A stretch of 64,000 nt of DNA from Halolamina salifodinae (GTDB lineage Archaea > Halobacteriota > Halobacteria > Halobacteriales > Haloferacaceae). Positions 1 to 64,000 of this stretch are shown here, piece by piece. Where the stretch lies: NCBI RefSeq assembly GCF_017874235.1, contig NZ_JAGGLC010000004.1, forward strand, positions 186,001 to 250,000, written 5' to 3'. Position numbers and translations under genes: made by a program. The notes below the pieces were generated by a model, which was not told the origin of the DNA, ran no database searches, and saw only the letters and a program-made list of their open reading frames with translations. Every line of letters starts with the position of its first letter. Position 1 is the first letter of the stretch.

Positions 1-108
1 ATCCCGCGGACGAACCACCGCAGGGTAGGGACGGTCGCGGCGCCGCTCTGGGCCATCTCGTTCGCGCTGGGTGTCGTCGTGTATCTGATGGTGTACGTGG
101 TCGTCTGA
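1..108 (+). CDS. DUF420-like membrane protein, C-terminal end only
   Basis: The window opens inside a plus-strand gene. The last 35 codons are visible, ending in TGA at 106-108. They read as a basic turn (NHRRVG) followed by a hydrophobic helix rich in Val and Leu that runs to the C-terminus. This matches the last transmembrane helix of DUF420 (YozB-like) membrane proteins, which end with an HRR motif and a final helix. The function of that family is not established; it is often found near haem-copper oxidase genes. The start and most of the protein lie outside the window. Confidence 0.5.
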   Translation: MPRTNHRRVGTVAAPLWAISFALGVVVYLMVYVVV

Positions 109-111
109 GGA

Positions 112-188
112 TCAGTCGTCCTGCCCGCCGGACCGCGTGCCGGGCACCTCAGTCGTCCTGCCCGCCTGACCGCGTGCCGGGCAGCTCA
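112..188 (-). repeat. 37-base tandem hairpin repeat 3' of purF
   Basis: There are two complete 37-base units (112-148 and 149-185), two mismatches apart. The start of a third coincides with the last codons and stop of purF (from 186). Each unit starts on the plus strand with TCAGTCGTC, the complement of the Asp-Asp-stop that ends purF. Each can fold: TGCCCG at 122-127 pairs with CGGGCA at 141-146, and CTGCCCG at 158-164 pairs with CGGGCAG at 178-184. Because 37 is not a multiple of three, the three stop copies lie in three different frames. It may be a 3'-end or termination structure, but no T-run is present. Confidence 0.85.
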
Positions 189-1667
189 GTCGTCCGCGAC
201 GGCGCCCTCGATCTCCGGTCGACTCACGTCCCGATCCGTCGTCTCGCCGTCGATCTCGTAGGGGTACTCGCCGGTCACGCAGCCCAGACAGAGGTCCGCG
301 CGGGACTCGCCGAGCACCTCGGCGACGCCGTCGACGCTCAGATACGAGAGCGAGTCGCCGCCGACGACCTCGCGGATGTCGTCGGTGTCCTGCCCGGCAG
401 CAATTAGCTCCTCGCGGGAGGCCATGTCGATCCCCATGTAGCAGGGTGCGACGATCTCGGGAGCGCCGATCCGGAGGTGAACCTCCGCGGCGCCGGCGTC
501 CTCGAGCAGCGAGACCAGTTGGGTCGAGGTGGTGCCGCGGACGATGCTGTCGTCGATGAGGGTGACGGTCTTCCCCTCGACAGTCGAGCGAATGGGGTTG
601 AGCTTCAGGCGGACCGCCTGCTCGCGCTGGTCCTGGGTGGGCATGATGAACGTCCGACCCACGTAGCGGTTCTTCATCAGCCCCTCCGCGAACTCCGGGG
701 CGTCGTCGCCGAGTTCCTCGGTCGCGGCCTCGGCGTAGCCCGTGGCGAACGCGCGCCCGGAGTCGGGCACGGGCATCACCACGTCGCTCTCGACGCCCGA
801 CTCCTCCCAGAGGCGCGCCCCCAGGCCGCGCCGGGTGTCGTAGACGAGTTCGTCGTCGATGACCGAGTCCGGGCGCGCGAAGTAGACGTGCTCGAAGAAG
901 CAGTGGGCGGTGTTTTCCTGCTCGATTAGCTGGTAGCTCTCGTAGCCCGAGCCGTCGGGTTCGAGCAGCACCAGTTCGCCCGGTTTCACGTCCCGGATCA
1001 ATTCGCCGCCCAGCGTGTCGATGGCCGCCGACTCGCTGGCGAGCACGTAGCCGTCGTCGACCTTGCCGAGACAGAGCGGGCGGTTCCCCTGCGGGTCCCG
1101 GATCCCGATGACGGTCTCGTCGTGCATCACCGTCAGCGCGTAGGAGCCGTGGATGCGGTCCATCGTGCGCTTGACCGCGCGCACGAGATCCGCGTCGAGC
1201 AGGTTGCGCGCGAGATCGTGGGCGATGACCTCGGTGTCGCCGTCGGAGGTAAAGGCGTGACCCTCGCCCGCCAGTTCCTCGCGGATCTCGCCGGCGTTGA
1301 CCAGATTGCCGTTGTGTGAGAGCGCGAGCGACCCCGACCGGAACGAGACCGTAAACGGCTGTGCGCAGGCCTTGTCGACGCTGCCGGCGGTGGGGTAGCG
1401 GACGTGGCCCACGCCGTTCTCGCCCTGGAGGCCGTCGAGGTCGTCCTCGGTGAACGCCTCGCCGACCAGCCCCATCTTGACGTGGTCGTGCTGCTGGAAC
1501 CCGTCGTGGGTGACGATGCCCGCGGACTCCTGCCCGCGGTGCTGGAGCGCGTAGAGCCCGTAGTAACAGGGGCGAGCAGCCCCCCGTTCTTCGAGTGCGA
1601 CGCCGACGACGCCGCACTTGTCGCGCATCCCGTCGTCGGCCGGCCCCGCAGCCGAACCCTCGTGCAT
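186..1667 (-). CDS. purF: Amidophosphoribosyltransferase (glutamine PRPP amidotransferase)
   Basis: This enzyme catalyses the first committed step of purine synthesis, PRPP plus glutamine to phosphoribosylamine, in the cytoplasm. The N-terminal Ntn-hydrolase domain begins at CGVVG (Cys18 with this start), which implies removal of a short propeptide to expose the nucleophile. The C-terminal phosphoribosyltransferase domain carries the PRPP loop VTLIDDSIVRGTTS. Cysteines in HCFFEHVYF, PCYMGID and CLGC match the four Fe-S ligands of the Bacillus-type enzyme. I chose the ATG at 1667 because a TATA-like TTTTTGG lies about 27 bases upstream, fitting a leaderless mRNA. ATGs at 1694 and 1628 are also in frame. 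The gene ends in Asp-Asp-stop, and that end is recopied downstream in the tandem repeat. Confidence 0.95.
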   Translation of the reverse strand: MHEGSAAGPADDGMRDKCGVVGVALEERGAARPCYYGLYALQHRGQESAGIVTHDGFQQHDHVKMGLVGEAFTEDDLDGLQGENGVGHVRYPTAGSVDKACAQPFTVSFRSGSLALSHNGNLVNAGEIREELAGEGHAFTSDGDTEVIAHDLARNLLDADLVRAVKRTMDRIHGSYALTVMHDETVIGIRDPQGNRPLCLGKVDDGYVLASESAAIDTLGGELIRDVKPGELVLLEPDGSGYESYQLIEQENTAHCFFEHVYFARPDSVIDDELVYDTRRGLGARLWEESGVESDVVMPVPDSGRAFATGYAEAATEELGDDAPEFAEGLMKNRYVGRTFIMPTQDQREQAVRLKLNPIRSTVEGKTVTLIDDSIVRGTTSTQLVSLLEDAGAAEVHLRIGAPEIVAPCYMGIDMASREELIAAGQDTDDIREVVGGDSLSYLSVDGVAEVLGESRADLCLGCVTGEYPYEIDGETTDRDVSRPEIEGAVADD

Positions 1668-1690
1668 ACGCGTAGCTGAGGGATGGGAGA

Positions 1691-1697
1691 CCAAAAA
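1691..1697 (-). promoter_or_regulatory. TATA-like box for purF
   Basis: TTTTTGG on the minus strand lies about 27 bases before the chosen purF ATG at 1667. This is the distance expected between an archaeal TATA box and the start site of a leaderless haloarchaeal transcript. Confidence 0.4.
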
Positions 1698-1844
1698 CCC
1701 CCGCTATCGTGCCCTATCTCTGCCGGAAGCTCCCAGAGTTATACAGCTACGTGCATACCCGTCGCCGTCGACGAGACAGGATCCGTAGCGACGCTGTCGC
1801 TCCCGGGAGGCGTCGACGGCGGAGAACGAAGCGACGGCTGTGAG

Positions 1845-1930
1845 GAGAGCGCCGTCGCTGACGGGTGGAGAAAGCGGCCGCAGAGAGCGCCGTCGCTGAC
1901 GGGTGGAGAAAGCGGCCGCAGAGAGAACCG
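1845..1930 (-). repeat. 38-base tandem hairpin repeat 3' of rpl37e
   Basis: Two identical 38-base units (1845-1882 and 1883-1920) and the start of a third directly follow the rpl37e stop codon at 1931-1933. On the minus strand each unit contains CCGTC-AGC-GACGG, a perfect five-pair stem with a three-base loop, and the palindrome GCGGCCGC. A looser, related stretch continues to about 1800. The stretch between the array and purF contains no gene. Confidence 0.85.
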
Positions 1931-2107
1931 TCAGTTGTCGCCGTTTTTCGACTGCCACGAGTAGCCACGACGCTTGGCGGACTTCCCGAAGCCACACGAC
2001 GAACACTGCTTTTTCTTCGTGTGGTAGGATTTCTCCCCGCAGCGGCGGCATTTCGTGTGAGTCGTGTTGTTCTTCTTCCCCTGGCTGGGTGTTCCTGCGC
2101 CGGTCAT
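1931..2107 (-). CDS. rpl37e: 50S ribosomal protein L37e
   Basis: A 58-residue basic zinc-ribbon protein of the archaeal/eukaryotic large ribosomal subunit. Zinc ligands are Cys20, Cys23, Cys35 and Cys38 in the pattern C-x2-C...C-x2-C. The N-terminus ([13 protein letters not shown]) and the Lys/Arg-rich body are typical of haloarchaeal L37e. Its ATG overlaps the TGA of the upstream lsm gene (ATGA, four bases shared), so the two are probably translationally coupled. This lsm-L37e pairing is widespread in archaea. A tandem hairpin repeat starts directly after its stop codon. Confidence 0.95.
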
Positions 2108-2334
2108 AGAGTTACCGAAACGACGTTGTCGCCACGGATAATCGTTGTGTTGTCCACTTCCTCGACGTCGAGTTCGCCCAGCACAGCGTCGCTGGCGTCG
2201 GCGGGGTCGAGAACTACGTTCATGTGCTGGTCGTAGCCCGAGAGCGTCCCGTAGAAGGACTTGCCGTCCTTCAGGTGGACCGTCACCGGCTCCGAGAGCG
2301 ACTCTTCGAGCACGTCGAGCGGGCGTCCACTCAT
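2104..2334 (-). CDS. lsm: Lsm (Sm-like) RNA-binding protein
   Basis: A 76-residue archaeal Lsm protein, expected to form a ring that binds U-rich RNA and small RNAs. The Sm1 motif spans about residues 21-42 ([17 protein letters not shown]) and the Sm2 motif (IIRGDNVV) lies near the C-terminus. I chose the ATG at 2334 over the in-frame GTG at 2340. A TATA-like TTTATTT lies 25-30 bases upstream, which suggests a leaderless lsm-rpl37e mRNA. It overlaps rpl37e by four bases. Confidence 0.95.
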
Positions 2335-2356
2335 GGTCACTCAAACCCCGGTCGTG

Positions 2357-2366
2357 GAAATAAACG
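2357..2366 (-). promoter_or_regulatory. TATA-like box for lsm-rpl37e
   Basis: GTTTATTTCC on the minus strand, about 25-30 bases upstream of the lsm ATG, is a good haloarchaeal TATA box for a leaderless transcript. Confidence 0.5.
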
Positions 2367-2402
2367 TACCGAACCGCCGACGAGGGTCTCACAGGCCCAG
2401 AT

Positions 2403-3206
2403 CTACTCCAGCGTGCCGACCTCCTCTGCCGCGTAGCCGAAGATGTCGTCGTACCCCTCAGCGGAGAGGAGCACCGGGTAGAACGGCTCGTCGGCCGTCA
2501 GCGCCTCGCCATCGGCCAGCGCGAACCGCTCGCCAGCCTCGACTTTCTCGAAGTTGGGCACCACCACGTCGTACTCCTTCCCCGGCGGCTTGGGGATCGG
2601 GCCATCGAGGCGGAACACGCGGACGTCGTCGCGCTCCGGCAGTCCTTCGTGGTCGTCGCCGACCGGCGCCGACATCGCGTTCGAGGCGGTGAGGAACGCC
2701 CGGACCAGCCAGTAGGCGTTTTCGGCGGCCCCGTCGCTGCCCTGGAGGCCACACTCCATCTCGATGGTGTGGGCGTGCTCGATCAGGCGGCCGTCGGTGT
2801 GTTCGTCGGTCTCGATCAGCACGTCGACGGGCAGCAGCGGCGCGAGCGAGCGCGCGATCTCGTCGACGGTGTCGATCACCGCGATGGGTTCGGCGTAGGA
2901 CTGCGTGGAGTGCAGCGCCAGCACCGTACAGCCCTGTACCTCGCGGGCGAGTTCGTGTGCCAGCCGGGACTCGTGAGTGGGGCCATCGGGGTCGCCCGGG
3001 AACGCGCGGTTGAGGTCTTCTTCGAGGAACCGCACGCCCTGCTCGAGGGCCTCCTCGTTGGCGACGATGAGCTTCACCGGGCGGTCGACGTCGGGGTCCT
3101 CGGCGACGAGGCGCTCGACGGCCTCGACGCCGCAGGGCTCGTCTCCGTGGATGCCGGCGACGACTGCCAGCTCGGGCTGCCCCTCGCCCAACTGGTGGAT
3201 TCGCAT
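2403..3206 (-). CDS. Succinylglutamate desuccinylase/aspartoacylase family zinc hydrolase
   Basis: A 267-residue M14-type zinc hydrolase of the AstE/AspA family, which cleaves N-acyl amino acids. Visible zinc ligands are His20 and Glu23 in GIHGDEPCG and His99 in LALHST. The substrate-binding NRAFPG motif is at residues 66-71. The natural substrate cannot be read from the sequence. I used the ATG at 3206 because it directly precedes the conserved N-terminal beta strand; the reading frame extends further upstream without family similarity. It lies just downstream of an M42 peptidase gene on the same strand, so joint use in peptide or amino-acid turnover is possible but inferred. Confidence 0.85.
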
Positions 3207-3250
3207 ACACTGAGGGATGGGACCGATAGGCAAGAAGGGATCGCTCCGGA

Positions 3251-4279
3251 TCAGTCCACCAGTTCGCCGGTCCGCGCCAGCGCCGCCGCCAGCAGATCGA
3301 CCGTCGCCGTCAGGTCCTCGCGATGCGCTGTCTCGACCGGCGAGTGGTGGTAGCGCACCGGCACCGAGAGCGCGCCGGAGCGCACCGCGCCGCCGGCGTT
3401 CTGGAGCGCGCCGGTGTCGGTGCCGATGTTCCACGCTACCTCGTGCTGGTGCTCGATGTCCTCGTCCTCGGCAACGTCGGTGAACCAGTCCACCACTTCG
3501 GGGCTGGGGATGACGGAGGCGTCCTTGCGCTTGATGCCGACGCCGTCGCCGAGCGTGGTGATCCGGTCGGCCGCCTCGACGCCCGAGACGCTCCGTTCCA
3601 GCGTGCCGTCGAGCGCGATGACGAGATCCGGGTCGAACTCGTCGCTGGTCGCCACTACGCGAGCACCGCGCAGGCCGACCTCCTCTTGGACCGTCGCGCA
3701 GAAGTGGACCGTCGCGTCGGGGTCGGCTGCGCGCGCGGCCGCGAGCATCGCGTAGACGCCCGCGCGGTCGTCCAGCGCCTTGCCGGTCACGCAGTCACCC
3801 AGCACGCGTGGGTCGGTATCGAGCGTGACCACGTCGCCGACCGAGACGGCGTCGGCGGCATCGTCGCCGTCGAGACCGAGGTCCACCGCGAGGTCGTCGA
3901 TGTCCCCCACGTCGTCCTCGTCGCGGGTGTGGGCCGGTTCGGCGCCGATGACGCCCGCCACCTCGCCGTCGTCGGTGTGGACCGTCACTGGTTGGGCGCG
4001 GAGGATCTGGGCGTTCCAGCCGCCGAGCGAGTCGAGTTTCAGGAACCCCTCGTCGTCGACCCGGGAGACCATAAACCCGATTTCGTCCATGTGGGCCGCG
4101 ACGACGACTTCGCGGTCGCTGTCGCCCTCCGCCGTTCCCACCACGTTCCCCATCGCGTCAGTCTCCATGCGGTCGACTTCAGGACCGAGCGCTTCGCGGA
4201 CCACCTCGCGGACGCCGTCCTCGTAACCAACGGGGCCCGCGGCGCCCGAAAGGTCGAACAGTAGATCGCGGTCGTGCAT
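3251..4279 (-). CDS. M42 family metallopeptidase (TET-like aminopeptidase)
   Basis: A 342-residue cytoplasmic aminopeptidase of the M42 family, which forms large tetrahedral complexes that degrade peptides. Di-metal and catalytic residues are visible: His63 and Asp65 in AAHMDEIGF, Asp170 in LDDRAG, Glu199-Glu200 in QEEVGLRG, and the late histidine in RYHHSPVE. Length is normal for the family. It is followed by the AstE-like gene after a short gap. Confidence 0.9.
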   Translation of the reverse strand: MHDRDLLFDLSGAAGPVGYEDGVREVVREALGPEVDRMETDAMGNVVGTAEGDSDREVVVAAHMDEIGFMVSRVDDEGFLKLDSLGGWNAQILRAQPVTVHTDDGEVAGVIGAEPAHTRDEDDVGDIDDLAVDLGLDGDDAADAVSVGDVVTLDTDPRVLGDCVTGKALDDRAGVYAMLAAARAADPDATVHFCATVQEEVGLRGARVVATSDEFDPDLVIALDGTLERSVSGVEAADRITTLGDGVGIKRKDASVIPSPEVVDWFTDVAEDEDIEHQHEVAWNIGTDTGALQNAGGAVRSGALSVPVRYHHSPVETAHREDLTATVDLLAAALARTGELVD

Positions 4280-4336
4280 ACCCGAGGCTGTTCCGGGTCC
4301 GCCAAAGGCGCTCCGGTCGGGGTGACCGTCGCCGGC

Positions 4337-5122
4337 TCAGGGGAGCCGTGCGAACCGCCAGAGGGAGGCCTCTTGATCGAACCCCAGCGACTCGTAGAAT
4401 CCGACGTGCTCGCTCGTGGCGCAGACGACCATTCGTTCCGCGGGGACCGAGCACCGATCCACGACTGTCCGGACCAGTTCGGCGCCGACGCCCTCATCCT
4501 GCGCGTCGGGCCGGACGCCGACGTGGGTGAACCGGGCGACTGGCTCGTCGCCGGCCCCGCCGTCGTGGACGTACCAGCCGGCGGCACCGACTGGCTCTCC
4601 CCCGCGGGAGACGACGACCTCGCGCCCGTCGAGCGCGCTCGCAACCGCGGCTGCGTAGTCGATGCCGGCCGGATCGCGTCCGACCGACTCGTGGACGGCC
4701 TGCGCCTCGTCACTCCCGTGCTGGTGGGTCGCGAACCGGAGGCCTGTGTCGTCGCTCGGCAGGTCGATGGAGTCCGGGGCGAGCGCCCGGTAGTCCTCGC
4801 GCTCGTAGCCGTGATCCCTGAGGACAGGGTCGAGTCGGACCGCCGTCTCGGTGTCGTAGCCGGCGACGACGCGGTGGGGGAGGCCGTGGCGCTCGTAGAG
4901 GGCGTCGAGTTGGTCGAGCAGCGACTGTGCGGCCTCGTCTTCCCCCACTGTCGCCGGTGGCTCCGCCGCGGACGGAAGCCGCGTGTCGAGTAGCTGTGTC
5001 GCCGCCGCCCGGTCGTCGTGGGTGGTATCGTGGACGAACGTCCCGAACCACGTCTCAGTCACGTCGGCGAGGACACGCCGCTTGGCGTACTCCGCGGCGG
5101 CGATGCGGCTGGTGGAGAGCAT
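4337..5122 (-). CDS. GNAT family N-acetyltransferase with N-terminal extension
   Basis: 261 residues. The C-terminal half is a GNAT fold: ARFTHVGVRPDAQDEGVGAELV is the acetyl-CoA pyrophosphate-binding segment, and HVGFYESLGF is the usual closing helix-strand. The first 110 or so residues are a helical extension rich in acidic residues, of unknown role. The ATG at 5122 follows the TGA of the upstream DUF309 gene with a single base between them, so the two form a coupled pair. The substrate is unknown. Confidence 0.8.
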   Translation of the reverse strand: MLSTSRIAAAEYAKRRVLADVTETWFGTFVHDTTHDDRAAATQLLDTRLPSAAEPPATVGEDEAAQSLLDQLDALYERHGLPHRVVAGYDTETAVRLDPVLRDHGYEREDYRALAPDSIDLPSDDTGLRFATHQHGSDEAQAVHESVGRDPAGIDYAAAVASALDGREVVVSRGGEPVGAAGWYVHDGGAGDEPVARFTHVGVRPDAQDEGVGAELVRTVVDRCSVPAERMVVCATSEHVGFYESLGFDQEASLWRFARLP

Positions 5123-5123
5123 C

Positions 5124-5621
5124 TCACCCCAGCCCCGCGGCGTACTCGTAGTCGGCGGGGTACGCGTCGGGCGTATGGTCGTCGATGGCGATGCGCCAGG
5201 GGTCGATGAGGTGGGGTTCGAACGTCGCCAGCAGCAGGCGACGCCGGACATCGGCGACGTCGATGCCGTAGAAATCGCCGGGGACGCCGCGGAGATACTC
5301 GAGGGCGGTGGAGAACAGCGAGCGCATCCCGGCGTCGCCGGCCTCGGCGCCCCGGCCGGCCTCGGCGGCGTGTTTGTGCGTGCCGGCGGCGACCTGCTGC
5401 ATCCCGTGGCAGAACGCCGACTCGGCGGTGCCGCGGCCGTAGTTGTACCACTCGAACTTGAAGCAGTCGTAGCTCTCGGTGTAGGCGCCGTCGTTGTAGA
5501 GACGGACGCCGTGTTCGGCCGCGCGGCGGAGCGTCGCGTGCTCCCACCGGCGGTCCTCGCGCCACCCGGTCGGGTTCCCCAGCGGCGGGGCAACGCCGGG
5601 GTCACGGGTGTGTTCGTCCAT
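5124..5621 (-). CDS. DUF309 family protein
   Basis: A 165-residue helical protein. The segment FKFEWYNYGR followed by HGMQQVAAGTHKHA matches the DUF309 core, a small all-helical family with conserved aromatic, His and Gln residues and no established activity. It is the first gene of a two-gene unit with the acetyltransferase (one base between stop and start). Upstream lies the truncated tRNA-Leu promoter region facing the other way. Confidence 0.75.
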   Translation of the reverse strand: MDEHTRDPGVAPPLGNPTGWREDRRWEHATLRRAAEHGVRLYNDGAYTESYDCFKFEWYNYGRGTAESAFCHGMQQVAAGTHKHAAEAGRGAEAGDAGMRSLFSTALEYLRGVPGDFYGIDVADVRRRLLLATFEPHLIDPWRIAIDDHTPDAYPADYEYAAGLG

Positions 5622-5796
5622 CGTCGGGGCGATAGGCCGGTAGGAGTGTGAAACTATCGGCGAGCGAGCGGCCCTGATCGGCGCCGAATCGACGCGAACG
5701 GCTCGCTGGAGGCGATGAGTCGGCGCTGGGGCGACGACGGATCGACGGCGCCCTGCCGCCGAAATCAGGGCGCGGCAGTGGCTTCACGACTGAGAA

Positions 5797-5806
5797 GGTT
5801 TTAAGA
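5797..5806 (+). promoter_or_regulatory. Original tRNA-Leu promoter, now upstream of the integrase
   Basis: GGTTTTAAGA lies about 45-50 bases before the 5' end of the truncated tRNA copy (5851). It looks like the original TATA box of the tRNA-Leu gene. After integration it faces the tRNA 5' half and then the integrase gene. Confidence 0.5.
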
Positions 5807-5845
5807 CCGGCAGGGGGCAATCTGTCGCCGGCGAGCGCCAGTGAC

Positions 5846-5891
5846 TGCGTGCGAGGGTAGCCAAGCTCGGAAACGGCGGCGGACTCAAGAT
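5846..5891 (+). repeat. attL: 46-base direct repeat, truncated 5' half of tRNA-Leu
   Basis: This stretch is identical over 46 bases to 10650-10695. It comprises five lead bases and the 5' half of tRNA-Leu through the anticodon loop. The sequence then diverges, so no tRNA can form here. A perfect hairpin follows at once (TAGCCGG at 5892-5898 with CCGGCTA at 5904-5910). Confidence 0.9.
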
Positions 5892-5986
5892 TAGCCGGGC
5901 AAGCCGGCTATCCACCGCATCCGCAAAAGTGGAGGTCTAAGGCCCCAAGCCTCCCTTCTACTCGGTTTTCGGGAGATGTAGACTAA

Positions 5987-7138
5987 ATGGAAGATAATCC
6001 ACTTAACGAATCAGGGCTTATCGGCTCGCGGTCAGTTGAGGTCGAGTTCCCTCTTGTCCCGGAGGAGAATCGCTCGATGCTGGCCCACAAACAGGAGTTC
6101 GACTACGAGAACACACGCAAGGAATTTGCAGAATGGCTTCTGCTGGAAGGGAAGGACCCTCGTGACGTAGTCGGCTACACGCAAGGAACAGCCAAGCGAA
6201 CAGTCTATCGTGTCGCCTTCTGTGAGCGGTGGGTCTGGGGTGAGGAAGATGAATACGTCCCTACTCTGACGACAAGCCATGCTGACGACTTCATCGAGGC
6301 GATGGCCTACTCGGACTACTCGAACTCTCATAAGCATAGCTGTCTCCACTCCCTCAAACGCTACTTCAACTGGCGACACCACGAGTTCGGAGGAGACGAG
6401 TGGGAACCTGACCGTTCGTTCTCTACCGGCAACGGACAACAGCCGCAGGACTACCTAAGTACAACCGAACGAGCAGAACTCCGCCACACAGCTCTCGAAC
6501 ATGGAGACATACCCGCGTACAAGACAGTGAAGTGCAAGGAAAAACGTCGGGAACGTCTCAAGCCCTACGTGGCTGAGCGCGTGAACAAACCCATTGAGGC
6601 GTTGGGCGTCGATGATTGGGGAGACATTGGCTCTTGGAAGTTGACCTCTCTCGTGTGGGTGAGTCTCGACGCAGGACTACGTCCAACCGAAGTAGAACGG
6701 GCAAAGACCTCGTGGGTTGACGTTGAAAACTCTCTGCTCCGTATCCCGAAGGAGGAATCAGCGAAAAACGTCGAGAACTGGAACGTCAGTCTCCGTGACC
6801 GAACAGCCGACGCTCTGGAAAAGTGGATTCACGAGCGAACACACTACCCGAAGTACGACGACAACGACTCTCTCTGGTTGACAACTCATGGGAATCCTTA
6901 CGGCTCGAAATCGCTTCGCCGGCTCCTGTTGAAGTTGTGTGAGAAAGCCGGTGTTCCCCACGAGTCTCGGAAGATGAGTTGGTACTCAATTCGCCACTCG
7001 GTTGGCACGTATATGACTCGTGCCGAAGACCTCGCAGCAACACAAGAACAACTCCGCCACAAACGCCCTGAGACAACTATGAAGTACGACGGGACACCGC
7101 CAGAAGACCGACGAGATGCGCTTGACAAGATGGGGTAG
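5987..7138 (+). CDS. Tyrosine recombinase (site-specific integrase)
   Basis: A 383-residue integrase. The N-terminal DNA-binding helical domain covers about residues 35-140 and the catalytic domain follows. Catalytic residues visible are Arg232 (AGLRPTEVE), a candidate Lys near residue 255, Arg336 in YSIRHSVGTYM (Tyr instead of the usual His at the first box position), His358 in LRHKRPETT and the nucleophile Tyr367. All key residues are present, so it may be active. Its composition is lower in GC than host genes. It sits about 95 bases inside attL, the classic place for an integrase, and it may be read from the captured tRNA promoter. Confidence 0.9.
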   Translation: MEDNPLNESGLIGSRSVEVEFPLVPEENRSMLAHKQEFDYENTRKEFAEWLLLEGKDPRDVVGYTQGTAKRTVYRVAFCERWVWGEEDEYVPTLTTSHADDFIEAMAYSDYSNSHKHSCLHSLKRYFNWRHHEFGGDEWEPDRSFSTGNGQQPQDYLSTTERAELRHTALEHGDIPAYKTVKCKEKRRERLKPYVAERVNKPIEALGVDDWGDIGSWKLTSLVWVSLDAGLRPTEVERAKTSWVDVENSLLRIPKEESAKNVENWNVSLRDRTADALEKWIHERTHYPKYDDNDSLWLTTHGNPYGSKSLRRLLLKLCEKAGVPHESRKMSWYSIRHSVGTYMTRAEDLAATQEQLRHKRPETTMKYDGTPPEDRRDALDKMG

Positions 7139-7346
7139 GACAAACCTTTCCCCCTCGATGCTGTGAATCCTTTTCGGAACTCTCCCTATTGGGTACTATA
7201 GCCGCCCTTCCGAAAGAAGTGGAACAACACATCGAGGAGTTGAGAACCAACCACCCTTGTAGAGTTCCTTCGGCTTCTACTGATGAGTGTTGGTTTCGGA
7301 GAGTGTGTGACGGAATAGGCGAGAAGTAGGCCTGCGAACGGTCGAA

Positions 7347-7529
7347 TCAGGAATTTGACTGGAATGTCATCAGTAGCTCCATCAATGCGTAGACGACCGC
7401 CAAGCTTCCAAAGAAAATCCCTATCGTACTCAGTAGTCGGTTTCGTGGGACAACAGTCGTTTGAGCTACTACCAACAAGGCTATCAGGATGACCAGAACA
7501 GCGAGGAGTCTCTCGATACGGTCGGTCAT
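7347..7529 (-). CDS. Small two-helix membrane protein, unknown function
   Basis: A 60-residue reading frame with an ATG at 7529. A short basic N-terminus is followed by a hydrophobic helix (LLAVLVILIALLVVA), a basic turn (PRNR) and a second hydrophobic stretch (IGIFFGSLAVVYALMELL). The topology is sensible for a two-helix membrane protein. No family is recognised. It lies inside the integrative element between the integrase and the acetyltransferase pseudogene, and such proteins are common in haloarchaeal elements. Confidence 0.45.
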   Translation of the reverse strand: MTDRIERLLAVLVILIALLVVAQTTVVPRNRLLSTIGIFFGSLAVVYALMELLMTFQSNS

Positions 7530-7954
7530 ACAACCACGTTATCTGCCCTTGATGTGAATCGTTCGGTTCTCCCTCTGTACTTACCGAAGACCGAGAGAAC
7601 AACGTAGTCGTCGCCGGCTCAATGGAGTGAGTACACGGAGTGATTCTCTTTATAAGTACTAACACGCTTCTGTTACCACCACCCCGGTGCAGTCCTCCGA
7701 TTCTTGCACAATAACTTAGTGGAGGCCGTGTGGTTGTTGTGTGTAGTAGGTATGATGGGGGAGGGAGTGTTCCCTGCTTTGGTCGAAGGGAATCAACTCA
7801 TTGAGGGAGTGGATTCCAACCAGCTGGTCTGGAGTGAAACAGCCGGTAAGTGGGATTGCATAGGTATCGAGACAGGCCCTATCAGACATCAATGATGTGA
7901 GCGGTGGCGTGCTGAATACGGGCACGCAGACAACATCAGAGAGGCTTGGAGGGT
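7530..7954. other. Gene-poor stretch in the element
   Basis: Apart from repeat copy 1 I see no convincing gene. A short palindrome pair occurs near 7785-7815 (GGAATC ... GATTCC) around a CTCATTGAGGGAG motif that recurs near 9012-9045. Short open frames exist but lack typical composition or a start context. Confidence 0.4.
7575..7642. repeat. 68-base imperfect direct repeat inside the element, copy 1
   Basis: This segment matches 8745-8812 at nearly all positions. The shared core is CTTACCGAAGAC, then GAGAGAACAACGTAG, then GTCGCCGGCTC, ending in CGGAGTG. It lies in otherwise non-coding sequence. It could be a pair of protein-binding sites or the relic of a duplicated small element. Confidence 0.75.
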
Positions 7955-8503
7955 TCAATTGACACGACGTTGTATATCGAACTGTACCTCTTCGAGTGGT
8001 ATCCGCATCTTGTATCGACTAACGTCGAATCCCAGTTTCTCGTAGTAGGCGAGCGCACGGTCATTGTCGGCGTCCACTTCGAGGGTGAGTTCTACGGCAC
8101 CCTCCTCGTGTGCCTGCTGAATCGCGCGGGCAACTAACTCGTCCGCAAGACCAGTGCTACGGTACTCAGGGTCGACGTAGATGTTTCCGAGAATAAGCTG
8201 GTCTACCGTCTCGAACTTCGAAGGGGGCGTCTGGAGCGACGTGCCGAGAAAGCCAGCGAACGTGGCGTCGATATCCGCGAGAGGCCCAGTTGGGTCGTCG
8301 GCATCGTCGAGCGCGACCCAGAGTCATTTGGTCGGGTCGTCGAACCACTGAGTGCGGAACTCGACGATTTCATCGATGTCAATCTCTTCGGCCATCACAT
8401 GCGACTCGACCAACTCTTCGAGGGCACGCTGGTACGGTAACCACAATTCTTCGACGAATCGACGCATCGAGTCCTCTTCGTTCCGAACGCGACGAATTTG
8501 CAT
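7955..8503 (-). pseudogene. GNAT acetyltransferase interrupted by one TGA
   Basis: Reading from the ATG at 8503 gives 182 codons of a normal GNAT protein with a single in-frame TGA at codon 60 (8324-8326). The later part contains GNIYVDPEYRSTGLADELV, the acetyl-CoA-binding segment, and ALAYYEKLGF, the typical C-terminal motif. There is no frameshift. TGA is one base change from CGA (Arg). Either the gene died recently or the base call is wrong. Recoding is not expected in haloarchaea. It is cargo of the integrative element. Confidence 0.85.
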
Positions 8504-8744
8504 GCCACATCGGAAGCTTGTATCACGGATAACAGTTATGTCTCACACGAATTAGTGCGGTTGTTGATAGGAGTGTGCGGATGTTCGGTCAATGCCCGTT
8601 CTGATGTCTCCAGTGATGTCCTCGATTAGTCGAACAAGTCAATATGAATAGAACCAATTTACTGTGCTGAAACCAACTTCTGATTCAGCACGCCGGTCTT
8701 GACAGAAACCGGGAGATGTCACAACGGCGTATTACTTTGTTCCT

Positions 8745-8812
8745 CTATACTTACCGAAGACTGAGAGAACAACGTAGCCGTCGCCGGCTCGATGAAGTGA
8801 ATCCTCGGAGTG
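8745..8812. repeat. 68-base imperfect direct repeat inside the element, copy 2
   Basis: Second copy of the repeat at 7575-7642, same orientation, about 1.17 kb apart, with scattered substitutions. The two copies flank the acetyltransferase pseudogene. Confidence 0.75.
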
Positions 8813-9242
8813 TTCCCACTCACCGAAACCGCCGAAATTCATGAGGTACACTATCCAGGACCTGCCCGAATGGATGCTTTCAGTCCCGATATATAGACGG
8901 CGCTCAAGCCATCAGTTTGCTTGCTGTTCATCTTCTCGATGATTGATCGGGGATTCATCACGGGACGACTGGACTACGTAAGAGGCCTGATACTCCCTCA
9001 GGGGAACAATGCATTGAGTGGGAGAGGAGTCCAACTCCCTCAATGAAGAGTTTCGTCCAGCTAAAGAACGGCGGTCCGCTTCGCTCCCCGCCCAAGTTCT
9101 CTCCCCCCTCAATGAACTGGAACATTGGCGTTCCAACCCACTCAATGTATTGAATCTCAAGAAGTGGAACAGCGTGTATATCTATTCAGGTAGATGCCTT
9201 CATGTCCCGACACCCTCAATCATAATAATACAAAGTATCTTA

Positions 9243-9258
9243 TAAACCGGGGGGTTTA
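9243..9258 (-). terminator. Hairpin just after the element's unknown gene
   Basis: TAAACC (9243-9248) pairs perfectly with GGTTTA (9253-9258) around a GGGG loop, a few bases after the stop codon at 9261. The minus-strand gene upstream would end in this hairpin. Confidence 0.5.
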
Positions 9259-9260
9259 AC

Positions 9261-9989
9261 TCAACCATCGTCAACCCATGCGGGGAGTTCGGTGCGAACT
9301 TTCTCCAGGCACGAGCGAATCTCTCCCTCTGAGAAGTCGAGACTCTCGGCACACCGCTCTACGGCTTGATGCCTATCGACCAAGTCGTCCTCCACTTGCT
9401 GTACTTCGAATCGTGCTTTGGGTGAGTTGTACCGCTCAATCTTCTCCCCGGATTCTGTCCCGGGGTAGTACATCCAGCGGTTATCTGACTGTCCAGCGTT
9501 GTACACAAGCGCACCAACACAGAACGCACCGAGATACTGCTTCATCGTAGTCTTGGAGTCATCCGACTCAGTGCCGCGATACGTACGCATGTCCATCGGT
9601 TTGAACAGCCTCAATGTCAACAACCATTCATAGTCTGAAAGCCCCATCTGTGCGGTCAGGGATTCGCAGAAGTACCAGTCATCTTGATCGTGAAGTTGTG
9701 TCTGGTCAACTCGGCCCTGTCTGGTATGGGTTCCTCGATTGTAGAGTTCAAGCCGCTCGTATTTCTTGATTTGTTTCCAGCTGGCTTTACTTTGATATTC
9801 ATCCTCATGGACGCCGATATACGTCGCGTTGTTTAGGGCCGGGGCTGAACTGTTACCTGCCAGACGTTCATCAGCGAACTCATCAGAACGAGCGTAGGGC
9901 GACGCAGATGAATTATCCCCCTCAACGTCGCCCGACAATTCGCGGTTTGTAGGGATACCGCTCGTAGTTGTGAATGATTTCGTCGTCAT
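9261..9989 (-). CDS. Unknown 242-residue protein of the integrative element
   Basis: I do not recognise the family. I use the ATG at 9989; an in-frame TTG at 10034 is a weaker option. The first 50 or so residues are Thr/Ser-rich and probably disordered. The remainder is polar with many aromatic residues (DDWYFCES, DNRWMYYPG), with a helical, charged C-terminus (DRHQAVERCAE). There are no transmembrane segments or zinc motifs. It is the largest intact cargo gene next to the integrase and ends in a neat hairpin. A role in element maintenance is possible but is only a guess. Confidence 0.6.
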   Translation of the reverse strand: MTTKSFTTTSGIPTNRELSGDVEGDNSSASPYARSDEFADERLAGNSSAPALNNATYIGVHEDEYQSKASWKQIKKYERLELYNRGTHTRQGRVDQTQLHDQDDWYFCESLTAQMGLSDYEWLLTLRLFKPMDMRTYRGTESDDSKTTMKQYLGAFCVGALVYNAGQSDNRWMYYPGTESGEKIERYNSPKARFEVQQVEDDLVDRHQAVERCAESLDFSEGEIRSCLEKVRTELPAWVDDG

Positions 9990-10649
9990 TGTTAGGTTGG
10001 CCGCAGAAGTCTCTCGACGTACTCCCCTCCTCAATGCGGAGAACCCGCAAAGTGGAACTCAATAGTTGCGACTCGTCGGTTGAGAGTCCCGCGAGAATTT
10101 GCCTTCTATAAAGGTTCGCAGGGTGCAAAAAGATACCGGAATAATTGCGTGACAGCGTTGGGGTTGTGCGATTCTTGAAAGAAGTCTTGGGTAGTCAAAC
10201 CCCCGGAGTTGCCCCCGGAGATGAGTCCAAGAACGTGGTGCTACTCCATTCCGAACTCCTGTGGCGAGGGTTTGGATTCCTCTCTGGTAGACGAACCTCT
10301 GATGCTTGACCTCCCTCTATAGTGGGTTCCATAGTGGCTTTTTAAGCAAAATCACACTCCATCCGGGTTGAAGTCCCGGTTTATTCCGACCGATTCCGTC
10401 TCATCCGAGATTTTGCACCATCAACATCAGCCGACGTATTCAGTTTTTGTCTGATTTCTTACTATGTTGTGGGCTACTTTCTATCCCCGTCTCTCGATTC
10501 CCAAAACTGACAGATGAAGTCGCAAAACGGGAAGTGGATAGTGTCCGACACCTCGCAAGCTTTTTGTTAGCCAAGGCGGAAAACGTAATCACGAAGACCG
10601 AGGGAGGGGAAACCGGTGCCTTAAACCTCTACGAAGGCTTCTGCCTGAG
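9990..10649. other. Gene-poor right part of the element
   Basis: About 660 bases without a convincing gene. Composition is mixed, with several T-rich tracts. A TATA-like GCCTTAAACC at 10618-10627 precedes the reconstituted tRNA. Short open frames at 9922-10128 and 10447-10707 lack any feature of a real gene, and the latter runs into the tRNA. Confidence 0.4.
10618..10627 (+). promoter_or_regulatory. Element-supplied TATA box for the rebuilt tRNA-Leu gene
   Basis: GCCTTAAACC lies about 30 bases upstream of the mature tRNA 5' end at 10655. Because the original promoter was displaced to the left end of the element, this box is the likely promoter of the intact tRNA gene. Confidence 0.45.
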
Positions 10650-10695
10650 TGCGTGCGAGGGTAGCCAAGCTCGGAAACGGCGGCGGACTCAAGAT
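10650..10695 (+). repeat. attR: 46-base direct repeat within intact tRNA-Leu
   Basis: Identical to 5846-5891. Here the repeat continues into the remainder of the tRNA, so this end keeps the functional gene. The crossover must lie at or before the end of the anticodon loop. Confidence 0.9.
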
Positions 10696-10738
10696 CCGCT
10701 CCTGTAGAGGTCCAAGGGTTCAAATCCCTTCCCTCGCA
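10655..10738 (+). tRNA. tRNA-Leu (CAA)
   Basis: 84 bases. The acceptor stem GCGAGGG (10655-10661) pairs fully with CCCTCGC (10731-10737), with A as discriminator. The anticodon stem GCGGA/TCCGC encloses the loop CTCAAGA, which gives anticodon CAA (reads UUG). The long variable arm is typical of tRNA-Leu. The T arm is AAGGG-TTCAAAT-CCCTT. The 5' half is shared with attL. CCA is not encoded. Confidence 0.93.
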
Positions 10739-10800
10739 TCGCCGGGGCAACCACCCCGAGATGCAGGAAGACGCTCTCGGAGCGCTCTTCCCTCGCAAAA
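10709..10800 (+). repeat. 92-base perfect direct repeat, copy 1 (tRNA 3' end and trailer)
   Basis: This copy runs from the tRNA variable arm through the mature 3' end into the trailer, and recurs without mismatch at 10943-11034. The trailer holds two hairpins: GCATC ... GATGC around 10736-10764, and GAAGA-CGCTC at 10767-10776 with GAGCG and TCTTC at 10780-10790. Confidence 0.95.
10736..10790 (+). terminator. Hairpin pair in the tRNA-Leu trailer
   Basis: Two consecutive stem-loops follow the tRNA. The second has ten pairs with one bulged C and is followed by CCTCGCAAAA. There is no T-run, so this may be a processing or stabilising structure instead of a terminator. An identical copy follows the pseudo-tRNA. 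Confidence 0.4.
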
Positions 10801-10820
10801 TTCGGTACTACTCCCGAACA

Positions 10821-10972
10821 GCGGCGGCGATAGCCAAGAGCGGCGGCGGACGCGAGATCCGCTCCTGTAGCGTCCACACGAGCGAAGCGAGTGTGGGCAC
10901 GGAAGTCGGTCCGTGAGTGGAACGAACGGACCGTCTTCCGGTGGTCCAAGGGTTCAAATCCCTTCCCTCGCA
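10821..10972 (+). pseudogene. Decayed second tRNA-Leu copy with palindromic insert
   Basis: The middle (GGATCCGCTCCTGTAG-like anticodon arm) and the whole 3' half match the intact tRNA-Leu, but the 5' acceptor strand no longer pairs. The anticodon loop has become CGCGAGA, losing the invariant U33. The variable arm contains an insert of roughly 65 bases with a 14-base inverted repeat (10901-10914 against 10926-10939, one mismatch). It cannot fold as a tRNA. Confidence 0.8.
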
Positions 10973-11034
10973 TCGCCGGGGCAACCACCCCGAGATGCAG
11001 GAAGACGCTCTCGGAGCGCTCTTCCCTCGCAAAA
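10943..11034 (+). repeat. 92-base perfect direct repeat, copy 2
   Basis: Exact copy of 10709-10800 at the 3' end of the pseudo-tRNA, including both trailer hairpins. The perfect identity beside a degenerate 5' half suggests a recent duplication or gene conversion. Confidence 0.95.
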
Positions 11035-11045
11035 CCTTCTGAAGC

Positions 11046-11693
11046 CTACTCGATCTGTCCAGCCGACGGCTTCCCACAGAGCATGAACCGCGTCAGCCGC
11101 AGGATCGACAGCGTCTCGAACGGGTAGGACTCCTGTCGAACCTCCTCGGGGACGAAGCCGGCGTCGCGAGCCAACTCCTCAACCTCCTCGTAGCCCGCCA
11201 GCGAGGAGACCAGCAGCAGCGCCTGCCCGCCCGGGGCGAGCACTCTGCCGAGGTCCTCGAGGAACGGCTCGATCAGCTCCCGGCCGCTCTCGCCGCCCGA
11301 GAGCGCCTGCTCCATCCAGTCGTCCCACTCGTTCTCGGGGTCCGTCGGGAGGTACGGCGGGTTGAACAGCACCGTCTCGAAGCTCCCGTCGGCGAACGCG
11401 TCGAACAGGTTCGTCCGCACCGCCTCGATGCCGCGCTCCCGGGCCTGCTGGCAGGCGTGGGGGTTCACGTCCGCGGCGATCATCTCCGAAACGTGCGGAG
11501 CGGTCTGCTCGGCGACCCAGCCCGAGCCGGTGCCCACCTCCAACGTTCGCCCGCGGGCGAACTCCTCGGCAGCGTCGGCGAGCAGCCCGGAGTCCTCCGC
11601 CGGCTGATAGACGTTTGTCTCCTCGCCACGGCGCTCGGCCAGCCCCGCGGCCGACGATCCCTCGTCGGCGTCGCTCGGGTCGGAGTCAGTCAT
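11046..11693 (-). CDS. HemK2/MTQ2-like protein methyltransferase
   Basis: A 215-residue SAM-dependent methyltransferase. The SAM-binding motif is LEVGTGSG and the glutamine/lysine-binding motif is FNPPYLPTD, which matches the HemK2/Mtq2 family that methylates release factor aRF1 on Gln in archaea and eukaryotes. The N-terminus is an acidic tail of about 25 residues. Its ATG overlaps the stop of the upstream mscS gene (ATGA). It is the last gene of the operon that starts with rpl21e. Confidence 0.85.
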   Translation of the reverse strand: MTDSDPSDADEGSSAAGLAERRGEETNVYQPAEDSGLLADAAEEFARGRTLEVGTGSGWVAEQTAPHVSEMIAADVNPHACQQARERGIEAVRTNLFDAFADGSFETVLFNPPYLPTDPENEWDDWMEQALSGGESGRELIEPFLEDLGRVLAPGGQALLLVSSLAGYEEVEELARDAGFVPEEVRQESYPFETLSILRLTRFMLCGKPSAGQIE

Positions 11694-12949
11694 TCCTCGC
11701 CCTCCGTGTCGTCAGTGTCCGTCGTGTCCTCAGCCTCGACGGCGTCCTCGCGTTCGACGCGGTCATCGTCGATTTCCGCGTCTTCGCCATCGTCGCCGTC
11801 GGACTCCGCATCGTCGGCGCCGTCGGCGTCGTCGTCGCCGTCAGTCACCTCACTCGCCCGCACGCCCGAAACCGCGAGGCCGCCCGCTTCGGGCCGCCCG
11901 GAGAGTTCCCGCTGTGGGAACGGGATCTTGATCCCCTCCGCAGCGAACGCGTCCTTCACCGCCGAGATGACCTCCGTCCGGGCCTTCCACATCTTCCGGG
12001 CGCTGGGGTTGTCGATGTAGTAGCGGAGCTTCAACACGACGCTGGAGCCGCCGAACTCCGAGAGCACGACGTTTGGGTCCGGACGCTCCATCGGCGTCTC
12101 CGTCTCGTCCATCGCCGCCGCGGCGATTTCCATCGCGTGCTCCACATCGGTCTCGTAGTCGACGCCTACGTCGGTCTCGAGGCGCAGACGCCCCTTCCGG
12201 GATCGGTTCCGGATCTCAGTGTCCGTGACGATGTCGTTGGGGATCATCACGTACTCGTCGTCGAACGTCCGAAGCTGGGTGTTGAACACGCTGATGTCGG
12301 TGACGATCCCCTCCTCGTCGCCGACCACGACCCAGTCGCCCAGATCGAACGGGCGGGAGAACAGCACCACGAACCCCGCCAGCACCGCGCCGAGCGTCTG
12401 CCGGGCCGCGAGGCCGAACACGACCGTCGCGGCGCCGGCCCCGAGCAGCAGGTCGCCGGGTTCGACGTTCCAGATGCCCAGCACCACGAGGATCCCCAGC
12501 CCGAAGATGAACAGCTGGACGACGTGGTGGGCGACCTCCTGTTGGTGGTTGGTGATCGCCCCGCGCTCCTTCGAAAGCCGCCGGATACTGTTCTTGGAAA
12601 TTCTGGTCACCGTGTAGGCGGCCGCGAAGACGGCGACGCTTAGCACGACCGCGACCACGTCGACCCTGCTCGGGTCGATCTGGTCGAACCCGCGTTCGAT
12701 CAGCCAGCCGGCCCGCCAGACCGAGATCAGGAACAGCGAGGTCGCCGCCGCGAACAGCGCGATGAAGCCCGCCTGCAGCGACTCGGCGACGGCATCGTCG
12801 ACGTACTCTTTCAGCCGCGGCCCGACCGAGCGCACGGCAACCACGACGATTGCGAGCAGGACGAGCGCGGCAACCGTGACCAGGATCTGCGCTTCGGTGG
12901 AGACGACGGTCCGCCAGATCGCGTTGCGGATCTCCTGGTAGCCGGGCAT
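11690..12949 (-). CDS. MscS family mechanosensitive channel
   Basis: A 419-residue membrane channel that releases solutes under osmotic downshock. Hydrophobic helices lie at about residues 18-40, 58-82, 95-118, 148-170 and 175-205. The pore-lining and beta-domain signature GLAARQTLGAVLAG ... RPFDLGDWV is clear. The last 50 residues are an extreme Asp/Glu tail. I start at the ATG at 12949; the preceding GTG is part of the TGATG junction with the upstream rsmA gene. It overlaps the HemK2-like gene by four bases. Confidence 0.9.
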   Translation of the reverse strand: MPGYQEIRNAIWRTVVSTEAQILVTVAALVLLAIVVVAVRSVGPRLKEYVDDAVAESLQAGFIALFAAATSLFLISVWRAGWLIERGFDQIDPSRVDVVAVVLSVAVFAAAYTVTRISKNSIRRLSKERGAITNHQQEVAHHVVQLFIFGLGILVVLGIWNVEPGDLLLGAGAATVVFGLAARQTLGAVLAGFVVLFSRPFDLGDWVVVGDEEGIVTDISVFNTQLRTFDDEYVMIPNDIVTDTEIRNRSRKGRLRLETDVGVDYETDVEHAMEIAAAAMDETETPMERPDPNVVLSEFGGSSVVLKLRYYIDNPSARKMWKARTEVISAVKDAFAAEGIKIPFPQRELSGRPEAGGLAVSGVRASEVTDGDDDADGADDAESDGDDGEDAEIDDDRVEREDAVEAEDTTDTDDTEGEE

Positions 12950-13812
12950 CACTCACCCCCGACGCCGGGATCGACTCGGATCGCCAGTCGGGCCAGCGCT
13001 GCGAACTCCGCGGGCGTGACGTTGCCGGCCCGCTTGCTCATCAGCGACTCGTCGGCCGCCGCGACGACGGCGTCGGGGTCCTCCAGTCCGGAGATGTGGC
13101 CCGTGTTGCGCACCGCGTTGCGCATCGTCTTCCGGCGCTGGGTGAACAGCGCCTTCACGAACCGCAGGAAGAACGCCTCGTCGGAAACTTCGTACTCGGG
13201 GTCGCGAGGGGTACAGCGCACAACGGCACTCTCGACGCGTGGCTGCGGGTCGAACGCCTCCGCAGGCACGTGCTCGACCAGTTCCACGTCGGCGTAATGC
13301 CGGGCCGACACCGAGAGCCGGCCGTAGTCGTCGTCGCCGGCCTCGGCGACCATCCGCTCGGCGAACTCACGCTGGAACATCAACACGAGCGGGCGCTTCC
13401 GCGGGAGCAGGTCGAACGCGATCTCCGAGGAGGCGCCGTAGGGGAGGTTCGACACCGAGGCGGTGAACGCCGGGAGGTCGACCTCCAGCGCGTCGCCGGC
13501 GATCACGGTCAGGTCGCCGGCCTCGATCTCGTCGGCGAACTCCTTGCGCAGGAACGAGACGAGATCTGGGTCGCGTTCGACGACGCTCACATGGCCGTCC
13601 TCGGGAACCGCATCGAGCAGGCGGTCGGTGAGCGCGCCGGTTCCGCCACCGATCTCCAGCAGATGCGAGCGGTCGGCCCCCTCGGGGAGGTAGTTCGGGA
13701 TGCGGTCGAGCACCCGGTCGTCGACGAGGAAGTGTTGGTCGAACTCCGGGTTCCCCCGCTTGGCTCGGCGGATGAGGCCGTCGGGGTCCCGCGACTCGTC
13801 GGGAGCAGTCAT
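12949..13812 (-). CDS. rsmA: 16S rRNA dimethyladenosine transferase
   Basis: A 287-residue KsgA/Dim1 enzyme that dimethylates two adjacent adenines near the 3' end of 16S rRNA during small-subunit assembly. The SAM motif is LEIGGGTGALT, the catalytic motif is SNLPYGAS, and the C-terminal helical domain contains FTQRRKTMRNAVRN. Length is normal. Its TGA shares one base with the mscS ATG. It belongs to the rpl21e-rpo4-DUF655-rsmA order that is conserved in archaea. Confidence 0.95.
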   Translation of the reverse strand: MTAPDESRDPDGLIRRAKRGNPEFDQHFLVDDRVLDRIPNYLPEGADRSHLLEIGGGTGALTDRLLDAVPEDGHVSVVERDPDLVSFLRKEFADEIEAGDLTVIAGDALEVDLPAFTASVSNLPYGASSEIAFDLLPRKRPLVLMFQREFAERMVAEAGDDDYGRLSVSARHYADVELVEHVPAEAFDPQPRVESAVVRCTPRDPEYEVSDEAFFLRFVKALFTQRRKTMRNAVRNTGHISGLEDPDAVVAAADESLMSKRAGNVTPAEFAALARLAIRVDPGVGGE

Positions 13813-13899
13813 TACCCGCTCTATCGCCCCGCCGGCGTTAAAAGCCCCGTTCCGGCGTTTCGGGCCGTCGACATTAGGCCGCGTGGGCCCGCGGTCCCG

Positions 13900-14529
13900 T
13901 CAGTTCTCGGCGACGAACGCGCGGTACTTCACGTCCTCGGTGAGCTCTTCCACGATGCGGTCGACGACGGTGCCTTTCGCGTCGTGGAGGCCGTCGATGC
14001 GCTCCTCCAGGTCGTCGAAGCTCTCGAAGGGGCCCTGGCGCTTGCGGCTCTCGAGGATGTCGTCCCGGAGCGTATCGCCGATGCCGGGCAGGACGTTGAG
14101 TTGGTGGAGCCGCAGGGTCAGCGGCTGGGCCTCGTTGAAGTAGTCGAGGAACGGCTGGGGGTGGCGCTCGACGATCTCCTCGGTCACGTACTCGAGTTCC
14201 TGTTCGGCGCCCCGCGAGAGGTCCTCGTGGTCGATCTCGCGGTAGCGCTGGATCAGGTCCCGGTCGGCGTCGGGCACGACGACGACGCGGTCGCCGATGC
14301 TCACGTCGGCGCCCTCCGCCAGCGTGAGTTCGAACAGGTCGAACTCCGCCTCGCCGACGGCGTAGGCGATCTCGGGTTTCTGGTGCTGGGGCCGGTCGTC
14401 GTCGGGGCGCCCGTAAGGCAGGTGGTCGAGCACGACTGCGCGTTCGACCGACTCCTCGTCGTCGGAGGAGCGTGGCTCCTCCCCGTCGGCGTCGCTCGCG
14501 GCAGCGTCGGACTCGTGGGCGTCGCTCAT
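13900..14529 (-). CDS. DUF655 helix-hairpin-helix nucleic-acid-binding protein
   Basis: A 209-residue archaeal DUF655 protein. About 30 acidic N-terminal residues precede an OB-like region (VSIGDRVVVVPDADRDL), followed by a helix-hairpin-helix pair (LNVLPGIGDTLRDDILESR ... FESFDDLEERI), which binds nucleic acid non-specifically. The family is almost always encoded between rpo4 and rsmA, so a link to transcription or rRNA maturation is inferred. Confidence 0.9.
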   Translation of the reverse strand: MSDAHESDAAASDADGEEPRSSDDEESVERAVVLDHLPYGRPDDDRPQHQKPEIAYAVGEAEFDLFELTLAEGADVSIGDRVVVVPDADRDLIQRYREIDHEDLSRGAEQELEYVTEEIVERHPQPFLDYFNEAQPLTLRLHQLNVLPGIGDTLRDDILESRKRQGPFESFDDLEERIDGLHDAKGTVVDRIVEELTEDVKYRAFVAEN

Positions 14530-14591
14530 GGCCCGCGTACGTCACGCCCACGGATAAACTGTCGGCCGGTGTGAGAAGTCGTCGTCCGGCC

Positions 14592-14948
14592 TCAGGCGTA
14601 CTCGGCGACGACGTTGAGGATCGCGTCGAGTTCGTCGCCGGACAGCGAGTAGCGCTCCTGTGCGTACACCGTCCGGAGTTCGTCCCGGTCGCGGGGCAGT
14701 AGGTCCGCGATCTTGTGGGCGGTCGGCTCGTCGACCTTCTCGAGTTCCTCGAGGCGGCCGACCAGTTCCCGGGACTCCTTGGCGTCGAGCAGCGCGAAGC
14801 GGTTCACGTGCTCGATGGCGCGCGCGAGCTCGTAGCGGAGCTCCCGATCCTCCTCGGCGGCGCGCTTCTCCTCGACTTCCTGGAGTTCCGCTTTGACCTC
14901 GGAGGCGGTGAGGTACTCCTCATCGAGCTTCTCTTTGAAGATCGTCAT
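14592..14948 (-). CDS. rpoF: DNA-directed RNA polymerase subunit Rpo4 (RpoF)
   Basis: A 118-residue homologue of eukaryotic Rpb4. It forms the polymerase stalk with Rpo7 and contacts initiation factors and nascent RNA. The sequence shows the N-terminal strand-turn (YLTASEVKAEL) and the HRDC-like helical region (AHKIADLLPRDRDELRTVYAQE). Its ATG shares one base with the TAA of rpl21e (TAATG), indicating coupling. Confidence 0.93.
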   Translation of the reverse strand: MTIFKEKLDEEYLTASEVKAELQEVEEKRAAEEDRELRYELARAIEHVNRFALLDAKESRELVGRLEELEKVDEPTAHKIADLLPRDRDELRTVYAQERYSLSGDELDAILNVVAEYA

Positions 14949-15241
14949 TACTCCTCCTGCGCGCGGAGATGGGCGGCGCCGGCGATCAGGACCTTCTCCT
15001 TGCCGCCGTCGGTGATCTGGACCTTGAACGCGTCGCCCTGCTGGCCGACGACTTCGCCGGTGTGACCGCTGAAGCGCGCGTGGAAGCGGCCGCCCTCGAC
15101 GGACGGGTCGAGCACGAGGTGGACCTTCTGGCCCTCGTCGTACTCCGCGATGGCGCGCTGGGGCGGCGAGGTGCCGCGTTCTCGGGGGTGGTTCGACATC
15201 TTGTTCCGAGTTCCGGTGTTGGGCCCGTTGGAGCTAGGCAT
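14948..15241 (-). CDS. rpl21e: 50S ribosomal protein L21e
   Basis: A 97-residue archaeal/eukaryotic ribosomal protein. The N-terminus ([14 protein letters not shown]) and the SH3-like core ([20 protein letters not shown] ... SGHTGEV) are diagnostic. It is the first gene of the minus-strand operon that continues with rpo4. The ATG at 15241 is the only suitable start. An AT-richer patch with CGGTCGGCGTATAAACG lies about 25 bases upstream. Confidence 0.95.
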
Positions 15242-15259
15242 GGTCTTGTCGTCGCTTAT

Positions 15260-15275
15260 TCGCGGTCGGCGTATA
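15260..15275 (-). promoter_or_regulatory. TATA-like box for the rpl21e operon
   Basis: On the minus strand GTTTATACG lies around 15270, about 27 bases before the rpl21e ATG at 15241. This is the strongest TATA match in the stretch between rpl21e and the divergent transsulfuration gene. Confidence 0.5.
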
Positions 15276-15388
15276 AACGATGCGTTCTCGGGCCGTCGTG
15301 AGCGGCCGCCACGCGCGCGACGACCGAGACACCCCGCCAGCCGCGCCGGAAGCGCAACAATCAGGCCCCCACCGCCCCCAGCAGGGGT

Positions 15389-16567
15389 ATGAGCGACGAC
15401 AGCGACGACGCCACCGAGGAGCGCATCGAGACCCGCGCCATCCACGCCGGCCAGGAGCCCGACGAGGGGACCGGCGCTCTGATGACGCCCATCTACGCCA
15501 ACTCCACGTACAAACAGGACGCCCCGGGCGACCACCGCGGCTACGAGTACTCCCGGACGGGCAACCCCACCCGCACGGACCTCGAGGAGAACCTCGCCGC
15601 CCTCGAAGGCGGCGAGTTCGGCCGCTGTTTCTCCTCCGGAATGGGATCGATCAACACCGTCCTGAACCTCCTCGAGTCCGGCGATCACGTCGTCGCCGGC
15701 GACGACGTGTACGGCGGCACCCACCGCATCTTCACGCAGGTGTACGAGGACTACGACCTCGAGTTCGACTTCGTCGACACCACCGACCACGACGCCGTGC
15801 GCGACGCGATGCAGGAGAACACGGAACTCCTCTGGGTCGAGACGCCGACCAACCCCCTGCTCAACGTCAACGACATCGACGCGCTGACCGACATCGCCGA
15901 CGAGTACGGCGCGCTCTCGGCGGTCGACAACACGTTCGCGACGCCGATGATCCAGCGACCCCTCGAGCACGGCGCCGACATCGTGAGCCACTCGCTGACG
16001 AAGTATCTCGGCGGCCACTCCGACGTGGTCGGCGGCGCGCTGATCACCGACGACGCCAAACTCGACGACCGTATCGCGTTCTACCAGAACTCCGTGGGCG
16101 CGACGCCGTCGCCCTTTGACTGCTTCCTCGTGCTCCGCGGGACGAAGACCCTACCCGTCCGGATGGACCGCCACTGCGAGAACGCCAGCAAACTGGCCCA
16201 CTGGCTGCAGGACCACGACGCCGTGGACCGCGTCTACTACCCCGGCCTCGAGAACCACCCGGACCACGACCTCGCGAGCGAGCAGATGGACGACTTCGGC
16301 GGGATGCTCAGCTTCGAACTCGACGGCACGCTGGAGCAGGCCCGAACGGTCGCTGCCGAGACCGAGGTGTTCACCCTCGCCGAGTCGCTCGGCGGCGTCG
16401 AGAGCCTGATCGAACAGCCGGCGACGATGACCCACGCCGCGATTCCGAAGGCAGAGCGCGAGGCGGCGGGGCTGAAAGACGGCCTGATCCGGGTCAGCGT
16501 CGGTGTCGAACACGTCGACGACCTGAAGCACGATCTGGAGACGGCGTTCGAGGCAGCGCTGAACTAA
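15389..16567 (+). CDS. Cys/Met metabolism PLP enzyme (cystathionine gamma-synthase/lyase family)
   Basis: A 392-residue PLP-dependent enzyme of the transsulfuration family. The PLP lysine is in [13 protein letters not shown]. The N-terminal active-site loop ([11 protein letters not shown]) and [12 protein letters not shown] are standard. Family members make or break cystathionine, and sequence alone does not separate synthase from lyase or O-acetylhomoserine sulfhydrylase. Its start ATG is about 150 bases from the divergent rpl21e. It is followed by a low-GC stretch. Confidence 0.88.
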
Positions 16568-16796
16568 CCGCAAACGAGCGAAACGAGTAGGTCAATCGAT
16601 GGTCGAGCCTTCGCGAGAGCCCGTCGGGACCCACAGCAAAAGGCCGGCGCTGTCGACCGCTCCCGATAGGTTCGGAGGCGGTCGGTAAGTACAGGACACC
16701 TATCTGAGATATGTTTCACCCCCTTCGCTGTCTAACTAATAGATGTTTAACAAGGCCGCCACTTTCTCACGCCACTAGTTCGGAGAATATTTGGAA

Positions 16797-17396
16797 TTAC
16801 AGCAGTTCAATCGTGAACCCCCACGTAAAGGATTCTGTCTCAACTTTGGAGGGGTCTTTAGGTGTCGGGCCGTTCCCCGCGAGAACGACAGCGGTTTCCC
16901 ACGTATAGCTGCCCGGTGTAAGATACCCCATTGTATTGCTGTTGTCGAGCAAATAGTACTGCTCCGAAATAGTATCGTTTGCATTGAAGTCCCCAAGCGT
17001 GCAGACCCCCAGCGGAATTTGATCCGGATTTACCTCCGTGTCAACTTGCCATCGTTTTTCGTTATCTTCTGAGATCTCTACTTGATTCGGATGGCAGAGC
17101 CAGAGTGATGCATCGAGGCTCGCTTGTTCGCTTTTGACGAATGGAGCGCAGTTGGATATCCGTCTGTCTGTCCCAATATTCGTGTACGACACCTTCAACT
17201 GAACAGGTGAATCCTCGGAGTACCTGCTGTTCGTCATCTCCAGTTCACAATCAATATTGTATTCGCTCGGTGCAGTCTGTTCGTTCTTGACTTTGGCCTC
17301 CGACGCCGGGTCAGACAGCGCTGCACACCCACTCAAAGAGGCGAGTGTTGTGGTGCTTCCTACAGTAATCGTTCTCAAGTAACTCCGGCGGTTCAT
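16797..17396 (-). CDS. Predicted Tat-exported lipoprotein, unknown function
   Basis: 199 residues. The N-terminus NRRSYLRTITVG is a twin-arginine signal and the lipobox LSGC places the lipidated Cys near residue 24, so the protein should be anchored outside the membrane. The mature part has beta-rich, Ig-like spacing (QLKVSYTNIG) with several cysteines. I recognise no family. Base composition is clearly lower in GC than neighbouring genes, which suggests horizontal acquisition. AT-rich promoter-like sequence (TATATAAG on the minus strand) lies just upstream near 17420. Confidence 0.7.
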   Translation of the reverse strand: MNRRSYLRTITVGSTTTLASLSGCAALSDPASEAKVKNEQTAPSEYNIDCELEMTNSRYSEDSPVQLKVSYTNIGTDRRISNCAPFVKSEQASLDASLWLCHPNQVEISEDNEKRWQVDTEVNPDQIPLGVCTLGDFNANDTISEQYYLLDNSNTMGYLTPGSYTWETAVVLAGNGPTPKDPSKVETESFTWGFTIELL

Positions 17397-17835
17397 AATC
17401 CGATATTATACTGGATTCTTATATACCTTCTACACTTACAGAACTTTTATGTTTGTGTGTAGTTATTCGGACAAATGGTGGGGATAGCGCTGCGATTGTC
17501 ACAATAACATCATACGGTGAGAAGACCAATAGAACGGCCGACTGTGGTAGCGGACGAACTATTGCAAGGAATATTAAAGGTATGCAGAGTGATCGTTATA
17601 TTGATTACGGGATAGAGTTCGGACAGTAATAGCCGTACGGGAATGTCTTTGGAAGGGCATATTAAATCCGGTCCACGAATGGCTTACAGGGGGTGTGGGA
17701 GCTATAGGTCCCAATAGTGATATAATAGTTAATAGTCTACCCCAGTTTTTCCATGTTGCTCATCTTTCGGGCACCGTGACATCTCCAACCCCACTTACCG
17801 GTTGTTTCACCACAGGGATCTGCTCAAGTCGTGCG
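17397..17835. other. Low-GC intergenic stretch
   Basis: About 440 bases without a convincing gene. It is AT-rich compared with the chromosome and includes the lipoprotein promoter region near its left end. I see no tRNA, inverted repeat pair or transposase remnant. Confidence 0.4.
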
Positions 17836-18312
17836 TTAGCGCCGAACGAACTCCGACAGTTTCTCCGAGAGCGACCGGTCCTGCCCGAGTTTGAGGTAGT
17901 AGGCGTCGCCGCCGTCCTCGTAGTAGCCGTCGATACGGCGGATCGTCTCGAAGCCGAGGTGGCGGTAGAACCCCAGCGCGTCCTCGTTGGTCGCGCGGGC
18001 GTGACAGCTCACCGACTCGTGGTCCCGGGCCACGTCGGCGACCAGTCGCTCGCCGAACCCCTCGCCGCGGTACTCCGGCGCGACGGCCAGAAAGAGAATG
18101 TAGCCGTCACGCCGGGTGGAGACGAAGCCCGCGAGGTCGTCGTCGACGAACAGGAGCCGGCAGTCCGCGCGGCGGTAGGCGTCCCTGAAGAAACTGCGCC
18201 GCTGTTTCAGGATGGCTTCCTCCCGCCGGATCTGCTCTTTGCGTTCCCACGCCCGGGCCTCGTGGGTCGCGTCGCCGCGAGGGTCCCGGCGTGTCTCGAC
18301 CGTCGCGCTCAC
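17836..18312 (-). CDS. GNAT family N-acetyltransferase (RimI-like)
   Basis: 158 residues using the GTG at 18312. A TTAAATCC box lies about 27 bases upstream, fitting a leaderless start, and the longer upstream frame is Arg-rich and unlike a protein. The GNAT core is FLAVAPEYRGEGFGERLVADV, with NEDALGFYRHLGFE at the C-terminal end. The N-terminal 50 residues are charged and helical. The substrate is unknown. Confidence 0.8.
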   Translation of the reverse strand: MSATVETRRDPRGDATHEARAWERKEQIRREEAILKQRRSFFRDAYRRADCRLLFVDDDLAGFVSTRRDGYILFLAVAPEYRGEGFGERLVADVARDHESVSCHARATNEDALGFYRHLGFETIRRIDGYYEDGGDAYYLKLGQDRSLSEKLSEFVRR

Positions 18313-18498
18313 TGTTGGCGATAGGTAGTCGTGATGGGGATTTAACTCCGTCGTCGGTGGCCAGTTCGCGGAGTTGCATGGGCGGCGTCGGCGACGGAGC
18401 GCGCGACGGACGAGCGCCGTTGCTGGTCGACACACGTCGACGGCATCGAGTTCCCTGCAGCGACCCGACGGTCGCTGCCGGTCACGCGCCGTCGACGG

Positions 18499-18933
18499 TT
18501 AGAACACGCTGTCAGCGGTCGCGGCCCCAACAACCGCGAAGACGGCGCCGATGCTCACCGCCTTCGCGGTCCGAAACATTCCGGCCTCGAACGTCTCCGG
18601 CGCGGCGAAACTGAGTGCGAGCAGCAACACCGACCCGAAGGAGACGAACATCAGCGTCACGAACCGGTAGGGGATGCCGGCCACCTCGGTCTCGTCGTCG
18701 GTGTCGCGGCCGCTGTCGGCGCGGTAGAGCGCTCCCCAGCCGATGGCGAACACCATCGCGACCACGACGGCCCACTGGAACGCGCTCATGTGGCCCGCGA
18801 GCACCCAGACCTCCTCGGTGACGACGAACGGGCCCGCGAGCAGGAACCCCCCGACCAACTGCTGGGCCACGTCGGCCGGCCGGAACTCGCGGTTGAACAG
18901 CCGTTGGAGTATTCCGCGGGCGAAACTGGCCAT
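18499..18933 (-). CDS. DUF2391-like integral membrane protein
   Basis: 144 residues from the ATG at 18933 (a second ATG is six bases upstream). There are four hydrophobic helices: QLVGGFLLAGPFVVTEEVW, FQWAVVVAMVFAIGWGALY, FVTLMFVSFGSVLLLALSF and AVSIGAVFAVVGAATA. The first helix with PFVVTEEVW resembles the DUF2391 membrane family, whose function is unknown. Upstream lies the tandem hairpin repeat that ends the KaiC-like gene. Confidence 0.6.
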   Translation of the reverse strand: MASFARGILQRLFNREFRPADVAQQLVGGFLLAGPFVVTEEVWVLAGHMSAFQWAVVVAMVFAIGWGALYRADSGRDTDDETEVAGIPYRFVTLMFVSFGSVLLLALSFAAPETFEAGMFRTAKAVSIGAVFAVVGAATADSVF

Positions 18934-19010
18934 ACGCAACCGTCGCCGGGAGCGTTCTTTACTCCGGCGGGTGCGGGACGGCGACGACGACGACCCCGCC
19001 GTTCACATGG

Positions 19011-19106
19011 CCGCGGTTGGCCGTCACCGCGGCCGAGTTTCGCACTCCCGCGGTTGGCCGTCACCGCGGCCGAGTTTCGCACTCCCGCGGTTGGCCGTCA
19101 CCGCGG
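19011..19106 (-). repeat. 37-base tandem hairpin repeat 3' of the KaiC-like gene
   Basis: Two complete 37-base units (19011-19047, 19048-19084) and the first 22 bases of a third (19085-19106) end seven bases before the stop codon of the KaiC-like gene. Each unit contains CCGCGGTTGGCCGTCACCGCGG, in which CCGCGGT and ACCGCGG form a perfect seven-pair stem, joined by a 15-base linker. Copies are identical where they overlap. Confidence 0.9.
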
Positions 19107-19113
19107 GAGAGCT

Positions 19114-20331
19114 TCAGAAGATGTTCGCCTGCCGGTACACCGAGATCCCTTCGTTGGTGATCTCGTACGGTTTGGTCTCGCGGGAGTGGTTCGCGTCCCG
19201 GATCTTCTGAATCTCGACGGCCAGTCTGGTCTCCCGGAAGTCCGACGGCCGGACGTACTGGAGGATGAACACCGCGTCCACGAGGTACTCGATGATCCCG
19301 TACCGCGAGGTGTAAGCGTCGTCGCTGCTGGCCTCGGAGGTGAGCATCGTCGTCACCCCGGCGCGCTTGAGCGAGCGCGCGAAGTCGAACACCTCCGAGC
19401 GGCGCTCGGCCGGGTGGTCGTACATCATCTCCAGCAGCGAGACCGAGTCGAGCACCAGTCGGTCGGCGTCGAACGCCTCGACCAGCCGCGAGATGTCGCT
19501 CCGGATCGACGCCAGCGAGTTCGCCATCTCGATGGGGTCCATCGCGACGATGGCCAGCCGTCCCTCGTCGCGCCACTCCCGGAACGGCCAGCCCTTCTCC
19601 TCGGCCGTCGAGAGGATCGCCTCCCGGGACTCCTCCAGCGTGATGTAGATCGCTCGCTCGTCGTTCTCGAGGCTCTCGGTCAGGAACTGGAGCCCGACCG
19701 TGGTTTTCCCGGTCCCGGCGGCGCCGATGGACACCATCAGCGAGCGTTCGGGAACTCCGCCGAGGATCATCTCGTCGAGACCCTCGATCCCGACGTTGAC
19801 CCGGTCGATGTCGGAGTCGAGTTCGGCCTCGTCGAACGACTCGGCCTCGTCGCCGAACCCCTCCTCGCCACCGAATCCTTCGTCCCCGCCAAAGCCGCCG
19901 CCGAACCCACCCTGGTCGCCGCCTGTCTCACGACCGCCGGCGCGGCCGCCGAATCCGTCCTGCTCGCCGCCGAAGCCATCTCCCTCACCGAACGAGTTCT
20001 GCCCCTCCGCCGCTTCACCGCGGGATCCGCCGAACGGGTCGCTCTGGTCGCCCCCACCGCGGGACCCACCGAACGGGTCCGCCTGCTCCTCACCCGGCCC
20101 CCCGGCACCGCCGAAGGGGTCTGCCTCCTCTTCGTCACCGAATCCACCGAACGAATCAGTCGGCGTCTCCTCGGACTCGGCAGTCTCGCTTTCCGCTTCC
20201 GCGGTCTGCTCCGGCTCTTCGCCAGCCTCCTCCTCGGCGTCCGCAGCCGCGCTCGGAGAACCGCTCTCGCCTTCGCTTTCGCCCTCGCGCATCGCTTGCT
20301 CGAACCAGTCTTCCTCCTCCTCGTCACTCAT
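19114..20331 (-). CDS. RecA/KaiC-like ATPase with long disordered FGG-rich N-terminus
   Basis: 405 residues. The C-terminal 240 residues are a single RecA/KaiC domain with Walker A GAAGTGKTT, a KaiC-like glutamate pair (ITLEES) and a Walker B-like strand (RLVLDSVSLL). The N-terminal 165 residues are low-complexity and acidic, with repeated DPFGG, GFGG and EE stretches. A good ribosome-binding site (GGAGGTGA) lies about 9 bases before the ATG at 20331. Related archaeal proteins act in signalling or in the archaellum (ArlH), but the exact role is unknown. A 37-base hairpin repeat follows. Confidence 0.85.
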   Translation of the reverse strand: MSDEEEEDWFEQAMREGESEGESGSPSAAADAEEEAGEEPEQTAEAESETAESEETPTDSFGGFGDEEEADPFGGAGGPGEEQADPFGGSRGGGDQSDPFGGSRGEAAEGQNSFGEGDGFGGEQDGFGGRAGGRETGGDQGGFGGGFGGDEGFGGEEGFGDEAESFDEAELDSDIDRVNVGIEGLDEMILGGVPERSLMVSIGAAGTGKTTVGLQFLTESLENDERAIYITLEESREAILSTAEEKGWPFREWRDEGRLAIVAMDPIEMANSLASIRSDISRLVEAFDADRLVLDSVSLLEMMYDHPAERRSEVFDFARSLKRAGVTTMLTSEASSDDAYTSRYGIIEYLVDAVFILQYVRPSDFRETRLAVEIQKIRDANHSRETKPYEITNEGISVYRQANIF

Positions 20332-20452
20332 CTCGACCTCACCTCCGCGATGCGCACAGTCATTACGCGATTGTCGGCGCCCCCGCAAATGAAGCTTGTC
20401 CGTCCAGGGGCGGATCCGCGCGCTTTTGCCGGCGGCGGTGGAACCGCCGACC

Positions 20453-21274
20453 ATGCTGGTCGGTATCGTCGCCAAGCGGGACAACAAGCGGGCGTCGTTC
20501 CTCGCGGCGGAGATCCGTGACCGCCTTCGGGAGGACGATGTCGACGTGTGGCTCGACGAAGCCACCGCGAGCGACCACGACGACGCCGGTCACCCCGTCG
20601 CCGAGATGGACGCTTGCGACCTCGTGGTCGCCATCGGCGGCGACGGGACGTTCCTGTTCGCAGCCCGCGGCGTCGGCGGCACGCCGATCCTCGGCGTCAA
20701 CCTGGGCGAGGTCGGCTTCCTCAACGCCATCGGGCCCGAAACGGCCATCCACGAAGTGGTGCTGGCCGTCGACGGCCTCCGCGAGGACGATCTCTCGGTT
20801 CGCGAGGCGCCCCGACTCGTCGCCGCCGGCGAGGGCTGGGAGAGCCCCACCGCCGTTAACGAAATCGTGCTGCAGGGGCCCCAGCGCGGCCGCGCGGGCG
20901 GCGTCGATCTGGAAATCCGGGTCGACGGCTCGCTGTTCTCCTCGGGCCATGCCGACGGCGCGCTGGTCGCGACGCCGACCGGCTCGACCGCGTACAACCT
21001 TTCTGAGGGCGGGCCGCTGGTCCACCCCGACGTGAGCGCGATGGTCGTCAACGAGATGTGTGCCGACGAGGGGATGCCGCCACTGGCGGTCGGACCCGAC
21101 AGCGAGGTCACTGTCCGACTCACCGGCAGAGAGACGGCCCACGTCGTTGTTGACGGCCGGGTGACCCGGAGCCCCGACCTACCGACGATGGTGACGGTTC
21201 GAACCGCCGACACTCCGATCCGGATCGCCGGCCCGGATGCCGAGTTCTTCGAGGCGCTGAACAAGCTAGAGTAG
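20453..21274 (+). CDS. nadK: NAD kinase
   Basis: 273 residues. This enzyme phosphorylates NAD to NADP using ATP or polyphosphate. The diagnostic GGDGTFLFAAR motif is near residue 63 and the NAD-binding ATPTGSTAYNLSEGG motif is in the second half. The ATG at 20453 follows a CTTTTGC element by about 25 bases. It is divergent from the KaiC-like gene and convergent with carB. Confidence 0.93.
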   Translation: MLVGIVAKRDNKRASFLAAEIRDRLREDDVDVWLDEATASDHDDAGHPVAEMDACDLVVAIGGDGTFLFAARGVGGTPILGVNLGEVGFLNAIGPETAIHEVVLAVDGLREDDLSVREAPRLVAAGEGWESPTAVNEIVLQGPQRGRAGGVDLEIRVDGSLFSSGHADGALVATPTGSTAYNLSEGGPLVHPDVSAMVVNEMCADEGMPPLAVGPDSEVTVRLTGRETAHVVVDGRVTRSPDLPTMVTVRTADTPIRIAGPDAEFFEALNKLE

Positions 21275-21372
21275 CGGCTATCCGGGTGGCGTCGCGTCGG
21301 TCTCGGAAGTGATCGAAAAACAGCGCGATCAGCGCATTCGCGGTCGACGGGCCCATCGTCGACGGATAGCCG
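21275..21372. terminator. Long inverted repeat between convergent nadK and carB
   Basis: CGGCTATCCG at 21275-21284 is the exact complement of CGGATAGCCG at 21363-21372. Between them an internal GTCGAC ... GTCGAC pair could also form a stem. The repeat starts at the base after the nadK stop and ends about 30 bases before the carB stop, so it may serve both genes as a 3'-end structure. Confidence 0.5.
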
Positions 21373-21402
21373 AACTGACGGCGGCCCGAACGGCGTCCGG
21401 GT

Positions 21403-24400
21403 TCAGCCCCAGTTCTCTTCGCTCGTCGGACGGTCCGACAGCGCGGCCACGTCGACGCCGGCGAGCGGCCCATCGGTGGCCTCACTGGCTTCCAGCGCCT
21501 CCAGCGCCGCACGGGCCGCGGCCTCCGTCGAGAGGTAGGGAACCTCCTCGTCGACGGCCGTGCGGAGGCTGTCACGCTCCGTCGAGAGCAGCAGGTCGAT
21601 CCTGTCCTCCATCAGCGCCGTTTCGAGGTCCTCGGGCTCCACCAGGTCGAGATGCTGGCCGAACGTGAGACGCACGTCCGCGGGCCAGTCGCCGTCGATG
21701 GCGACGGTTCCATCCTCGGGAATCTCGTTGCCGGCGGCGATCTGTGCCTTGCCGTAGGCGGCGCCGAAGCTTCCGGCGGTGCCCATGACCTCGCCCGTCG
21801 ACTTCATCTCCGGGCCGAGGCGGGGGTCCGAGTCCAGCAGGCGGTCGAACGGCAGCACGACCTCCTTCACGCTCGGCTGCTCGGGGATCTGCTCGGTGGC
21901 GTCGATCTCCGCCAGCGACTCGCCGGCCATCGCGCGGGCGGCGAGTTTGGCGATCGGGACACCGGTCGCCTTCGAGACGAACGGGACGGTACGCGAGGAA
22001 CGCGGGTTCGCTTCGAGCACGTACACGTCGCCGTCCTTGACGGCGAGCTGGACGTTCAGCAGGCCCACCGTCGAGAGCGCGTCGGCGATCTCCTCGACGA
22101 CCTCGCGCACGCGCCCCAGCGTCTCCTCGGGGAGCGAGCGCGGCGGGATCACGCAGGCGGAGTCCCCAGAGTGGACGCCCGCGCTCTCGACGTGCTCCAT
22201 CACGCCGCCGATGAGGACATCGTCGCCGTCGGAGACGGCGTCGACGTCGAGTTCGACCGCGTCCTCGAGGAACGAGTCGATCAGGATCGGCTTCTCGGGG
22301 GAGACGCGGACTGCCTCCTCGACGTACTCGCGGAGTTCGTCGTCGCTGTAGACGATCTCCATCGCGCGGCCGCCGAGCACGTAGGACGGGCGCACGAGCA
22401 CGGGGTAGCCGACCTCGTGGGCCAGTTCGAGGGCTTCCTCCTCATTGGTCGCTGAGCCACCCGCGGGCTGCTTGATCCCGCGCTCGGTCATCAGGCGGTT
22501 GAAGCGGTCGCGGTCCTCCGCGAGGTCCATCGCGTCGACGCTGGTGCCGAGGATCTCGCAGTCGAGGCCGCGGCGCTCGAGTTCCGCCTCCAGCGGTTCA
22601 CCCACGTCGACGGAGGTCTGGCCGCCGAACTGGACCATCACGCCGTCGGCGTCGGTCGCCTCGACGGCGTCGGCGACCTCCTCGGCGGTGATCGGCTCGA
22701 AGAACAGGCCGTCGGAGGTGTCGTAGTCCGTCGACACCGTCTCGGGGTTGTTGTTCAGCACGTGGGCGTCGATGCCCAGTTCCGAGAGCGCGCGGACCGC
22801 GTGGACCGCACAGTAGTCGAACTCCACGCCCTGCCCGATACGGATCGGGCCGCCGCCGACCACGACGACGCTCTCGGCGTCGCGGTCGACCTGCAGTTCA
22901 CCCGCGGCGGCGTCACCCTCGAACGGCCCGGTGAACGTCGCGGGCTTGCGCGAGGAGTAGTAGTACGGCGTCGACGCCGCGAACTCGCCGGCACAGGTGT
23001 CGACCTGGTTGTACGTGCGACCGGGAACGGTGGCCTCCACCTCGCCGACGCCGGCGCGCTCGGCGGAGACGGGCAGGCCCTCGCCTTCAGCAGCGCCAGC
23101 GGCGGCCGCTTCGGCTGCAGGGTCGGCTGCCGGCTCGGCGGCCTCGCGCCACGCGCCGCGGGTCTCGGGCAGCCACGTCAGGCTGCTGTCCTCGAAGACG
23201 TTGCCCGCCAGCGCGGAGATTTCGGCGTTCGTGAACCCCGCGACCGCCGCGGGCGTGAACTCGCCGTCGACGACCTCCTTGCTGGCTTCGACGATGCGGG
23301 CGAAGCGCTCGACGTACCACTCGTAGATCCCGGTCGCTTCGACGACTTCCTCCACGGAGAAGCCGCGCTCGAACGCCTCGAACATGGCGTAGGGGCGGTC
23401 GGGGCTCGGGCGCTCGAGGTACTCCTCGCGGAGCTGTTCGTCCTCCAGCGCGTCGAGGTCGACCGCGGGGTCGTACTCGGAGCTACGGAGCGCCTTCAAG
23501 AGGGATTCCTCGAAGGTGCGGCCGATGGACATCGCCTCGCCGGTCGACTTCATCGCCGTCGAGAGCGTGAAGTCGGTGTCCTCGAACTTGTCGATGGGCC
23601 AGCGCGGCACTTTCGTCACGACGTAGTCGATCGCTGGCTCGAAGGCCGCGGTCGTCTCGCCGGTGATCTCGTTGTCGATCTCGTGGAGGCGCTTGCCCAG
23701 CGCGACCTTCGCCGTGACGCGGGCGATGGGGTAGCCCGTCGCCTTCGACGCCAGCGCCGAGGAACGCGAGACGCGGGGGTTGACCTCGACGACGCGGTAC
23801 TCGCCGCCGGGGGTGCCGTCGTCGCGCCACGCGAACTGGATGTTACAGCCGCCCTGAATCCCCAGATCACGGATCACTTCGAGTGCGGCGTCGCGCATCT
23901 CCTGGTGGCCGTCGTCGGGGATCACCTGCGAGGGCGTGACGACCGTCGACTCGCCCGTGTGGATCCCCATCGGGTCGAGGTTCTCCATGTTGCAGATGAT
24001 GATGCAGGAGTCGCCCGCGTCGCGCATCACCTCGTACTCCAGTTCGACCCAGCCCGAAATCGATTCGGTGAGCAGCACTTCGTCGTTGCGCGAGAGGCGC
24101 AGGCCCTTGCGCGTACGTTCGAGCAGTTCGTCCATCTCGTGGACGACGCCCGATCCCGAGCCACCCAGCGTGTAGGTGGTGCGGGCGATCACGGGCAGGC
24201 CGCCGACTGCCTCGACGCCGGCCTCGACGCGTTCCTTGAGCGCGGCCTCGTCGAGTTCGGTCGCGGACTCGTCGTCGTCCAGCGTGATCGTCGTCGACGC
24301 CGGGACTGGCTGGCCCAGATCCTCCATGCGCTGGCGGAACAGGTCGCGGTCCTCGGTCGCGTAGATGGTGGAAAGCGGCGTGCCCATGATCTCCACGTCG

Positions 24401-24828
24401 TGCTCCTCGAGCACGCCCTGTTCGGCGAGTTCGGCGGTGACGTTCAGCCCGGTCTGGCCGCCGAGGCCGGCGATGACGCCGTCTGGCTGCTCTTTGCGGA
24501 TGACCTCCGCGATGGCGTCGGGGGTGATGGGTTCGACGTACACCCGGTCGGCCGTCTCGGGGTCGGTCATGATCGTCGCCGGGTTGGAGTTGACGAGCAC
24601 CACTTCGGCGCCCTCCTCCTGCAGCGCCCGGCAGGCCTGTGCGCCCGAGTAGTCGAACTCGGCGGCCTGTCCGATCTGGATGGGACCGCTGCCGATCAGC
24701 AGGATGGTCCGGCCCTCGCCGGCGCCGCCCGCGTTCTCGGTCCCTGCCTCGACGACCACGCCGTCTTCCGTGGTCGTCTCAGTCGTTCCTCCATCGACGA
24801 CCACGCCGTCGCTGCCGGTCTCCGTCAT
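21403..24828 (-). CDS. carB: Carbamoyl-phosphate synthase large subunit
   Basis: A 1141-residue enzyme making carbamoyl phosphate for arginine and pyrimidine synthesis. It has two ATP-grasp halves, each opening with a GPIRIGQ/GPIQIGQ motif and EFDY, plus a C-terminal methylglyoxal-synthase-like allosteric domain. It is longer than most (about 1070) because of an N-terminal tail of roughly 40 residues and an Ala/Glu-rich insert near residues 560-585 between the halves. GGTGGAG precedes the ATG. carA is not adjacent in this window. Palindromes lie upstream in the divergent region with the MazG-like gene. Confidence 0.95.
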   Translation of the reverse strand: MTETGSDGVVVDGGTTETTTEDGVVVEAGTENAGGAGEGRTILLIGSGPIQIGQAAEFDYSGAQACRALQEEGAEVVLVNSNPATIMTDPETADRVYVEPITPDAIAEVIRKEQPDGVIAGLGGQTGLNVTAELAEQGVLEEHDVEIMGTPLSTIYATEDRDLFRQRMEDLGQPVPASTTITLDDDESATELDEAALKERVEAGVEAVGGLPVIARTTYTLGGSGSGVVHEMDELLERTRKGLRLSRNDEVLLTESISGWVELEYEVMRDAGDSCIIICNMENLDPMGIHTGESTVVTPSQVIPDDGHQEMRDAALEVIRDLGIQGGCNIQFAWRDDGTPGGEYRVVEVNPRVSRSSALASKATGYPIARVTAKVALGKRLHEIDNEITGETTAAFEPAIDYVVTKVPRWPIDKFEDTDFTLSTAMKSTGEAMSIGRTFEESLLKALRSSEYDPAVDLDALEDEQLREEYLERPSPDRPYAMFEAFERGFSVEEVVEATGIYEWYVERFARIVEASKEVVDGEFTPAAVAGFTNAEISALAGNVFEDSSLTWLPETRGAWREAAEPAADPAAEAAAAGAAEGEGLPVSAERAGVGEVEATVPGRTYNQVDTCAGEFAASTPYYYSSRKPATFTGPFEGDAAAGELQVDRDAESVVVVGGGPIRIGQGVEFDYCAVHAVRALSELGIDAHVLNNNPETVSTDYDTSDGLFFEPITAEEVADAVEATDADGVMVQFGGQTSVDVGEPLEAELERRGLDCEILGTSVDAMDLAEDRDRFNRLMTERGIKQPAGGSATNEEEALELAHEVGYPVLVRPSYVLGGRAMEIVYSDDELREYVEEAVRVSPEKPILIDSFLEDAVELDVDAVSDGDDVLIGGVMEHVESAGVHSGDSACVIPPRSLPEETLGRVREVVEEIADALSTVGLLNVQLAVKDGDVYVLEANPRSSRTVPFVSKATGVPIAKLAARAMAGESLAEIDATEQIPEQPSVKEVVLPFDRLLDSDPRLGPEMKSTGEVMGTAGSFGAAYGKAQIAAGNEIPEDGTVAIDGDWPADVRLTFGQHLDLVEPEDLETALMEDRIDLLLSTERDSLRTAVDEEVPYLSTEAAARAALEALEASEATDGPLAGVDVAALSDRPTSEENWG

Positions 24829-24891
24829 TACTCCACCCGAATACGTGAATCGTAATAAGCTCGGCGAATAGCTACGAGGTCCGAAGCAGGA

Positions 24892-24906
24892 TTACGAATT
24901 TCGTAA
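24892..24906. promoter_or_regulatory. Perfect palindrome between carB and the MazG-like gene
   Basis: TTACGAATTTCGTAA has perfect seven-base arms around one base. It sits 64 bases upstream of carB and 36 bases upstream of the divergent gene. A similar, imperfect motif (TACGTGAATCGTAA) at 24842-24855 lies nearer to carB. This looks like an operator for a dimeric regulator. Confidence 0.5.
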
Positions 24907-24941
24907 CACGGTCCGGTTCGACACACACCGTCGAAACCAAA

Positions 24942-25283
24942 ATGCCGCCCCCGGCCGTGGCGCCGAGCGTGTCCCGCGAGTACGACAAACTGGTCCGCGA
25001 CGACATCCCCGCGGTCATCGAGGCCGACGGCGAGACACCCGTCACTCACGTCGTCGACGGCGACGCTTACGAGGAACGGCTGTTCGAGAAGCTAGCGGAG
25101 GAGACCGCAGAACTGCGGGCCGAGCCCAGCGCTGACGAACTGGCGGACGTCCTCGAAGTGCTCGACGCGCTGCGGCGTCAGCTCGGCGTCGACGAGGACG
25201 AACTCGAAGCGGTACGGGAGAAGAAAGCAGCCGAGCGGGGGCGCTTCGACGACGGCGTCGTGCTGGAGCGCGTCGAGGACTAG
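24942..25283 (+). CDS. MazG/HisE-like nucleotide pyrophosphohydrolase
   Basis: 113 residues (the ATG at 24942; a GTG at 24969 is also possible). YDKLVRDDIPAVIE is the family start, followed by FEKLAEETAEL and ADELADVLEVLDAL, which carry the acidic metal-binding residues of the all-alpha NTP pyrophosphohydrolases. Such proteins clean non-canonical NTPs or act like HisE; the exact substrate is unknown. The stop overlaps the stop of the next convergent gene by sharing CTAG. Confidence 0.75.
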   Translation: MPPPAVAPSVSREYDKLVRDDIPAVIEADGETPVTHVVDGDAYEERLFEKLAEETAELRAEPSADELADVLEVLDALRRQLGVDEDELEAVREKKAAERGRFDDGVVLERVED

Positions 25284-25795
25284 ACGTACGGCTCAGGGTC
25301 GAGGTCGCGCTCGTCGCGGTACTGCTCGACGAACGCGCTCACGTCGAACTCCAGCATCTTCTCCTCGAACTCGGTCATCGCGCGCTCGCTCTCGGCGTGG
25401 GAGACGGCGTGCTCCATCAGTTCGACCACGAGTTCCACGATGACCTCGTGGAGTCGCCGCGAGTCGAAGCCGGCGATCCAGACCATCGCGAACCCCACGT
25501 CGCCCTCGTCGCTGGCGTCGGCGACCGCGACCTGCTCGGGGAACTCCTCGATCACCATCCCCATCAGGTGCGGGGTGCCGAAGTCCGGCATCTCCTCGCT
25601 GGTGGTCTCGACGGCCTCCTCCAGCGTGTCGACGAGGAACTCCGGGAAGAAGCGCGTCGGCGGGTGCATGTCCATGACCACCGCGTGCGAGTCGCCGCAG
25701 TCACAGTCGAGTTCGCGCATCCCGAGGTCGAGCGACGTGAGTGAGACCGTCTCGCCACAGGGTAGCTCCAGCCGCTCGCCGCCTGCTTTGGACAT
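25280..25795 (-). CDS. Conserved haloarchaeal protein, DUF5815-like
   Basis: 171 residues from the ATG at 25795. The N-terminus has C-x-C (LDCDCGDSHAVVMD) after LDLGMREL, and HPPTRFFPEFLVDTL follows. This matches my memory of DUF5815, a haloarchaeal family without known function; the number should be confirmed. The Cys/His pattern could bind a metal. It is tail-to-tail with the MazG-like gene with a four-base overlap. Confidence 0.65.
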   Translation of the reverse strand: MSKAGGERLELPCGETVSLTSLDLGMRELDCDCGDSHAVVMDMHPPTRFFPEFLVDTLEEAVETTSEEMPDFGTPHLMGMVIEEFPEQVAVADASDEGDVGFAMVWIAGFDSRRLHEVIVELVVELMEHAVSHAESERAMTEFEEKMLEFDVSAFVEQYRDERDLDPEPYV

Positions 25796-25940
25796 GGTCG
25801 TGAGAGGGGGCTGGCGGGCAAAAAGGCCGCCGCTCCCGTCCTCCAAGCGGCCGCGGCAGGCCGTGGTCGGTTACACACGGCCCGAGAACACGCTCCGGGC
25901 AGCGACCCCGAGGTCGCTGCTGATCACGAGCCGTAGTCGG

Positions 25941-26264
25941 TTACTCCTCGTCCTCGGGGGAGCCAACCTCGAACGTCTCGCCCTCCGCGCCCTCCTCCTC
26001 GGCGGTCGTGACGTGCTCCTCGTCGACGACTGGCGTCTCGTCTTCCGGTTCTTCGGACTCCTCAGCCTCGGCTTCCTCCTCCACTTCTTCCTCCGCCTCT
26101 TCGGCGTCGACGCCCTCGATTTCGAGTTCGAGTTCGACCTCGATCCCGTCGGTCTCGAGTTCGGCCTCTATCTCGCGTTCGTCGCCCGCCTCGATCCCCA
26201 GTTCCTCGCTGTCGACTTCGACCTCGACCTCCACGTCGATGGACACGTCGGTCTCTTCGGACAT
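25941..26264 (-). CDS. Extremely acidic low-complexity protein
   Basis: 107 residues, almost half Asp or Glu. The first half alternates Val, Leu and Ile with acidic residues (DVEVEVEVDSEEL, IEVELELEIE), suggesting amphipathic beta strands; the second half is Glu-rich and disordered. No family is recognised. The frame is clean and starts at a good ATG, but such sequence can also arise by chance in GC-rich DNA. Confidence 0.5.
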   Translation of the reverse strand: MSEETDVSIDVEVEVEVDSEELGIEAGDEREIEAELETDGIEVELELEIEGVDAEEAEEEVEEEAEAEESEEPEDETPVVDEEHVTTAEEEGAEGETFEVGSPEDEE

Positions 26265-26565
26265 AGGCGACGGTATGGCCGGGTGCGTGTTAGTTCGCTC
26301 GGCCGGGTGGATCGTGGGGGGCTCTGTTTCGTTGCGCGTGCGAGTCTATTCGTCGCCGGCTGCAAACGAGCGGGACTCCCTCTCCGTTCGCGTATCGAGG
26401 CTGTTTACCGCCTCACGGTTGCTTTGCTGCGTTTCCGGGTCTTCTCGCTCGCGGGTCGCTGCGCTCCCCGCTCGCCTATCGAGGCTGTTTGCCGCCTCCT
26501 TTCAGTCGGCGTTTACCAGCCTCGCCTCCGACACGCTTTACCCCCAAACACCCCCACCGAGACCC
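26265..26565. other. Intergenic stretch with an imperfect 26-base direct repeat
   Basis: No gene is seen. The motif CGCGTATCGAGGCTGTTTACC at 26389-26414 recurs as CGCCTATCGAGGCTGTTTGCC at 26473-26498, both continuing into CGCCTC, 84 bases apart. GC-rich palindromic sequence (GCGGGTCGCTGCGCTCCCCGC) lies between them. The right end must contain the promoter of the DUF255 gene; a frame that extends the gene leftwards through this region does not look like protein. Confidence 0.4.
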
Positions 26566-28200
26566 ATGCAAGAAGAGACCCGCGTCGAGTGGCGCCAGTG
26601 GGGTCAGGACGCCTTCGACGAGGCCCGCGAGCGGTCGGTCCCCGTACTGCTCTCGCTCTCGACGACGTGGTGTGTCGACTGCCACGAGATGGACGCGACC
26701 ACCTACGCGGACCCGAACATCGCGGCCAACATCAACGACCGCTACGTCCCGATCCGCGTTGATGCCGACCGCGAGCCCCGGATCCGAGAGCGCTACGCCG
26801 CGGGTGGGTTCCCCTCGACGGTCTTCCTCACCCCCGACGGCGAGGTCATCTCCACTGCGACCGCGCTCGCGCCCGACGGGATGCGACAGGTGCTCGACCG
26901 CGTGGGCGAGACCTACGCCGAGAAGGGCGACGACGCCGGGCGCGTCCCGCGCGCGCTTGCCGGCGACCTCCCGCCCGCGGGCGAGGTCGGGTCCGCTATC
27001 GAGGAACAGATCGCCGGCCAACTCGGCGAGAAGTTCGATGGGCGATTCGCCGGGTGGGGCCAGAGCGCGAAGTTCCCGCTGGCCCGGACGGTGGAGTTCG
27101 CGCTCAAACGCGAGCGTGATCAGGCCCTGCGCACCCTCGACGCCGTCCGGGACCACCTCCTCGACGACGTCGCCGGCGGCTTCTTCCGCTACGCCGGCCG
27201 GCAGGACTGGGGCGACGTCCACCACGCGAAACTGCTGGACACCAATGCGACCCTGCTGCGCGCGTTCGCCCACGCCTACGTCTATACGGGCGAGGAGGCC
27301 TACCGCGAGCCAGCCGAATCGACCATCGAGTTCCTCACCGACGACCTCTGGTCGGGCGTCGCCGTCGGTGGCAGCGTCGGCCCGGGCGAAGGGGCGGAGT
27401 ACTGGCGGAAGAACACCGAGGAGCGCGCGAACGCCCGTCAGCCCCGGACCGACCTCACGGCCTACGCTGGGGGCAACGCCCTCGCTGCCGACGCCCTCCT
27501 CACCTACTACGGCTACACTGACGACGAGCGCGCTCGCGAGTACGGGGAGCGCGTGCTGGACTACCTCGAACGCGACCTGATCGAGCACGGCTCGGTCGTT
27601 CACTTCCGCGAGCGCGGCCAGACCGGCCCGCGGGACGTGCTCTCGGACCTTGCGGCCGTCGTCGGCGCGTTCACCCGCGCTGAGCAGACTATCGGCTACG
27701 GCGCCGACGTGGCCGCGACCGTCGCCGACCACGCCATCGAGACGCTCCACGAGGACGGCTCGTTCCGCGACGGGCCCGCGGAGGGTGTCGGGCTCCTGGA
27801 CCACCCGCTGCGCCCGCTGGACGGCAACGCCGCGCTCGCGAACTCGCTAGTCGACCTCGCGACGCTGACCGGCGAGGAGGAGTACCACGAGATCGCCCAC
27901 GAGACCGTCGGCGCCTTCGCCGGCGCGTCCCACCGTATCGGCGTGCAGGTCGCGGAGTACGGCACCGCCGCCAGCCGACTCGTCCACGATCCCCTCACGG
28001 TCGCCGTCGCCGACGACCCGGGCAGCGATCTCCACCGCGCTGCGCTCCGGGTGGCCGACCACGAGAAAGTGGTCGTGCCGAACGCCGACGAGTCGGTCGC
28101 GCCGGATCTCGAGCGAGGCACTGCGCGCGTCGTCGGCGTCGATGCCCCCGCGGCCGATCCCGAGACGCTGATGGAACGAGTCGCGGCCCGCAACGAGTAG
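26566..28200 (+). CDS. Thioredoxin-fold DUF255 protein (YyaL/spermatogenesis-associated type)
   Basis: 544 residues. The N-terminal thioredoxin-like domain has the redox motif WCVDC with CHEMD, and the cis-proline region is GGFPSTVFL. The rest is an alpha/alpha six-barrel typical of glycosidases (DVAGGFFRYAGRQDW, YAGGNALAADALL). The combination defines the DUF255/SSP411 family, with unknown activity. The ATG at 26566 directly precedes the conserved DUF255 start. Confidence 0.88.
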   Translation: MQEETRVEWRQWGQDAFDEARERSVPVLLSLSTTWCVDCHEMDATTYADPNIAANINDRYVPIRVDADREPRIRERYAAGGFPSTVFLTPDGEVISTATALAPDGMRQVLDRVGETYAEKGDDAGRVPRALAGDLPPAGEVGSAIEEQIAGQLGEKFDGRFAGWGQSAKFPLARTVEFALKRERDQALRTLDAVRDHLLDDVAGGFFRYAGRQDWGDVHHAKLLDTNATLLRAFAHAYVYTGEEAYREPAESTIEFLTDDLWSGVAVGGSVGPGEGAEYWRKNTEERANARQPRTDLTAYAGGNALAADALLTYYGYTDDERAREYGERVLDYLERDLIEHGSVVHFRERGQTGPRDVLSDLAAVVGAFTRAEQTIGYGADVAATVADHAIETLHEDGSFRDGPAEGVGLLDHPLRPLDGNAALANSLVDLATLTGEEEYHEIAHETVGAFAGASHRIGVQVAEYGTAASRLVHDPLTVAVADDPGSDLHRAALRVADHEKVVVPNADESVAPDLERGTARVVGVDAPAADPETLMERVAARNE

Positions 28201-28276
28201 GGAACCACCGCGGACAACGGAATCAACGGGTAAACCTCCGGTGAGTTTTTCACGGCCGGGGTAGAGACCGCTACGC

Positions 28277-29086
28277 ATGGCAAATCTACGCGACCTGGGG
28301 CTTTCGGAGTACGAAGCGCGAGCCTATCGGGCGCTGCTCGACGACTCGCCGAGCACCGCAAAGGAGCTCTCACGGTCGAGTGACGTGCCCATGGGCCGGG
28401 TGTACGACGTACTGAAGGATCTGGAACAGCGGGGGTTGGTTCGGAGTCAGGCCGCCAGCCGCCCCAAGAAGTACGTCGCCGTCGAACCCGAGGCGGCGCT
28501 GGATCGACTGTTGGAGGCCAAACGCGATGAGTTAGCGGAGCAGGAGTCCCAGTACGAGTCCGCCGTCAACGAACTGGAGGCAGACCTCGAGGCTGGCGTC
28601 CCCACCGAAGAGGGGTTCTGGACCGCCGTCGTCGGCCCGGAGGAGAGCGCGGACCTCCTGATCGAACGCCTCGACACCGCCGACGAGCGCGTCATCGCCG
28701 TCGCCGGCGGGCCGACGCCGCAGTTCGACGTCGGCGAGTACGGCGACGAGGTGGCCGCGGCGTTCCAGCGCGCCCTCGAGCGCGGCGCCGAGGTGTCGGT
28801 GTTGCTCGGCCCGGACCTGATCAGCACGCTCCCCGCTACAGTGCTCGAGCGCTACGAGTCGGAGTTGGCCGATCACCCCGGGTTCGAGGTACGGACCACC
28901 GACCGCGTGACCGGATCGTTCCACCTCATCGACGGCGTCGAGGCCTGTATCGAGGTTCCCAACCCCCTCACGCCCCGTGAACCGTTCGCGATGCTCGACC
29001 TGAAAGATCGGGAGTTCAGCGCCGACGTACGCGAGACGTTCGACCCGCGGTGGGACGAAGCCGAACTCCTCACTGCGGGGGAGTAG
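28277..29086 (+). CDS. TrmB family transcriptional regulator
   Basis: 269 residues. The N-terminal winged helix (LGLSEYEARAYRALL ... MGRVYDVLKDLEQRGLV) is the TrmB DNA-binding domain. A coiled coil follows at residues 75-105 (LLEAKRDELAEQESQYESAVNELEADL). The C-terminal part is the TrmB effector region, which in studied members senses sugars. A short palindrome GTGAGTTTTTCAC at 28241-28253, 23 bases before the ATG, could be an autoregulatory site. Confidence 0.85.
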   Translation: MANLRDLGLSEYEARAYRALLDDSPSTAKELSRSSDVPMGRVYDVLKDLEQRGLVRSQAASRPKKYVAVEPEAALDRLLEAKRDELAEQESQYESAVNELEADLEAGVPTEEGFWTAVVGPEESADLLIERLDTADERVIAVAGGPTPQFDVGEYGDEVAAAFQRALERGAEVSVLLGPDLISTLPATVLERYESELADHPGFEVRTTDRVTGSFHLIDGVEACIEVPNPLTPREPFAMLDLKDREFSADVRETFDPRWDEAELLTAGE

Positions 29087-30010
29087 CTACCCGCCGATCT
29101 CCTGCCGGAGACGGGCCATCGTCACTTCCCGCTCGGCGACGGCGTCGTGCTGGTGGATCGACTCGTCGTTCTCCTGTTTCACGTACACCGTCGCGTCGTC
29201 GTCCAGATCGGGGTAGGTCTCGATGACGCCGCTGACCAGCGAGCGCACGCAGTCCTCGACGAACTTCGCGTTGGCGTGGGCCGCGTAGGTCATGTGGTCC
29301 TCGTCGGGGCGCTTGGCCATGTTGTAGATGCGCGCGCTCATCGAGTCCCGCGCGATCTCGATCAGGTCCATCAGATCCACGTCGGGTTCGGTGTCCTGCG
29401 TGATCGTCAGCGTGGCGTGGCCGCGCTGGGAGTGCCCCGGCTGAGGTACCTCATTGAGGAACGCCTCGGCGGTCTCCTCGTCGACGCCCAGGTCGTCGAG
29501 GGTCTCGCGGGCGCGGGACTCGGACATCCCCTGTGAGCAGGGACAGACCGTCATCCCCGTAACCCGGCAGCCGATCTCCTCTCTGGTCTCCTCCTCAGTG
29601 GCGACGGCGGAGGCGACGATGTCGACCGTGCTCTGGGTCGGCCGGCCGCTGGCGGGCGTCTCCTCTTTGAGCATCCACTCGGCCTCCATGTTGACCTCGG
29701 CGGTGGTGGTGTACTCGTGTTTGGCCAGCAGTCGCTCGGCGGCATCGCCACAGAGCGCCTCGACGCGGTCGGTCTCGCCGTCGACGGCCGCCTCGAGCAC
29801 CTCGTCGATGACCTCCATGTTCCGGCTCATGTCGATCCCCTTCCGGCCGCTGGGGAGGTCGACGAACACGGAGAACTCGGCGGTCAGCACGTACGGTCGG
29901 TCCTCGCCTTCGAGTTCGACGAGCTTCTCGACGCCCGTGACGCCGACCTGACTCAGCCCGACGCTCACGTCGGGTTCGCCGGCCTGCACGTCCGGAAGCT
30001 GGTGACTCAT
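29087..30010 (-). CDS. mptA: GTP cyclohydrolase MptA (type IV, FolE2-like)
   Basis: 307 residues. In haloarchaea MptA converts GTP to a dihydroneopterin cyclic phosphate, feeding folate and archaeosine-related pathways. Family markers are [36 protein letters not shown] and [15 protein letters not shown], whose Cys is a likely metal or active-site residue. Its stop is tail-to-tail with the TrmB gene, with no gap. Upstream lies the hairpin array. Confidence 0.92.
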
Positions 30011-30126
30011 TACCCGATCCTGCGGCCCCCTGGGGGATTACTGTGTTGAAAGCGGCACGCGCGCTGGCGCACGCGCGGGCGTAAGCTCGACCGTCGGCGA
30101 ACGAGAAATCAGGCCGCGAGACGCGG

Positions 30127-30326
30127 CTGGCTACGGCACAGCCACGGCGCAGTCTCCGTGACCGCGACACGGAGGTCGCGGTGGGTCGTTAGCCGTCGCC
30201 GGACTACGTCCGGCTGGCAGGCGAGAATCGGAGATTCTCGTCGACGTCGTTGGCTACGGCACAGCGACGGCGTCAAGCTCTGTGGCTGCGAGCCGGAGCT
30301 CGCAGCAGTTCGCTCGCCGTCGCTGG
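30127..30326 (-). repeat. Array of perfect hairpins 3' of the gene at 30327
   Basis: At least six perfect stems lie in 180 bases: TGGCT/AGCCA near 30128-30144; two overlapping alternatives CTCCGTG/CACGGAG (30154-30174) and CCGCGAC/GTCGCGG (30162-30181); GCCGGAC/GTCCGGC (30198-30214); CGAGAATC/GATTCTCG (30222-30240); CTGCGAGC/GCTCGCAG (30286-30305). GGCTACGGCACAGC recurs at 30127 and 30252. On the minus strand the TAGCCA formed by the stop codon plus CCA recurs between hairpins. Confidence 0.85.
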
Positions 30327-30746
30327 CTATGGCCAGTCGTCGCGCTGCTCTCCTTCCTCGAAGTGATCAGCCTCGTCTTCCTCGTCGGCGAGTTCCCAGT
30401 CGGCCGCCTCGGCGGCGTTCTCGAGCGGGAGATACTCCCAGTCGACCGCCTCGGCCTGCTCGCGGTGGTCTTCCGAGACGCCGATGAGCACGTGGCGCTC
30501 GGTGTCGAACTGCTTTTTCACGTTCTCGAGGCTCTCCTCGACGCCGCGCGGGCCCGAGAAGAAGTCCTGTCGGATGCGCTCTTTGCGTGTGAAGTTGGTG
30601 ACCACGTAGGTCGGTTCGTCGCTGACCACGCCGACGTAGCTCGTCCACCCGCGGGCGTCGTTGAACACCTCATTGGGGTCGGCGAGCGACTTCAGCGCGT
30701 CCAGTTCGAACGCGAGCGTCATGTCCGAGGAGCCGCCGGAGTCCAT
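30327..30746 (-). CDS. Conserved haloarchaeal protein, unknown function
   Basis: 139 residues from the ATG at 30746. The body MTLAFELDALKSLADPNEVFNDARGW and SDEPTYVVTNFTRKERIRQDFF resembles a small family conserved in haloarchaea with no known activity (DUF7124-like by memory, to be confirmed). The C-terminus is very acidic and ends in DDWP. Its 3' region is the hairpin array at 30127-30326. Confidence 0.7.
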   Translation of the reverse strand: MDSGGSSDMTLAFELDALKSLADPNEVFNDARGWTSYVGVVSDEPTYVVTNFTRKERIRQDFFSGPRGVEESLENVKKQFDTERHVLIGVSEDHREQAEAVDWEYLPLENAAEAADWELADEEDEADHFEEGEQRDDWP

Positions 30747-30793
30747 ACGGTCTCTGAGAGCGGTCTCCGCAAAACGACTTCGGTGTTGCTGGC

Positions 30794-30937
30794 TTAGTCG
30801 CCCAGCCCGGCCGACTACCGCCGGTCAGATCAGTCGCCCAGCCCGGCCGGCCGTCGCCGGTCAGATCAGTCGCCCAGCCCGGCCGGCCGTCGCCGGTCAG
30901 ATCAGTCGCCCAGCCCGGCCGGCCGTCGCCGGTCAGA
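30794..30937 (-). repeat. 36-base tandem repeat, four units, 3' of an oxidoreductase gene
   Basis: Units are 30794-30829, 30830-30865, 30866-30901 and 30902-30937; the last three are identical and the first differs at a few positions. Each contains CCGGC-CGTC-GCCGG, a five-pair hairpin, and starts on the plus strand with TCAGTCGCCC, a near copy of the end of the preceding gene (TCAGTCGTCC at its stop, 30938). As 36 is a multiple of three, three of the four units repeat the stop in the gene's own frame; the outermost unit has TTA, giving TAA. Confidence 0.92.
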
Positions 30938-32182
30938 TCAGTCGTCCGCGACCGGGGCCTCGAGGTCGTCGACGCTGAAGGACTGCTGCATCAATGTCTC
31001 CTTCTCGGTGTCGACGCGAGTGCCCTCACGCATCAACTGCTTGTACGCCGACTGGGGCGCCAAGTCGCCGATCAGGACGCCGCCGACGATACGGCCGTCC
31101 TTCAGGGCGAGGCGGCGCCACTCCGTGTCGGAGTACTTCTGATCGACGCTGTCGTCGCCCATCGTCGGGTGGCCAAAGGAGAGGAACGGGAAGTCGAAGT
31201 GCGTGATCGAGTACGAGGAGACCCAGCGGAACTCGTCGGTGCCGTAGTCGAGCATGTTGTTGGCCGCACACTCGCCCTGTGCCTTCGCGGAGCCCCACGC
31301 GCCGTTCTGGGCCTGATCGCCGAGGATCAGGTCGTCGAACTTCGTGCAGTCCCCGGCCGCGTACACGTCCTCGAGGTTGGACTGCATGTACTCGTCGACG
31401 ACGATGCCCTCGCCGTCGTACTCGATCCCCGTTCCGCGGAGGATCTCGGTGTTGATGTCCAGCCCGATGGCGACGCCGGCGAAGTCGGCGTCGTACTCGT
31501 TGCCGTCGGGGTCGACCGCCGACTCGATGCGGCCGTCGTCGTCGACTTCGAAGTGATCGATGCCGGAGTCGAACACGGGGGTGACCCCGCGCTCGCGCAG
31601 CGCGTCGTGGATGATCTCGGCGCCCTCCTCGCTGAGCGCGTAGCGCCACCACGCGTTACCACGCATCAGGTAGTTGGCCTCGACGTCCTGGGCGCCACAG
31701 ATGGCCGCGAAGTCGATGCCCAGCAGGCCGGCGCCGACGATGACGCCGGTGTCGGCCTCCTCCACGTCGGCCTTGATCTTGCGGGCGTCCTCGAACGTCC
31801 AGAAGTGGTGGACCCCCTCCGCGTCGGAGTTGTCGACCGGAAGCTGTGCGGGCGTCCCGCCGGTGGCGATCAGCAGTTTGTCGTACTCGTAGCTGTCGCC
31901 TTCGTGGCTCGTGACCTCGTGGGCGTCCGTGTTGATGTCGACGACGAGGGTGTTGAGCTGGAGGTCGATATCCCGCTCCGCATACCACGACTCGTCGTGG
32001 ATGGAGATAGGCGCCTCGGGAAGCTTCCCCTTCGCGAACTCCTTGATCAGAATACGGTTATAGAGGGCCTCCCCCTCGTCGGTGATGACGGTGATGTCGG
32101 CGTCGGGGGCGTTCTCGCGCAGCGTCTCCGCCGCGGAACTCCCCGCGACACCGTCCCCGATGATCACGAACGACTGACTCAT
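30938..32182 (-). CDS. NAD(P)/FAD-dependent oxidoreductase (nitrite reductase large-subunit-like)
   Basis: 414 residues. There are two dinucleotide-binding motifs: FAD at the N-terminus (IIGDGVAGSSAAETL) and NAD(P) mid-protein (GVIVGAGLLGIDFA). The second FAD motif is DVYAAGDCTKF. It resembles the rubredoxin/NAD reductase part of NirB-like enzymes but has no Cys redox pair or Fe-S binding region, so the electron acceptor is unknown. A two-codon ATG-GCA-TGA frame overlaps the start (ATGA). It ends in Asp-Asp-stop followed by the 36-base tandem repeat. Confidence 0.85.
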   Translation of the reverse strand: MSQSFVIIGDGVAGSSAAETLRENAPDADITVITDEGEALYNRILIKEFAKGKLPEAPISIHDESWYAERDIDLQLNTLVVDINTDAHEVTSHEGDSYEYDKLLIATGGTPAQLPVDNSDAEGVHHFWTFEDARKIKADVEEADTGVIVGAGLLGIDFAAICGAQDVEANYLMRGNAWWRYALSEEGAEIIHDALRERGVTPVFDSGIDHFEVDDDGRIESAVDPDGNEYDADFAGVAIGLDINTEILRGTGIEYDGEGIVVDEYMQSNLEDVYAAGDCTKFDDLILGDQAQNGAWGSAKAQGECAANNMLDYGTDEFRWVSSYSITHFDFPFLSFGHPTMGDDSVDQKYSDTEWRRLALKDGRIVGGVLIGDLAPQSAYKQLMREGTRVDTEKETLMQQSFSVDDLEAPVADD

Positions 32183-32300
32183 GCCATGGCGTTTGGATTC
32201 GGGGGTTAATGTGGGTTGCCATACGGCTCTCGCCACGCGTTTCGGGCGTAGATGCCGCGCTCGCTGGGTTCAAGGCTGTCGCGGTGCTACGGCCAGACAG

Positions 32301-32852
32301 ATGAAGCTCCGCCAGAACGTCCGTCATTTCGCGGCGAAGCAGGCACTCACGATGCCGGTCGTGGGCGAGAAAATGAACGACAAACTCGTCGACCTCCACA
32401 CACGCGTGTTCGGCGAGCGCGCCGCCGACGGGCGCCGTGCGGAGCGCGAGCCCCACCTCGAGACCTTCTTCGACTGCACGATGGCGACGTATCTCGCCGC
32501 GCTGGAGGCGGGCTACCCGGAGGCGGAGGCCCGTGAGATCACCCACCTGCAGGCGAACTTCGACTTCTACAACCACGGCTGGACGGAGATGATGGAGTTC
32601 CCCGTCGACGAGGTGGAGGCTCACTACGACCGCTACGCGGACTTTTTCGAAAGCCACGGCATCACCATCGACGACCCGCTGGGGGAGTTCCGCGAGGGTG
32701 AGATACCCGAGGCGCCGTCGACGCCGGAGAACCTCGACGACCCCGAGCACCCCCACGCCGCGGAGGGGTTCGCCGATGACGTGTACGTGGAGACGGAGGA
32801 CGGCGTGGTGGTCGGGGATCGGAGCGACGAGATCGACGAGCCGGGTGAGTGA
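32301..32852 (+). CDS. DUF6149-like haloarchaeal protein
   Basis: 183 residues. The N-terminus MKLRQNVRHFAAKQALTMP is basic and helical, the central part has HLQANFDFYNHGWTEMMEFP and the tail is acidic. It matches a haloarchaeal conserved family of unknown function (DUF6149 by memory). It has no transmembrane segment. It is divergent from the oxidoreductase and convergent with the next FAD gene across the hairpin cluster. Confidence 0.65.
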   Translation: MKLRQNVRHFAAKQALTMPVVGEKMNDKLVDLHTRVFGERAADGRRAEREPHLETFFDCTMATYLAALEAGYPEAEAREITHLQANFDFYNHGWTEMMEFPVDEVEAHYDRYADFFESHGITIDDPLGEFREGEIPEAPSTPENLDDPEHPHAAEGFADDVYVETEDGVVVGDRSDEIDEPGE

Positions 32853-33256
32853 GGCTGGGGATTTTGTAGAGTAGACGGAGTTTTGGGCGGTTTCTGGTAG
32901 GGTTCCGCGACCGCGAACAGTACCGCGGAGTTCCCTTGAGTACTTGTGACCGCACCGCGCCGCATCCACGCCCTCCCCATCCGATTCAGTCGCTTTGCTC
33001 CTTCATCCCTCGCGCTGGGTCGCCGATGGCGCGGCGACCGCTTCGCGCCACCGCCGGCCGCGGGTGCGGTGGATGCCTCGCGCTCGCCAGCGGTCGGCGA
33101 GCGCGGGGGGAGGGGTGGGGACTCGACGCTGCGCCGGGGTTCATCCCCGGCGCCCTGCGGTCATAAGTTGCCAACGAACGAGCTGCTGGTGCTGTCGCTG
33201 ACTCGGTAGACAATAGTCGAGAAAACGGCCACCGCACCATCCGCCAAGCAAAACTC
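32853..33256. other. Intergenic region between convergent genes with four perfect hairpins
   Basis: No gene. Four consecutive perfect stems lie in 136 bases: GGTCGCCG/CGGCGACC (33018-33039), CCACCGC/GCGGTGG (33048-33072), CGCGCTCGCC/GGCGAGCGCG (33079-33105) and GCGCCGGGG/CCCCGGCGC (33131-33153). They lie closer to the minus-strand gene's stop (33257) than to the plus-strand stop (32852). Confidence 0.8.
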
Positions 33257-34573
33257 CTACTCAGCTTTCCGATCGATCAAATTCGCACACTCGAAGCCGG
33301 CGACGATGCCGCCGTCGAGACTCCGCTCGGGGTACTGCGACTCGCTGGCCATCCCGGCGTAGTAGAGGCCGTCGGCGACCTCCGCCTCCAGATCGTACGG
33401 AACGACCATGTCCAGATACCCGCGCTCGTAGATCGGCGCCGCACGCGGGGCCTTCGCCAGCCGGAACTGCTCGACGTGCTCGCGGTCGAACTCTGGGTGC
33501 ATCCCCTCGATGGCGCCGAGCCAGCGGTTCTCGATTTCCTCATCGTCGGCTGTCGCCAGCCACTCGTCGTCGCTCTGGACGTAGGAGGCGACGTAGAGCA
33601 GGTGGTCGCCGCCGTAGCGCTCCGGCGGCACGAAGTTCGTGTGCTCGATCAGGGCGCCGAAGGGCACGTCGTCGGCGATGTTGAGCCAGTAGGTGTCCGT
33701 CAGTGGGCGGTCCATCGTAACCACCGCACAGACCGCGCCCTGGAAGTCGATCTCGCAGGTGTAGCCCGTCAGCCCTTCGAGCACGTTGGGCATCGTCGCC
33801 ACGACGACGCCGTCGGTGTCGTGAGTCTCCGTCTCCTCGCCCTGCTCGGTAGTGATCGTCGCCACTTCGCCGTCCTCGGTCCCGAGGTCGGTGACGCGGG
33901 TGTTCGTCTGGACCGTGTCCCGGCCCACTTCCTCGATCAGGGGCTCCAGCAGCGCGTCGAAGCCGCCGTCCGGGTAGCCCAGGATCTCGCCGCGCAGCAG
34001 GTCGCGCTCGCCGCGGAACTTGATCCGGCCCAGCAGCCACGCCGCGCTTACCTCCTCCTTCCGGTCGCCGAACTTCGCGTCAAGCAGGGGTTCGAAGAAG
34101 TTCTCGTACACCCCGCGGGTGGTGTGCTCGACGAGGAACTGCTTGATCGGGACGTCCTCGAACGCCGTGAGGTCCTCGTACGTGTCGAAGGAGGGGATCC
34201 CGCCGCGGACGTCGACCTCCATCGTAAGCATCCCCAGCCGGAAGATGTCGTAGAGGTTCATGTGCGGGTACGCGAGGATCTCCCAGGGCGTGTCCATCGG
34301 GTACGCCTCGCCGTCGACGAAGTAGGCGTTCTTCCCCAGTCGCCAGTCGATCCGGTCGCCGACGCCGAGTTCGTCGGCGAGGCCGACGATGGTCTGCTCG
34401 GACTTCGAGAGGTGGTGGTAGAACTTCTCGATGGGGTCGCCGGCGGTCTCGTAGCTGGCCGCGAGCCCGCCGAGCTGCTCGCTCCCCTCGAAGATGCGGA
34501 CCTCGTGGCCGCGCTGTTTCAGGCTGTAGGCGGCCGCGAGTCCGGCGATCCCGCCGCCGACGACGTGGTACAT
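33257..34573 (-). CDS. FAD-dependent amine-oxidase-like oxidoreductase
   Basis: 438 residues. The N-terminal FAD motif is VVGGGIAGLAAAYSLKQRG with the following LGGLAASYE. The fold resembles protoporphyrinogen oxidase and UDP-galactopyranose mutase-like enzymes, and GLYYAGMASESQYPERSLDGG is the closing FAD contact. Similar proteins are often found in glycan gene sets, but no such genes are next to it here, so the substrate is unknown. The ATG at 34573 directly starts the FAD motif. Confidence 0.82.
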   Translation of the reverse strand: MYHVVGGGIAGLAAAYSLKQRGHEVRIFEGSEQLGGLAASYETAGDPIEKFYHHLSKSEQTIVGLADELGVGDRIDWRLGKNAYFVDGEAYPMDTPWEILAYPHMNLYDIFRLGMLTMEVDVRGGIPSFDTYEDLTAFEDVPIKQFLVEHTTRGVYENFFEPLLDAKFGDRKEEVSAAWLLGRIKFRGERDLLRGEILGYPDGGFDALLEPLIEEVGRDTVQTNTRVTDLGTEDGEVATITTEQGEETETHDTDGVVVATMPNVLEGLTGYTCEIDFQGAVCAVVTMDRPLTDTYWLNIADDVPFGALIEHTNFVPPERYGGDHLLYVASYVQSDDEWLATADDEEIENRWLGAIEGMHPEFDREHVEQFRLAKAPRAAPIYERGYLDMVVPYDLEAEVADGLYYAGMASESQYPERSLDGGIVAGFECANLIDRKAE

Positions 34574-34740
34574 GGGTCGAATACGGCGGGAGAGCGGTAA
34601 GTTGCTTGTGGAACACGAGCCGTCGGCGCCCGACGCCGCCGACATCGGCGGCGCCCGCACAGGACCCTTTTAGTGGAGCGCGCGGGACTGGCCGGTATGG
34701 ACGCCTCGCACACGAACGTCGTCGGCCGCCGACCGTGCCG

Positions 34741-36084
34741 ATGGTAGACGTCGCGCTCTCGCTCGGGCGGCTGCTGGTCGCACTCCTCCTCGTCGGGCTG
34801 AACGGCTTCTTCGTCGCCGCCGAGTTCGCCTTCGTCAGAGTCCGTGCCACCTCCGTCGAGCAGCTCGCCGAGGAGGGCCGGGCCGGCGCAGGCGCGCTGC
34901 AGGACGTGATGACGGACCTCGACAACTACCTCGCGACCACCCAACTCGGCATCACCCTCGCCTCGCTGGGACTGGGGTGGGCCGGCGAACCCGCCATCGC
35001 GTCGCTGCTCGAACCGGTTCTGGGCTCGCTACTGCCGCCAACGCTGGTCCACCTCATCGCCATCGGCATCGGCTTCTCCATCATCACGTTCCTCCACGTG
35101 GTGTTCGGCGAACTCGCGCCCAAGACGTTCGCCATCGCCCAGACCGAACGCTTCTCGCTGTACCTCGCACCGCCGATGAAGCTGTTCTACCTCCTGTTCT
35201 ACCCGGGCATCGTCGTGTTCAACGGGACCGCCAACGCGTTCACTCACGCACTCGGCGTCCCGCCGGCCTCCGAGTCCGACGAGACCCTCGGCGAGCGAGA
35301 GATTCGCCGGGTACTCGCCCGCTCGGGCGAGGAGGGCGACGTGGACGTGGCCGAAGTGGCGATGATCGAACGCGTGTTCGAACTCGACGACACCGTCGTC
35401 CGGGAGGTGATGGTCCCGCTCCCGGACGTTGTGAGTCTGCCCGCCGACGCGTCGCTCGCGGAGGTTCGGTCGGTCGTCTTCGAGGAGGAACACACCCGCT
35501 ATCCGGTCGTCGAGGCCGACGATCCAACGCAGGTCGTCGGCGTCCTCGACGTGAAGGACCTGCTGCGGGCGGGCGAGGACCCCGACGCCGACGCGACGAC
35601 TGCGGGCGACTTGGCACGGGAGATTCTGGTCGTCCCCGAGACGACAGCGATCAGCGACCTGCTGTTGCAGTTCCGCAGCGACCGCCGCCAGATGGCCGCA
35701 GTCATCGACGAGTGGGGTGCCTTCGAGGGCCTGGCGACCGTCGAGGACGTCGTCGAAGCCATCGTCGGCGACCTCCGGGATCGGTTCGACGCCGCGGAAG
35801 GACCGTCGATCCGCCAGCGCGGCGACGGGGGGTTCGACGTGGACGGCAGCGTCAGGATCGCGGCGGTCAACGACGCCCTCGACACCGAGTTCGCTCACGA
35901 GGCGGTCGAAACCGTCGGCGGGTTAGTGCTCAGTCGCCTCGACCGCGCCCCGGAACCCGGCGATACCGTCGACCTCGACGGCTACGTCGCCGAGGTCACC
36001 GCCGTGGACGGGAGCCGGATCTCGACGGTCCGGATTGATCCCGAAGACGGCGCGGCCGAAGGTGTGGAGTCAAAGCGGGACTGA
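34741..36084 (+). CDS. CNNM/CorC-type membrane protein with CBS domains (hemolysin family)
   Basis: 447 residues. The DUF21 membrane domain (about residues 1-180, four hydrophobic segments, LNGFFVAAEFAFV and FGELAPKTFAIA motifs) is followed by a CBS pair (residues 205-340) and a C-terminal CorC_HlyC domain (FDVDGSVRIAAVNDAL). Family members influence Mg2+ or other cation efflux. The ATG at 34741 is followed by a hydrophobic helix at once. It is tail-to-tail with the methyltransferase gene five bases away. Confidence 0.9.
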   Translation: MVDVALSLGRLLVALLLVGLNGFFVAAEFAFVRVRATSVEQLAEEGRAGAGALQDVMTDLDNYLATTQLGITLASLGLGWAGEPAIASLLEPVLGSLLPPTLVHLIAIGIGFSIITFLHVVFGELAPKTFAIAQTERFSLYLAPPMKLFYLLFYPGIVVFNGTANAFTHALGVPPASESDETLGEREIRRVLARSGEEGDVDVAEVAMIERVFELDDTVVREVMVPLPDVVSLPADASLAEVRSVVFEEEHTRYPVVEADDPTQVVGVLDVKDLLRAGEDPDADATTAGDLAREILVVPETTAISDLLLQFRSDRRQMAAVIDEWGAFEGLATVEDVVEAIVGDLRDRFDAAEGPSIRQRGDGGFDVDGSVRIAAVNDALDTEFAHEAVETVGGLVLSRLDRAPEPGDTVDLDGYVAEVTAVDGSRISTVRIDPEDGAAEGVESKRD

Positions 36085-36089
36085 ACTGC

Positions 36090-36851
36090 TCAGGCACGCG
36101 CGACCAGCAGTGTCGTGCCGCCCGCATCCAGCAGGCGAACGTCGCCGAACCCGGCCTCGTCGGCCGCCGCACGCATCGCGTCGGCGTCGTGGACCGGCAC
36201 CGTGATCGTCTCGCTGGTCGTCGCAGACTCGCCCTCCGCCACGTCGGTCGCGCGGTAGCCCATCCGGAGGTCGATCCCTGCCCCGGTCGGGAAGTCCGTC
36301 ACCGAACGCTCGAGGCGGTAGCCGCTGCCCGTGAACACGCCGACCGACTCCACGCCCGCCCGGATCACGTCACCGTCGGTGACCGCGCGGTAGAGCAGCG
36401 TTCCGTCCTCTGTCAGTCGCTCGGCGGCCGTCTGGATCAGTTCGGCGGGGTCGGCGACGGCCGGCGACGCCGCGGGACCGGCCATCGCGACGACGGCGCC
36501 GAACTGCAGATCCGTGGGCGGATCCAGCGGGTCAGCACGGGCGACGTCCGCCGCGGGCGCGCGGTGGTGCGTGAACCGCAAGAGTTCGTGGTGGGCGTCG
36601 ACGCCGAACGCGCGGTCGTAGCGCTTCGAGAGATGCGAAAGCAGCGCGCCGACGCCGCAGCCGAGTTCCAGCGCGTTGCCGGATTCGGGGGCGAACGCCT
36701 GCACGGCCTCGAAGTCGCCCTTCACGCGCTCCTCGTCGGTCAGCCGGTCGAAGACGGGGGCGAGCGTGGTGTACAGCGAGTGCTCGCCGCCGGGGTCCCG
36801 GAGGATGCGCTCGCAGGCGTCGGCGAACGTGGGCGGGGCAGGTCGGGGCAT
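36090..36851 (-). CDS. SAM-dependent methyltransferase
   Basis: 253 residues. The SAM motif is ALELGCGVGALLSHLS and the Asp of motif II lies in AFGVDAHHELLRF. The remainder is a Rossmann-type fold without a recognisable substrate domain. Its ATG shares one base with the hisD TGA (TGATG), so it is translated with hisD. A role in histidine metabolism is not implied by the sequence. Confidence 0.8.
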   Translation of the reverse strand: MPRPAPPTFADACERILRDPGGEHSLYTTLAPVFDRLTDEERVKGDFEAVQAFAPESGNALELGCGVGALLSHLSKRYDRAFGVDAHHELLRFTHHRAPAADVARADPLDPPTDLQFGAVVAMAGPAASPAVADPAELIQTAAERLTEDGTLLYRAVTDGDVIRAGVESVGVFTGSGYRLERSVTDFPTGAGIDLRMGYRATDVAEGESATTSETITVPVHDADAMRAAADEAGFGDVRLLDAGGTTLLVARA

Positions 36852-38191
36852 CAGGCCGCGTCGCCGTCGCCGGCGTCCTTGCCGTCCTCGCCGCCTTTTC
36901 TACTCTCCTCGCCCTCATTCCCCTCACGCAGCCGAACCCGGACGCTCTCGGCGTGGGCCGCCAGCCCCTCGGCCTCGGCGAGTGTGGTCACGGTGTCCGA
37001 GAGCGAGTCGAGCGCGTCCCGGTCGAGTCGCTGGACCGTCGAGGAGCGCAGGAACTCGTCGACAGAGAGGCCGCCGTGGACCTTCGCGCCGCCGCCGGTC
37101 GGCAGCACGTGGTTCGTCCCGGTGCCGTAGTCGCCGGCGGCGACGGGGGCATACGGACCGAGGAACACGCTGCCGGCGTTGGTGATCCGGTCGAGTAGCG
37201 CCTCGTCGTCGTCGGCCTGAATCGAGAGGTGTTCGGCGGCATACTCCTCCGCGAACAGCACCGCCTCGGGCATCGAGCGCGCGACCAGCACGCCCGAGAC
37301 GTCGGCGTCGAGCACCTCGCGGATCGTCTCCTCGCGCTCTCGCTCGCTGGCCTGTCGGTCGACTTCCTCGGCGATCTTCTCGGCCAGCGCGGCGTCGTCG
37401 GTGACGGCGACGACGCTGGCCTCGGGGTCGTGTTCGGCCTGCGCGACGAGGTCGCTGGCGACGAACTCGGGGTTCGCCGTCTCGTCGGCGAGAACGAGAA
37501 TCTCGCTCGGGCCGGCGAGGAAGTCGATTTCGACCTCTCCCCGAACCTCGGCTTTCGCGGCGGTGACCCACGGGTTGCCCGGGCCGACCACCTTCTGGAC
37601 GGCGTCGACGGTCTCGGTGCCGTAGGCTAGCGCGCCGATGGCCTGTGCGCCGCCGACGGAGTAGACGGCATCGGCGCCGGCCTCGTGGATCGCCGCCAGC
37701 GTGACGGGGTTCATCTCCTCGGCGGGCGGGGTCGCGACGGCGACGTGTTCGACGCCGGCGACTTTCGCGGGCACGACGCCCATGATGGCGCTGGAGGGGT
37801 AGGCCGCGGTGCCGCCGGGGACGTAGACGCCGGCGCGCTCGATGGGCCGGAAGCGGCGGCCGAGTTCGCGACCCTCGAACGCCTCACGCCAGTCGGTCGG
37901 GAGTTGGCGCTCGTGGAACGCACGGACGTTCTCGATAGCGTCGCGGATGGCCGCGAGGGTGTCGTCGTCGACGTCCTCGACGGCGCGCTCTGCCTCGGCG
38001 GTCACGTCGACGTTGGCGACCTCCACGTCGTCGAACTCCTTGGAGAACTCCCGAAGCGCGACGTCACCCTCGTCGCGTACCCGCGGGAGGATCTCCCGGA
38101 CGTCCTCGCGGGCGCGCTCGACGCCGGCGTCCCGGTCGAAGAAGGCCCGGCGCTCGGCCGTCGAGAGGTCCGCGATGGCTCGTGGTTGCAT
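36851..38191 (-). CDS. hisD: Histidinol dehydrogenase
   Basis: 446 residues. It catalyses the last two oxidations in histidine synthesis (histidinol to histidine, NAD, zinc). Strong family blocks are GVYVPGGTAAYPSS, VGPGNPWVTAAKAEV, GPSEILVLAD and the zinc/catalytic region around AEHLSIQ. It has a Glu/Asp-rich C-terminal tail of about 25 residues. The next gene downstream overlaps its stop by one base. Other his genes are not in this window. Confidence 0.95.
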   Translation of the reverse strand: MQPRAIADLSTAERRAFFDRDAGVERAREDVREILPRVRDEGDVALREFSKEFDDVEVANVDVTAEAERAVEDVDDDTLAAIRDAIENVRAFHERQLPTDWREAFEGRELGRRFRPIERAGVYVPGGTAAYPSSAIMGVVPAKVAGVEHVAVATPPAEEMNPVTLAAIHEAGADAVYSVGGAQAIGALAYGTETVDAVQKVVGPGNPWVTAAKAEVRGEVEIDFLAGPSEILVLADETANPEFVASDLVAQAEHDPEASVVAVTDDAALAEKIAEEVDRQASEREREETIREVLDADVSGVLVARSMPEAVLFAEEYAAEHLSIQADDDEALLDRITNAGSVFLGPYAPVAAGDYGTGTNHVLPTGGGAKVHGGLSVDEFLRSSTVQRLDRDALDSLSDTVTTLAEAEGLAAHAESVRVRLREGNEGEESRKGGEDGKDAGDGDAA

Positions 38192-38369
38192 GGCTCGGCG
38201 TTGCGCCGCGCGGCCTAAGGCGGTTGCGGATGGCCGTCGCTCGAGGAAAGTACGTTCGGCGGCGGGGCCGGAAACCGCGTGGCTGCCGCTCGGAACTGTT
38301 GAAGTCAGGGGTCCGCTTCCACGGACGCCCGAGTAGTTTGGAGTAGTGCGTCGAGAAACTGGAGCCGAC

Positions 38370-38564
38370 TTACAGTCGGGTCAGGTTCGTCGCGCGGGGG
38401 CCCTTGTCGGCCTGCTCGATGTCGAACTCGACCTCCTGGCCCTCCTCCAGGTCGGGACCGCCGACGTCTTCCATGTGGAAGAACACGTCGTCGTCCGCGT
38501 CCTCAGTCTCGATGAATCCGTAACCGCCCGTGTCGTTGAAGAAATCAACCGTACCAGTCGCCAT
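38370..38564 (-). CDS. cspA: Cold-shock domain protein
   Basis: A 64-residue single cold-shock domain. The RNA-binding motifs RNP1-like GGYGFIET and RNP2-like DVFFHMEDV are present, and the whole is acidic as expected in haloarchaea. It is an RNA chaperone induced by cold in related species. A TTAAGATG element lies about 25-40 bases upstream of the ATG at 38564. Confidence 0.93.
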   Translation of the reverse strand: MATGTVDFFNDTGGYGFIETEDADDDVFFHMEDVGGPDLEEGQEVEFDIEQADKGPRATNLTRL

Positions 38565-38691
38565 TACGTGTCTACGAATGGGGTTTTGCATCTTAACCCC
38601 TTCGGTCCGTCCCCGTCAGCGCGCAGCCGCCGATCCCGGCATCGTCGACGGTGCGACGAGCCTTTACTCGCCGCGGCCCGACCCCCACACA

Positions 38692-39315
38692 GTGAATCCA
38701 GAGGACGTCCGCGAGGACTGGGCCGAGCGAACCGGCGAGTTCTCGCCGGAGTACTACGCCCACAAGGGACCCAACGAGGCGAGCGAGCAGATCCGGGAGC
38801 TACTCGAGCACTATCTCGACCGCGAGGCGCGCGTGCTGGAGATCGGCTGTAGCTCCGGGCGCCACCTCGCGCATCTCCACGACGAGGGGTTCCGGAACCT
38901 CCACGGGATCGAGATCAACGCCGACGCCATCGAGGTGCTCCGCGAGGAGTACCCCGCCCTCGCTGCCGACGCGACGTTCCACGTCGGCGACGCCGGGGAG
39001 ATCCTGTCGGAGTTCGAGGACGACGCCTTCGACGCCGTCTACACCATCGAGACGCTCCAGCACATCCACCCCGACGTGGCCGACGATGTCTTCGACGAGG
39101 TGGCTCGCGTGACGGGCGACCTGCTGCTCACCATCGAGAACGAGTCCGCACGCGGCGCGGGCGCGAGCGAGGACGCCGACGTCTCCTACGTCAACGACGA
39201 GTTCCCGCTCTACCACCGCGACTGGAAGAGCATCTTCGCGGATCGGGGGTTCGCCCAACTGCTCTCGGAGTCGAGCAAGCGCCGGGATCGGATGCGGGCG
39301 TTCCGGCGGCCATAA
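38692..39315 (+). CDS. SAM-dependent methyltransferase
   Basis: 207 residues using the GTG at 38692, about 25 bases after a CTTTACTC TATA-like box. The SAM motif is VLEIGCSSGRHLAHL, the acidic ribose contact is HGIEINADAIEVL, and motif IV is FDAVYTIETLQHIHPD. The substrate is unknown. It is divergent from the cold-shock gene. Confidence 0.82.
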   Translation: MNPEDVREDWAERTGEFSPEYYAHKGPNEASEQIRELLEHYLDREARVLEIGCSSGRHLAHLHDEGFRNLHGIEINADAIEVLREEYPALAADATFHVGDAGEILSEFEDDAFDAVYTIETLQHIHPDVADDVFDEVARVTGDLLLTIENESARGAGASEDADVSYVNDEFPLYHRDWKSIFADRGFAQLLSESSKRRDRMRAFRRP

Positions 39316-39335
39316 GGAAAGAATCCGGAGGGTGT

Positions 39336-40085
39336 CTACGGCTCAGCGTAGACGATCTCCATCCGGATCTCTTCTTGATCTCGTTCCGGCTCATTCGGCA
39401 GCGTGCGAAGTTGGCCGGTCAGATCACTCGCAGTCACAGCCAAGGCGAACGCGTCGAGCAAGTCGTCGTTCGAACACTCCGGACTGTCCCACTCCCTGAT
39501 CGTGTCCCCTGCGTCCTCTAAAGAGTCGAGAACGCTACTGTCGGCGGTTTCGAGTGCGTCGACGCGCTCCCAGAACGCCGCCGCAGGCTGTCCAGTCTTC
39601 GAGAACTGCATCGGGTCCCCGCCGTTGAGTTTGCAGAAGCACACCTCCGGATGTGACTCGCGGATCGTCTCGTTTCGCGTGTCGTTATCCCGGAGTAATT
39701 CATCCAGTTCCCGTATTTTGGGAGTGATTGCGTGAGACTGAGTGCCTAAACTCCCGTCAGTACACTCTTCCTGTTTTAACTTCGCCTCCTCGTAGGACTC
39801 CTCCATCGCCGCAGAGCGAATCGGGACCGGGAAAACGCTACTGTGGCGTTCTGGACTGAGCAGATCCCGTGCTTCCGTATCGCACTCGCGGGGATCCGCA
39901 GACGCTTCACGCATCCCGATAGGGATATCGACCAGAATTGTCTCGGCTCCCTCGTTATCGTGCCAGAGCTGGTCTGCCTCGCCGTACCGTTTGACGTCGA
40001 CGTATCCGTCTTGGTCATATCGAACGGCGATCCAACCGTCCGGCGCAGCATCGACGCCCACGTACCGTGGGTTTGTGGAGGCCAT
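39336..40085 (-). CDS. DUF429 family protein (predicted RNase H-like nuclease)
   Basis: 249 residues. The N-terminus YVGVDAAPDGWIAV carries the first acidic residue of an RNase H-like fold; ILVDIPIGM is a second strand with Asp, and DLLDAFALAVTA holds the late acidic pair. The family is predicted to be a nuclease but has little direct evidence. I chose the ATG at 40085, which leaves the conserved strand at residue 7; an ATG-like start at 40097 is less likely. Confidence 0.8.
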   Translation of the reverse strand: MASTNPRYVGVDAAPDGWIAVRYDQDGYVDVKRYGEADQLWHDNEGAETILVDIPIGMREASADPRECDTEARDLLSPERHSSVFPVPIRSAAMEESYEEAKLKQEECTDGSLGTQSHAITPKIRELDELLRDNDTRNETIRESHPEVCFCKLNGGDPMQFSKTGQPAAAFWERVDALETADSSVLDSLEDAGDTIREWDSPECSNDDLLDAFALAVTASDLTGQLRTLPNEPERDQEEIRMEIVYAEP

Positions 40086-40133
40086 AGTTATCCCCAATCA
40101 GGTCACGCAAAAACGTTAGCGGTCCGACTCGGT

Positions 40134-40880
40134 CTAAACGAACACTTGGCGGATCAGCGCCGTCAGCACCCGCGCAAACCCCGTCCCGTCGCTCCAGAAC
40201 GCCGACTCGTCGCCGACGTTGGGCATCTCCGCGGTGGGCTGGACGCTCAGTAGTACCGTGTCGTCGTCGACCAGCAACACGCGCCCGACGCTGAGTTCGG
40301 GCGCGGCCTCTTCGACCGCTACGACCGACAGGCCGGCCTCGCGGGCGGCCTCGCGAACCTCGGCGTCGACGCTCGCGACCGTCACGTCGACGCCCGAGTC
40401 GGCTGCCTCCACGAGCGCCTCCGCCACGGCACCAGTCAGCAGCGTCGGCTCCGAGGTGGCGAACAGCACCTCGGCGTCGGCGCCCGATACCAGCGAGGTG
40501 ATCCGGGTGGTGACGTTCTCGTTGCCCTCGGTCAGCCAGATGGCCTCCCGGTCCTCCGTGGGCGGACGCTCGTTCCGGACCTCCTCGAGATAGTCGAACG
40601 CGCCATCGGCGGTCGACTTGAGACGGTCGTACAGCAGCGAGCGCGCCTCGTCGACGCCGACCGGGCGGTAGCGCGTGGGTGAGCCCCCCTGTACGTCGAT
40701 CAGGCCGAGCGACTCCAGTTCGTCGGCGGCGCCGTACACCTGCGACCGGGGCACGTCCGTCACGCCCGCCACCTCGCTGGCGCTGGCGACCCCCAGCTTC
40801 TGCAGGCCGAGGAACGTCCGGGCCGCGTACGTCGAGAGCCCGAGTTCCGTCAGTGCCTCGGCAGCGTCGGCCTCGTTCAT
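40134..40880 (-). CDS. TrmB family transcriptional regulator
   Basis: 248 residues. The winged helix is at LGLSTYAARTFLGLQ ... VPRSQVYGAADELESLGLI, and the C-terminal effector domain (ADAEVLFATSEP) is the short TrmB-like type. Its ATG overlaps the stop of the RND transporter (TGATG), so it is translated from the same mRNA and probably regulates the transporter or related genes. Confidence 0.85.
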   Translation of the reverse strand: MNEADAAEALTELGLSTYAARTFLGLQKLGVASASEVAGVTDVPRSQVYGAADELESLGLIDVQGGSPTRYRPVGVDEARSLLYDRLKSTADGAFDYLEEVRNERPPTEDREAIWLTEGNENVTTRITSLVSGADAEVLFATSEPTLLTGAVAEALVEAADSGVDVTVASVDAEVREAAREAGLSVVAVEEAAPELSVGRVLLVDDDTVLLSVQPTAEMPNVGDESAFWSDGTGFARVLTALIRQVFV

Positions 40881-43800
40881 CACTCCTCCTCGCGGGTCCA
40901 GGCTTGGTTGATCCGGCTCAGCTGTGCTTCGGTCATCTCGCGCTCCTCGAAGCCGGCGTAGGCGTCCCGGAGATCCGCCGCCGAGACGCTGCCGGAGGCG
41001 GTCACCCGCTCGAACACGTCGGCCACGACCTCGATGGTCGTCTCGCCGCCGGTGTCCGTGAGGTTCCCGTCGACCACGAGCGCGCCGTTGACGCTGAACT
41101 GGTCGCCGTCGGCGGCGCTCTCGGGCACCGTGACGGTGTAGCGCAGCGTCGGGTTCTCCCCGTCGAACGCCGCCGAGACCACACTCTCGCCCGCGGTGGT
41201 CCGGACCGGCTCGGGTGTCGCCGACTCGACGGTCGGCCCGCCGCCCGCCCGCTCGTAGATCACCGCGCGGCCGTCGGCGTTCGCCGTCTCGACGGTTACG
41301 GTGACGGTGCCGCCGGGCGCGACCACCGCGCGGTCGAACGTCCGCTCGGCGCGCGGCCTCGCCTCGGCGTCGCCGTCCGCCCCGCTGGCGATTGCCGGCG
41401 TCTCCGCCGTGGCGTCCTCGTCGGTTTCCGTCTCGTCGCCAGCATCCGGGTCGTCATCGTCGTCCGCGTCCGGTGCGGGGAACACGCCGTCGGGGCCGGC
41501 GTACTTCGTCCAGACTGCGAGCAGCGAGGGCAGCACCAACACGCTCGCGAGGAACGCGTAGATGATGGTGAGCCCGGTGATGATCCCGAACTGCTGGAGC
41601 GGCGGCAGGATGGCGAACACCAGCACGCCGAAGCCGCCGACGGTGGTGGCCGCCGAGCCGAGCAACGCGCCGCCGGTACCGGTGACCGCGCGCTCCATCG
41701 CCTCCCAGATGTCGCCCGTGCGGGCCAGTTCCTGGTTGTAGCGCTCCGAGAGGTGGATGCTGTAAGCCACCCCAAGCCCGACAGTGAGGCTCGTGATCAT
41801 CCCCGTGATGACGTTGAACGATATCCCCAACTGCCACATCGTGCCGAGGATCCACGTCACGCTGAACGCCACCGGGAGCAGCGTCACCGCCCCCAGCGTC
41901 GCACTGCCTTCGGTGATCCGGTAGGCAGCCATCAGGAACACGAACGTCGCGACGAGCGTGATGATCAGGCTCTCGACGACGGTCCGGAGGAGCTGATCCT
42001 GCACGATCTTGTTCAGCACCGCGCTGCCCGTCGCCGTCGCCGTCAGCCCGTCACCCTCGAGTTCGTCGGCGACGTCACGCATCGCGCTGGTGACTTCCTC
42101 GCCGCTCGCGTCACCCTGCACCGCGACCACCATCCGCATCGCGACGTACTCGCCGTCGGCGCGGTAGATCACGCCCGCCGCGCGGTCCGGCGCGACCTCG
42201 AACAGGTCGTCATAGAGCGCTTCGAGGTTCTGGTCGGGCACGCCGTCGCCGTTCTGGTCGGCCGCGGTGAAGCTCTCGTTGAACGACTCGTTTTCGGCGG
42301 CGACGGCCGTCATCACCGTCAGCGGCGTCTCGATCCGGGCCTCCCCGTTCGAGAGCGTCTGGGTCACGTCCGACTTGTCGGCGGCCGAGCGCTCGGCGGC
42401 GTCGATGCGTTCGAGCGTGTCGGCCTGGGTGATCCCGCCGCCGCCGTCGTTGCGTATCAGGATCTGGGCCTGTGAGTCCTGCCGGACGAAGTTGTCGTTG
42501 ACGTACTCGAGGTTCGCCTTCGCGGTGTAGGTCCCCGGCGCGAACGGTTCGGGGAGGTCGTTCATCCAGTCGGCGGGGTCCTCGGCGATGAAGTCGCTCT
42601 GCTCGAAGGAGGTGTCGACCTTCGTGGCGCCGTACCCCCCACCGGCGCTGATCAGCAGCGCGAGCACGATGACGAGATACGGGCTCTTGCGGGCGGCGGC
42701 CGCGCCGACCGAGAGCGCTCGGGAGAACGCGCCGCCGCCGGTGCCGAACGCCCGCTTCCGGCGGTCGAAGCCGTAGCCCTCGAGCAGTTCATCGAGTTCC
42801 ACCTTGATCGCCGGCATCAGCAGGCCGAAGACCAGCAGCGCCGCGGTGATCCCTGCGGAGCTCACGATGCCGAACTCACGGATCGGCGGCACCGGGCTGG
42901 TGAGGTTCGAGAGGAAGCCGATCACCGTGGTCGCGGTGACGTACAGCAGCGCGATGCCGACGCCGACCAGCGCGGTCCGCATCGAGCCACGCGGGCCCGC
43001 GTCCGCGTCCTGCATGCGCTCCTCGCGGTGGCGCATGAAGATGTGGATCGCGTAGTCGATGCTCAGCCCGATCAACAGCACCGGAACGGCGATGAAGATC
43101 TGGTTGAAGTTGATCCCCGTCCAGCCCATGAAGCCGAACGTCCAGGCGAGCACCGCGCCGATGCCGAACAGCCCCAGCAGGATGTCCAGCGGGTCGCGGT
43201 AGGCGACCACCAGCGCGATCAGCACGAACACGATGGCCAGCGGCCCGACGATCAGCAGGCTGTCGGTCATCGAGTTGGTGATCTCTTCGGAGATGATCCC
43301 CGCGCCGAAGATCAGATACTCCCCGCCTTCGGCGTCGGCACCGAGGTCCTGCATCTGCAGTTGCGCGTCGATCACGTCCTCGCCCGCAGTGCCCTGCGAG
43401 GCTGACCCGGCGCCCTCCATCGTGACCACGAGCATCGTCGCCTCAGCGTCGGTGGAGCCGGACTCGTAGTCGGTGGGCATCAGCCCGAACGCGCCGATCT
43501 GGTCGCCGCTCCCGCCGCTCCCGCCGGTGCCGGCGTCCTCGCCGAGCACGAGCAGGATGGCGTCGTTGAGTTCGGACTCGTTCAGCGACTGGAGCTGTTC
43601 GCGCTGCTCGGTCAGCGTCGCGTTGGAGGCGTTCTGGTACTCCTGCTGTTCGGTTTCGAGTTGGTTCGAAAGCGCCTCCAGTCGCTCGACGTCCGAGCGA
43701 AGCTGTTCGACGCGGTCCTGCAGTGCGGTGTACTCGTCTTCGAGCACGCCCTGCGTGCCGAGGCGGTAGGCCTGCTGAGCCTCCTCCTCGGAGCTCGCGT

Positions 43801-44449
43801 TCCGGAGCTGTTGGGCCGCAGTCCGGAACGTCTCGGCGTCCTCGGCGTCGAACTCAACGGCCGTGTCCTCCCGCACCGCCTCGAACTCCGCGTCGATGCT
43901 CGCGTTGGGGTTCTGCCGCAGCGTCGTCAGCCCCTCGCTGAGCCGCTCACTTGTCGCCGTGAGCGTCTCGTTGCGGCGCTCGATGGCCGCCTGCTCCTCG
44001 GCGACGCTCCGGTTCAGCGTCCGGAGCTCCGCGGCGACCTGCTGGACGTCCTCGCCCTCCTCGGCACTGATCGAGGCGATAGCGATGGCGTTGGCGATAC
44101 TCGCCGTCGGGCGGTCGCCCGCGAGCGTGGGCTCGACCGTCTCGTCGTCGTTGAGCGTCTGTTGGTAGCTGATGATCCCGACGAGGGACCCCCTGTCGAG
44201 CACGTCGCCGCCCTCGTCACGGACGATCACCTGCGCGGTCGTCGTGTCCTCGTCACCCGTGGAGAAGTTCTCCTGGGCGTAGTCGAGCGCGTCGCCCTCC
44301 GCGGAGTCGGTCTGGAACTGATCGAGCGAGGACGTCTGCTCGACCATCGTGGCGCCGCTGCCGAGGACGACGGTCAACACCAGCATCACCGCGATCACCG
44401 CGCGGCTGTGGTCCATCACGCCGTCGACGACCGCATCGACGCCCCTCAT
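40880..44449 (-). CDS. MMPL/RND family transporter with C-terminal extracellular-type domain
   Basis: 1189 residues. Two homologous membrane halves each have an N-terminal helix, a large loop domain and five more helices (for example IFIAVPVLLIGLSIDYAIH and GMITSLTVGLGVAYSIH). A long coiled-coil region (about residues 160-305) sits in the first loop. The last 150 residues, after the final helix, are a charged linker, an Ig-like beta domain and a short helical unit (SAADLRDAYAGFEE), unusual for MMPL proteins. The substrate is unknown. TrmB follows it; a palindromic operator and a leader frame precede it. Confidence 0.87.
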   Translation of the reverse strand: MRGVDAVVDGVMDHSRAVIAVMLVLTVVLGSGATMVEQTSSLDQFQTDSAEGDALDYAQENFSTGDEDTTTAQVIVRDEGGDVLDRGSLVGIISYQQTLNDDETVEPTLAGDRPTASIANAIAIASISAEEGEDVQQVAAELRTLNRSVAEEQAAIERRNETLTATSERLSEGLTTLRQNPNASIDAEFEAVREDTAVEFDAEDAETFRTAAQQLRNASSEEEAQQAYRLGTQGVLEDEYTALQDRVEQLRSDVERLEALSNQLETEQQEYQNASNATLTEQREQLQSLNESELNDAILLVLGEDAGTGGSGGSGDQIGAFGLMPTDYESGSTDAEATMLVVTMEGAGSASQGTAGEDVIDAQLQMQDLGADAEGGEYLIFGAGIISEEITNSMTDSLLIVGPLAIVFVLIALVVAYRDPLDILLGLFGIGAVLAWTFGFMGWTGINFNQIFIAVPVLLIGLSIDYAIHIFMRHREERMQDADAGPRGSMRTALVGVGIALLYVTATTVIGFLSNLTSPVPPIREFGIVSSAGITAALLVFGLLMPAIKVELDELLEGYGFDRRKRAFGTGGGAFSRALSVGAAAARKSPYLVIVLALLISAGGGYGATKVDTSFEQSDFIAEDPADWMNDLPEPFAPGTYTAKANLEYVNDNFVRQDSQAQILIRNDGGGGITQADTLERIDAAERSAADKSDVTQTLSNGEARIETPLTVMTAVAAENESFNESFTAADQNGDGVPDQNLEALYDDLFEVAPDRAAGVIYRADGEYVAMRMVVAVQGDASGEEVTSAMRDVADELEGDGLTATATGSAVLNKIVQDQLLRTVVESLIITLVATFVFLMAAYRITEGSATLGAVTLLPVAFSVTWILGTMWQLGISFNVITGMITSLTVGLGVAYSIHLSERYNQELARTGDIWEAMERAVTGTGGALLGSAATTVGGFGVLVFAILPPLQQFGIITGLTIIYAFLASVLVLPSLLAVWTKYAGPDGVFPAPDADDDDDPDAGDETETDEDATAETPAIASGADGDAEARPRAERTFDRAVVAPGGTVTVTVETANADGRAVIYERAGGGPTVESATPEPVRTTAGESVVSAAFDGENPTLRYTVTVPESAADGDQFSVNGALVVDGNLTDTGGETTIEVVADVFERVTASGSVSAADLRDAYAGFEEREMTEAQLSRINQAWTREEE

Positions 44450-44493
44450 CCGGCCGCTCCCTCCGATGTCGTCGGTGGTGCCTGGAGCTGCAT
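44446..44493 (-). CDS. Possible 15-residue leader peptide upstream of the RND gene
   Basis: The frame starts with ATG at 44493, reads MQLQAPPTTSEGAAG and ends in TGA that overlaps the RND ATG (ATGA). Coupling of this kind could control translation of the transporter. There is no independent support, and short frames like this occur by chance. Confidence 0.25.
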   Translation of the reverse strand: MQLQAPPTTSEGAAG

Positions 44494-44541
44494 CTGTGTG
44501 TACTCTCGTACTAACAGCCGATGGATAACCTTTTCGAACTC

Positions 44542-44559
44542 GTTGAACGCTCGTTCAAC
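44542..44559. promoter_or_regulatory. Palindromic operator candidate between the RND and zinc-ribbon genes
   Basis: GTTGAACG (44542-44549) and CGTTCAAC (44552-44559) are exact complements around two bases. This is the size and style of a TetR-family operator. It lies in the divergent promoter region, 93 bases from the RND ATG and 47 from the zinc-ribbon protein ATG. A half site ACGTTCAG occurs at about 44591. The TetR gene at 45089 is a likely partner. Confidence 0.6.
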
Positions 44560-44605
44560 CCCGCCAGACGGAAGCGCTTTTGCTGACCAGACGTTCAGTA
44601 GCGGT

Positions 44606-45031
44606 ATGTCGCTTGTTCCGGAGCGCTATCGGCCGTATCTGGCCGGGCTGTTGGGGACGCTCGCCACCGGGTTCGGCCATCTCTACCTCCGGCGCTGGCT
44701 GCGCGGCTTCGGCTGGATCGCGCTGGCGTTCGCGGTCACTGTCGCCTTCGTCCCCGAGTCGGCACTCGAGACGATGGCGGCCGGCGGGACGCTCTCCTCG
44801 CAGTCGGAGTTCTACCCGCCCATGTTCGTCCAGTTGGCCGCCGCGCTGGACGCGTTCCTGCTGGCGTATCGGAGCGATTCCGGCGCCCAGTCGGACGTCA
44901 ACGCCCCCACGCCGGCGGCCGCCGACGTCGACGCCGGCACGGTTGCCTGCCCCAACTGCGGGAAGGAGGTCGACGCCGATCTCGGGTTCTGTCACTGGTG
45001 TACGACGGAGTTCGCCACCGACGCGAACTGA
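44606..45031 (+). CDS. Membrane protein with C-terminal zinc ribbon
   Basis: 141 residues. An amphipathic N-terminus is followed by hydrophobic helices (LAGLLGTLATGFGHLY, GFGWIALAFAVTVAFV and MFVQLAAALDAFLLAY), a linker and a zinc ribbon CPNCGKEVDADLGFCHWC near the C-terminus. It resembles small haloarchaeal zinc-ribbon membrane proteins of unknown role. A CTTTTGC element lies about 25 bases before the ATG at 44606. Confidence 0.75.
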   Translation: MSLVPERYRPYLAGLLGTLATGFGHLYLRRWLRGFGWIALAFAVTVAFVPESALETMAAGGTLSSQSEFYPPMFVQLAAALDAFLLAYRSDSGAQSDVNAPTPAAADVDAGTVACPNCGKEVDADLGFCHWCTTEFATDAN

Positions 45032-45072
45032 TCGGGCGGGGTCGTCGGACCGACACGCCTATGGCCGCTTAC

Positions 45073-45082
45073 TGAATATTCA
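45073..45082. promoter_or_regulatory. Autoregulatory palindrome candidate at the TetR gene start
   Basis: TGAATATTCA is a perfect ten-base palindrome seven bases before the TetR ATG, within ACTGAATATTCAATCAGT (ACTGA/TCAGT arms). Binding there would block transcription of a leaderless gene. It shares the TTCAA element with the larger operator candidate at 44542-44559. Confidence 0.5.
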
Positions 45083-45088
45083 ATCAGT

Positions 45089-45708
45089 ATGGGGGAGACA
45101 CCACCGTTCCTCTCGGACCCCGAGACCACCCGGGAGTCGATCATGCACGCGACGTATCTCGCGCTGTGTGAGCACGGCTACGCCGGCCTGACGATCCAGC
45201 GCATCGGCGAGCAGTTCGAGAAGAGCAAGTCGCTGCTGTACCACCACTACGACGACAAGGACGAACTACTGCTGTCGTTTCTGCAGTTCATGCTCGAGGA
45301 ACACCAGTCGTCGGTGCCCGAAACCGTCGACGACGGCGCCGACGAGCGACTCGACGCGATGCTGGACGTACTGCTCCCGCCGACGCTGGACGAGGAGGAG
45401 CAGGGGTTCACCGCCGCGATGGTCGAACTCCGGGCGCAGGCCGCCCACGACCAGCGCTACCGCGAGCAGTACGCCGAACACGCCCACGCGTTCCACGAGC
45501 ACCTCGTCTCGGTCATCGAGGACGGGATCGAGGAGGGGGTGTTCCGAGACGTGGACCCGGACCAGGTCGCACAGTTCCTCGGCACACTGACTAACGGCGC
45601 GATGACCCGGCGAGTCACCGGCGGCGGCGACGAATCAGTGACCGCGACCCGCGCGGAGGTCAACGCGTACATCGACCGCGTGCTGCGGGCCGGAACGGAG
45701 GGCGGCGA

Positions 45709-45712
<4 letters not shown>
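45089..45712 (+). CDS. TetR/AcrR family transcriptional regulator
   Basis: 207 residues. The N-terminal helix-turn-helix is RESIMHATYLALCEHGYAGLT ... EKSKSLLYHHYDDKDELL, the classic TetR form. The C-terminal domain is all-helical and acidic. It is the first gene of a three-gene operon with an ABC ATPase and permease; its TGA overlaps the GTG of the next gene. It probably represses this efflux operon and itself. Confidence 0.9.
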
Positions 45713-46424
<712 letters not shown>

Positions 46425-46428
<4 letters not shown>

Positions 46429-47669
46429 AACTCGGTGAAAGCGTCCGGATGAGCTGGCGCGCGATCACGGGCCACAAGCTCCGGTCGGTGCTGACGGTGC
46501 TGGGCGTCGTCATCGGCGTCGGCTCGGTGATCACGTTCGTCACGCTGGGCGCGAGCCTGCAGGCCGCCATCGTCGGCGACGTGGCCACCTCCAGCCCGGA
46601 GATCGCCGTCACGGTCGGGCCCGAGAGTCAGGGTGGCCCCGGTGGCGGTGGCGGCGGCGAGGCCGTCCCGGTGTTCACTGAACACGACATGGCGCAGCTA
46701 CGGGAAATCGAGCACGTCGAGGCGGTGGTGCCGACCGGACAGGTCGGGATCGCGGCTCTCGGACACGGGAACGACACGGTCCGATGGCCGTCGATGACGG
46801 CGACGACTCGCGACTCCTTCGCGGGCGACTCGTTCCAGTCCGGCGGCCCGTTCGAGGTCGGCGCCAACGAGGCGGTGCTCAATCCCGCCGCGGCGACGAT
46901 GTTCGCCGAGAACGTCTCGGCTGGCGAGGAGATAACCGTCGAGTTCGCCGAGAACGACACGCGGGCGCTCGTCGTCGCGGGCGTGTTGAACGAGTCGAGC
47001 GGCTTCGCGGCCGTCGCGGCCAGCGGGACGCCCGCGGTGTACGTCCCGACGGACCCGTTCTACACCACGACCGCCGAAAGCCCCGCGACCGGCGAGCGCG
47101 AGCGCGCCTACCCACAGCTCACGATCCGGGCGAGTAGCTACGAGCGGGTCGACGACGTGGAGCCGCTGGCGCGTGACTACCTCGAAAACGAGTCCGACGC
47201 CAGCCAACTCAAACCGGACTCCTACGAGATCAGCCTGACCACCAACGACGCGCTGGTCGAGCAGATCCAGGGCATCCTGAGTACGTTCACCAACTTCATC
47301 ACCGGCGTCGCGGTGATCTCGCTGCTCGTCGGCGCCATCGGCATCGCGAACATGATGCTCGTGAGCGTCACCGAGCGCACCCGCGAGATCGGGATCATGA
47401 AGGCCATCGGCGCCACCCGCCGGGACATCGTCCAACTGTTCCTGGTGGAGTCGGTGATACTGGGGGTGATCGGCTCCGTGATCGGGACGCTGGTCGGTCT
47501 CGCGGGCGGCTACGCGGCCGCGACGTTGATCGACCTCCCGGTCGCGTTCGCGCCCGAGTGGTTCGCTATCGCCGTCGCGGTCGGCATCGGTGTCGGCATG
47601 CTCGCCGGGATCTACCCCGCGTGGGACGCTGCCCGAACCGACCCTATCGACGCGCTGCGACACGAGTAG
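46425..47669 (+). CDS. ABC transporter permease (MacB/FtsX-like)
   Basis: 414 residues. An N-terminal helix (VLTVLGVVIGVGSVITFVTLG) is followed by a large extracellular MacB core domain (residues 45-285, with a Gly-rich loop near residue 65), then three helices with the FtsX signature GIMKAIGATRRDIVQLFLVES. The C-terminus DAARTDPIDALRHE is typical. The export substrate is unknown. Confidence 0.92.
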
Positions 47670-47714
47670 TCCCTGCTGATGTCCCTTCCCCCACTGGCGC
47701 TTCCCCCTCCACTT

Positions 47715-47822
47715 CGCCGGTCGCTCGCTGCTTCGGCCCTCCATCCCGCTGACGTTGCCTTCCATCCCTCTCCACCCCGCTGGCGCCCCTCCATCGCCGG
47801 TCGTCCGCGGCTTCGGCCCTCC
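47715..47822. repeat. Imperfect 28-base direct repeat in a pyrimidine-rich 3' region
   Basis: CGCCGGTCG...GCTTCGGCCCTCC occurs at 47715-47742 and 47795-47822 with four differences, 80 bases apart, between the convergent permease and dehalogenase genes. The whole 180-base gap is C/T-rich on the plus strand (TTCCCCC, CCTCCATCCC), so the minus-strand transcript would be purine-rich. Confidence 0.6.
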
Positions 47823-47846
47823 CTCGATTCTCGTTTGCGGACCTGC

Positions 47847-48530
47847 TCAGACGCCCAGTCGGTCCGCCAGATCGTGGATGTCCTCGACCGTGAGGTCCGG
47901 GTCGCCGGCGAAGCCGTCCCACGGCGTTCCCTTCCGGTCGATCCACACCGACTGCATCCCGGCGTGGCGGGCGCCGAGCACGTCGAACCACCCCGCCGAG
48001 ACGTGGGCGATCTCGTCGATGGGCGTCCCCGTCCGGGCGGCAGCGTGGCGGTAGAGTTCGGCGGCCGGCTTGAACGTCCCAATCTCGTCGGCGCTGATCG
48101 TGTCCGCGATCAGGTCGCCGATATCGGCGTGTTCGACCATCGAGGCGAGCATCTCGGGGTTGCCGTTGGAGACGACGTACGTGTCGTAGCCGCCGTCGTG
48201 GAGGCGCTCGATCCCCTCGCGCACGTCGGCGAACACGTCGAGTTCGTGGTAGACCGCGAGGATCTCGTCGCGTTCTTCCGGGGTGATGTCGACGCCGTTC
48301 GCGTCGAGTGCGTACTGGAGGGCGTCGCGGTTCATCTCGTAGAACGGCTGGTAGGCGTCGACCTGGTTGGCGACGAACGTGTACGCCAGCGAGCGTGAGC
48401 GCCAGAGCGCCGAGACGGGTCCGGGCTCGGGCACCCGGTCGGCCAGCGCGGCCTCGGCGGCGTCGACGTCGACCAGCGTGCTGTACGAGTCGAACGTGAC
48501 CGTCGAGACGCGGTCAGGGTCGAACGACAT
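47847..48530 (-). CDS. L-2-haloacid dehalogenase-like HAD hydrolase
   Basis: 227 residues. Motif I is FDSYSTLVD (nucleophile Asp at the first D), motif II is VSNGN, motif III Lys lies in GTFKPA, and motif IV is VSAGWFDVLGARHAG. The cap domain (DRVPEP ... YHELDVFADV) is type I helical. Haloarchaeal members of this group often have phosphatase or dehalogenase activity; which one applies here is unknown. Confidence 0.85.
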   Translation of the reverse strand: MSFDPDRVSTVTFDSYSTLVDVDAAEAALADRVPEPGPVSALWRSRSLAYTFVANQVDAYQPFYEMNRDALQYALDANGVDITPEERDEILAVYHELDVFADVREGIERLHDGGYDTYVVSNGNPEMLASMVEHADIGDLIADTISADEIGTFKPAAELYRHAAARTGTPIDEIAHVSAGWFDVLGARHAGMQSVWIDRKGTPWDGFAGDPDLTVEDIHDLADRLGV

Positions 48531-48620
48531 ACGCCCGGCGATGGGGCCGGGCCGGAGTTAGGGCTGCCGACGGCGACACGGCCACCGCGCGCTCTTGTAC
48601 CGGGCGCCCCAAGGGGAGCC

Positions 48621-48989
48621 ATGCCCCTGTTAACGATCACCACGAGCGCCGACCCGCCGGAGACGCGGTCCTTTCTCGCCGGCGTCGCCGACCGATACGC
48701 CGACGTGATGGACAGCGAGACGCGCTTTCTCACCGTGAACCTCCGGCGGAGCGACCGGGAGGACCTGTGGCTCGGCCGGGCGGATCCGGAGGAGCCCATC
48801 GTCCTGCTCGAAGCCGACATCCGGGAGGGTCGGCCCGCGGACCAGCGACGGACGTTCGCCCTCGCGTTCATGCAGGAAGTTCGCGACGCGTGGGGCGTCC
48901 CGGAGGCGAACATGAAGGTCGTGTTCACCGAACACGAGGGGTCCCACCTGATGGGCTACGACCGTATCGGCGGCGACTGGGAGCCGTGA
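48621..48989 (+). CDS. Tautomerase-fold protein
   Basis: 122 residues beginning MPLLTITTS. The N-terminal Pro after Met removal is the catalytic base of the tautomerase (MIF/4-OT) superfamily. The length and MKVVFTEHEG late strand fit the longer two-unit form. No substrate can be assigned. A GGGGAGCC ribosome-binding-like sequence directly precedes the ATG. Confidence 0.7.
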   Translation: MPLLTITTSADPPETRSFLAGVADRYADVMDSETRFLTVNLRRSDREDLWLGRADPEEPIVLLEADIREGRPADQRRTFALAFMQEVRDAWGVPEANMKVVFTEHEGSHLMGYDRIGGDWEP

Positions 48990-49034
48990 GCCGGCGAAGC
49001 CGGGTTTAAGCACTCGCCCGCCCAACCGGCGCGC

Positions 49035-49457
49035 ATGGTCTCTGATACGCGACTGTACGGTGGCGCCATCGGCGTCGTCTCCGGTGGCTACTCGCTGTGG
49101 AGCGCGTCGATGGCGACAGCGATGGGTCTCGGCGGCTGGCTGATGGCCGTGCTGGGGGTCGTCGTCCTCGTTCACGGCGCGCTACTGCTCACGGAGTTCG
49201 CCGACCGGATCGGCGACGCCAGCGGGCCGCTGATGATCGCCTATTCGGTGCTGATGCTGCTGAATCAGGCGCTCGTCGGGTTCGGAATGATGGACGGCGC
49301 GGGGATGATGGACGGCGCGGCGATGGATCAGCGAATGATGGACGGCAGCACGATGGCCGGCATGGGCTGGGACCCCGGGATGGTCGCGCTCGCGACGCTG
49401 ATGCTCGTCAGCGGCGTCATCATGGCTCGTGACGGCGACTCCGCAGGAGGAATGTGA
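49035..49457 (+). CDS. Met-rich membrane protein, unknown function
   Basis: 140 residues. Four hydrophobic helices (GGAIGVVSGGYSLW, LGGWLMAVLGVVVLVHGALL, PLMIAYSVLMLLNQALVGFG and VALATLMLVSGVIMA). Between the last two is a Met-rich loop, GMMDGAGMMDGAAMDQRMMDG, with ten Met in thirty residues. Met-rich loops of membrane proteins often bind Cu(I). A TTTAAG box lies about 27 bases upstream of the ATG at 49035. No family is recognised. Confidence 0.65.
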   Translation: MVSDTRLYGGAIGVVSGGYSLWSASMATAMGLGGWLMAVLGVVVLVHGALLLTEFADRIGDASGPLMIAYSVLMLLNQALVGFGMMDGAGMMDGAAMDQRMMDGSTMAGMGWDPGMVALATLMLVSGVIMARDGDSAGGM

Positions 49458-49963
49458 GTCGGTCACGGGACCCGAACGCGGTTACTCTCAGGCCAGCCTA
49501 ACGCGGTCAATATCGACCCGGGCCCGGATCGACGAGGTAGCGCAGCAGATTCCCTTCGCGACGGGGTCGTTCCTGAATCGGCCGGGTTCGTTGCTCGAGC
49601 ACCTTCGGTGAGGGGGCTTTTCGTCGAGCGTTTTGCAAGCGAGCAGCACGGTACCCCCGGCGTCCCGCTCGCCGTACGGGCGACTTGCGGGTCGCCCGTG
49701 CGACGTAGCGGGAGCTGCCAAGGTCGAATGTCGCCCGGAACACTAACTGCCAGCCTCATCCCTGGGCTGCGTGCCGTGTCGGCTGGCTAACCCTCGTGCC
49801 GGGCGGCCGGGTACGCCCCGGCGAGCGGTCGCTCTCGCGACGAATGTACCGCGCCCGGGTTCGCCACTCGGTCATCGCTCCCGTCTGGGAGTACTCGGGT
49901 GGGGACTAAAGGCGCGGTGTGGTTCTATCGGGTGCAGCCGGTTAAAAGGAGCGTCGGGGCGGC
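49458..49963. other. Structured intergenic region, possible small RNA on the minus strand
   Basis: About 500 bases without a credible gene. A TATA-like CCTTTTAACCGG lies on the minus strand near 49940-49951. Farther along is a long near-perfect stem: TCCCGCT/AGCGGGA enclosing ACGGGCGAC/GTCGCCCGT (about 49657-49713). Open frames here in several phases have no protein character. I tested for SRP RNA, RNase P RNA and tRNA motifs and saw none. Confidence 0.35.
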
Positions 49964-50068
49964 TCAGTCGTCACCGGCTGTTCGCCTCGGTGACACCCTC
50001 AGTCGTCACCGGCTGTTCGCCTCGGTGACACCCTCAGTCGTCACCGGCTGTTCGCGTCGGCGACACTT
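49964..50068 (-). repeat. 35-base tandem hairpin repeat 3' of nhaC
   Basis: Three units: 49964-49998, 49999-50033 and 50034-50068; the outer two are identical and the one next to the gene has four substitutions. Each begins on the plus strand with TCAGTCGTC (Asp-Asp-stop of nhaC on the minus strand) and contains GTCACCG (49970-49976) facing CGGTGAC (49988-49994), a perfect seven-pair stem. In the gene-proximal copy one base change is compensated by G-U pairing. The stop copies fall in different frames. Confidence 0.92.
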
Positions 50069-51661
50069 TCAGTCGTCGCTCGGCTCCGAACTCTCCTGTG
50101 GCGCGTCGACGAAGGCCGGGTCGATCCCCTTGCGGTTGGCGTCGAACTCGGAGAGGCCGTACACGATACCGACGAGCAGGCCGGCACCAACCACGAGCAG
50201 TGCAATCGGCGAGATCCGGGTGAGCCCCCACACGAGCAGCAACAGGGCGGCGACGATCCCGACCGTGAGTGCGTAGTAGAGCTGTGTACGGACGTGATCG
50301 ATGAGGTCGGCCCCGGTGAACGTCGAGGAGAGCACCGTGGTATCCGAGATGGGGGAGCTGTGGTCACCGAAGATGGCGCCGGAGAAGATGACGCCGACCA
50401 TCGCGGCGATGATGGTGTGGTCGCCGGCGAGGTTCCATGCGACCGGGATGACGATGGGCGTCAGGATCCCCATCGTGCCCCAGGAGGAGCCAGTCGAGAA
50501 GGCGATGAACGCCGCGAGCACCAGTACGAGCGCCGGCAGGACGGCGACCGGGAACGAATCGCCGACGACGCCGGCGACGTACTCGCCGGTCCCGAGCGCG
50601 CCCACGACTTCGCCGATGCCCCACGCGAGCACGAGGATCGAGACCGCAGTGAGCATGAGGCCGAACCCCTCGATGGTCGTGTCGGTCGCCTCGCCCAGCG
50701 AGAGGATACCGTACACCTTCCCGAGGACGAACCCGGTGAGGACCATCGCGAACGAACCATAGATGAGCGCCGACGCGAAGTCGGCCTCGGTCACCATATC
50801 CATGAGGCTCGCGCCGGGCGAGTAGCCGGTCCAGAGCGCGCTTGCAAGCGTGACGACGATGAGGACGGCAATCGGTCCGAAGAAGTTGATCAGCCGGGGG
50901 TTCTTCGTGCTCGGTTCGCCGAGGTCAGCCTGCACGTCCTGCATCGGGCGGGCGCTCTCGCGGCTGACCTGGCCCGTGGTCCGCGAGCGGTGCTCGGCGT
51001 CGAGCATCTCGCCGTAGTCGCGGCCGGAGAACACGATGATGGCGACCATCACGATGGCGAGGATGGAGTACATGTTGAACGGGATGGAGTTGAGGAACAC
51101 CTCGAACGCCGGCGGATGGTCGGCGACGCCGGCCGCCGCGTAGCCGTCGGAGATGAGCGACAGTTGGAACGCCACCCACGAGGAGATGCCCAGCGTCGCC
51201 ACCGGCGCCGCCGTCGAGTCGACGATGTAGGAGAGCTTCTCCCGGGAGATACGCAGGTGGTCGGAGACGTCCTTCATCGCCGAGCCGACGATGGCCGTGT
51301 TGGCGTAGTCGTCGAAAAAGAGGACGACCCCGAGCAGCCACGCGACGGCGCCGGCTTTCCGCTGGGTGTCCAGCTTCGCGATGGCCCAGTCGCGGACGGC
51401 GTACGAGCCGCCGAGGTTCCAGATCATCGCGACGCCCGACCCCAGCAAGAGGGTGAACACGAGGATACGGACGTGGAATTCCCCGGCGACTGCAGCAACG
51501 ATCCAATCGAACGTCTGGACGATCCCCAGGCCGCCGGTGTAGATCACTGCCCCCGACCAGATGCCGAGAAACAGCGACAACACCGCCTTCCGCGTCAGGA
51601 TCGCTAGCCCGATTGCGAGCAGCGGCGGAACGATAGCCAACACACCGAACTCTGAGGCCAT
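50069..51661 (-). CDS. nhaC: NhaC family Na+/H+ antiporter
   Basis: 530 residues, about twelve hydrophobic segments, expected in a Na+/H+ (or malate/lactate) antiporter of the NhaC family. Conserved regions are FDDYANTAIVGSAMKDVSD near helix 4-5 and GAIFGDHSSPISDTTVLSS late in the protein. The C-terminus is acidic, ending in SDD. A TATA box GTTTTATACGC lies about 25 bases upstream of the ATG at 51661. It carries the 35-base tandem repeat at its 3' end. Confidence 0.9.
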   Translation of the reverse strand: MASEFGVLAIVPPLLAIGLAILTRKAVLSLFLGIWSGAVIYTGGLGIVQTFDWIVAAVAGEFHVRILVFTLLLGSGVAMIWNLGGSYAVRDWAIAKLDTQRKAGAVAWLLGVVLFFDDYANTAIVGSAMKDVSDHLRISREKLSYIVDSTAAPVATLGISSWVAFQLSLISDGYAAAGVADHPPAFEVFLNSIPFNMYSILAIVMVAIIVFSGRDYGEMLDAEHRSRTTGQVSRESARPMQDVQADLGEPSTKNPRLINFFGPIAVLIVVTLASALWTGYSPGASLMDMVTEADFASALIYGSFAMVLTGFVLGKVYGILSLGEATDTTIEGFGLMLTAVSILVLAWGIGEVVGALGTGEYVAGVVGDSFPVAVLPALVLVLAAFIAFSTGSSWGTMGILTPIVIPVAWNLAGDHTIIAAMVGVIFSGAIFGDHSSPISDTTVLSSTFTGADLIDHVRTQLYYALTVGIVAALLLLVWGLTRISPIALLVVGAGLLVGIVYGLSEFDANRKGIDPAFVDAPQESSEPSDD

Positions 51662-51684
51662 TTTCCTGCGAGTATACCCCGGGC

Positions 51685-51695
51685 GCGTATAAAAC
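51685..51695 (-). promoter_or_regulatory. TATA box for nhaC
   Basis: GTTTTATACGC on the minus strand, about 25-30 bases before the nhaC ATG at 51661. The remainder of the 306-base nhaC-asd divergent gap shows no gene. Confidence 0.55.
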
Positions 51696-51967
51696 TAGTC
51701 TGCCCTCCGCTGCGACGTGAGTCGTCGATACCGGCTCGGCTGACAGGACTTCCCGAGGAGGAGGCCACGCGTTCCCCCGGGATGTCCGTAGCGTCGACGG
51801 CCGCCCGCAGGAGGGGCAAGTGACGATCCCTCGGCAGCGACCCCTGCCGGCCGACGATCCGTGTCCGTTCGCCGCGGGTCGGTCGAAAACCTTCGATAGA
51901 CGGCCGCTACGGTGCCCATGCGACCGCTACCCGAACGCACTTAGGGGCGCCTCTCCCAGAGCAGATA

Positions 51968-53002
51968 ATGTCCGTTCGTGTCGGCCTCCTCGGCGCCACC
52001 GGCGCCGTGGGCCAACGGTTCGTACAGCTACTCGACGACCACCCGACGTTCGACATCGCGGCGGTCACCGCCAGCCCCCGCAGCGCCGGCGAGTCCTACC
52101 GCGACGCCGCCAAGTGGCGCGTCGACACCCCGATCCCCGAGGATATCGCCGAGATGACCGTCCGCGAGACCGATCCCGACGCGCTGCCCGACGATCTGGA
52201 CCTGCTGTTCTCCTCGCTGCCCTCCACGGTCGGCGCCGAGATCGAGCCGGAGCTCTGTCGCGCGGGCTACGTCGTCTCCTCGAACTCCTCGAACGAGCGC
52301 ATGGCCGAGGACGTCCCCCTCACCATCCCCGAGGTCAACCCCGACCACCTCGCCCTGATCGAAACCCAGCGCGAGGAGCGTGGCTGGGACGGCGCGCTCG
52401 TGAAGAACCCCAACTGCTCGACGATCACCATGACGCCGACGCTCGCCGCGCTGGATCAGTTCGGCCTCTCGCGGATCCACGTCGCGACCCTGCAGGCGGT
52501 TTCGGGCGCCGGCTACTCCGGCGTCACGTCGATGGAGATCATCGACAACGTCCTCCCGCACATCGGCGGCGAGGAGGCGAAGATGGAGGCCGAGTCCCGG
52601 AAGCTACTGGGCGACGTAACCGACGGCGAACTCTCGCTGCACGACGTCGACGTGGCGGCCTCCTGCAACCGCGTCCCCTCGCTCGACGGCCACCTCGAGA
52701 ACGTCTTCGCCGAACTCGAGGAGGACCCGAGTGCCGCCGAGGTCCACGAGGCCCTCGAAGGCCTCGACGCCGCCGACCTGCCGTCGGCGCCCGAGCAGCC
52801 GATCCACGTGTTCGACGACCCCGAGCGCCCGCAGCCACGGCTGGACCGGATGCGCGGCAAGGGGATGCAGATCTCCGCCGGTGGGTTGCGCGAGACCCCC
52901 GACGGGATCCAGTACAACTGCCTCGCGCACAACACCATCCGCGGCGCCGCCGGCGCGTCGGTGCTCAACGGCGAACTGCTGGTTGAGGCTGGCATCGTAT
53001 AA
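51968..53002 (+). CDS. asd: Aspartate-semialdehyde dehydrogenase
   Basis: 344 residues. It reduces aspartyl phosphate to the semialdehyde for lysine, threonine and methionine synthesis. NADP motif LLGATGAVGQRFVQLL, catalytic Cys in KNPNCSTITM, and substrate/His region in the second half. The archaeal/fungal-type length is normal. It begins at the ATG at 51968. Confidence 0.94.
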   Translation: MSVRVGLLGATGAVGQRFVQLLDDHPTFDIAAVTASPRSAGESYRDAAKWRVDTPIPEDIAEMTVRETDPDALPDDLDLLFSSLPSTVGAEIEPELCRAGYVVSSNSSNERMAEDVPLTIPEVNPDHLALIETQREERGWDGALVKNPNCSTITMTPTLAALDQFGLSRIHVATLQAVSGAGYSGVTSMEIIDNVLPHIGGEEAKMEAESRKLLGDVTDGELSLHDVDVAASCNRVPSLDGHLENVFAELEEDPSAAEVHEALEGLDAADLPSAPEQPIHVFDDPERPQPRLDRMRGKGMQISAGGLRETPDGIQYNCLAHNTIRGAAGASVLNGELLVEAGIV

Positions 53003-53049
53003 CAGAGTAAGTGAAAAAATATATTGCCATATAGAGATATCGTCTGAAT

Positions 53050-53463
53050 ATGAATAGAAGAGACATCATCAAAGTGACAACTCCAACGGTACTAGGTATG
53101 TCAGGATGTCTGAGTAGAGGAGGGGAATCATTTCCAGAATTGGGGGGAATGAAAGTTTGGAATCGAAGGGAGTCAAAGCAAAAATTCACATATATATTGA
53201 AAGGAAAAGATAACGAAACAATACACAAAGATGAAATCACTGTTGAGGGGGCAGACCCGTCAGCGAACTCAACGGGATACAAACACATCTCTCCTGATAT
53301 TGAAGAGAGCAGGGAAATTTCAGAGGTGGTTGTTCAAGGAAGTTCACAGACCAACAAAAGTAGGTTATCTTTTGATGACCTTGATGAATATAAATGTGTT
53401 GAAATAACTATTATGATTGAAGAAAGTATAGAAATATTAGTCAAGAGAGGATGCGAAGGCTAG
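53050..53463 (+). CDS. Predicted Tat lipoprotein, low-GC islet
   Basis: 137 residues. NRRDIIKVTTPTV and the lipobox MSGC with Cys at residue 20 predict a Tat-exported, membrane-anchored lipoprotein. The mature part is beta-rich with paired Cys near the end. No family is recognised. Composition is strikingly AT-rich for the organism. It meets the next gene tail-to-tail with zero gap. Its N-terminal signal resembles that of the lipoprotein at 16797. Confidence 0.65.
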   Translation: MNRRDIIKVTTPTVLGMSGCLSRGGESFPELGGMKVWNRRESKQKFTYILKGKDNETIHKDEITVEGADPSANSTGYKHISPDIEESREISEVVVQGSSQTNKSRLSFDDLDEYKCVEITIMIEESIEILVKRGCEG

Positions 53464-54435
53464 CTAATTATCGGCAGGCTCGGTGTTGATCTCTAAATCG
53501 ATGAGCTTCACACTTTTATTATTGGTCGATTTATAAATGGGGCCCCCATCAAACTTTTCTAGAGAAATATTCATACTATCAACTTCATTTTCAGATAGTT
53601 TAGTATATTGACTATTTTCCTCCAGGTTTACATCCTGTGTTTGAGTCAGGTTTCCACAATCTTCAACAGAATCGATTCGATAAGTCCCCTTAATTCCGAT
53701 TCTACCTGCACTGTAGCTTCCAAAGGATCCAGTCACATAGAACTGTACCGGTTCACAGTTATCATGAGGGCCGACGTTAAATTCAGCATATTGGGAAGGA
53801 ACGCTGGGCTGTGCGGTGGGCCCATAATTCCAAGTACTCTCATATAATTCACTATCGTCGGAACTCGTGTCACCGGGATCATCAGTTAAGAGTTCCTGAA
53901 TTTGAGCGACAGTAACCCCGAGAGTATAAGCGGGATGCATCTCCCCTAATGCTGTCTGAATAATACCCTTAGCTGCATTAAGATCATCTGACGATAGAGA
54001 GTCATCAGATGCCGGTTTGGCGCCATACATCAAATTATCCTGTTGTCCGACATATAGATAGGTGTTTGCGTTCTCAGTTCCGATCTTCATAGTTTGTCCG
54101 CTAACAGATTCAGTACTTCCTGTTAGTTCCCAATTATCATCACTTATTGTTTTAGAGTTCACAGCAATAGAGTTATATCCAATTTTATGCTCTACTATGG
54201 TATTATCAGAGTTTGAAAGTTCAGCTATGTACTCCACACCGTGACCCATCTCTAAATGATACGTAGTGCCTGCATCGGCACTCTCTACTGATCCCCTGTT
54301 CCCGATAGAATCACCCTCCTCAATCGTATCACGGGCAGATACATTCTCTGAGGAAAATCTAACCCCTGCACTTCCAAGAGTGCCTGCAGCAATTGTTTTC
54401 AATGCAAACCTTCGAGGGATATCCTTATCTCCCAT
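53464..54435 (-). CDS. Predicted secreted protein with Tat signal, unknown function
   Basis: 323 residues. KDIPRRFALKTIAAGTLGSAG is a twin-arginine signal peptide without a clear lipobox. The mature region is beta-rich, acidic and Ser/Thr-rich (ISDDNWELTGSTESV), ending in a cysteine-containing part (VEDCGNL). It is AT-rich like the neighbouring lipoprotein gene. No family is recognised. Confidence 0.7.
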   Translation of the reverse strand: MGDKDIPRRFALKTIAAGTLGSAGVRFSSENVSARDTIEEGDSIGNRGSVESADAGTTYHLEMGHGVEYIAELSNSDNTIVEHKIGYNSIAVNSKTISDDNWELTGSTESVSGQTMKIGTENANTYLYVGQQDNLMYGAKPASDDSLSSDDLNAAKGIIQTALGEMHPAYTLGVTVAQIQELLTDDPGDTSSDDSELYESTWNYGPTAQPSVPSQYAEFNVGPHDNCEPVQFYVTGSFGSYSAGRIGIKGTYRIDSVEDCGNLTQTQDVNLEENSQYTKLSENEVDSMNISLEKFDGGPIYKSTNNKSVKLIDLEINTEPADN

Positions 54436-54747
54436 AGTTCAAACTGAACTTGCCCCCGTATAATACTTTCTGTATGATAGATAGAGCCCTATACAATAGT
54501 TTAATAGAGTTAAATAGTATATTCGGTAGTATTCAGATCAGCGGGTTACGTCAGTAGAATTGATGACTACAACCGAAATCCCTCAACTCCCACAGCTCGC
54601 TGCGTGCGTTCGCTCCTGTTGCTCGCTCTCGTACTTACTTCGCCAGCGTTCGTCGAAATCGCTCGTGTTTTCAATCCAGCAATATTTCTGGCAGTAACGA
54701 CGAGTGGGGCTGGCTATTTCTAGTCCTTATCTGAACACCGCCTATAT
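54436..54747. other. Intergenic stretch
   Basis: 312 bases without a gene. The left part is AT-rich promoter-like sequence for the secreted protein. The right part contains short GC-rich repeats of the type GCTCGCTGCGTGCGTTCGCTC that are common in haloarchaeal intergenic DNA. Confidence 0.4.
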
Positions 54748-55707
54748 TCAGACAGTACTTTCATCCACGATATTCTCGATCTCGCCGCTCTCCTGCAGCG
54801 CCTCGTAGTTGCCCGCGACGATCTCGGTCAGTCGGTCGAAGTACTTCGGCGTGTGGCCGGCGTTGTGTGGCGTGATTTGGACGTTGTCGAACGCCCAGAG
54901 CGGGTGGTCCGCCGGGAGGGGTTCGGGGTCAGTCACGTCGAGGAACGCGGCGCCGATGGCGTTGCCCCGGAGCGCGCCCACCAGCGCCTCGGTGTCGATG
55001 ACGCCCCCGCGGGCGATGTTGACCAGCGTGGCCTCCGGCGACAGCGTCTTGAACGCCTCCTCGTCGATCAACTGGGCGGTCGCGTCCGTGAGCGGGCAGG
55101 CGAGCACGAGCGAGTCCGTGCGGGCCAGCGCGTCGTGGATCTCGTTGAACCCCAGCACCTCGTCGGTCGGGCCGCCCTTCTCGGGGCTGTAGCGCACGCC
55201 GATGGTGTCGACGCCGAACGCGTCGAGTCGCTCGACGACCGCCTGCCCGATGGCGCCCATGCCGACCACGGTGACCGTCGAGCCTTGCAGTTCACTGGTG
55301 CCGAACGACTGCCAGACTCTCTGTTCCTGCTGGCGGGTCGCCCGCGGGAAGTCCCGGGCCATCGAGAGCAGCGCACCCATGACGTACTCCGAGATGTTCG
55401 GCCCGTGGACGCCCGAGGCGTTGGTGACGGCGACGCCCGCCTCCTCCAGTGCGTCCAGCGGGAGGTGGCCGGTGCCGGCGTAGGAGCAGGCGAACAGTTC
55501 GAGGTTCTCGGCACGTTCGAGCATCTCCGGATCGATGTTGAAGCCGGCGACGACCCGGGCATGAGGGATCAGATCCCGCTCTTCCGCGGGCGTCTCGGCG
55601 ACGGCCACGTCGGCGTCGGGGAGCCGTTCGCGCATCGATTCGGCGTAGTCGTCGACGGAGATGCCGTGGATCTTCTGGCGCAGCAGTAGGACGTCTGGTT
55701 CGCTCAT
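54748..55707 (-). CDS. D-2-hydroxyacid dehydrogenase
   Basis: 319 residues. The NAD-binding motif is VVGMGAIGQAVVERL in the second domain. Catalytic Arg, Glu and His lie in VNIARGGVIDTEAL, LDVTDPEPLPADHPL and ITPHNAGHT (His followed by Asn-Ala). The family includes lactate, glycerate and phosphoglycerate dehydrogenases; which acid is used cannot be read here. It is divergent from the NTF2-like gene. Confidence 0.88.
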   Translation of the reverse strand: MSEPDVLLLRQKIHGISVDDYAESMRERLPDADVAVAETPAEERDLIPHARVVAGFNIDPEMLERAENLELFACSYAGTGHLPLDALEEAGVAVTNASGVHGPNISEYVMGALLSMARDFPRATRQQEQRVWQSFGTSELQGSTVTVVGMGAIGQAVVERLDAFGVDTIGVRYSPEKGGPTDEVLGFNEIHDALARTDSLVLACPLTDATAQLIDEEAFKTLSPEATLVNIARGGVIDTEALVGALRGNAIGAAFLDVTDPEPLPADHPLWAFDNVQITPHNAGHTPKYFDRLTEIVAGNYEALQESGEIENIVDESTV

Positions 55708-55808
55708 GACCGCGACGTTGGCGCGGGGCGAAAAGAGTGTACCCTTCTCGGCAGGACTCGGGGGCGGCGGGGCACAACACTCAACGGGGCGGCCGACCCA
55801 CAGCCCCT

Positions 55809-56153
55809 ATGAGCGAACAGATCGCACGCCGTTACTACGAACTGGTCGACGCCGGCGACTACGACGAACTGGTCGCGCTGTTCACCGAGGACGTGGTGTA
55901 CGAACGCCCCGGTCAGTCGACCATCGAGGGGGAGGAGGAACTCCGAGCGTTCTACGAGGAGGGTCGCCCGCTCTCGAACGGCGAGCACGAACTGCACGCG
56001 GTTGTCGCTGAGGGAGACACCGTCGCGGTCCGCGGGACGTTCCGCGGCGAACAGGACGGCGACGCGGTGGAACTCGGCTTCGCGGACTTCCACGAGTTCG
56101 AGGGCGAGCGGATCGCCCGCCGTTACACGTACACGGATCGGGATACAGTATAA
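55809..56153 (+). CDS. NTF2/SnoaL-like domain protein
   Basis: 114 residues of an NTF2-like cone fold: IARRYYELVDAGDYDELVALFTEDVVYERPG at the N-terminus and VAVRGTFRGEQDGDAVELGFADFHEFEG in the sheet. The family includes small hydrolases and isomerases; the function is unknown. It is short but complete. Confidence 0.8.
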   Translation: MSEQIARRYYELVDAGDYDELVALFTEDVVYERPGQSTIEGEEELRAFYEEGRPLSNGEHELHAVVAEGDTVAVRGTFRGEQDGDAVELGFADFHEFEGERIARRYTYTDRDTV

Positions 56154-56186
56154 ACTTCGTTCAGCGGCTCGAACGGAGTGGTGACG

Positions 56187-56432
56187 CTACCGGTGCTCGT
56201 CGATCCACTCGCACCACGCGTGGAAATCGTCGGCACCACACTGCTCGGCGATGCTCTGCAGCGTCCCAGTTCGAACTCGGTCGTGGAGTGGGACAGTGAC
56301 GGTCCGTTTCTCGCCTGTGTCGGGATTGGTGTACTTCAGAATCGCGTGGTCACCGCGAGTTCGGTCGTGCCGGTAGCCGAACTTCTGTAGCACCCTCACG
56401 ATATCCCGGCCGGAGAAGTCACGGGAGCCCAT
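56187..56432 (-). CDS. hicA: HicA toxin (type II toxin-antitoxin)
   Basis: 81 residues of a double-stranded-RNA-binding-like fold. The catalytic His lies in TRGDHAILKY and the VPLHDRVRTGTLQSIAEQ motif is typical. HicA cleaves mRNA. Its ATG follows the HicB TGA directly without a gap, so the pair is coupled. Confidence 0.88.
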   Translation of the reverse strand: MGSRDFSGRDIVRVLQKFGYRHDRTRGDHAILKYTNPDTGEKRTVTVPLHDRVRTGTLQSIAEQCGADDFHAWCEWIDEHR

Positions 56433-56636
56433 TCAACCCTCGAACCACGGCGCGTCGGGCTCGGTCGATGGGGTGTCGGCCTCGCGTGCCTCCGCAGTCG
56501 CCGATAGCGCCTCGTCGAGGTTCTCGAGAGCCTCTTCACGAGTCTCTCCCTGACTGGCGACCCCCGTCTCCTCGTCGATCGCGGACCACCAGCCGTCGTC
56601 TTCTTCGATCAACCGAATCTCTCGACCGGTGCTCAT
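56433..56636 (-). CDS. hicB: HicB antitoxin
   Basis: 67 residues from the ATG at 56636 (a longer frame starts at 56663, inside the TATA-like GGTTTATGCC, so the shorter start is preferred). The partial RNase-H-like fold WWSAIDEETGVASQGETREEALENL is typical of HicB. A short acidic tail follows. It precedes hicA with no gap, the HicB-HicA order. Confidence 0.88.
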   Translation of the reverse strand: MSTGREIRLIEEDDGWWSAIDEETGVASQGETREEALENLDEALSATAEAREADTPSTEPDAPWFEG

Positions 56637-56696
56637 AGACGTGTGTAGGGCGCTCTCCGGCATAAACCTTCGACCGGGGATCGAAGCCGTCCGTAA

Positions 56697-57542
56697 TCAG
56701 GGCTCGCCGATTCCTTCGTCGGTGATCAGCGTATCGACCAACTCCACCGGCGTCGCGTCGTAGGCGGGGTTCTCGATGTCGACGCCAGCGACCGGTTCGC
56801 GCATCACCTCGCTGGGCGAGCGGAACTCGTTTTCGAAGCGGAACTCGTCGATCACCTTCGTCGAGGAGCCGACAACCGTCACGGGCACCTCCTCGCGGTC
56901 GGCGACCGCGGCGATGGGGTAGGTGCCGATGCGGTTGTACAGCGTCCCCTCGACGATGCAGTCCATGCCGACGACGACGCGGTCGACCTCGCTCATCACG
57001 TGGCCGGCGGCGCTGTCGACCAGCAGGTGAGGCTCGATCCGGTCGATCCCCGCGAGCGTACGGGCGGTCTTGCGCCCGAGGTAGCGCGGGCGGGCCTCGG
57101 TGACGTAGGCGGTCAGGTGCGTCCCCTCCGCACAGGCCGTCTCGATGGCCTCCAGCACCGTCGAGGAGTAGTCGTGGGTGAGGATCGTCTCGCCGTCCTC
57201 GAACGTCTCCGCGGCGTGGGCGGCCGCGCGGCGCTTCCCCGCCTCGACGCGTTCGATGGCCTCCTCGGTGGCGTTTTTCAGGAGCGACTTGGCCTCCTCG
57301 GGGGTGTCGGCTTCGCCGACGACGGCGTCGGTGATGCTGCGCATCGCGGTGTGCAGCGAGGCGTGGGAGGGGTTGGCCCGCCGGAGCGCGCCCGCGTTGT
57401 GTTCGAGGTCCCGGTCGAACGCGTCGGCGGAGACGTACTCCCGGTCCAGCAGTTCGCGGAGCGCCGTCGCGGCCTTCACGGCGACCGCTGAGGAGGAGTG
57501 GCTCCGCATCTCCCGGATCTCGGCGACCGTCTCGTCGATCAT
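56697..57542 (-). CDS. eIF2B-like sugar-phosphate isomerase (ribose 1,5-bisphosphate isomerase family)
   Basis: 281 residues. The N-terminal helical domain is followed by the eIF2B/MtnA-like Rossmann domain, with VTEARPRYLGRKTA and VGMDCIVEGTLYNRIGTYP; the Asp of this second motif is the candidate catalytic acid. Archaeal members act in AMP/NMP degradation. I could not place the expected catalytic Cys with confidence, so a non-enzymatic role is possible. The ATG at 57542 precedes the conserved start. It is divergent from acs. Confidence 0.75.
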   Translation of the reverse strand: MIDETVAEIREMRSHSSSAVAVKAATALRELLDREYVSADAFDRDLEHNAGALRRANPSHASLHTAMRSITDAVVGEADTPEEAKSLLKNATEEAIERVEAGKRRAAAHAAETFEDGETILTHDYSSTVLEAIETACAEGTHLTAYVTEARPRYLGRKTARTLAGIDRIEPHLLVDSAAGHVMSEVDRVVVGMDCIVEGTLYNRIGTYPIAAVADREEVPVTVVGSSTKVIDEFRFENEFRSPSEVMREPVAGVDIENPAYDATPVELVDTLITDEGIGEP

Positions 57543-57653
57543 GCTCACGGCGTGGGGCGCTCGCCCGATAGGTGTTGCTACTCGGCAGATCCGAGAACGG
57601 GCGAAGGGAGCCCCGAGCGGGAAACTTATCTCCCTCACCCCGCGCAGTGTCAC

Positions 57654-59597
57654 ATGATGACGGGCGACGGCGCCGATCCGACACGCACGCCGACCGAGTC
57701 CATCGACCCGCCCTCGTGGTTCCGCGAGCGCGCGGCGGTCTCGGACCCCGGGATCTACGAGACGTTCGACCGGGAGTGGCCCGACTGCTGGGCGCGCGCC
57801 GCCGACCTGCTCGACTGGGAGACCGAGTACGAGACCGCCTTCCGCGGCGGCGACGCCCCGCCGTTCGAGTGGTTCCCCGGCGGCGAACTCAACGCCTCGG
57901 TCAACTGCCTCGACCGGCACCTCCCGGAGCGCAAGAACCAGCGCGCGCTGGTCTGGGAGGGCCAACTCGACGAGCGCCGAAGCTACACCTACCTCGAACT
58001 CTCCCGCGAGGTGAACGCGCTCGCGGCCGGACTCCGAGACCTCGGCATCGACGAGGGCGACGTGGTGACGCTCTACCTCCCGATGGTGCCGGAACTGCCG
58101 GCAACCATGCTCGCCTGCGCCCGCCTCGGCGCGGTCCACAACGTCGTCTTTGCCGGCTTCTCCGCGGACGCGCTCGCCGAACGGATGGAGCGCGCCGACT
58201 CCGAGTTCCTGCTGACCTGCGACGGCTACTACCGCCGCGGCGACGCCATCGCCCAGAAGAACAAAGCCGACAACGCCCGCCTCGCCGTCGACCGGGACGT
58301 GGACGTCGTCGTCCTCGACCACCTCGGCGAGGGTGTTCACCTCGGCGAGGGCTACCACGACTACGGGGCTCTCGTCAAGGATCACGAAGGCGAAGAAGTC
58401 GACCCCGTCCCCAGAGCCGCTTCCGACCCCCTGTTCCGCATCTACACCTCCGGGACTACGGGCGAGCCCCGTGGCGTGACCCACACAACCGGCGGCTACC
58501 TCGCGCACGTCGCGTGGACCGCCCAATCTGTCCTCGACATCCGCCCGGAGGACACCCACTGGTGTGCGGCCGACATCGGCTGGATCACGGGCCACTCCTA
58601 CGTCGTCTACGGCCCGCTGGCGCTCGGCGCGACGACGGTGCTGTCGGCAGGGACCGCCGACCACCCCGAACGCGACCGGCTCTGGAAGCTGATCGACCGC
58701 CACGCAGTCGACGTGTTCTACACCGCACCCACGGCGATCCGGGCGTTCATGAAGTGGGGTGCCGAGCATCCCGAGCGCCACGACCTCTCCAGCCTCCGCC
58801 TGCTGGGCACCGTCGGCGAACCCATCGACCAGCGCGCGTGGCACTGGTACCGCGAGCATATCGGCGGCGGGGACTGCCCCGTCGTCGACACCTGGTGGCA
58901 GACCGAAACGGGCGCCATCCTCGTCTCGACGCTGCCGGGCGTCGACGCGATGAAGCCCGGATCGGCCGGCAAACCCCTGCCCGGGATCGAGACCGAGGTG
59001 GTCGGACCGACGGGCGATCCGGTCGCCACCGGCGAGCGCGGCGAACTGGTCGTCACGCGCCCGTGGCCGGGGATGCCGGTCGCGCTGGCCGAGGGAACCG
59101 GCTGGGGCGAGCACGCCGTCTCCGAGCGGCACGGCTGGCGCTACCACCCCGAGGACGCGGCGACCGTCGACGACGACGGCTACGTGACGTTCCTCGGGCG
59201 CGCCGACGAGGCGGTCAACGTCGCCGGCCGCCGGTTCAGCACGATGGAGTTGGAGTCGGCCATCGTCGGCGTCCCCGGCGTCGCGGAGGCCGCGGTGGTC
59301 GGCGCCGACCACGAAACCACCGGAACCGCCATCTACGCCTACGTCGCCCCCGAGCACGGCGTCGACGAGGCCGACCTGCGGGAGCGCGTCCGCGGGGCCG
59401 TCGAGGACGCCGTCGGCGCCGTCGCGGTTCCCGAGGCCATCGTGTTCACGCCGGATCTGCCCAAAACGCGCTCGGGGAAGATCATGCGCCGCCTGCTGGA
59501 GGACGTTGCCAACCGCGAGTCCCTCGGCGACACCTCGGCGCTGCGGAACCCCGAAATCGTCGGCGAACTCCAGTCCCGCACCCCGGACGAGGACTGA
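57654..59597 (+). CDS. acs: Acetyl-CoA synthetase (AMP-forming), copy 1
   Basis: 647 residues. The adenylate-forming signature is YTSGTTGEPRGV, the acetate-pocket Trp region is TWWQTETGAI, and the C-terminal acetyl-lysine site is KTRSGKIMRR. Length is normal for acs. A GAAACTTATC TATA-like box lies about 20 bases upstream. It is one of two paralogues flanking the Bat regulator. Two adjacent ATGs make the exact start uncertain by one codon. Confidence 0.92.
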   Translation: MMTGDGADPTRTPTESIDPPSWFRERAAVSDPGIYETFDREWPDCWARAADLLDWETEYETAFRGGDAPPFEWFPGGELNASVNCLDRHLPERKNQRALVWEGQLDERRSYTYLELSREVNALAAGLRDLGIDEGDVVTLYLPMVPELPATMLACARLGAVHNVVFAGFSADALAERMERADSEFLLTCDGYYRRGDAIAQKNKADNARLAVDRDVDVVVLDHLGEGVHLGEGYHDYGALVKDHEGEEVDPVPRAASDPLFRIYTSGTTGEPRGVTHTTGGYLAHVAWTAQSVLDIRPEDTHWCAADIGWITGHSYVVYGPLALGATTVLSAGTADHPERDRLWKLIDRHAVDVFYTAPTAIRAFMKWGAEHPERHDLSSLRLLGTVGEPIDQRAWHWYREHIGGGDCPVVDTWWQTETGAILVSTLPGVDAMKPGSAGKPLPGIETEVVGPTGDPVATGERGELVVTRPWPGMPVALAEGTGWGEHAVSERHGWRYHPEDAATVDDDGYVTFLGRADEAVNVAGRRFSTMELESAIVGVPGVAEAAVVGADHETTGTAIYAYVAPEHGVDEADLRERVRGAVEDAVGAVAVPEAIVFTPDLPKTRSGKIMRRLLEDVANRESLGDTSALRNPEIVGELQSRTPDED

Positions 59598-59730
59598 GCT
59601 GGCTGTTTCGGTTATACGCGAATTTCGAAACTGTTCGAAGCTGCGCGATGAACCGTTTGCCGCCCAGTTCCAGTTCGACCGGCGACAGCTTCGGTGCGCT
59701 TATTTCGGATGCACGAACAGTTAGAAGGAG

Positions 59731-61419
59731 ATGTCGCTCGACCGCGAGGCCTACCAACGTGTTCGGCGGGCCGCCCGCACCCACCGGGAGGAGTTGGTCG
59801 TGCGCCTCTGCGGGGAGGCCGGACTGCGTCCCGCCGAGCAGGCCCGCGTCCGGCCCGGCGACCTGTTCGAGCACCACAGCGGCCACCTGCTTGCGGTGTT
59901 CGATACGGGTCGGGCGGGCGAGAACAGCCCGGAGCCGGCCCGCGAAACCGCGCTCCCGGCCGAGGTAGCCCGCGATTTGCGCCAGTACGCCGCGAGCAAC
60001 GGGCTCGGCGACGACGAGCCGCTGTTCTCGGTGTCGGCCCGCCGGCTGTCGATGCTGCTCGGGGAGGTGGTGGACCGGACCGCCGGCGTCGACGCCTCCG
60101 CCACGGATCTCCGCCGGCAGTTCGCCGCGCGACTACTCGACGACGGCGTCCCCCCGGAGACCGTCGTTGAACTCGGCGGCTGGGAGCGACTGGACAGTTT
60201 GGCCCCCCTTCTCGCGGATCCCGAGCGAGATGACCTGATCGCAGCGGTATCCGGCGCCGGCGGCGCCGACTCGGAGCCGCAGGGAGGCGTGACAGCCGGG
60301 CTGACGACCGCCCTCCTCGACGCGACGGCTGACCTCGCCGATACGCTCGGCGACGCCGACCGGCAGGAAGCGGTGGCAACGACGGCCTGTGAACGCCTCG
60401 CGGGCGTCGACGGCGTCCGGTTCGCGTGGGCCGCCGAGCGAGTCGGCGATACGGTCACGCTTCAGGCGGTCGCGGGCGCCGCCGAACGCACCGTCCGCCG
60501 GCAGTTGGACAACCACCGCGAGGCCGTCGAGGCGGCCGTCGGTGAGGGAGAAACCCGGACGGTAGAGGGTGCTAACGGGACGATGACGCTCGCGCCGATC
60601 GGGGCCGGCGACGCCGCGGGCCTGCTGGCGCTCGGGACCGCCCTCCCAGACGACACCGCGGCTGACGCCGTGGCCGCGGTGGCCGGGCAGGTCGGGCACG
60701 CGCTGACTGCCGTCGAGCGCAAACGCCTGCTGCTTGCGGACGCCGTCGTCGAACTCGACTTCCGGTGTCCGGCGAGCGCGTCGGTCGTCGCTGACCTCTC
60801 CGCGGCGCTCGACTGCCGGGTCGAACTCTCGGGCGTCGTGCCTGTCGACGACGGCTCGCTGCTCTACTACCTCGACGTGGAGGGGTCGGGCGCCGAGGCG
60901 GTGGTGACCCGGGCCGACGCCGCCGACGGCGTCGACGACGCCCGAGTGCTGGCGGAGTACGGCGACGGCGCGACTGTCGAGGTGGTGGTGACCGATACCC
61001 CCGCGATAGCGCTGCTCGACGCCGGCGGGCGGATCCACTCGCTGGTCGCGACGGACGGGACAGCGACGCTCACTGGAGAACTCGCCGGCGACGCGGACGT
61101 GCGCGCGGCCGTCGGCGCCGTGACCGAGATCCACCCCGCCGTCGACCTGCTCGCGAAGCGTCGGACCGACCACCCCGCCGAGACTGCCACCGGGTTCCGG
61201 GAGCGGCTCTCGGGCCGGCTTTCGGACCGACAGGCGACCGTGCTCCGGGCGGCCTACCGCGCCGGCTACTTCGAGTGGCCCCGGGACTCGACCGCCGAGG
61301 AGTTGGCCGACTCCGTCGGCGTCTCCTCGCCCACGCTCCACAACCACCTCCGGAAGGCGGAGGGGAAACTGCTCACCGCGTTCTTCGAGCAACTCCCCTC
61401 GCGCGAGGCCGACCGCTGA
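59731..61419 (+). CDS. Bat-type regulator with inactive recombinase-like N-terminus
   Basis: 562 residues. Residues 15-165 resemble a tyrosine-recombinase catalytic fold: Arg33 in GLRPAEQ and Arg128 in TDLRRQFAARLL, LGGW where the late His would be, and no Tyr nucleophile after it. A GAF-like region follows (190-330), then the bacterio-opsin-activator GAF and HTH (about 500-550, LSDRQATVLRAAYRAGYFEWPR). It sits between the two acs genes and probably senses a metabolite and controls them. Confidence 0.85.
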   Translation: MSLDREAYQRVRRAARTHREELVVRLCGEAGLRPAEQARVRPGDLFEHHSGHLLAVFDTGRAGENSPEPARETALPAEVARDLRQYAASNGLGDDEPLFSVSARRLSMLLGEVVDRTAGVDASATDLRRQFAARLLDDGVPPETVVELGGWERLDSLAPLLADPERDDLIAAVSGAGGADSEPQGGVTAGLTTALLDATADLADTLGDADRQEAVATTACERLAGVDGVRFAWAAERVGDTVTLQAVAGAAERTVRRQLDNHREAVEAAVGEGETRTVEGANGTMTLAPIGAGDAAGLLALGTALPDDTAADAVAAVAGQVGHALTAVERKRLLLADAVVELDFRCPASASVVADLSAALDCRVELSGVVPVDDGSLLYYLDVEGSGAEAVVTRADAADGVDDARVLAEYGDGATVEVVVTDTPAIALLDAGGRIHSLVATDGTATLTGELAGDADVRAAVGAVTEIHPAVDLLAKRRTDHPAETATGFRERLSGRLSDRQATVLRAAYRAGYFEWPRDSTAEELADSVGVSSPTLHNHLRKAEGKLLTAFFEQLPSREADR

Positions 61420-61505
61420 TCGCTGCGGGATGATTTTACTCGCCGAGTTTGCATAATTAGCTCGTCCGTTTATGGTGGGTGGTGGGTGATCCTTGATGGT
61501 AGATC

Positions 61506-63497
<1,992 letters not shown>

Positions 63498-63554
63498 CCT
63501 CACGAGTATCGTTTTTCCAGATCAACCAGACCACAATCCACACACGCACGACCT

Positions 63555-64000
63555 ATGACACACAATAACTCACACGAACCGGACGAAGAACCGGTCGCCG
63601 CCGATGGCGGCCGACCGTCGCCGCCATCCGCCGAGACCGACGGCGGCCGACCATCGCCGCCGTCCGCAAAAACCGACGGCGGTGTCGCCGACCGCGAGGC
63701 CGAAGTCGACTACCTCGAGACCGAGATCAACATTCTGAAGCCGACCACCCCGTTCATGCGGGACCACCTGAAGCTGGTGTGGGCGGGGTTTCTCGCCTGG
63801 ACGCTGCTCACCTGGGGGCCGGTGACCGCGACGTTCCTCGCGCCGGAGCTGATGACCCAGGAGATTCCGGTGCTCCAGTTCCCGGCTCACTACTTCACGG
63901 TCGCGTTCCTCGCCCCCACGAGTTCGCTCGTGCTGGCGTTCATCTACTCGCGTCGCCGGGACAAACTCGACGAGAAGTATGGCATCGACCACTCCGAGAC
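63555..64000 (+). CDS. DUF4212 small subunit of sodium:solute symporter (partial at window end)
   Basis: 148 codons visible. An acidic/Pro-rich N-terminus with a 12-residue repeat (DGGRPSPPSAET) is followed by the DUF4212 membrane domain: HLKLVWAGFLAWTLLTWGPV and YFTVAFLAPTSSLVLAFIYSRRRDKLDEKYG. DUF4212 proteins pair with SSS symporters that carry acetate or similar acids. The large subunit should lie just beyond the window. It continues the acetate cluster. Confidence 0.88.
   Translation, partial: MTHNNSHEPDEEPVAADGGRPSPPSAETDGGRPSPPSAKTDGGVADREAEVDYLETEINILKPTTPFMRDHLKLVWAGFLAWTLLTWGPVTATFLAPELMTQEIPVLQFPAHYFTVAFLAPTSSLVLAFIYSRRRDKLDEKYGIDHSE
63603..63674 (+). repeat. In-frame 36-base tandem repeat inside the DUF4212 gene
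   Basis: Two 36-base units (63603-63638 and 63639-63674), differing at a few positions, with the start of a third (GACGGCGGT). On the DNA each forms GGCGGC/GCCGCC hairpins. Translated they give DGGRPSPPSAET twice. Length and structure match the 3' tandem repeats seen elsewhere, but here they are coding. Confidence 0.85.

What the first reader, a model, noticed from the sequence alone, without database searches (positions are those of the whole stretch)
112..50068. Recurrent class of 35-38-base hairpin tandem repeats directly after gene stop codons
Five minus-strand genes (ends at 186, 1931, 19114, 30938, 50069) are each followed, within 0-7 bases of the stop, by 2-4 contiguous tandem units of 35-38 bases. 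The unit sequences differ between loci, but size, contiguity, one GC-rich stem-loop per unit and position just 3' of the gene are shared. At three loci the unit also recopies the gene's own last codons and stop. This looks like repeated independent creation of 3'-end hairpin arrays by duplication of a gene end. They could act as terminators, mRNA-end protectors or ribosome-release sites. All five clear cases are on the minus strand in this window, which may be chance.
Basis: partly seen in the sequence, partly recalled or inferred. Interest (0 to 1): 0.8.

Follow-up and report, generated by a model that had tools for sequence, protein, structure and literature searches.

The report
Haloarchaeal tandem hairpins at gene borders
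In a salt-loving archaeon and its sister species, short DNA hairpins that share one loop but have changing stems are lined up in tandem at the ends of genes or just upstream of promoters, which looks like an undescribed family of REP-like repeats with a possible role at transcription borders.

Summary
The five arrays are real, and a sixth was missed. The genome is a Halolamina (haloarchaeon). Three of the six arrays carry, and two resemble, one hairpin family: units of mostly 34-39 bases with a stem of 5-10 bp, an 8-base loop R-N-Y-N-G-N-C-A, and a linker copying the sequence left of the array, often the gene's own last codons and stop. The L37e array (1845-1932) is a plain duplication. Stems are kept by compensatory change: after the kaiC-like gene of five species, 45 of 45 cells pair and 7 of 9 pairs changed on both sides. 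Tandem pairs of the hairpin occur in 6 of 6 Halolamina genomes (55 matches) and once each in 7 of 385 others. Stems start 0-9 bases after a stop codon (14 of 22), or 45-56 bases upstream of a start codon, pointing away (14 of 20). Orthologous sites range from empty to several units. I read them as REP-like elements that reach transcription-unit borders, expand in tandem and act as folded untranslated RNA; RNA action and a binding protein are inferred. A selfish DNA element is the main rival.

The parts
112..185 (-). Two 37-b units directly after the stop codon of purF (186-1694); stem with a 9-b loop variant (ACGCGGTCA in unit 1, by my reading) and unit end GGACGACTGA = gene end
   Evidence: the same 9-b loop recurs at another Halolamina locus, G042 305674-305830
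19003..19113 (-). Three 37-b units after the stop codon of a kaiC-like gene (19114-20565); loops GACGGCCA; units 1 and 3 differ by compensated stem bases, unit 2 looks like a chimera of them
   Evidence: (model matches 19010-19033, 19047-19070, 19084-19107)
30794..30937 (-). Four 36-b units after the stop of a Pyr_redox_2/nirB-like reductase gene (30938-32236); loops GACGGCCG (three) and GGTAGTCG, unit end GCGACTGA in three units
   Evidence: single X-H-X or empty site in named Halolamina species
49964..50068 (-). Three 35-b units after the stop of an NhaC-family antiporter gene (50069-51661); variant hairpin GTCACCG..CGGTGAC, unit end GACGACTGA
   Evidence: empty site with matching downstream sequence in G391
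63601..63682 (-). In-frame 36-b array inside the N-terminal coding part of a DUF4212 gene (63555 onward, + strand); hairpin on the minus strand, loops GACGGTCG and GATGGTCG with a compensated stem change
1845..1930 (-). 38-b tandem duplication after the stop of ribosomal protein L37e (1931-2392); NOT of the hairpin family

Best explanation
These are REP-like dispersed stem-loop repeats of the genus Halolamina. A unit is a hairpin (stem mostly 5-10 bp with changing sequence, closing pair mostly C-G, loop R-N-Y-N-G-N-C-A) followed by a linker whose end copies the sequence left of the array (X). Copies reach transcription-unit borders, immediately after a stop codon or about 50 bases upstream of a start codon pointing outward, and then grow or shrink head to tail by slippage or unequal recombination between the X copies. 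The fold is kept by selection. The single strand on which it acts is most likely the RNA that emerges untranslated: the mRNA just past the stop codon, or the antisense RNA that archaeal bidirectional promoters start near -50. There a loop-binding protein, unidentified, would use the array to end or bound that transcript. Shown: hairpin, common loop, covariation, genus restriction of the tandem form among the genomes searched, X-H-X layout, presence/absence and copy-number change at orthologous sites, border positions. Inferred: the recombination step, action as RNA, the protein, and a termination or boundary effect.
For: Perfect stems of at least 6 bp with an 8-b loop: 23 of 68 intergenic against 2 of 288 coding carry the loop motif; reversed motif 6 of 68 and 10 of 288. 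With stems of at least 5 bp, 30 of 41 motif hits are intergenic against 9 of 29 and 10 of 29 for two control motifs. TRF arrays chosen without regard to hairpins: 7 of 15 intergenic ones have such a loop in their best hairpin (looser loop rule). Covariation on sequences not picked by pairing: 5 species after the kaiC-like stop, 45 of 45 cells paired, 7 of 9 pairs changed on both sides, 0 of 500 shuffles reach it (2 of 7 genomes lack the hairpin and were left out); a sub-family of 9 copies, 91.7% paired, 5 of 8 pairs changed on both sides, 0 of 500, though its number of pair types does not exceed shuffles. Genus restriction. Position: stop at 0-9 b on the left of 13 of 23 arrays, on the right of 1 of 21; start at 45-56 b on the left of 14 of 20, on the right of 2 of 22 (orthologous arrays are not independent; taking the first array of each locus, 15 of 18 within -12..9 and 6 of 10 within 45-56). 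0 of 15 arrays before a co-directional gene leave less than 38 b, while 157 of 423 co-directional pairs in the sample do. Left flank matches own linker 9.1 of 15 b against 4.5 permuted, right flank 9.6 against 4.7. Antisense starts near -50 from one TATA box are described in Pyrococcus (PMC6640164, passages).
Against: No transcript data. G-U against A-C at internal stem mismatches, which could tell RNA from DNA, was 2 to 1, undecided. The DUF4212 arrays (2 genomes) lie inside coding sequence antisense to the gene, which a terminator role does not explain, and the opposite strand there folds as well (z -5.6 against -4.5). Many species lack the array at the same site, so it is dispensable. Stem length alone exceeds shuffles in only 5 of 15 intergenic arrays, and the purF array folds no better than shuffles. 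A published 3'-end study of Haloferax found mainly T stretches at intergenic ends and hairpins only for a subset (PMC7237163, passages). The loop rule used from then on fixes four positions, so the base counts are partly by construction, as are the pair counts. Distances rest on my own gene caller.
Confidence: 0.45

Rival explanations
1. Selfish REP-like DNA: the hairpin is a single-stranded DNA substrate of a transposase or similar enzyme that recognises the loop. Border positions are simply where insertions do no harm, and the X copies are target duplications.
For: Empty and filled orthologous sites, with X on both sides of single hairpins at several of them. Near-identical hairpins at two loci of one genome, e.g. 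G191 1307292 and 2057036, G074 441896 and 571765. In-frame copies inside DUF4212. REP ends often supply stop codons (PMC3733652, passages).
Against: Y1_Tnp genes are found in 5 of 7 Halolamina genomes only; G191 and G391 have arrays but no Y1_Tnp match (G391 is 79% complete). Stems differ widely between loci with compensation, unlike fresh copies. Anchoring is tight at the left end only.
Confidence: 0.32
2. Local tandem duplication without function: slippage makes the arrays and template switching between near-palindromes keeps the stems perfect. This is.
For: The kaiC array seems to have a chimeric middle unit. L37e and some gene ends in other genera are duplicated without this hairpin. Periods of 33-39 b are not rare elsewhere.
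Against: Does not explain one conserved loop at unrelated loci, genus restriction or a shared 38-b sub-family.
Confidence: 0.13
3. Ordinary intrinsic terminators that happen to be duplicated.
For: GC-rich hairpins after stop codons; T runs lie within 50 b after some arrays (by eye, e.g. C1s 112001 and L254); a hairpin before a Haloferax termination site ended 59% of transcripts in a reporter (PMC7237163, passages).
Against: No T run of the terminator kind directly follows the hairpin within the units (by eye). The loop is conserved and 14 of 42 arrays are antisense at -45 to -56. Passages of PMC7515710 state that archaeal 3' ends show U tracts without preceding hairpins.
Confidence: 0.08

Closest known systems
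REP elements (GTAG and CGTC families; REPs, REPINs, BIMEs of bacteria)
   Same: 20-40 b stem-loops, extragenic, predominantly downstream of genes, even supplying stop codons, some families limited to a species or genus, compensated stem changes, possible RNA role (PMC3733652, passages)
   Different: Archaeal host; head-to-tail tandem with a period of mostly 34-39 b; loop conserved and stem changing; GTAG within 8 b of the stem in only 7 of 43 arrays; no transposase present in all genus genomes; linker copied from the left flank
MIRU of mycobacteria
   Same: Scattered tandem units, copy number differs between strains (PMC2734929, passages); ends overlapping stop codons is recalled, not from a call
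   Different: MIRU units are 40-100 b and, as recalled, share primary sequence; here stems differ and a hairpin with a common loop is kept
TAACTGA intergenic direct repeats of Beggiatoaceae
   Different: Heptamers, mostly just before start codons
Archaeal terminators (T stretch, AGATC, hairpin S12 in Haloferax)
   Same: Hairpins near transcript ends exist in a subset (PMC7237163, passages)
   Different: No common loop or tandem array mentioned in the passages seen

Membership tests
REP elements | 20-40 b palindrome, dispersed, mostly extragenic | tested here: met
REP elements | GTAG or CGTC tag at one end of the hairpin | tested here: not met
   GTAG within 8 b 5' of the stem in 7 of 43 arrays; CGTC was not counted in a valid way
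REP elements | associated RAYT/IS200-type transposase | tested here: not met
   PF01797 in 5 of 7 genus genomes, not in G191 or G391; whether any is flanked by the hairpins was not examined
REP elements | inverted pairs (BIME, REPIN) | tested here: not met
   no fetched locus has called arrays on both strands (the two long sample contigs were left out of that count)
MIRU | tandem units at the stop codon of the upstream gene (feature recalled) | tested here: met
   3' class
MIRU | unit of 40-100 b | tested here: not met
   34-39 b in 79 of 81 spacings
Intrinsic terminator | hairpin directly followed by a T run | tested here: not met
   linkers, by eye; some arrays have a T run further on, within 50 b
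Known Rfam RNA families | match at gathering score | tested here: not met
   only tRNA in the window and in 8 array loci
CRISPR array | repeats separated by unique spacers | tested here: not met
   contiguous units, whole unit repeated; cas genes were not searched

The most novel reading that the evidence does not exclude
A new archaeal border element: arrays of loop-conserved RNA hairpins placed where untranslated RNA first emerges, both behind stop codons and at the start of antisense RNAs from bidirectional promoters, forming a dedicated protein-read signal that stops non-coding transcription on both sides of genes. It would have arisen in one genus from REP-like repeats.
Probability: 0.22. 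Interest if true: 0.82.

Novelty: new variant of a known kind. Interest (0 to 1): 0.6.

Why it matters
How archaea end transcription and contain the antisense RNA from their symmetric promoters is unsettled. A lineage that marks these places with arrays of one hairpin gives a testable handle: pull down what binds the loop, delete an array, map 3' ends. It also offers a REP-like repeat family in an archaeon, with natural presence/absence and copy-number variants at orthologous sites, that keeps its fold and loop while its stems turn over.

Tried and rejected
Independent creation at each gene: rejected as the whole story because of the common loop. L37e array as a member: rejected. Orientation set by replication direction: looked at by eye in the match list; own contig C1 carries mixed strands, so not pursued. 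RNA against DNA by G-U against A-C mismatches: one search was biased by allowing one G-U in the selection; one search gave 2 to 1; inconclusive. A Y1 transposase common to the genus: not supported. Period class alone as the signature: one search shows 16 in 701 kb against 7 in 475 kb; by my reading at least four of the eight other-genus arrays of 30-42 b printed there look coding. Gene-end duplication GACGACTGA..GACGACTGA as genus-only: rejected; 6 of 6 Halolamina genomes have it (42 matches) but so have 104 of 286 others, many in what look like coding repeats, while G131, G122 and G286 show hairpin gene ends too. Literature: searches showed no description of such arrays in haloarchaea in the rows listed; most subscription papers are not held. 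Pair counts rest on hairpins chosen for pairing and are not used as evidence. One array of 44 (C1s 381859, coding) was dropped as false; L222 was skipped, leaving 42; one search kept L222 and counted a false first unit in L222 and L239, hence 13 of 23 there against 14 of 22.
Full report
What was checked. TRF finds the five arrays at the given places with periods 35-38, and each begins at or within a few bases of the stop codon of a minus-strand gene. The genes are purF (186), ribosomal L37e (1931), a kaiC-like gene (19114), a Pyr_redox_2/nirB-like reductase (30938) and an NhaC-family antiporter (50069). A sixth array (63601-63682) lies in frame inside a DUF4212 gene. The genome is a Halolamina: the best named relatives of the reductase are Halolamina species at 87-90%. 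By equal contig lengths G391 seems to be H. pelagica CDK2 and G090 H. pelagica CGMCC 1.10329.

What the units share. In a 701-kb sample of the own genome I listed all perfect hairpins without regard to loop sequence. Stems of at least 6 bp with an 8-base loop carry R-N-Y-N-G-N-C-A in 23 of 68 intergenic and 2 of 288 coding cases; the reversed motif gives 6 and 10. All 23 intergenic ones fall at seven places that one search lists as tandem arrays. Of 15 intergenic TRF arrays of period 25-60, chosen without hairpins, 7 have such a loop in their best hairpin, as has 1 of 8 coding arrays, the DUF4212 one (looser loop rule); their stem length alone beats shuffled units at p < 0.05 in 5 of 15. The reductase array has the loop with a final G; purF and NhaC carry a 9-base and a longer loop variant (my reading). 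L37e does not.

The fold is kept. After the kaiC-like stop codon, five of seven genus genomes have a hairpin at the same place. In their gap-free alignment 45 of 45 cells pair and 7 of 9 pairs change on both sides, which no shuffle of 500 reaches. A 38-base sub-family that I picked by its common tail (7 copies from the listed matches, 2) pairs in 91.7% of cells with 5 of 8 pairs changed on both sides. The counts are circular, because those hairpins were picked for pairing.

Distribution. Two such hairpins 10-40 bases apart occur in 6 of 6 Halolamina genomes searched (55 matches; 1 control match) and in 7 of 385 other genomes of the class, once each, where the reversed control pattern scores at least as often. 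A covariance model finds 10-36 matches in each of 7 genus genomes at E up to 0.05 (132 in all). At E up to 0.02 it finds 63 in 5 genus genomes and one each in 10 of 189 others. Gene-end duplications with a hairpin also exist sporadically in other genera.

Anatomy. In 60 fetched loci plus the sample I found 44 arrays, dropped one coding false positive, and kept 43 with 124 units, 2-7 per array. Of 81 spacings 79 are 34-39. They fall into 28 loci by flanking homology. The 15 bases left of the first stem match the array's own linker at 9.1 of 15 positions against 4.5 when arrays are permuted (largest of 2000: 5.55); the right flank gives 9.6 against 4.7 (largest 5.75; 42 arrays). The layout is thus X-H-X-H-X. 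In the 3' class X is often the gene's last codons with the stop.

Position. Relative to the hairpin strand, 22 of 42 arrays follow a sense gene, with the stem 0-9 bases after the stop in 14. Twenty follow the start of an opposite gene, at 45-56 bases in 14; two of the rest are the coding DUF4212 arrays, and one is the second half of an array already counted. The tightness exists only at the left end: stop within 0-9 in 13 of 23 left against 1 of 21 right; start within 45-56 in 14 of 20 left against 2 of 22 right (Fisher p 2.6e-4 and 7.7e-5; related arrays inflate this). Taking the first array of each locus it is 15 of 18 (-12 to 9) and 6 of 10. Of 15 arrays followed by a co-directional gene none leaves less than 38 bases, while 157 of 423 co-directional pairs in the sample are that close. 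In 14 of the 5'-class arrays the gene side shows an A/T peak at -29 and at -11, which fits a TATA box and -10 element of a leaderless promoter (spacing recalled). Gene starts come from my own codon-based caller.

Change between species. At the purF, kaiC-like, NhaC, NhaC-paralogue and reductase 3' ends, species show no unit, a single hairpin unit (at most of these sites with X on both sides), or two to four units with different stems. At one 5'-class locus between a DUF5781-like gene (name from my reading of the protein) and a gene that reads as EF-2, four of seven genomes carry arrays and three do not. G090 keeps both flanks and lacks the array. Similar hairpins recur at different loci of one genome, so copies appear to spread.

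Reading. A conserved loop on a changing but paired stem suggests that a folded single strand is recognised. The two positions have one thing in common: untranslated RNA begins there, either past the stop codon or, if Halolamina promoters fire both ways as shown for Pyrococcus with antisense starts 49-50 bases upstream (PMC6640164, passages), at the first bases of the antisense RNA. I therefore favour REP-like repeats that were selected as RNA border signals. That step is inferred. A purely selfish single-stranded-DNA element is nearly as good, since nothing here tells RNA from DNA (G-U 2, A-C 1) and the DUF4212 copies fit it better. No Y1 transposase was found in 2 of 7 genomes that carry arrays.

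Known things. REP elements are the nearest kind: extragenic stem-loops, predominantly downstream of genes, sometimes giving the stop codon (PMC3733652, passages). The GTAG tag, the inverted pairs and a transposase common to the genus were tested and not met, so I do not file this as a REP family, but as a variant that works like one. No Rfam family matches at its gathering score.

Noticed in passing
63601-63682: A 36-b hairpin array encodes a 12-residue repeat in the N-terminal extension of DUF4212; G090 has a like array inside a gene at the orthologous locus (L242).
   Followed up: partly
1845-1932: 38-b duplication after ribosomal L37e, not seen as a duplication in six relatives (by eye).
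   Followed up: yes
G131, G122, G286: Gene-end duplications GACGACTGA-hairpin-GACGACTGA in other haloarchaeal genera, e.g. three places in G131 and a 34-b tandem in G122; possibly a wider class.
   Followed up: no
L078, after the gene-4 stop: Halorubrum aidingense has repeated copies of a short unit ending in the gene's own GCAGTAG directly after the stop codon, without this hairpin.
   Followed up: no
701-kb sample, intergenic: Perfect hairpins with a 5-b loop CGAAG (or its complement) at 16 separate intergenic places, twice as many as the next loop listed; perhaps a common terminator-like stem-loop.
   Followed up: no
10654-10756: ARAGORN calls a tRNA-Gln on the minus strand overlapping tRNA-Leu on the plus strand; of these two Rfam reports only the plus-strand one.
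   Followed up: no
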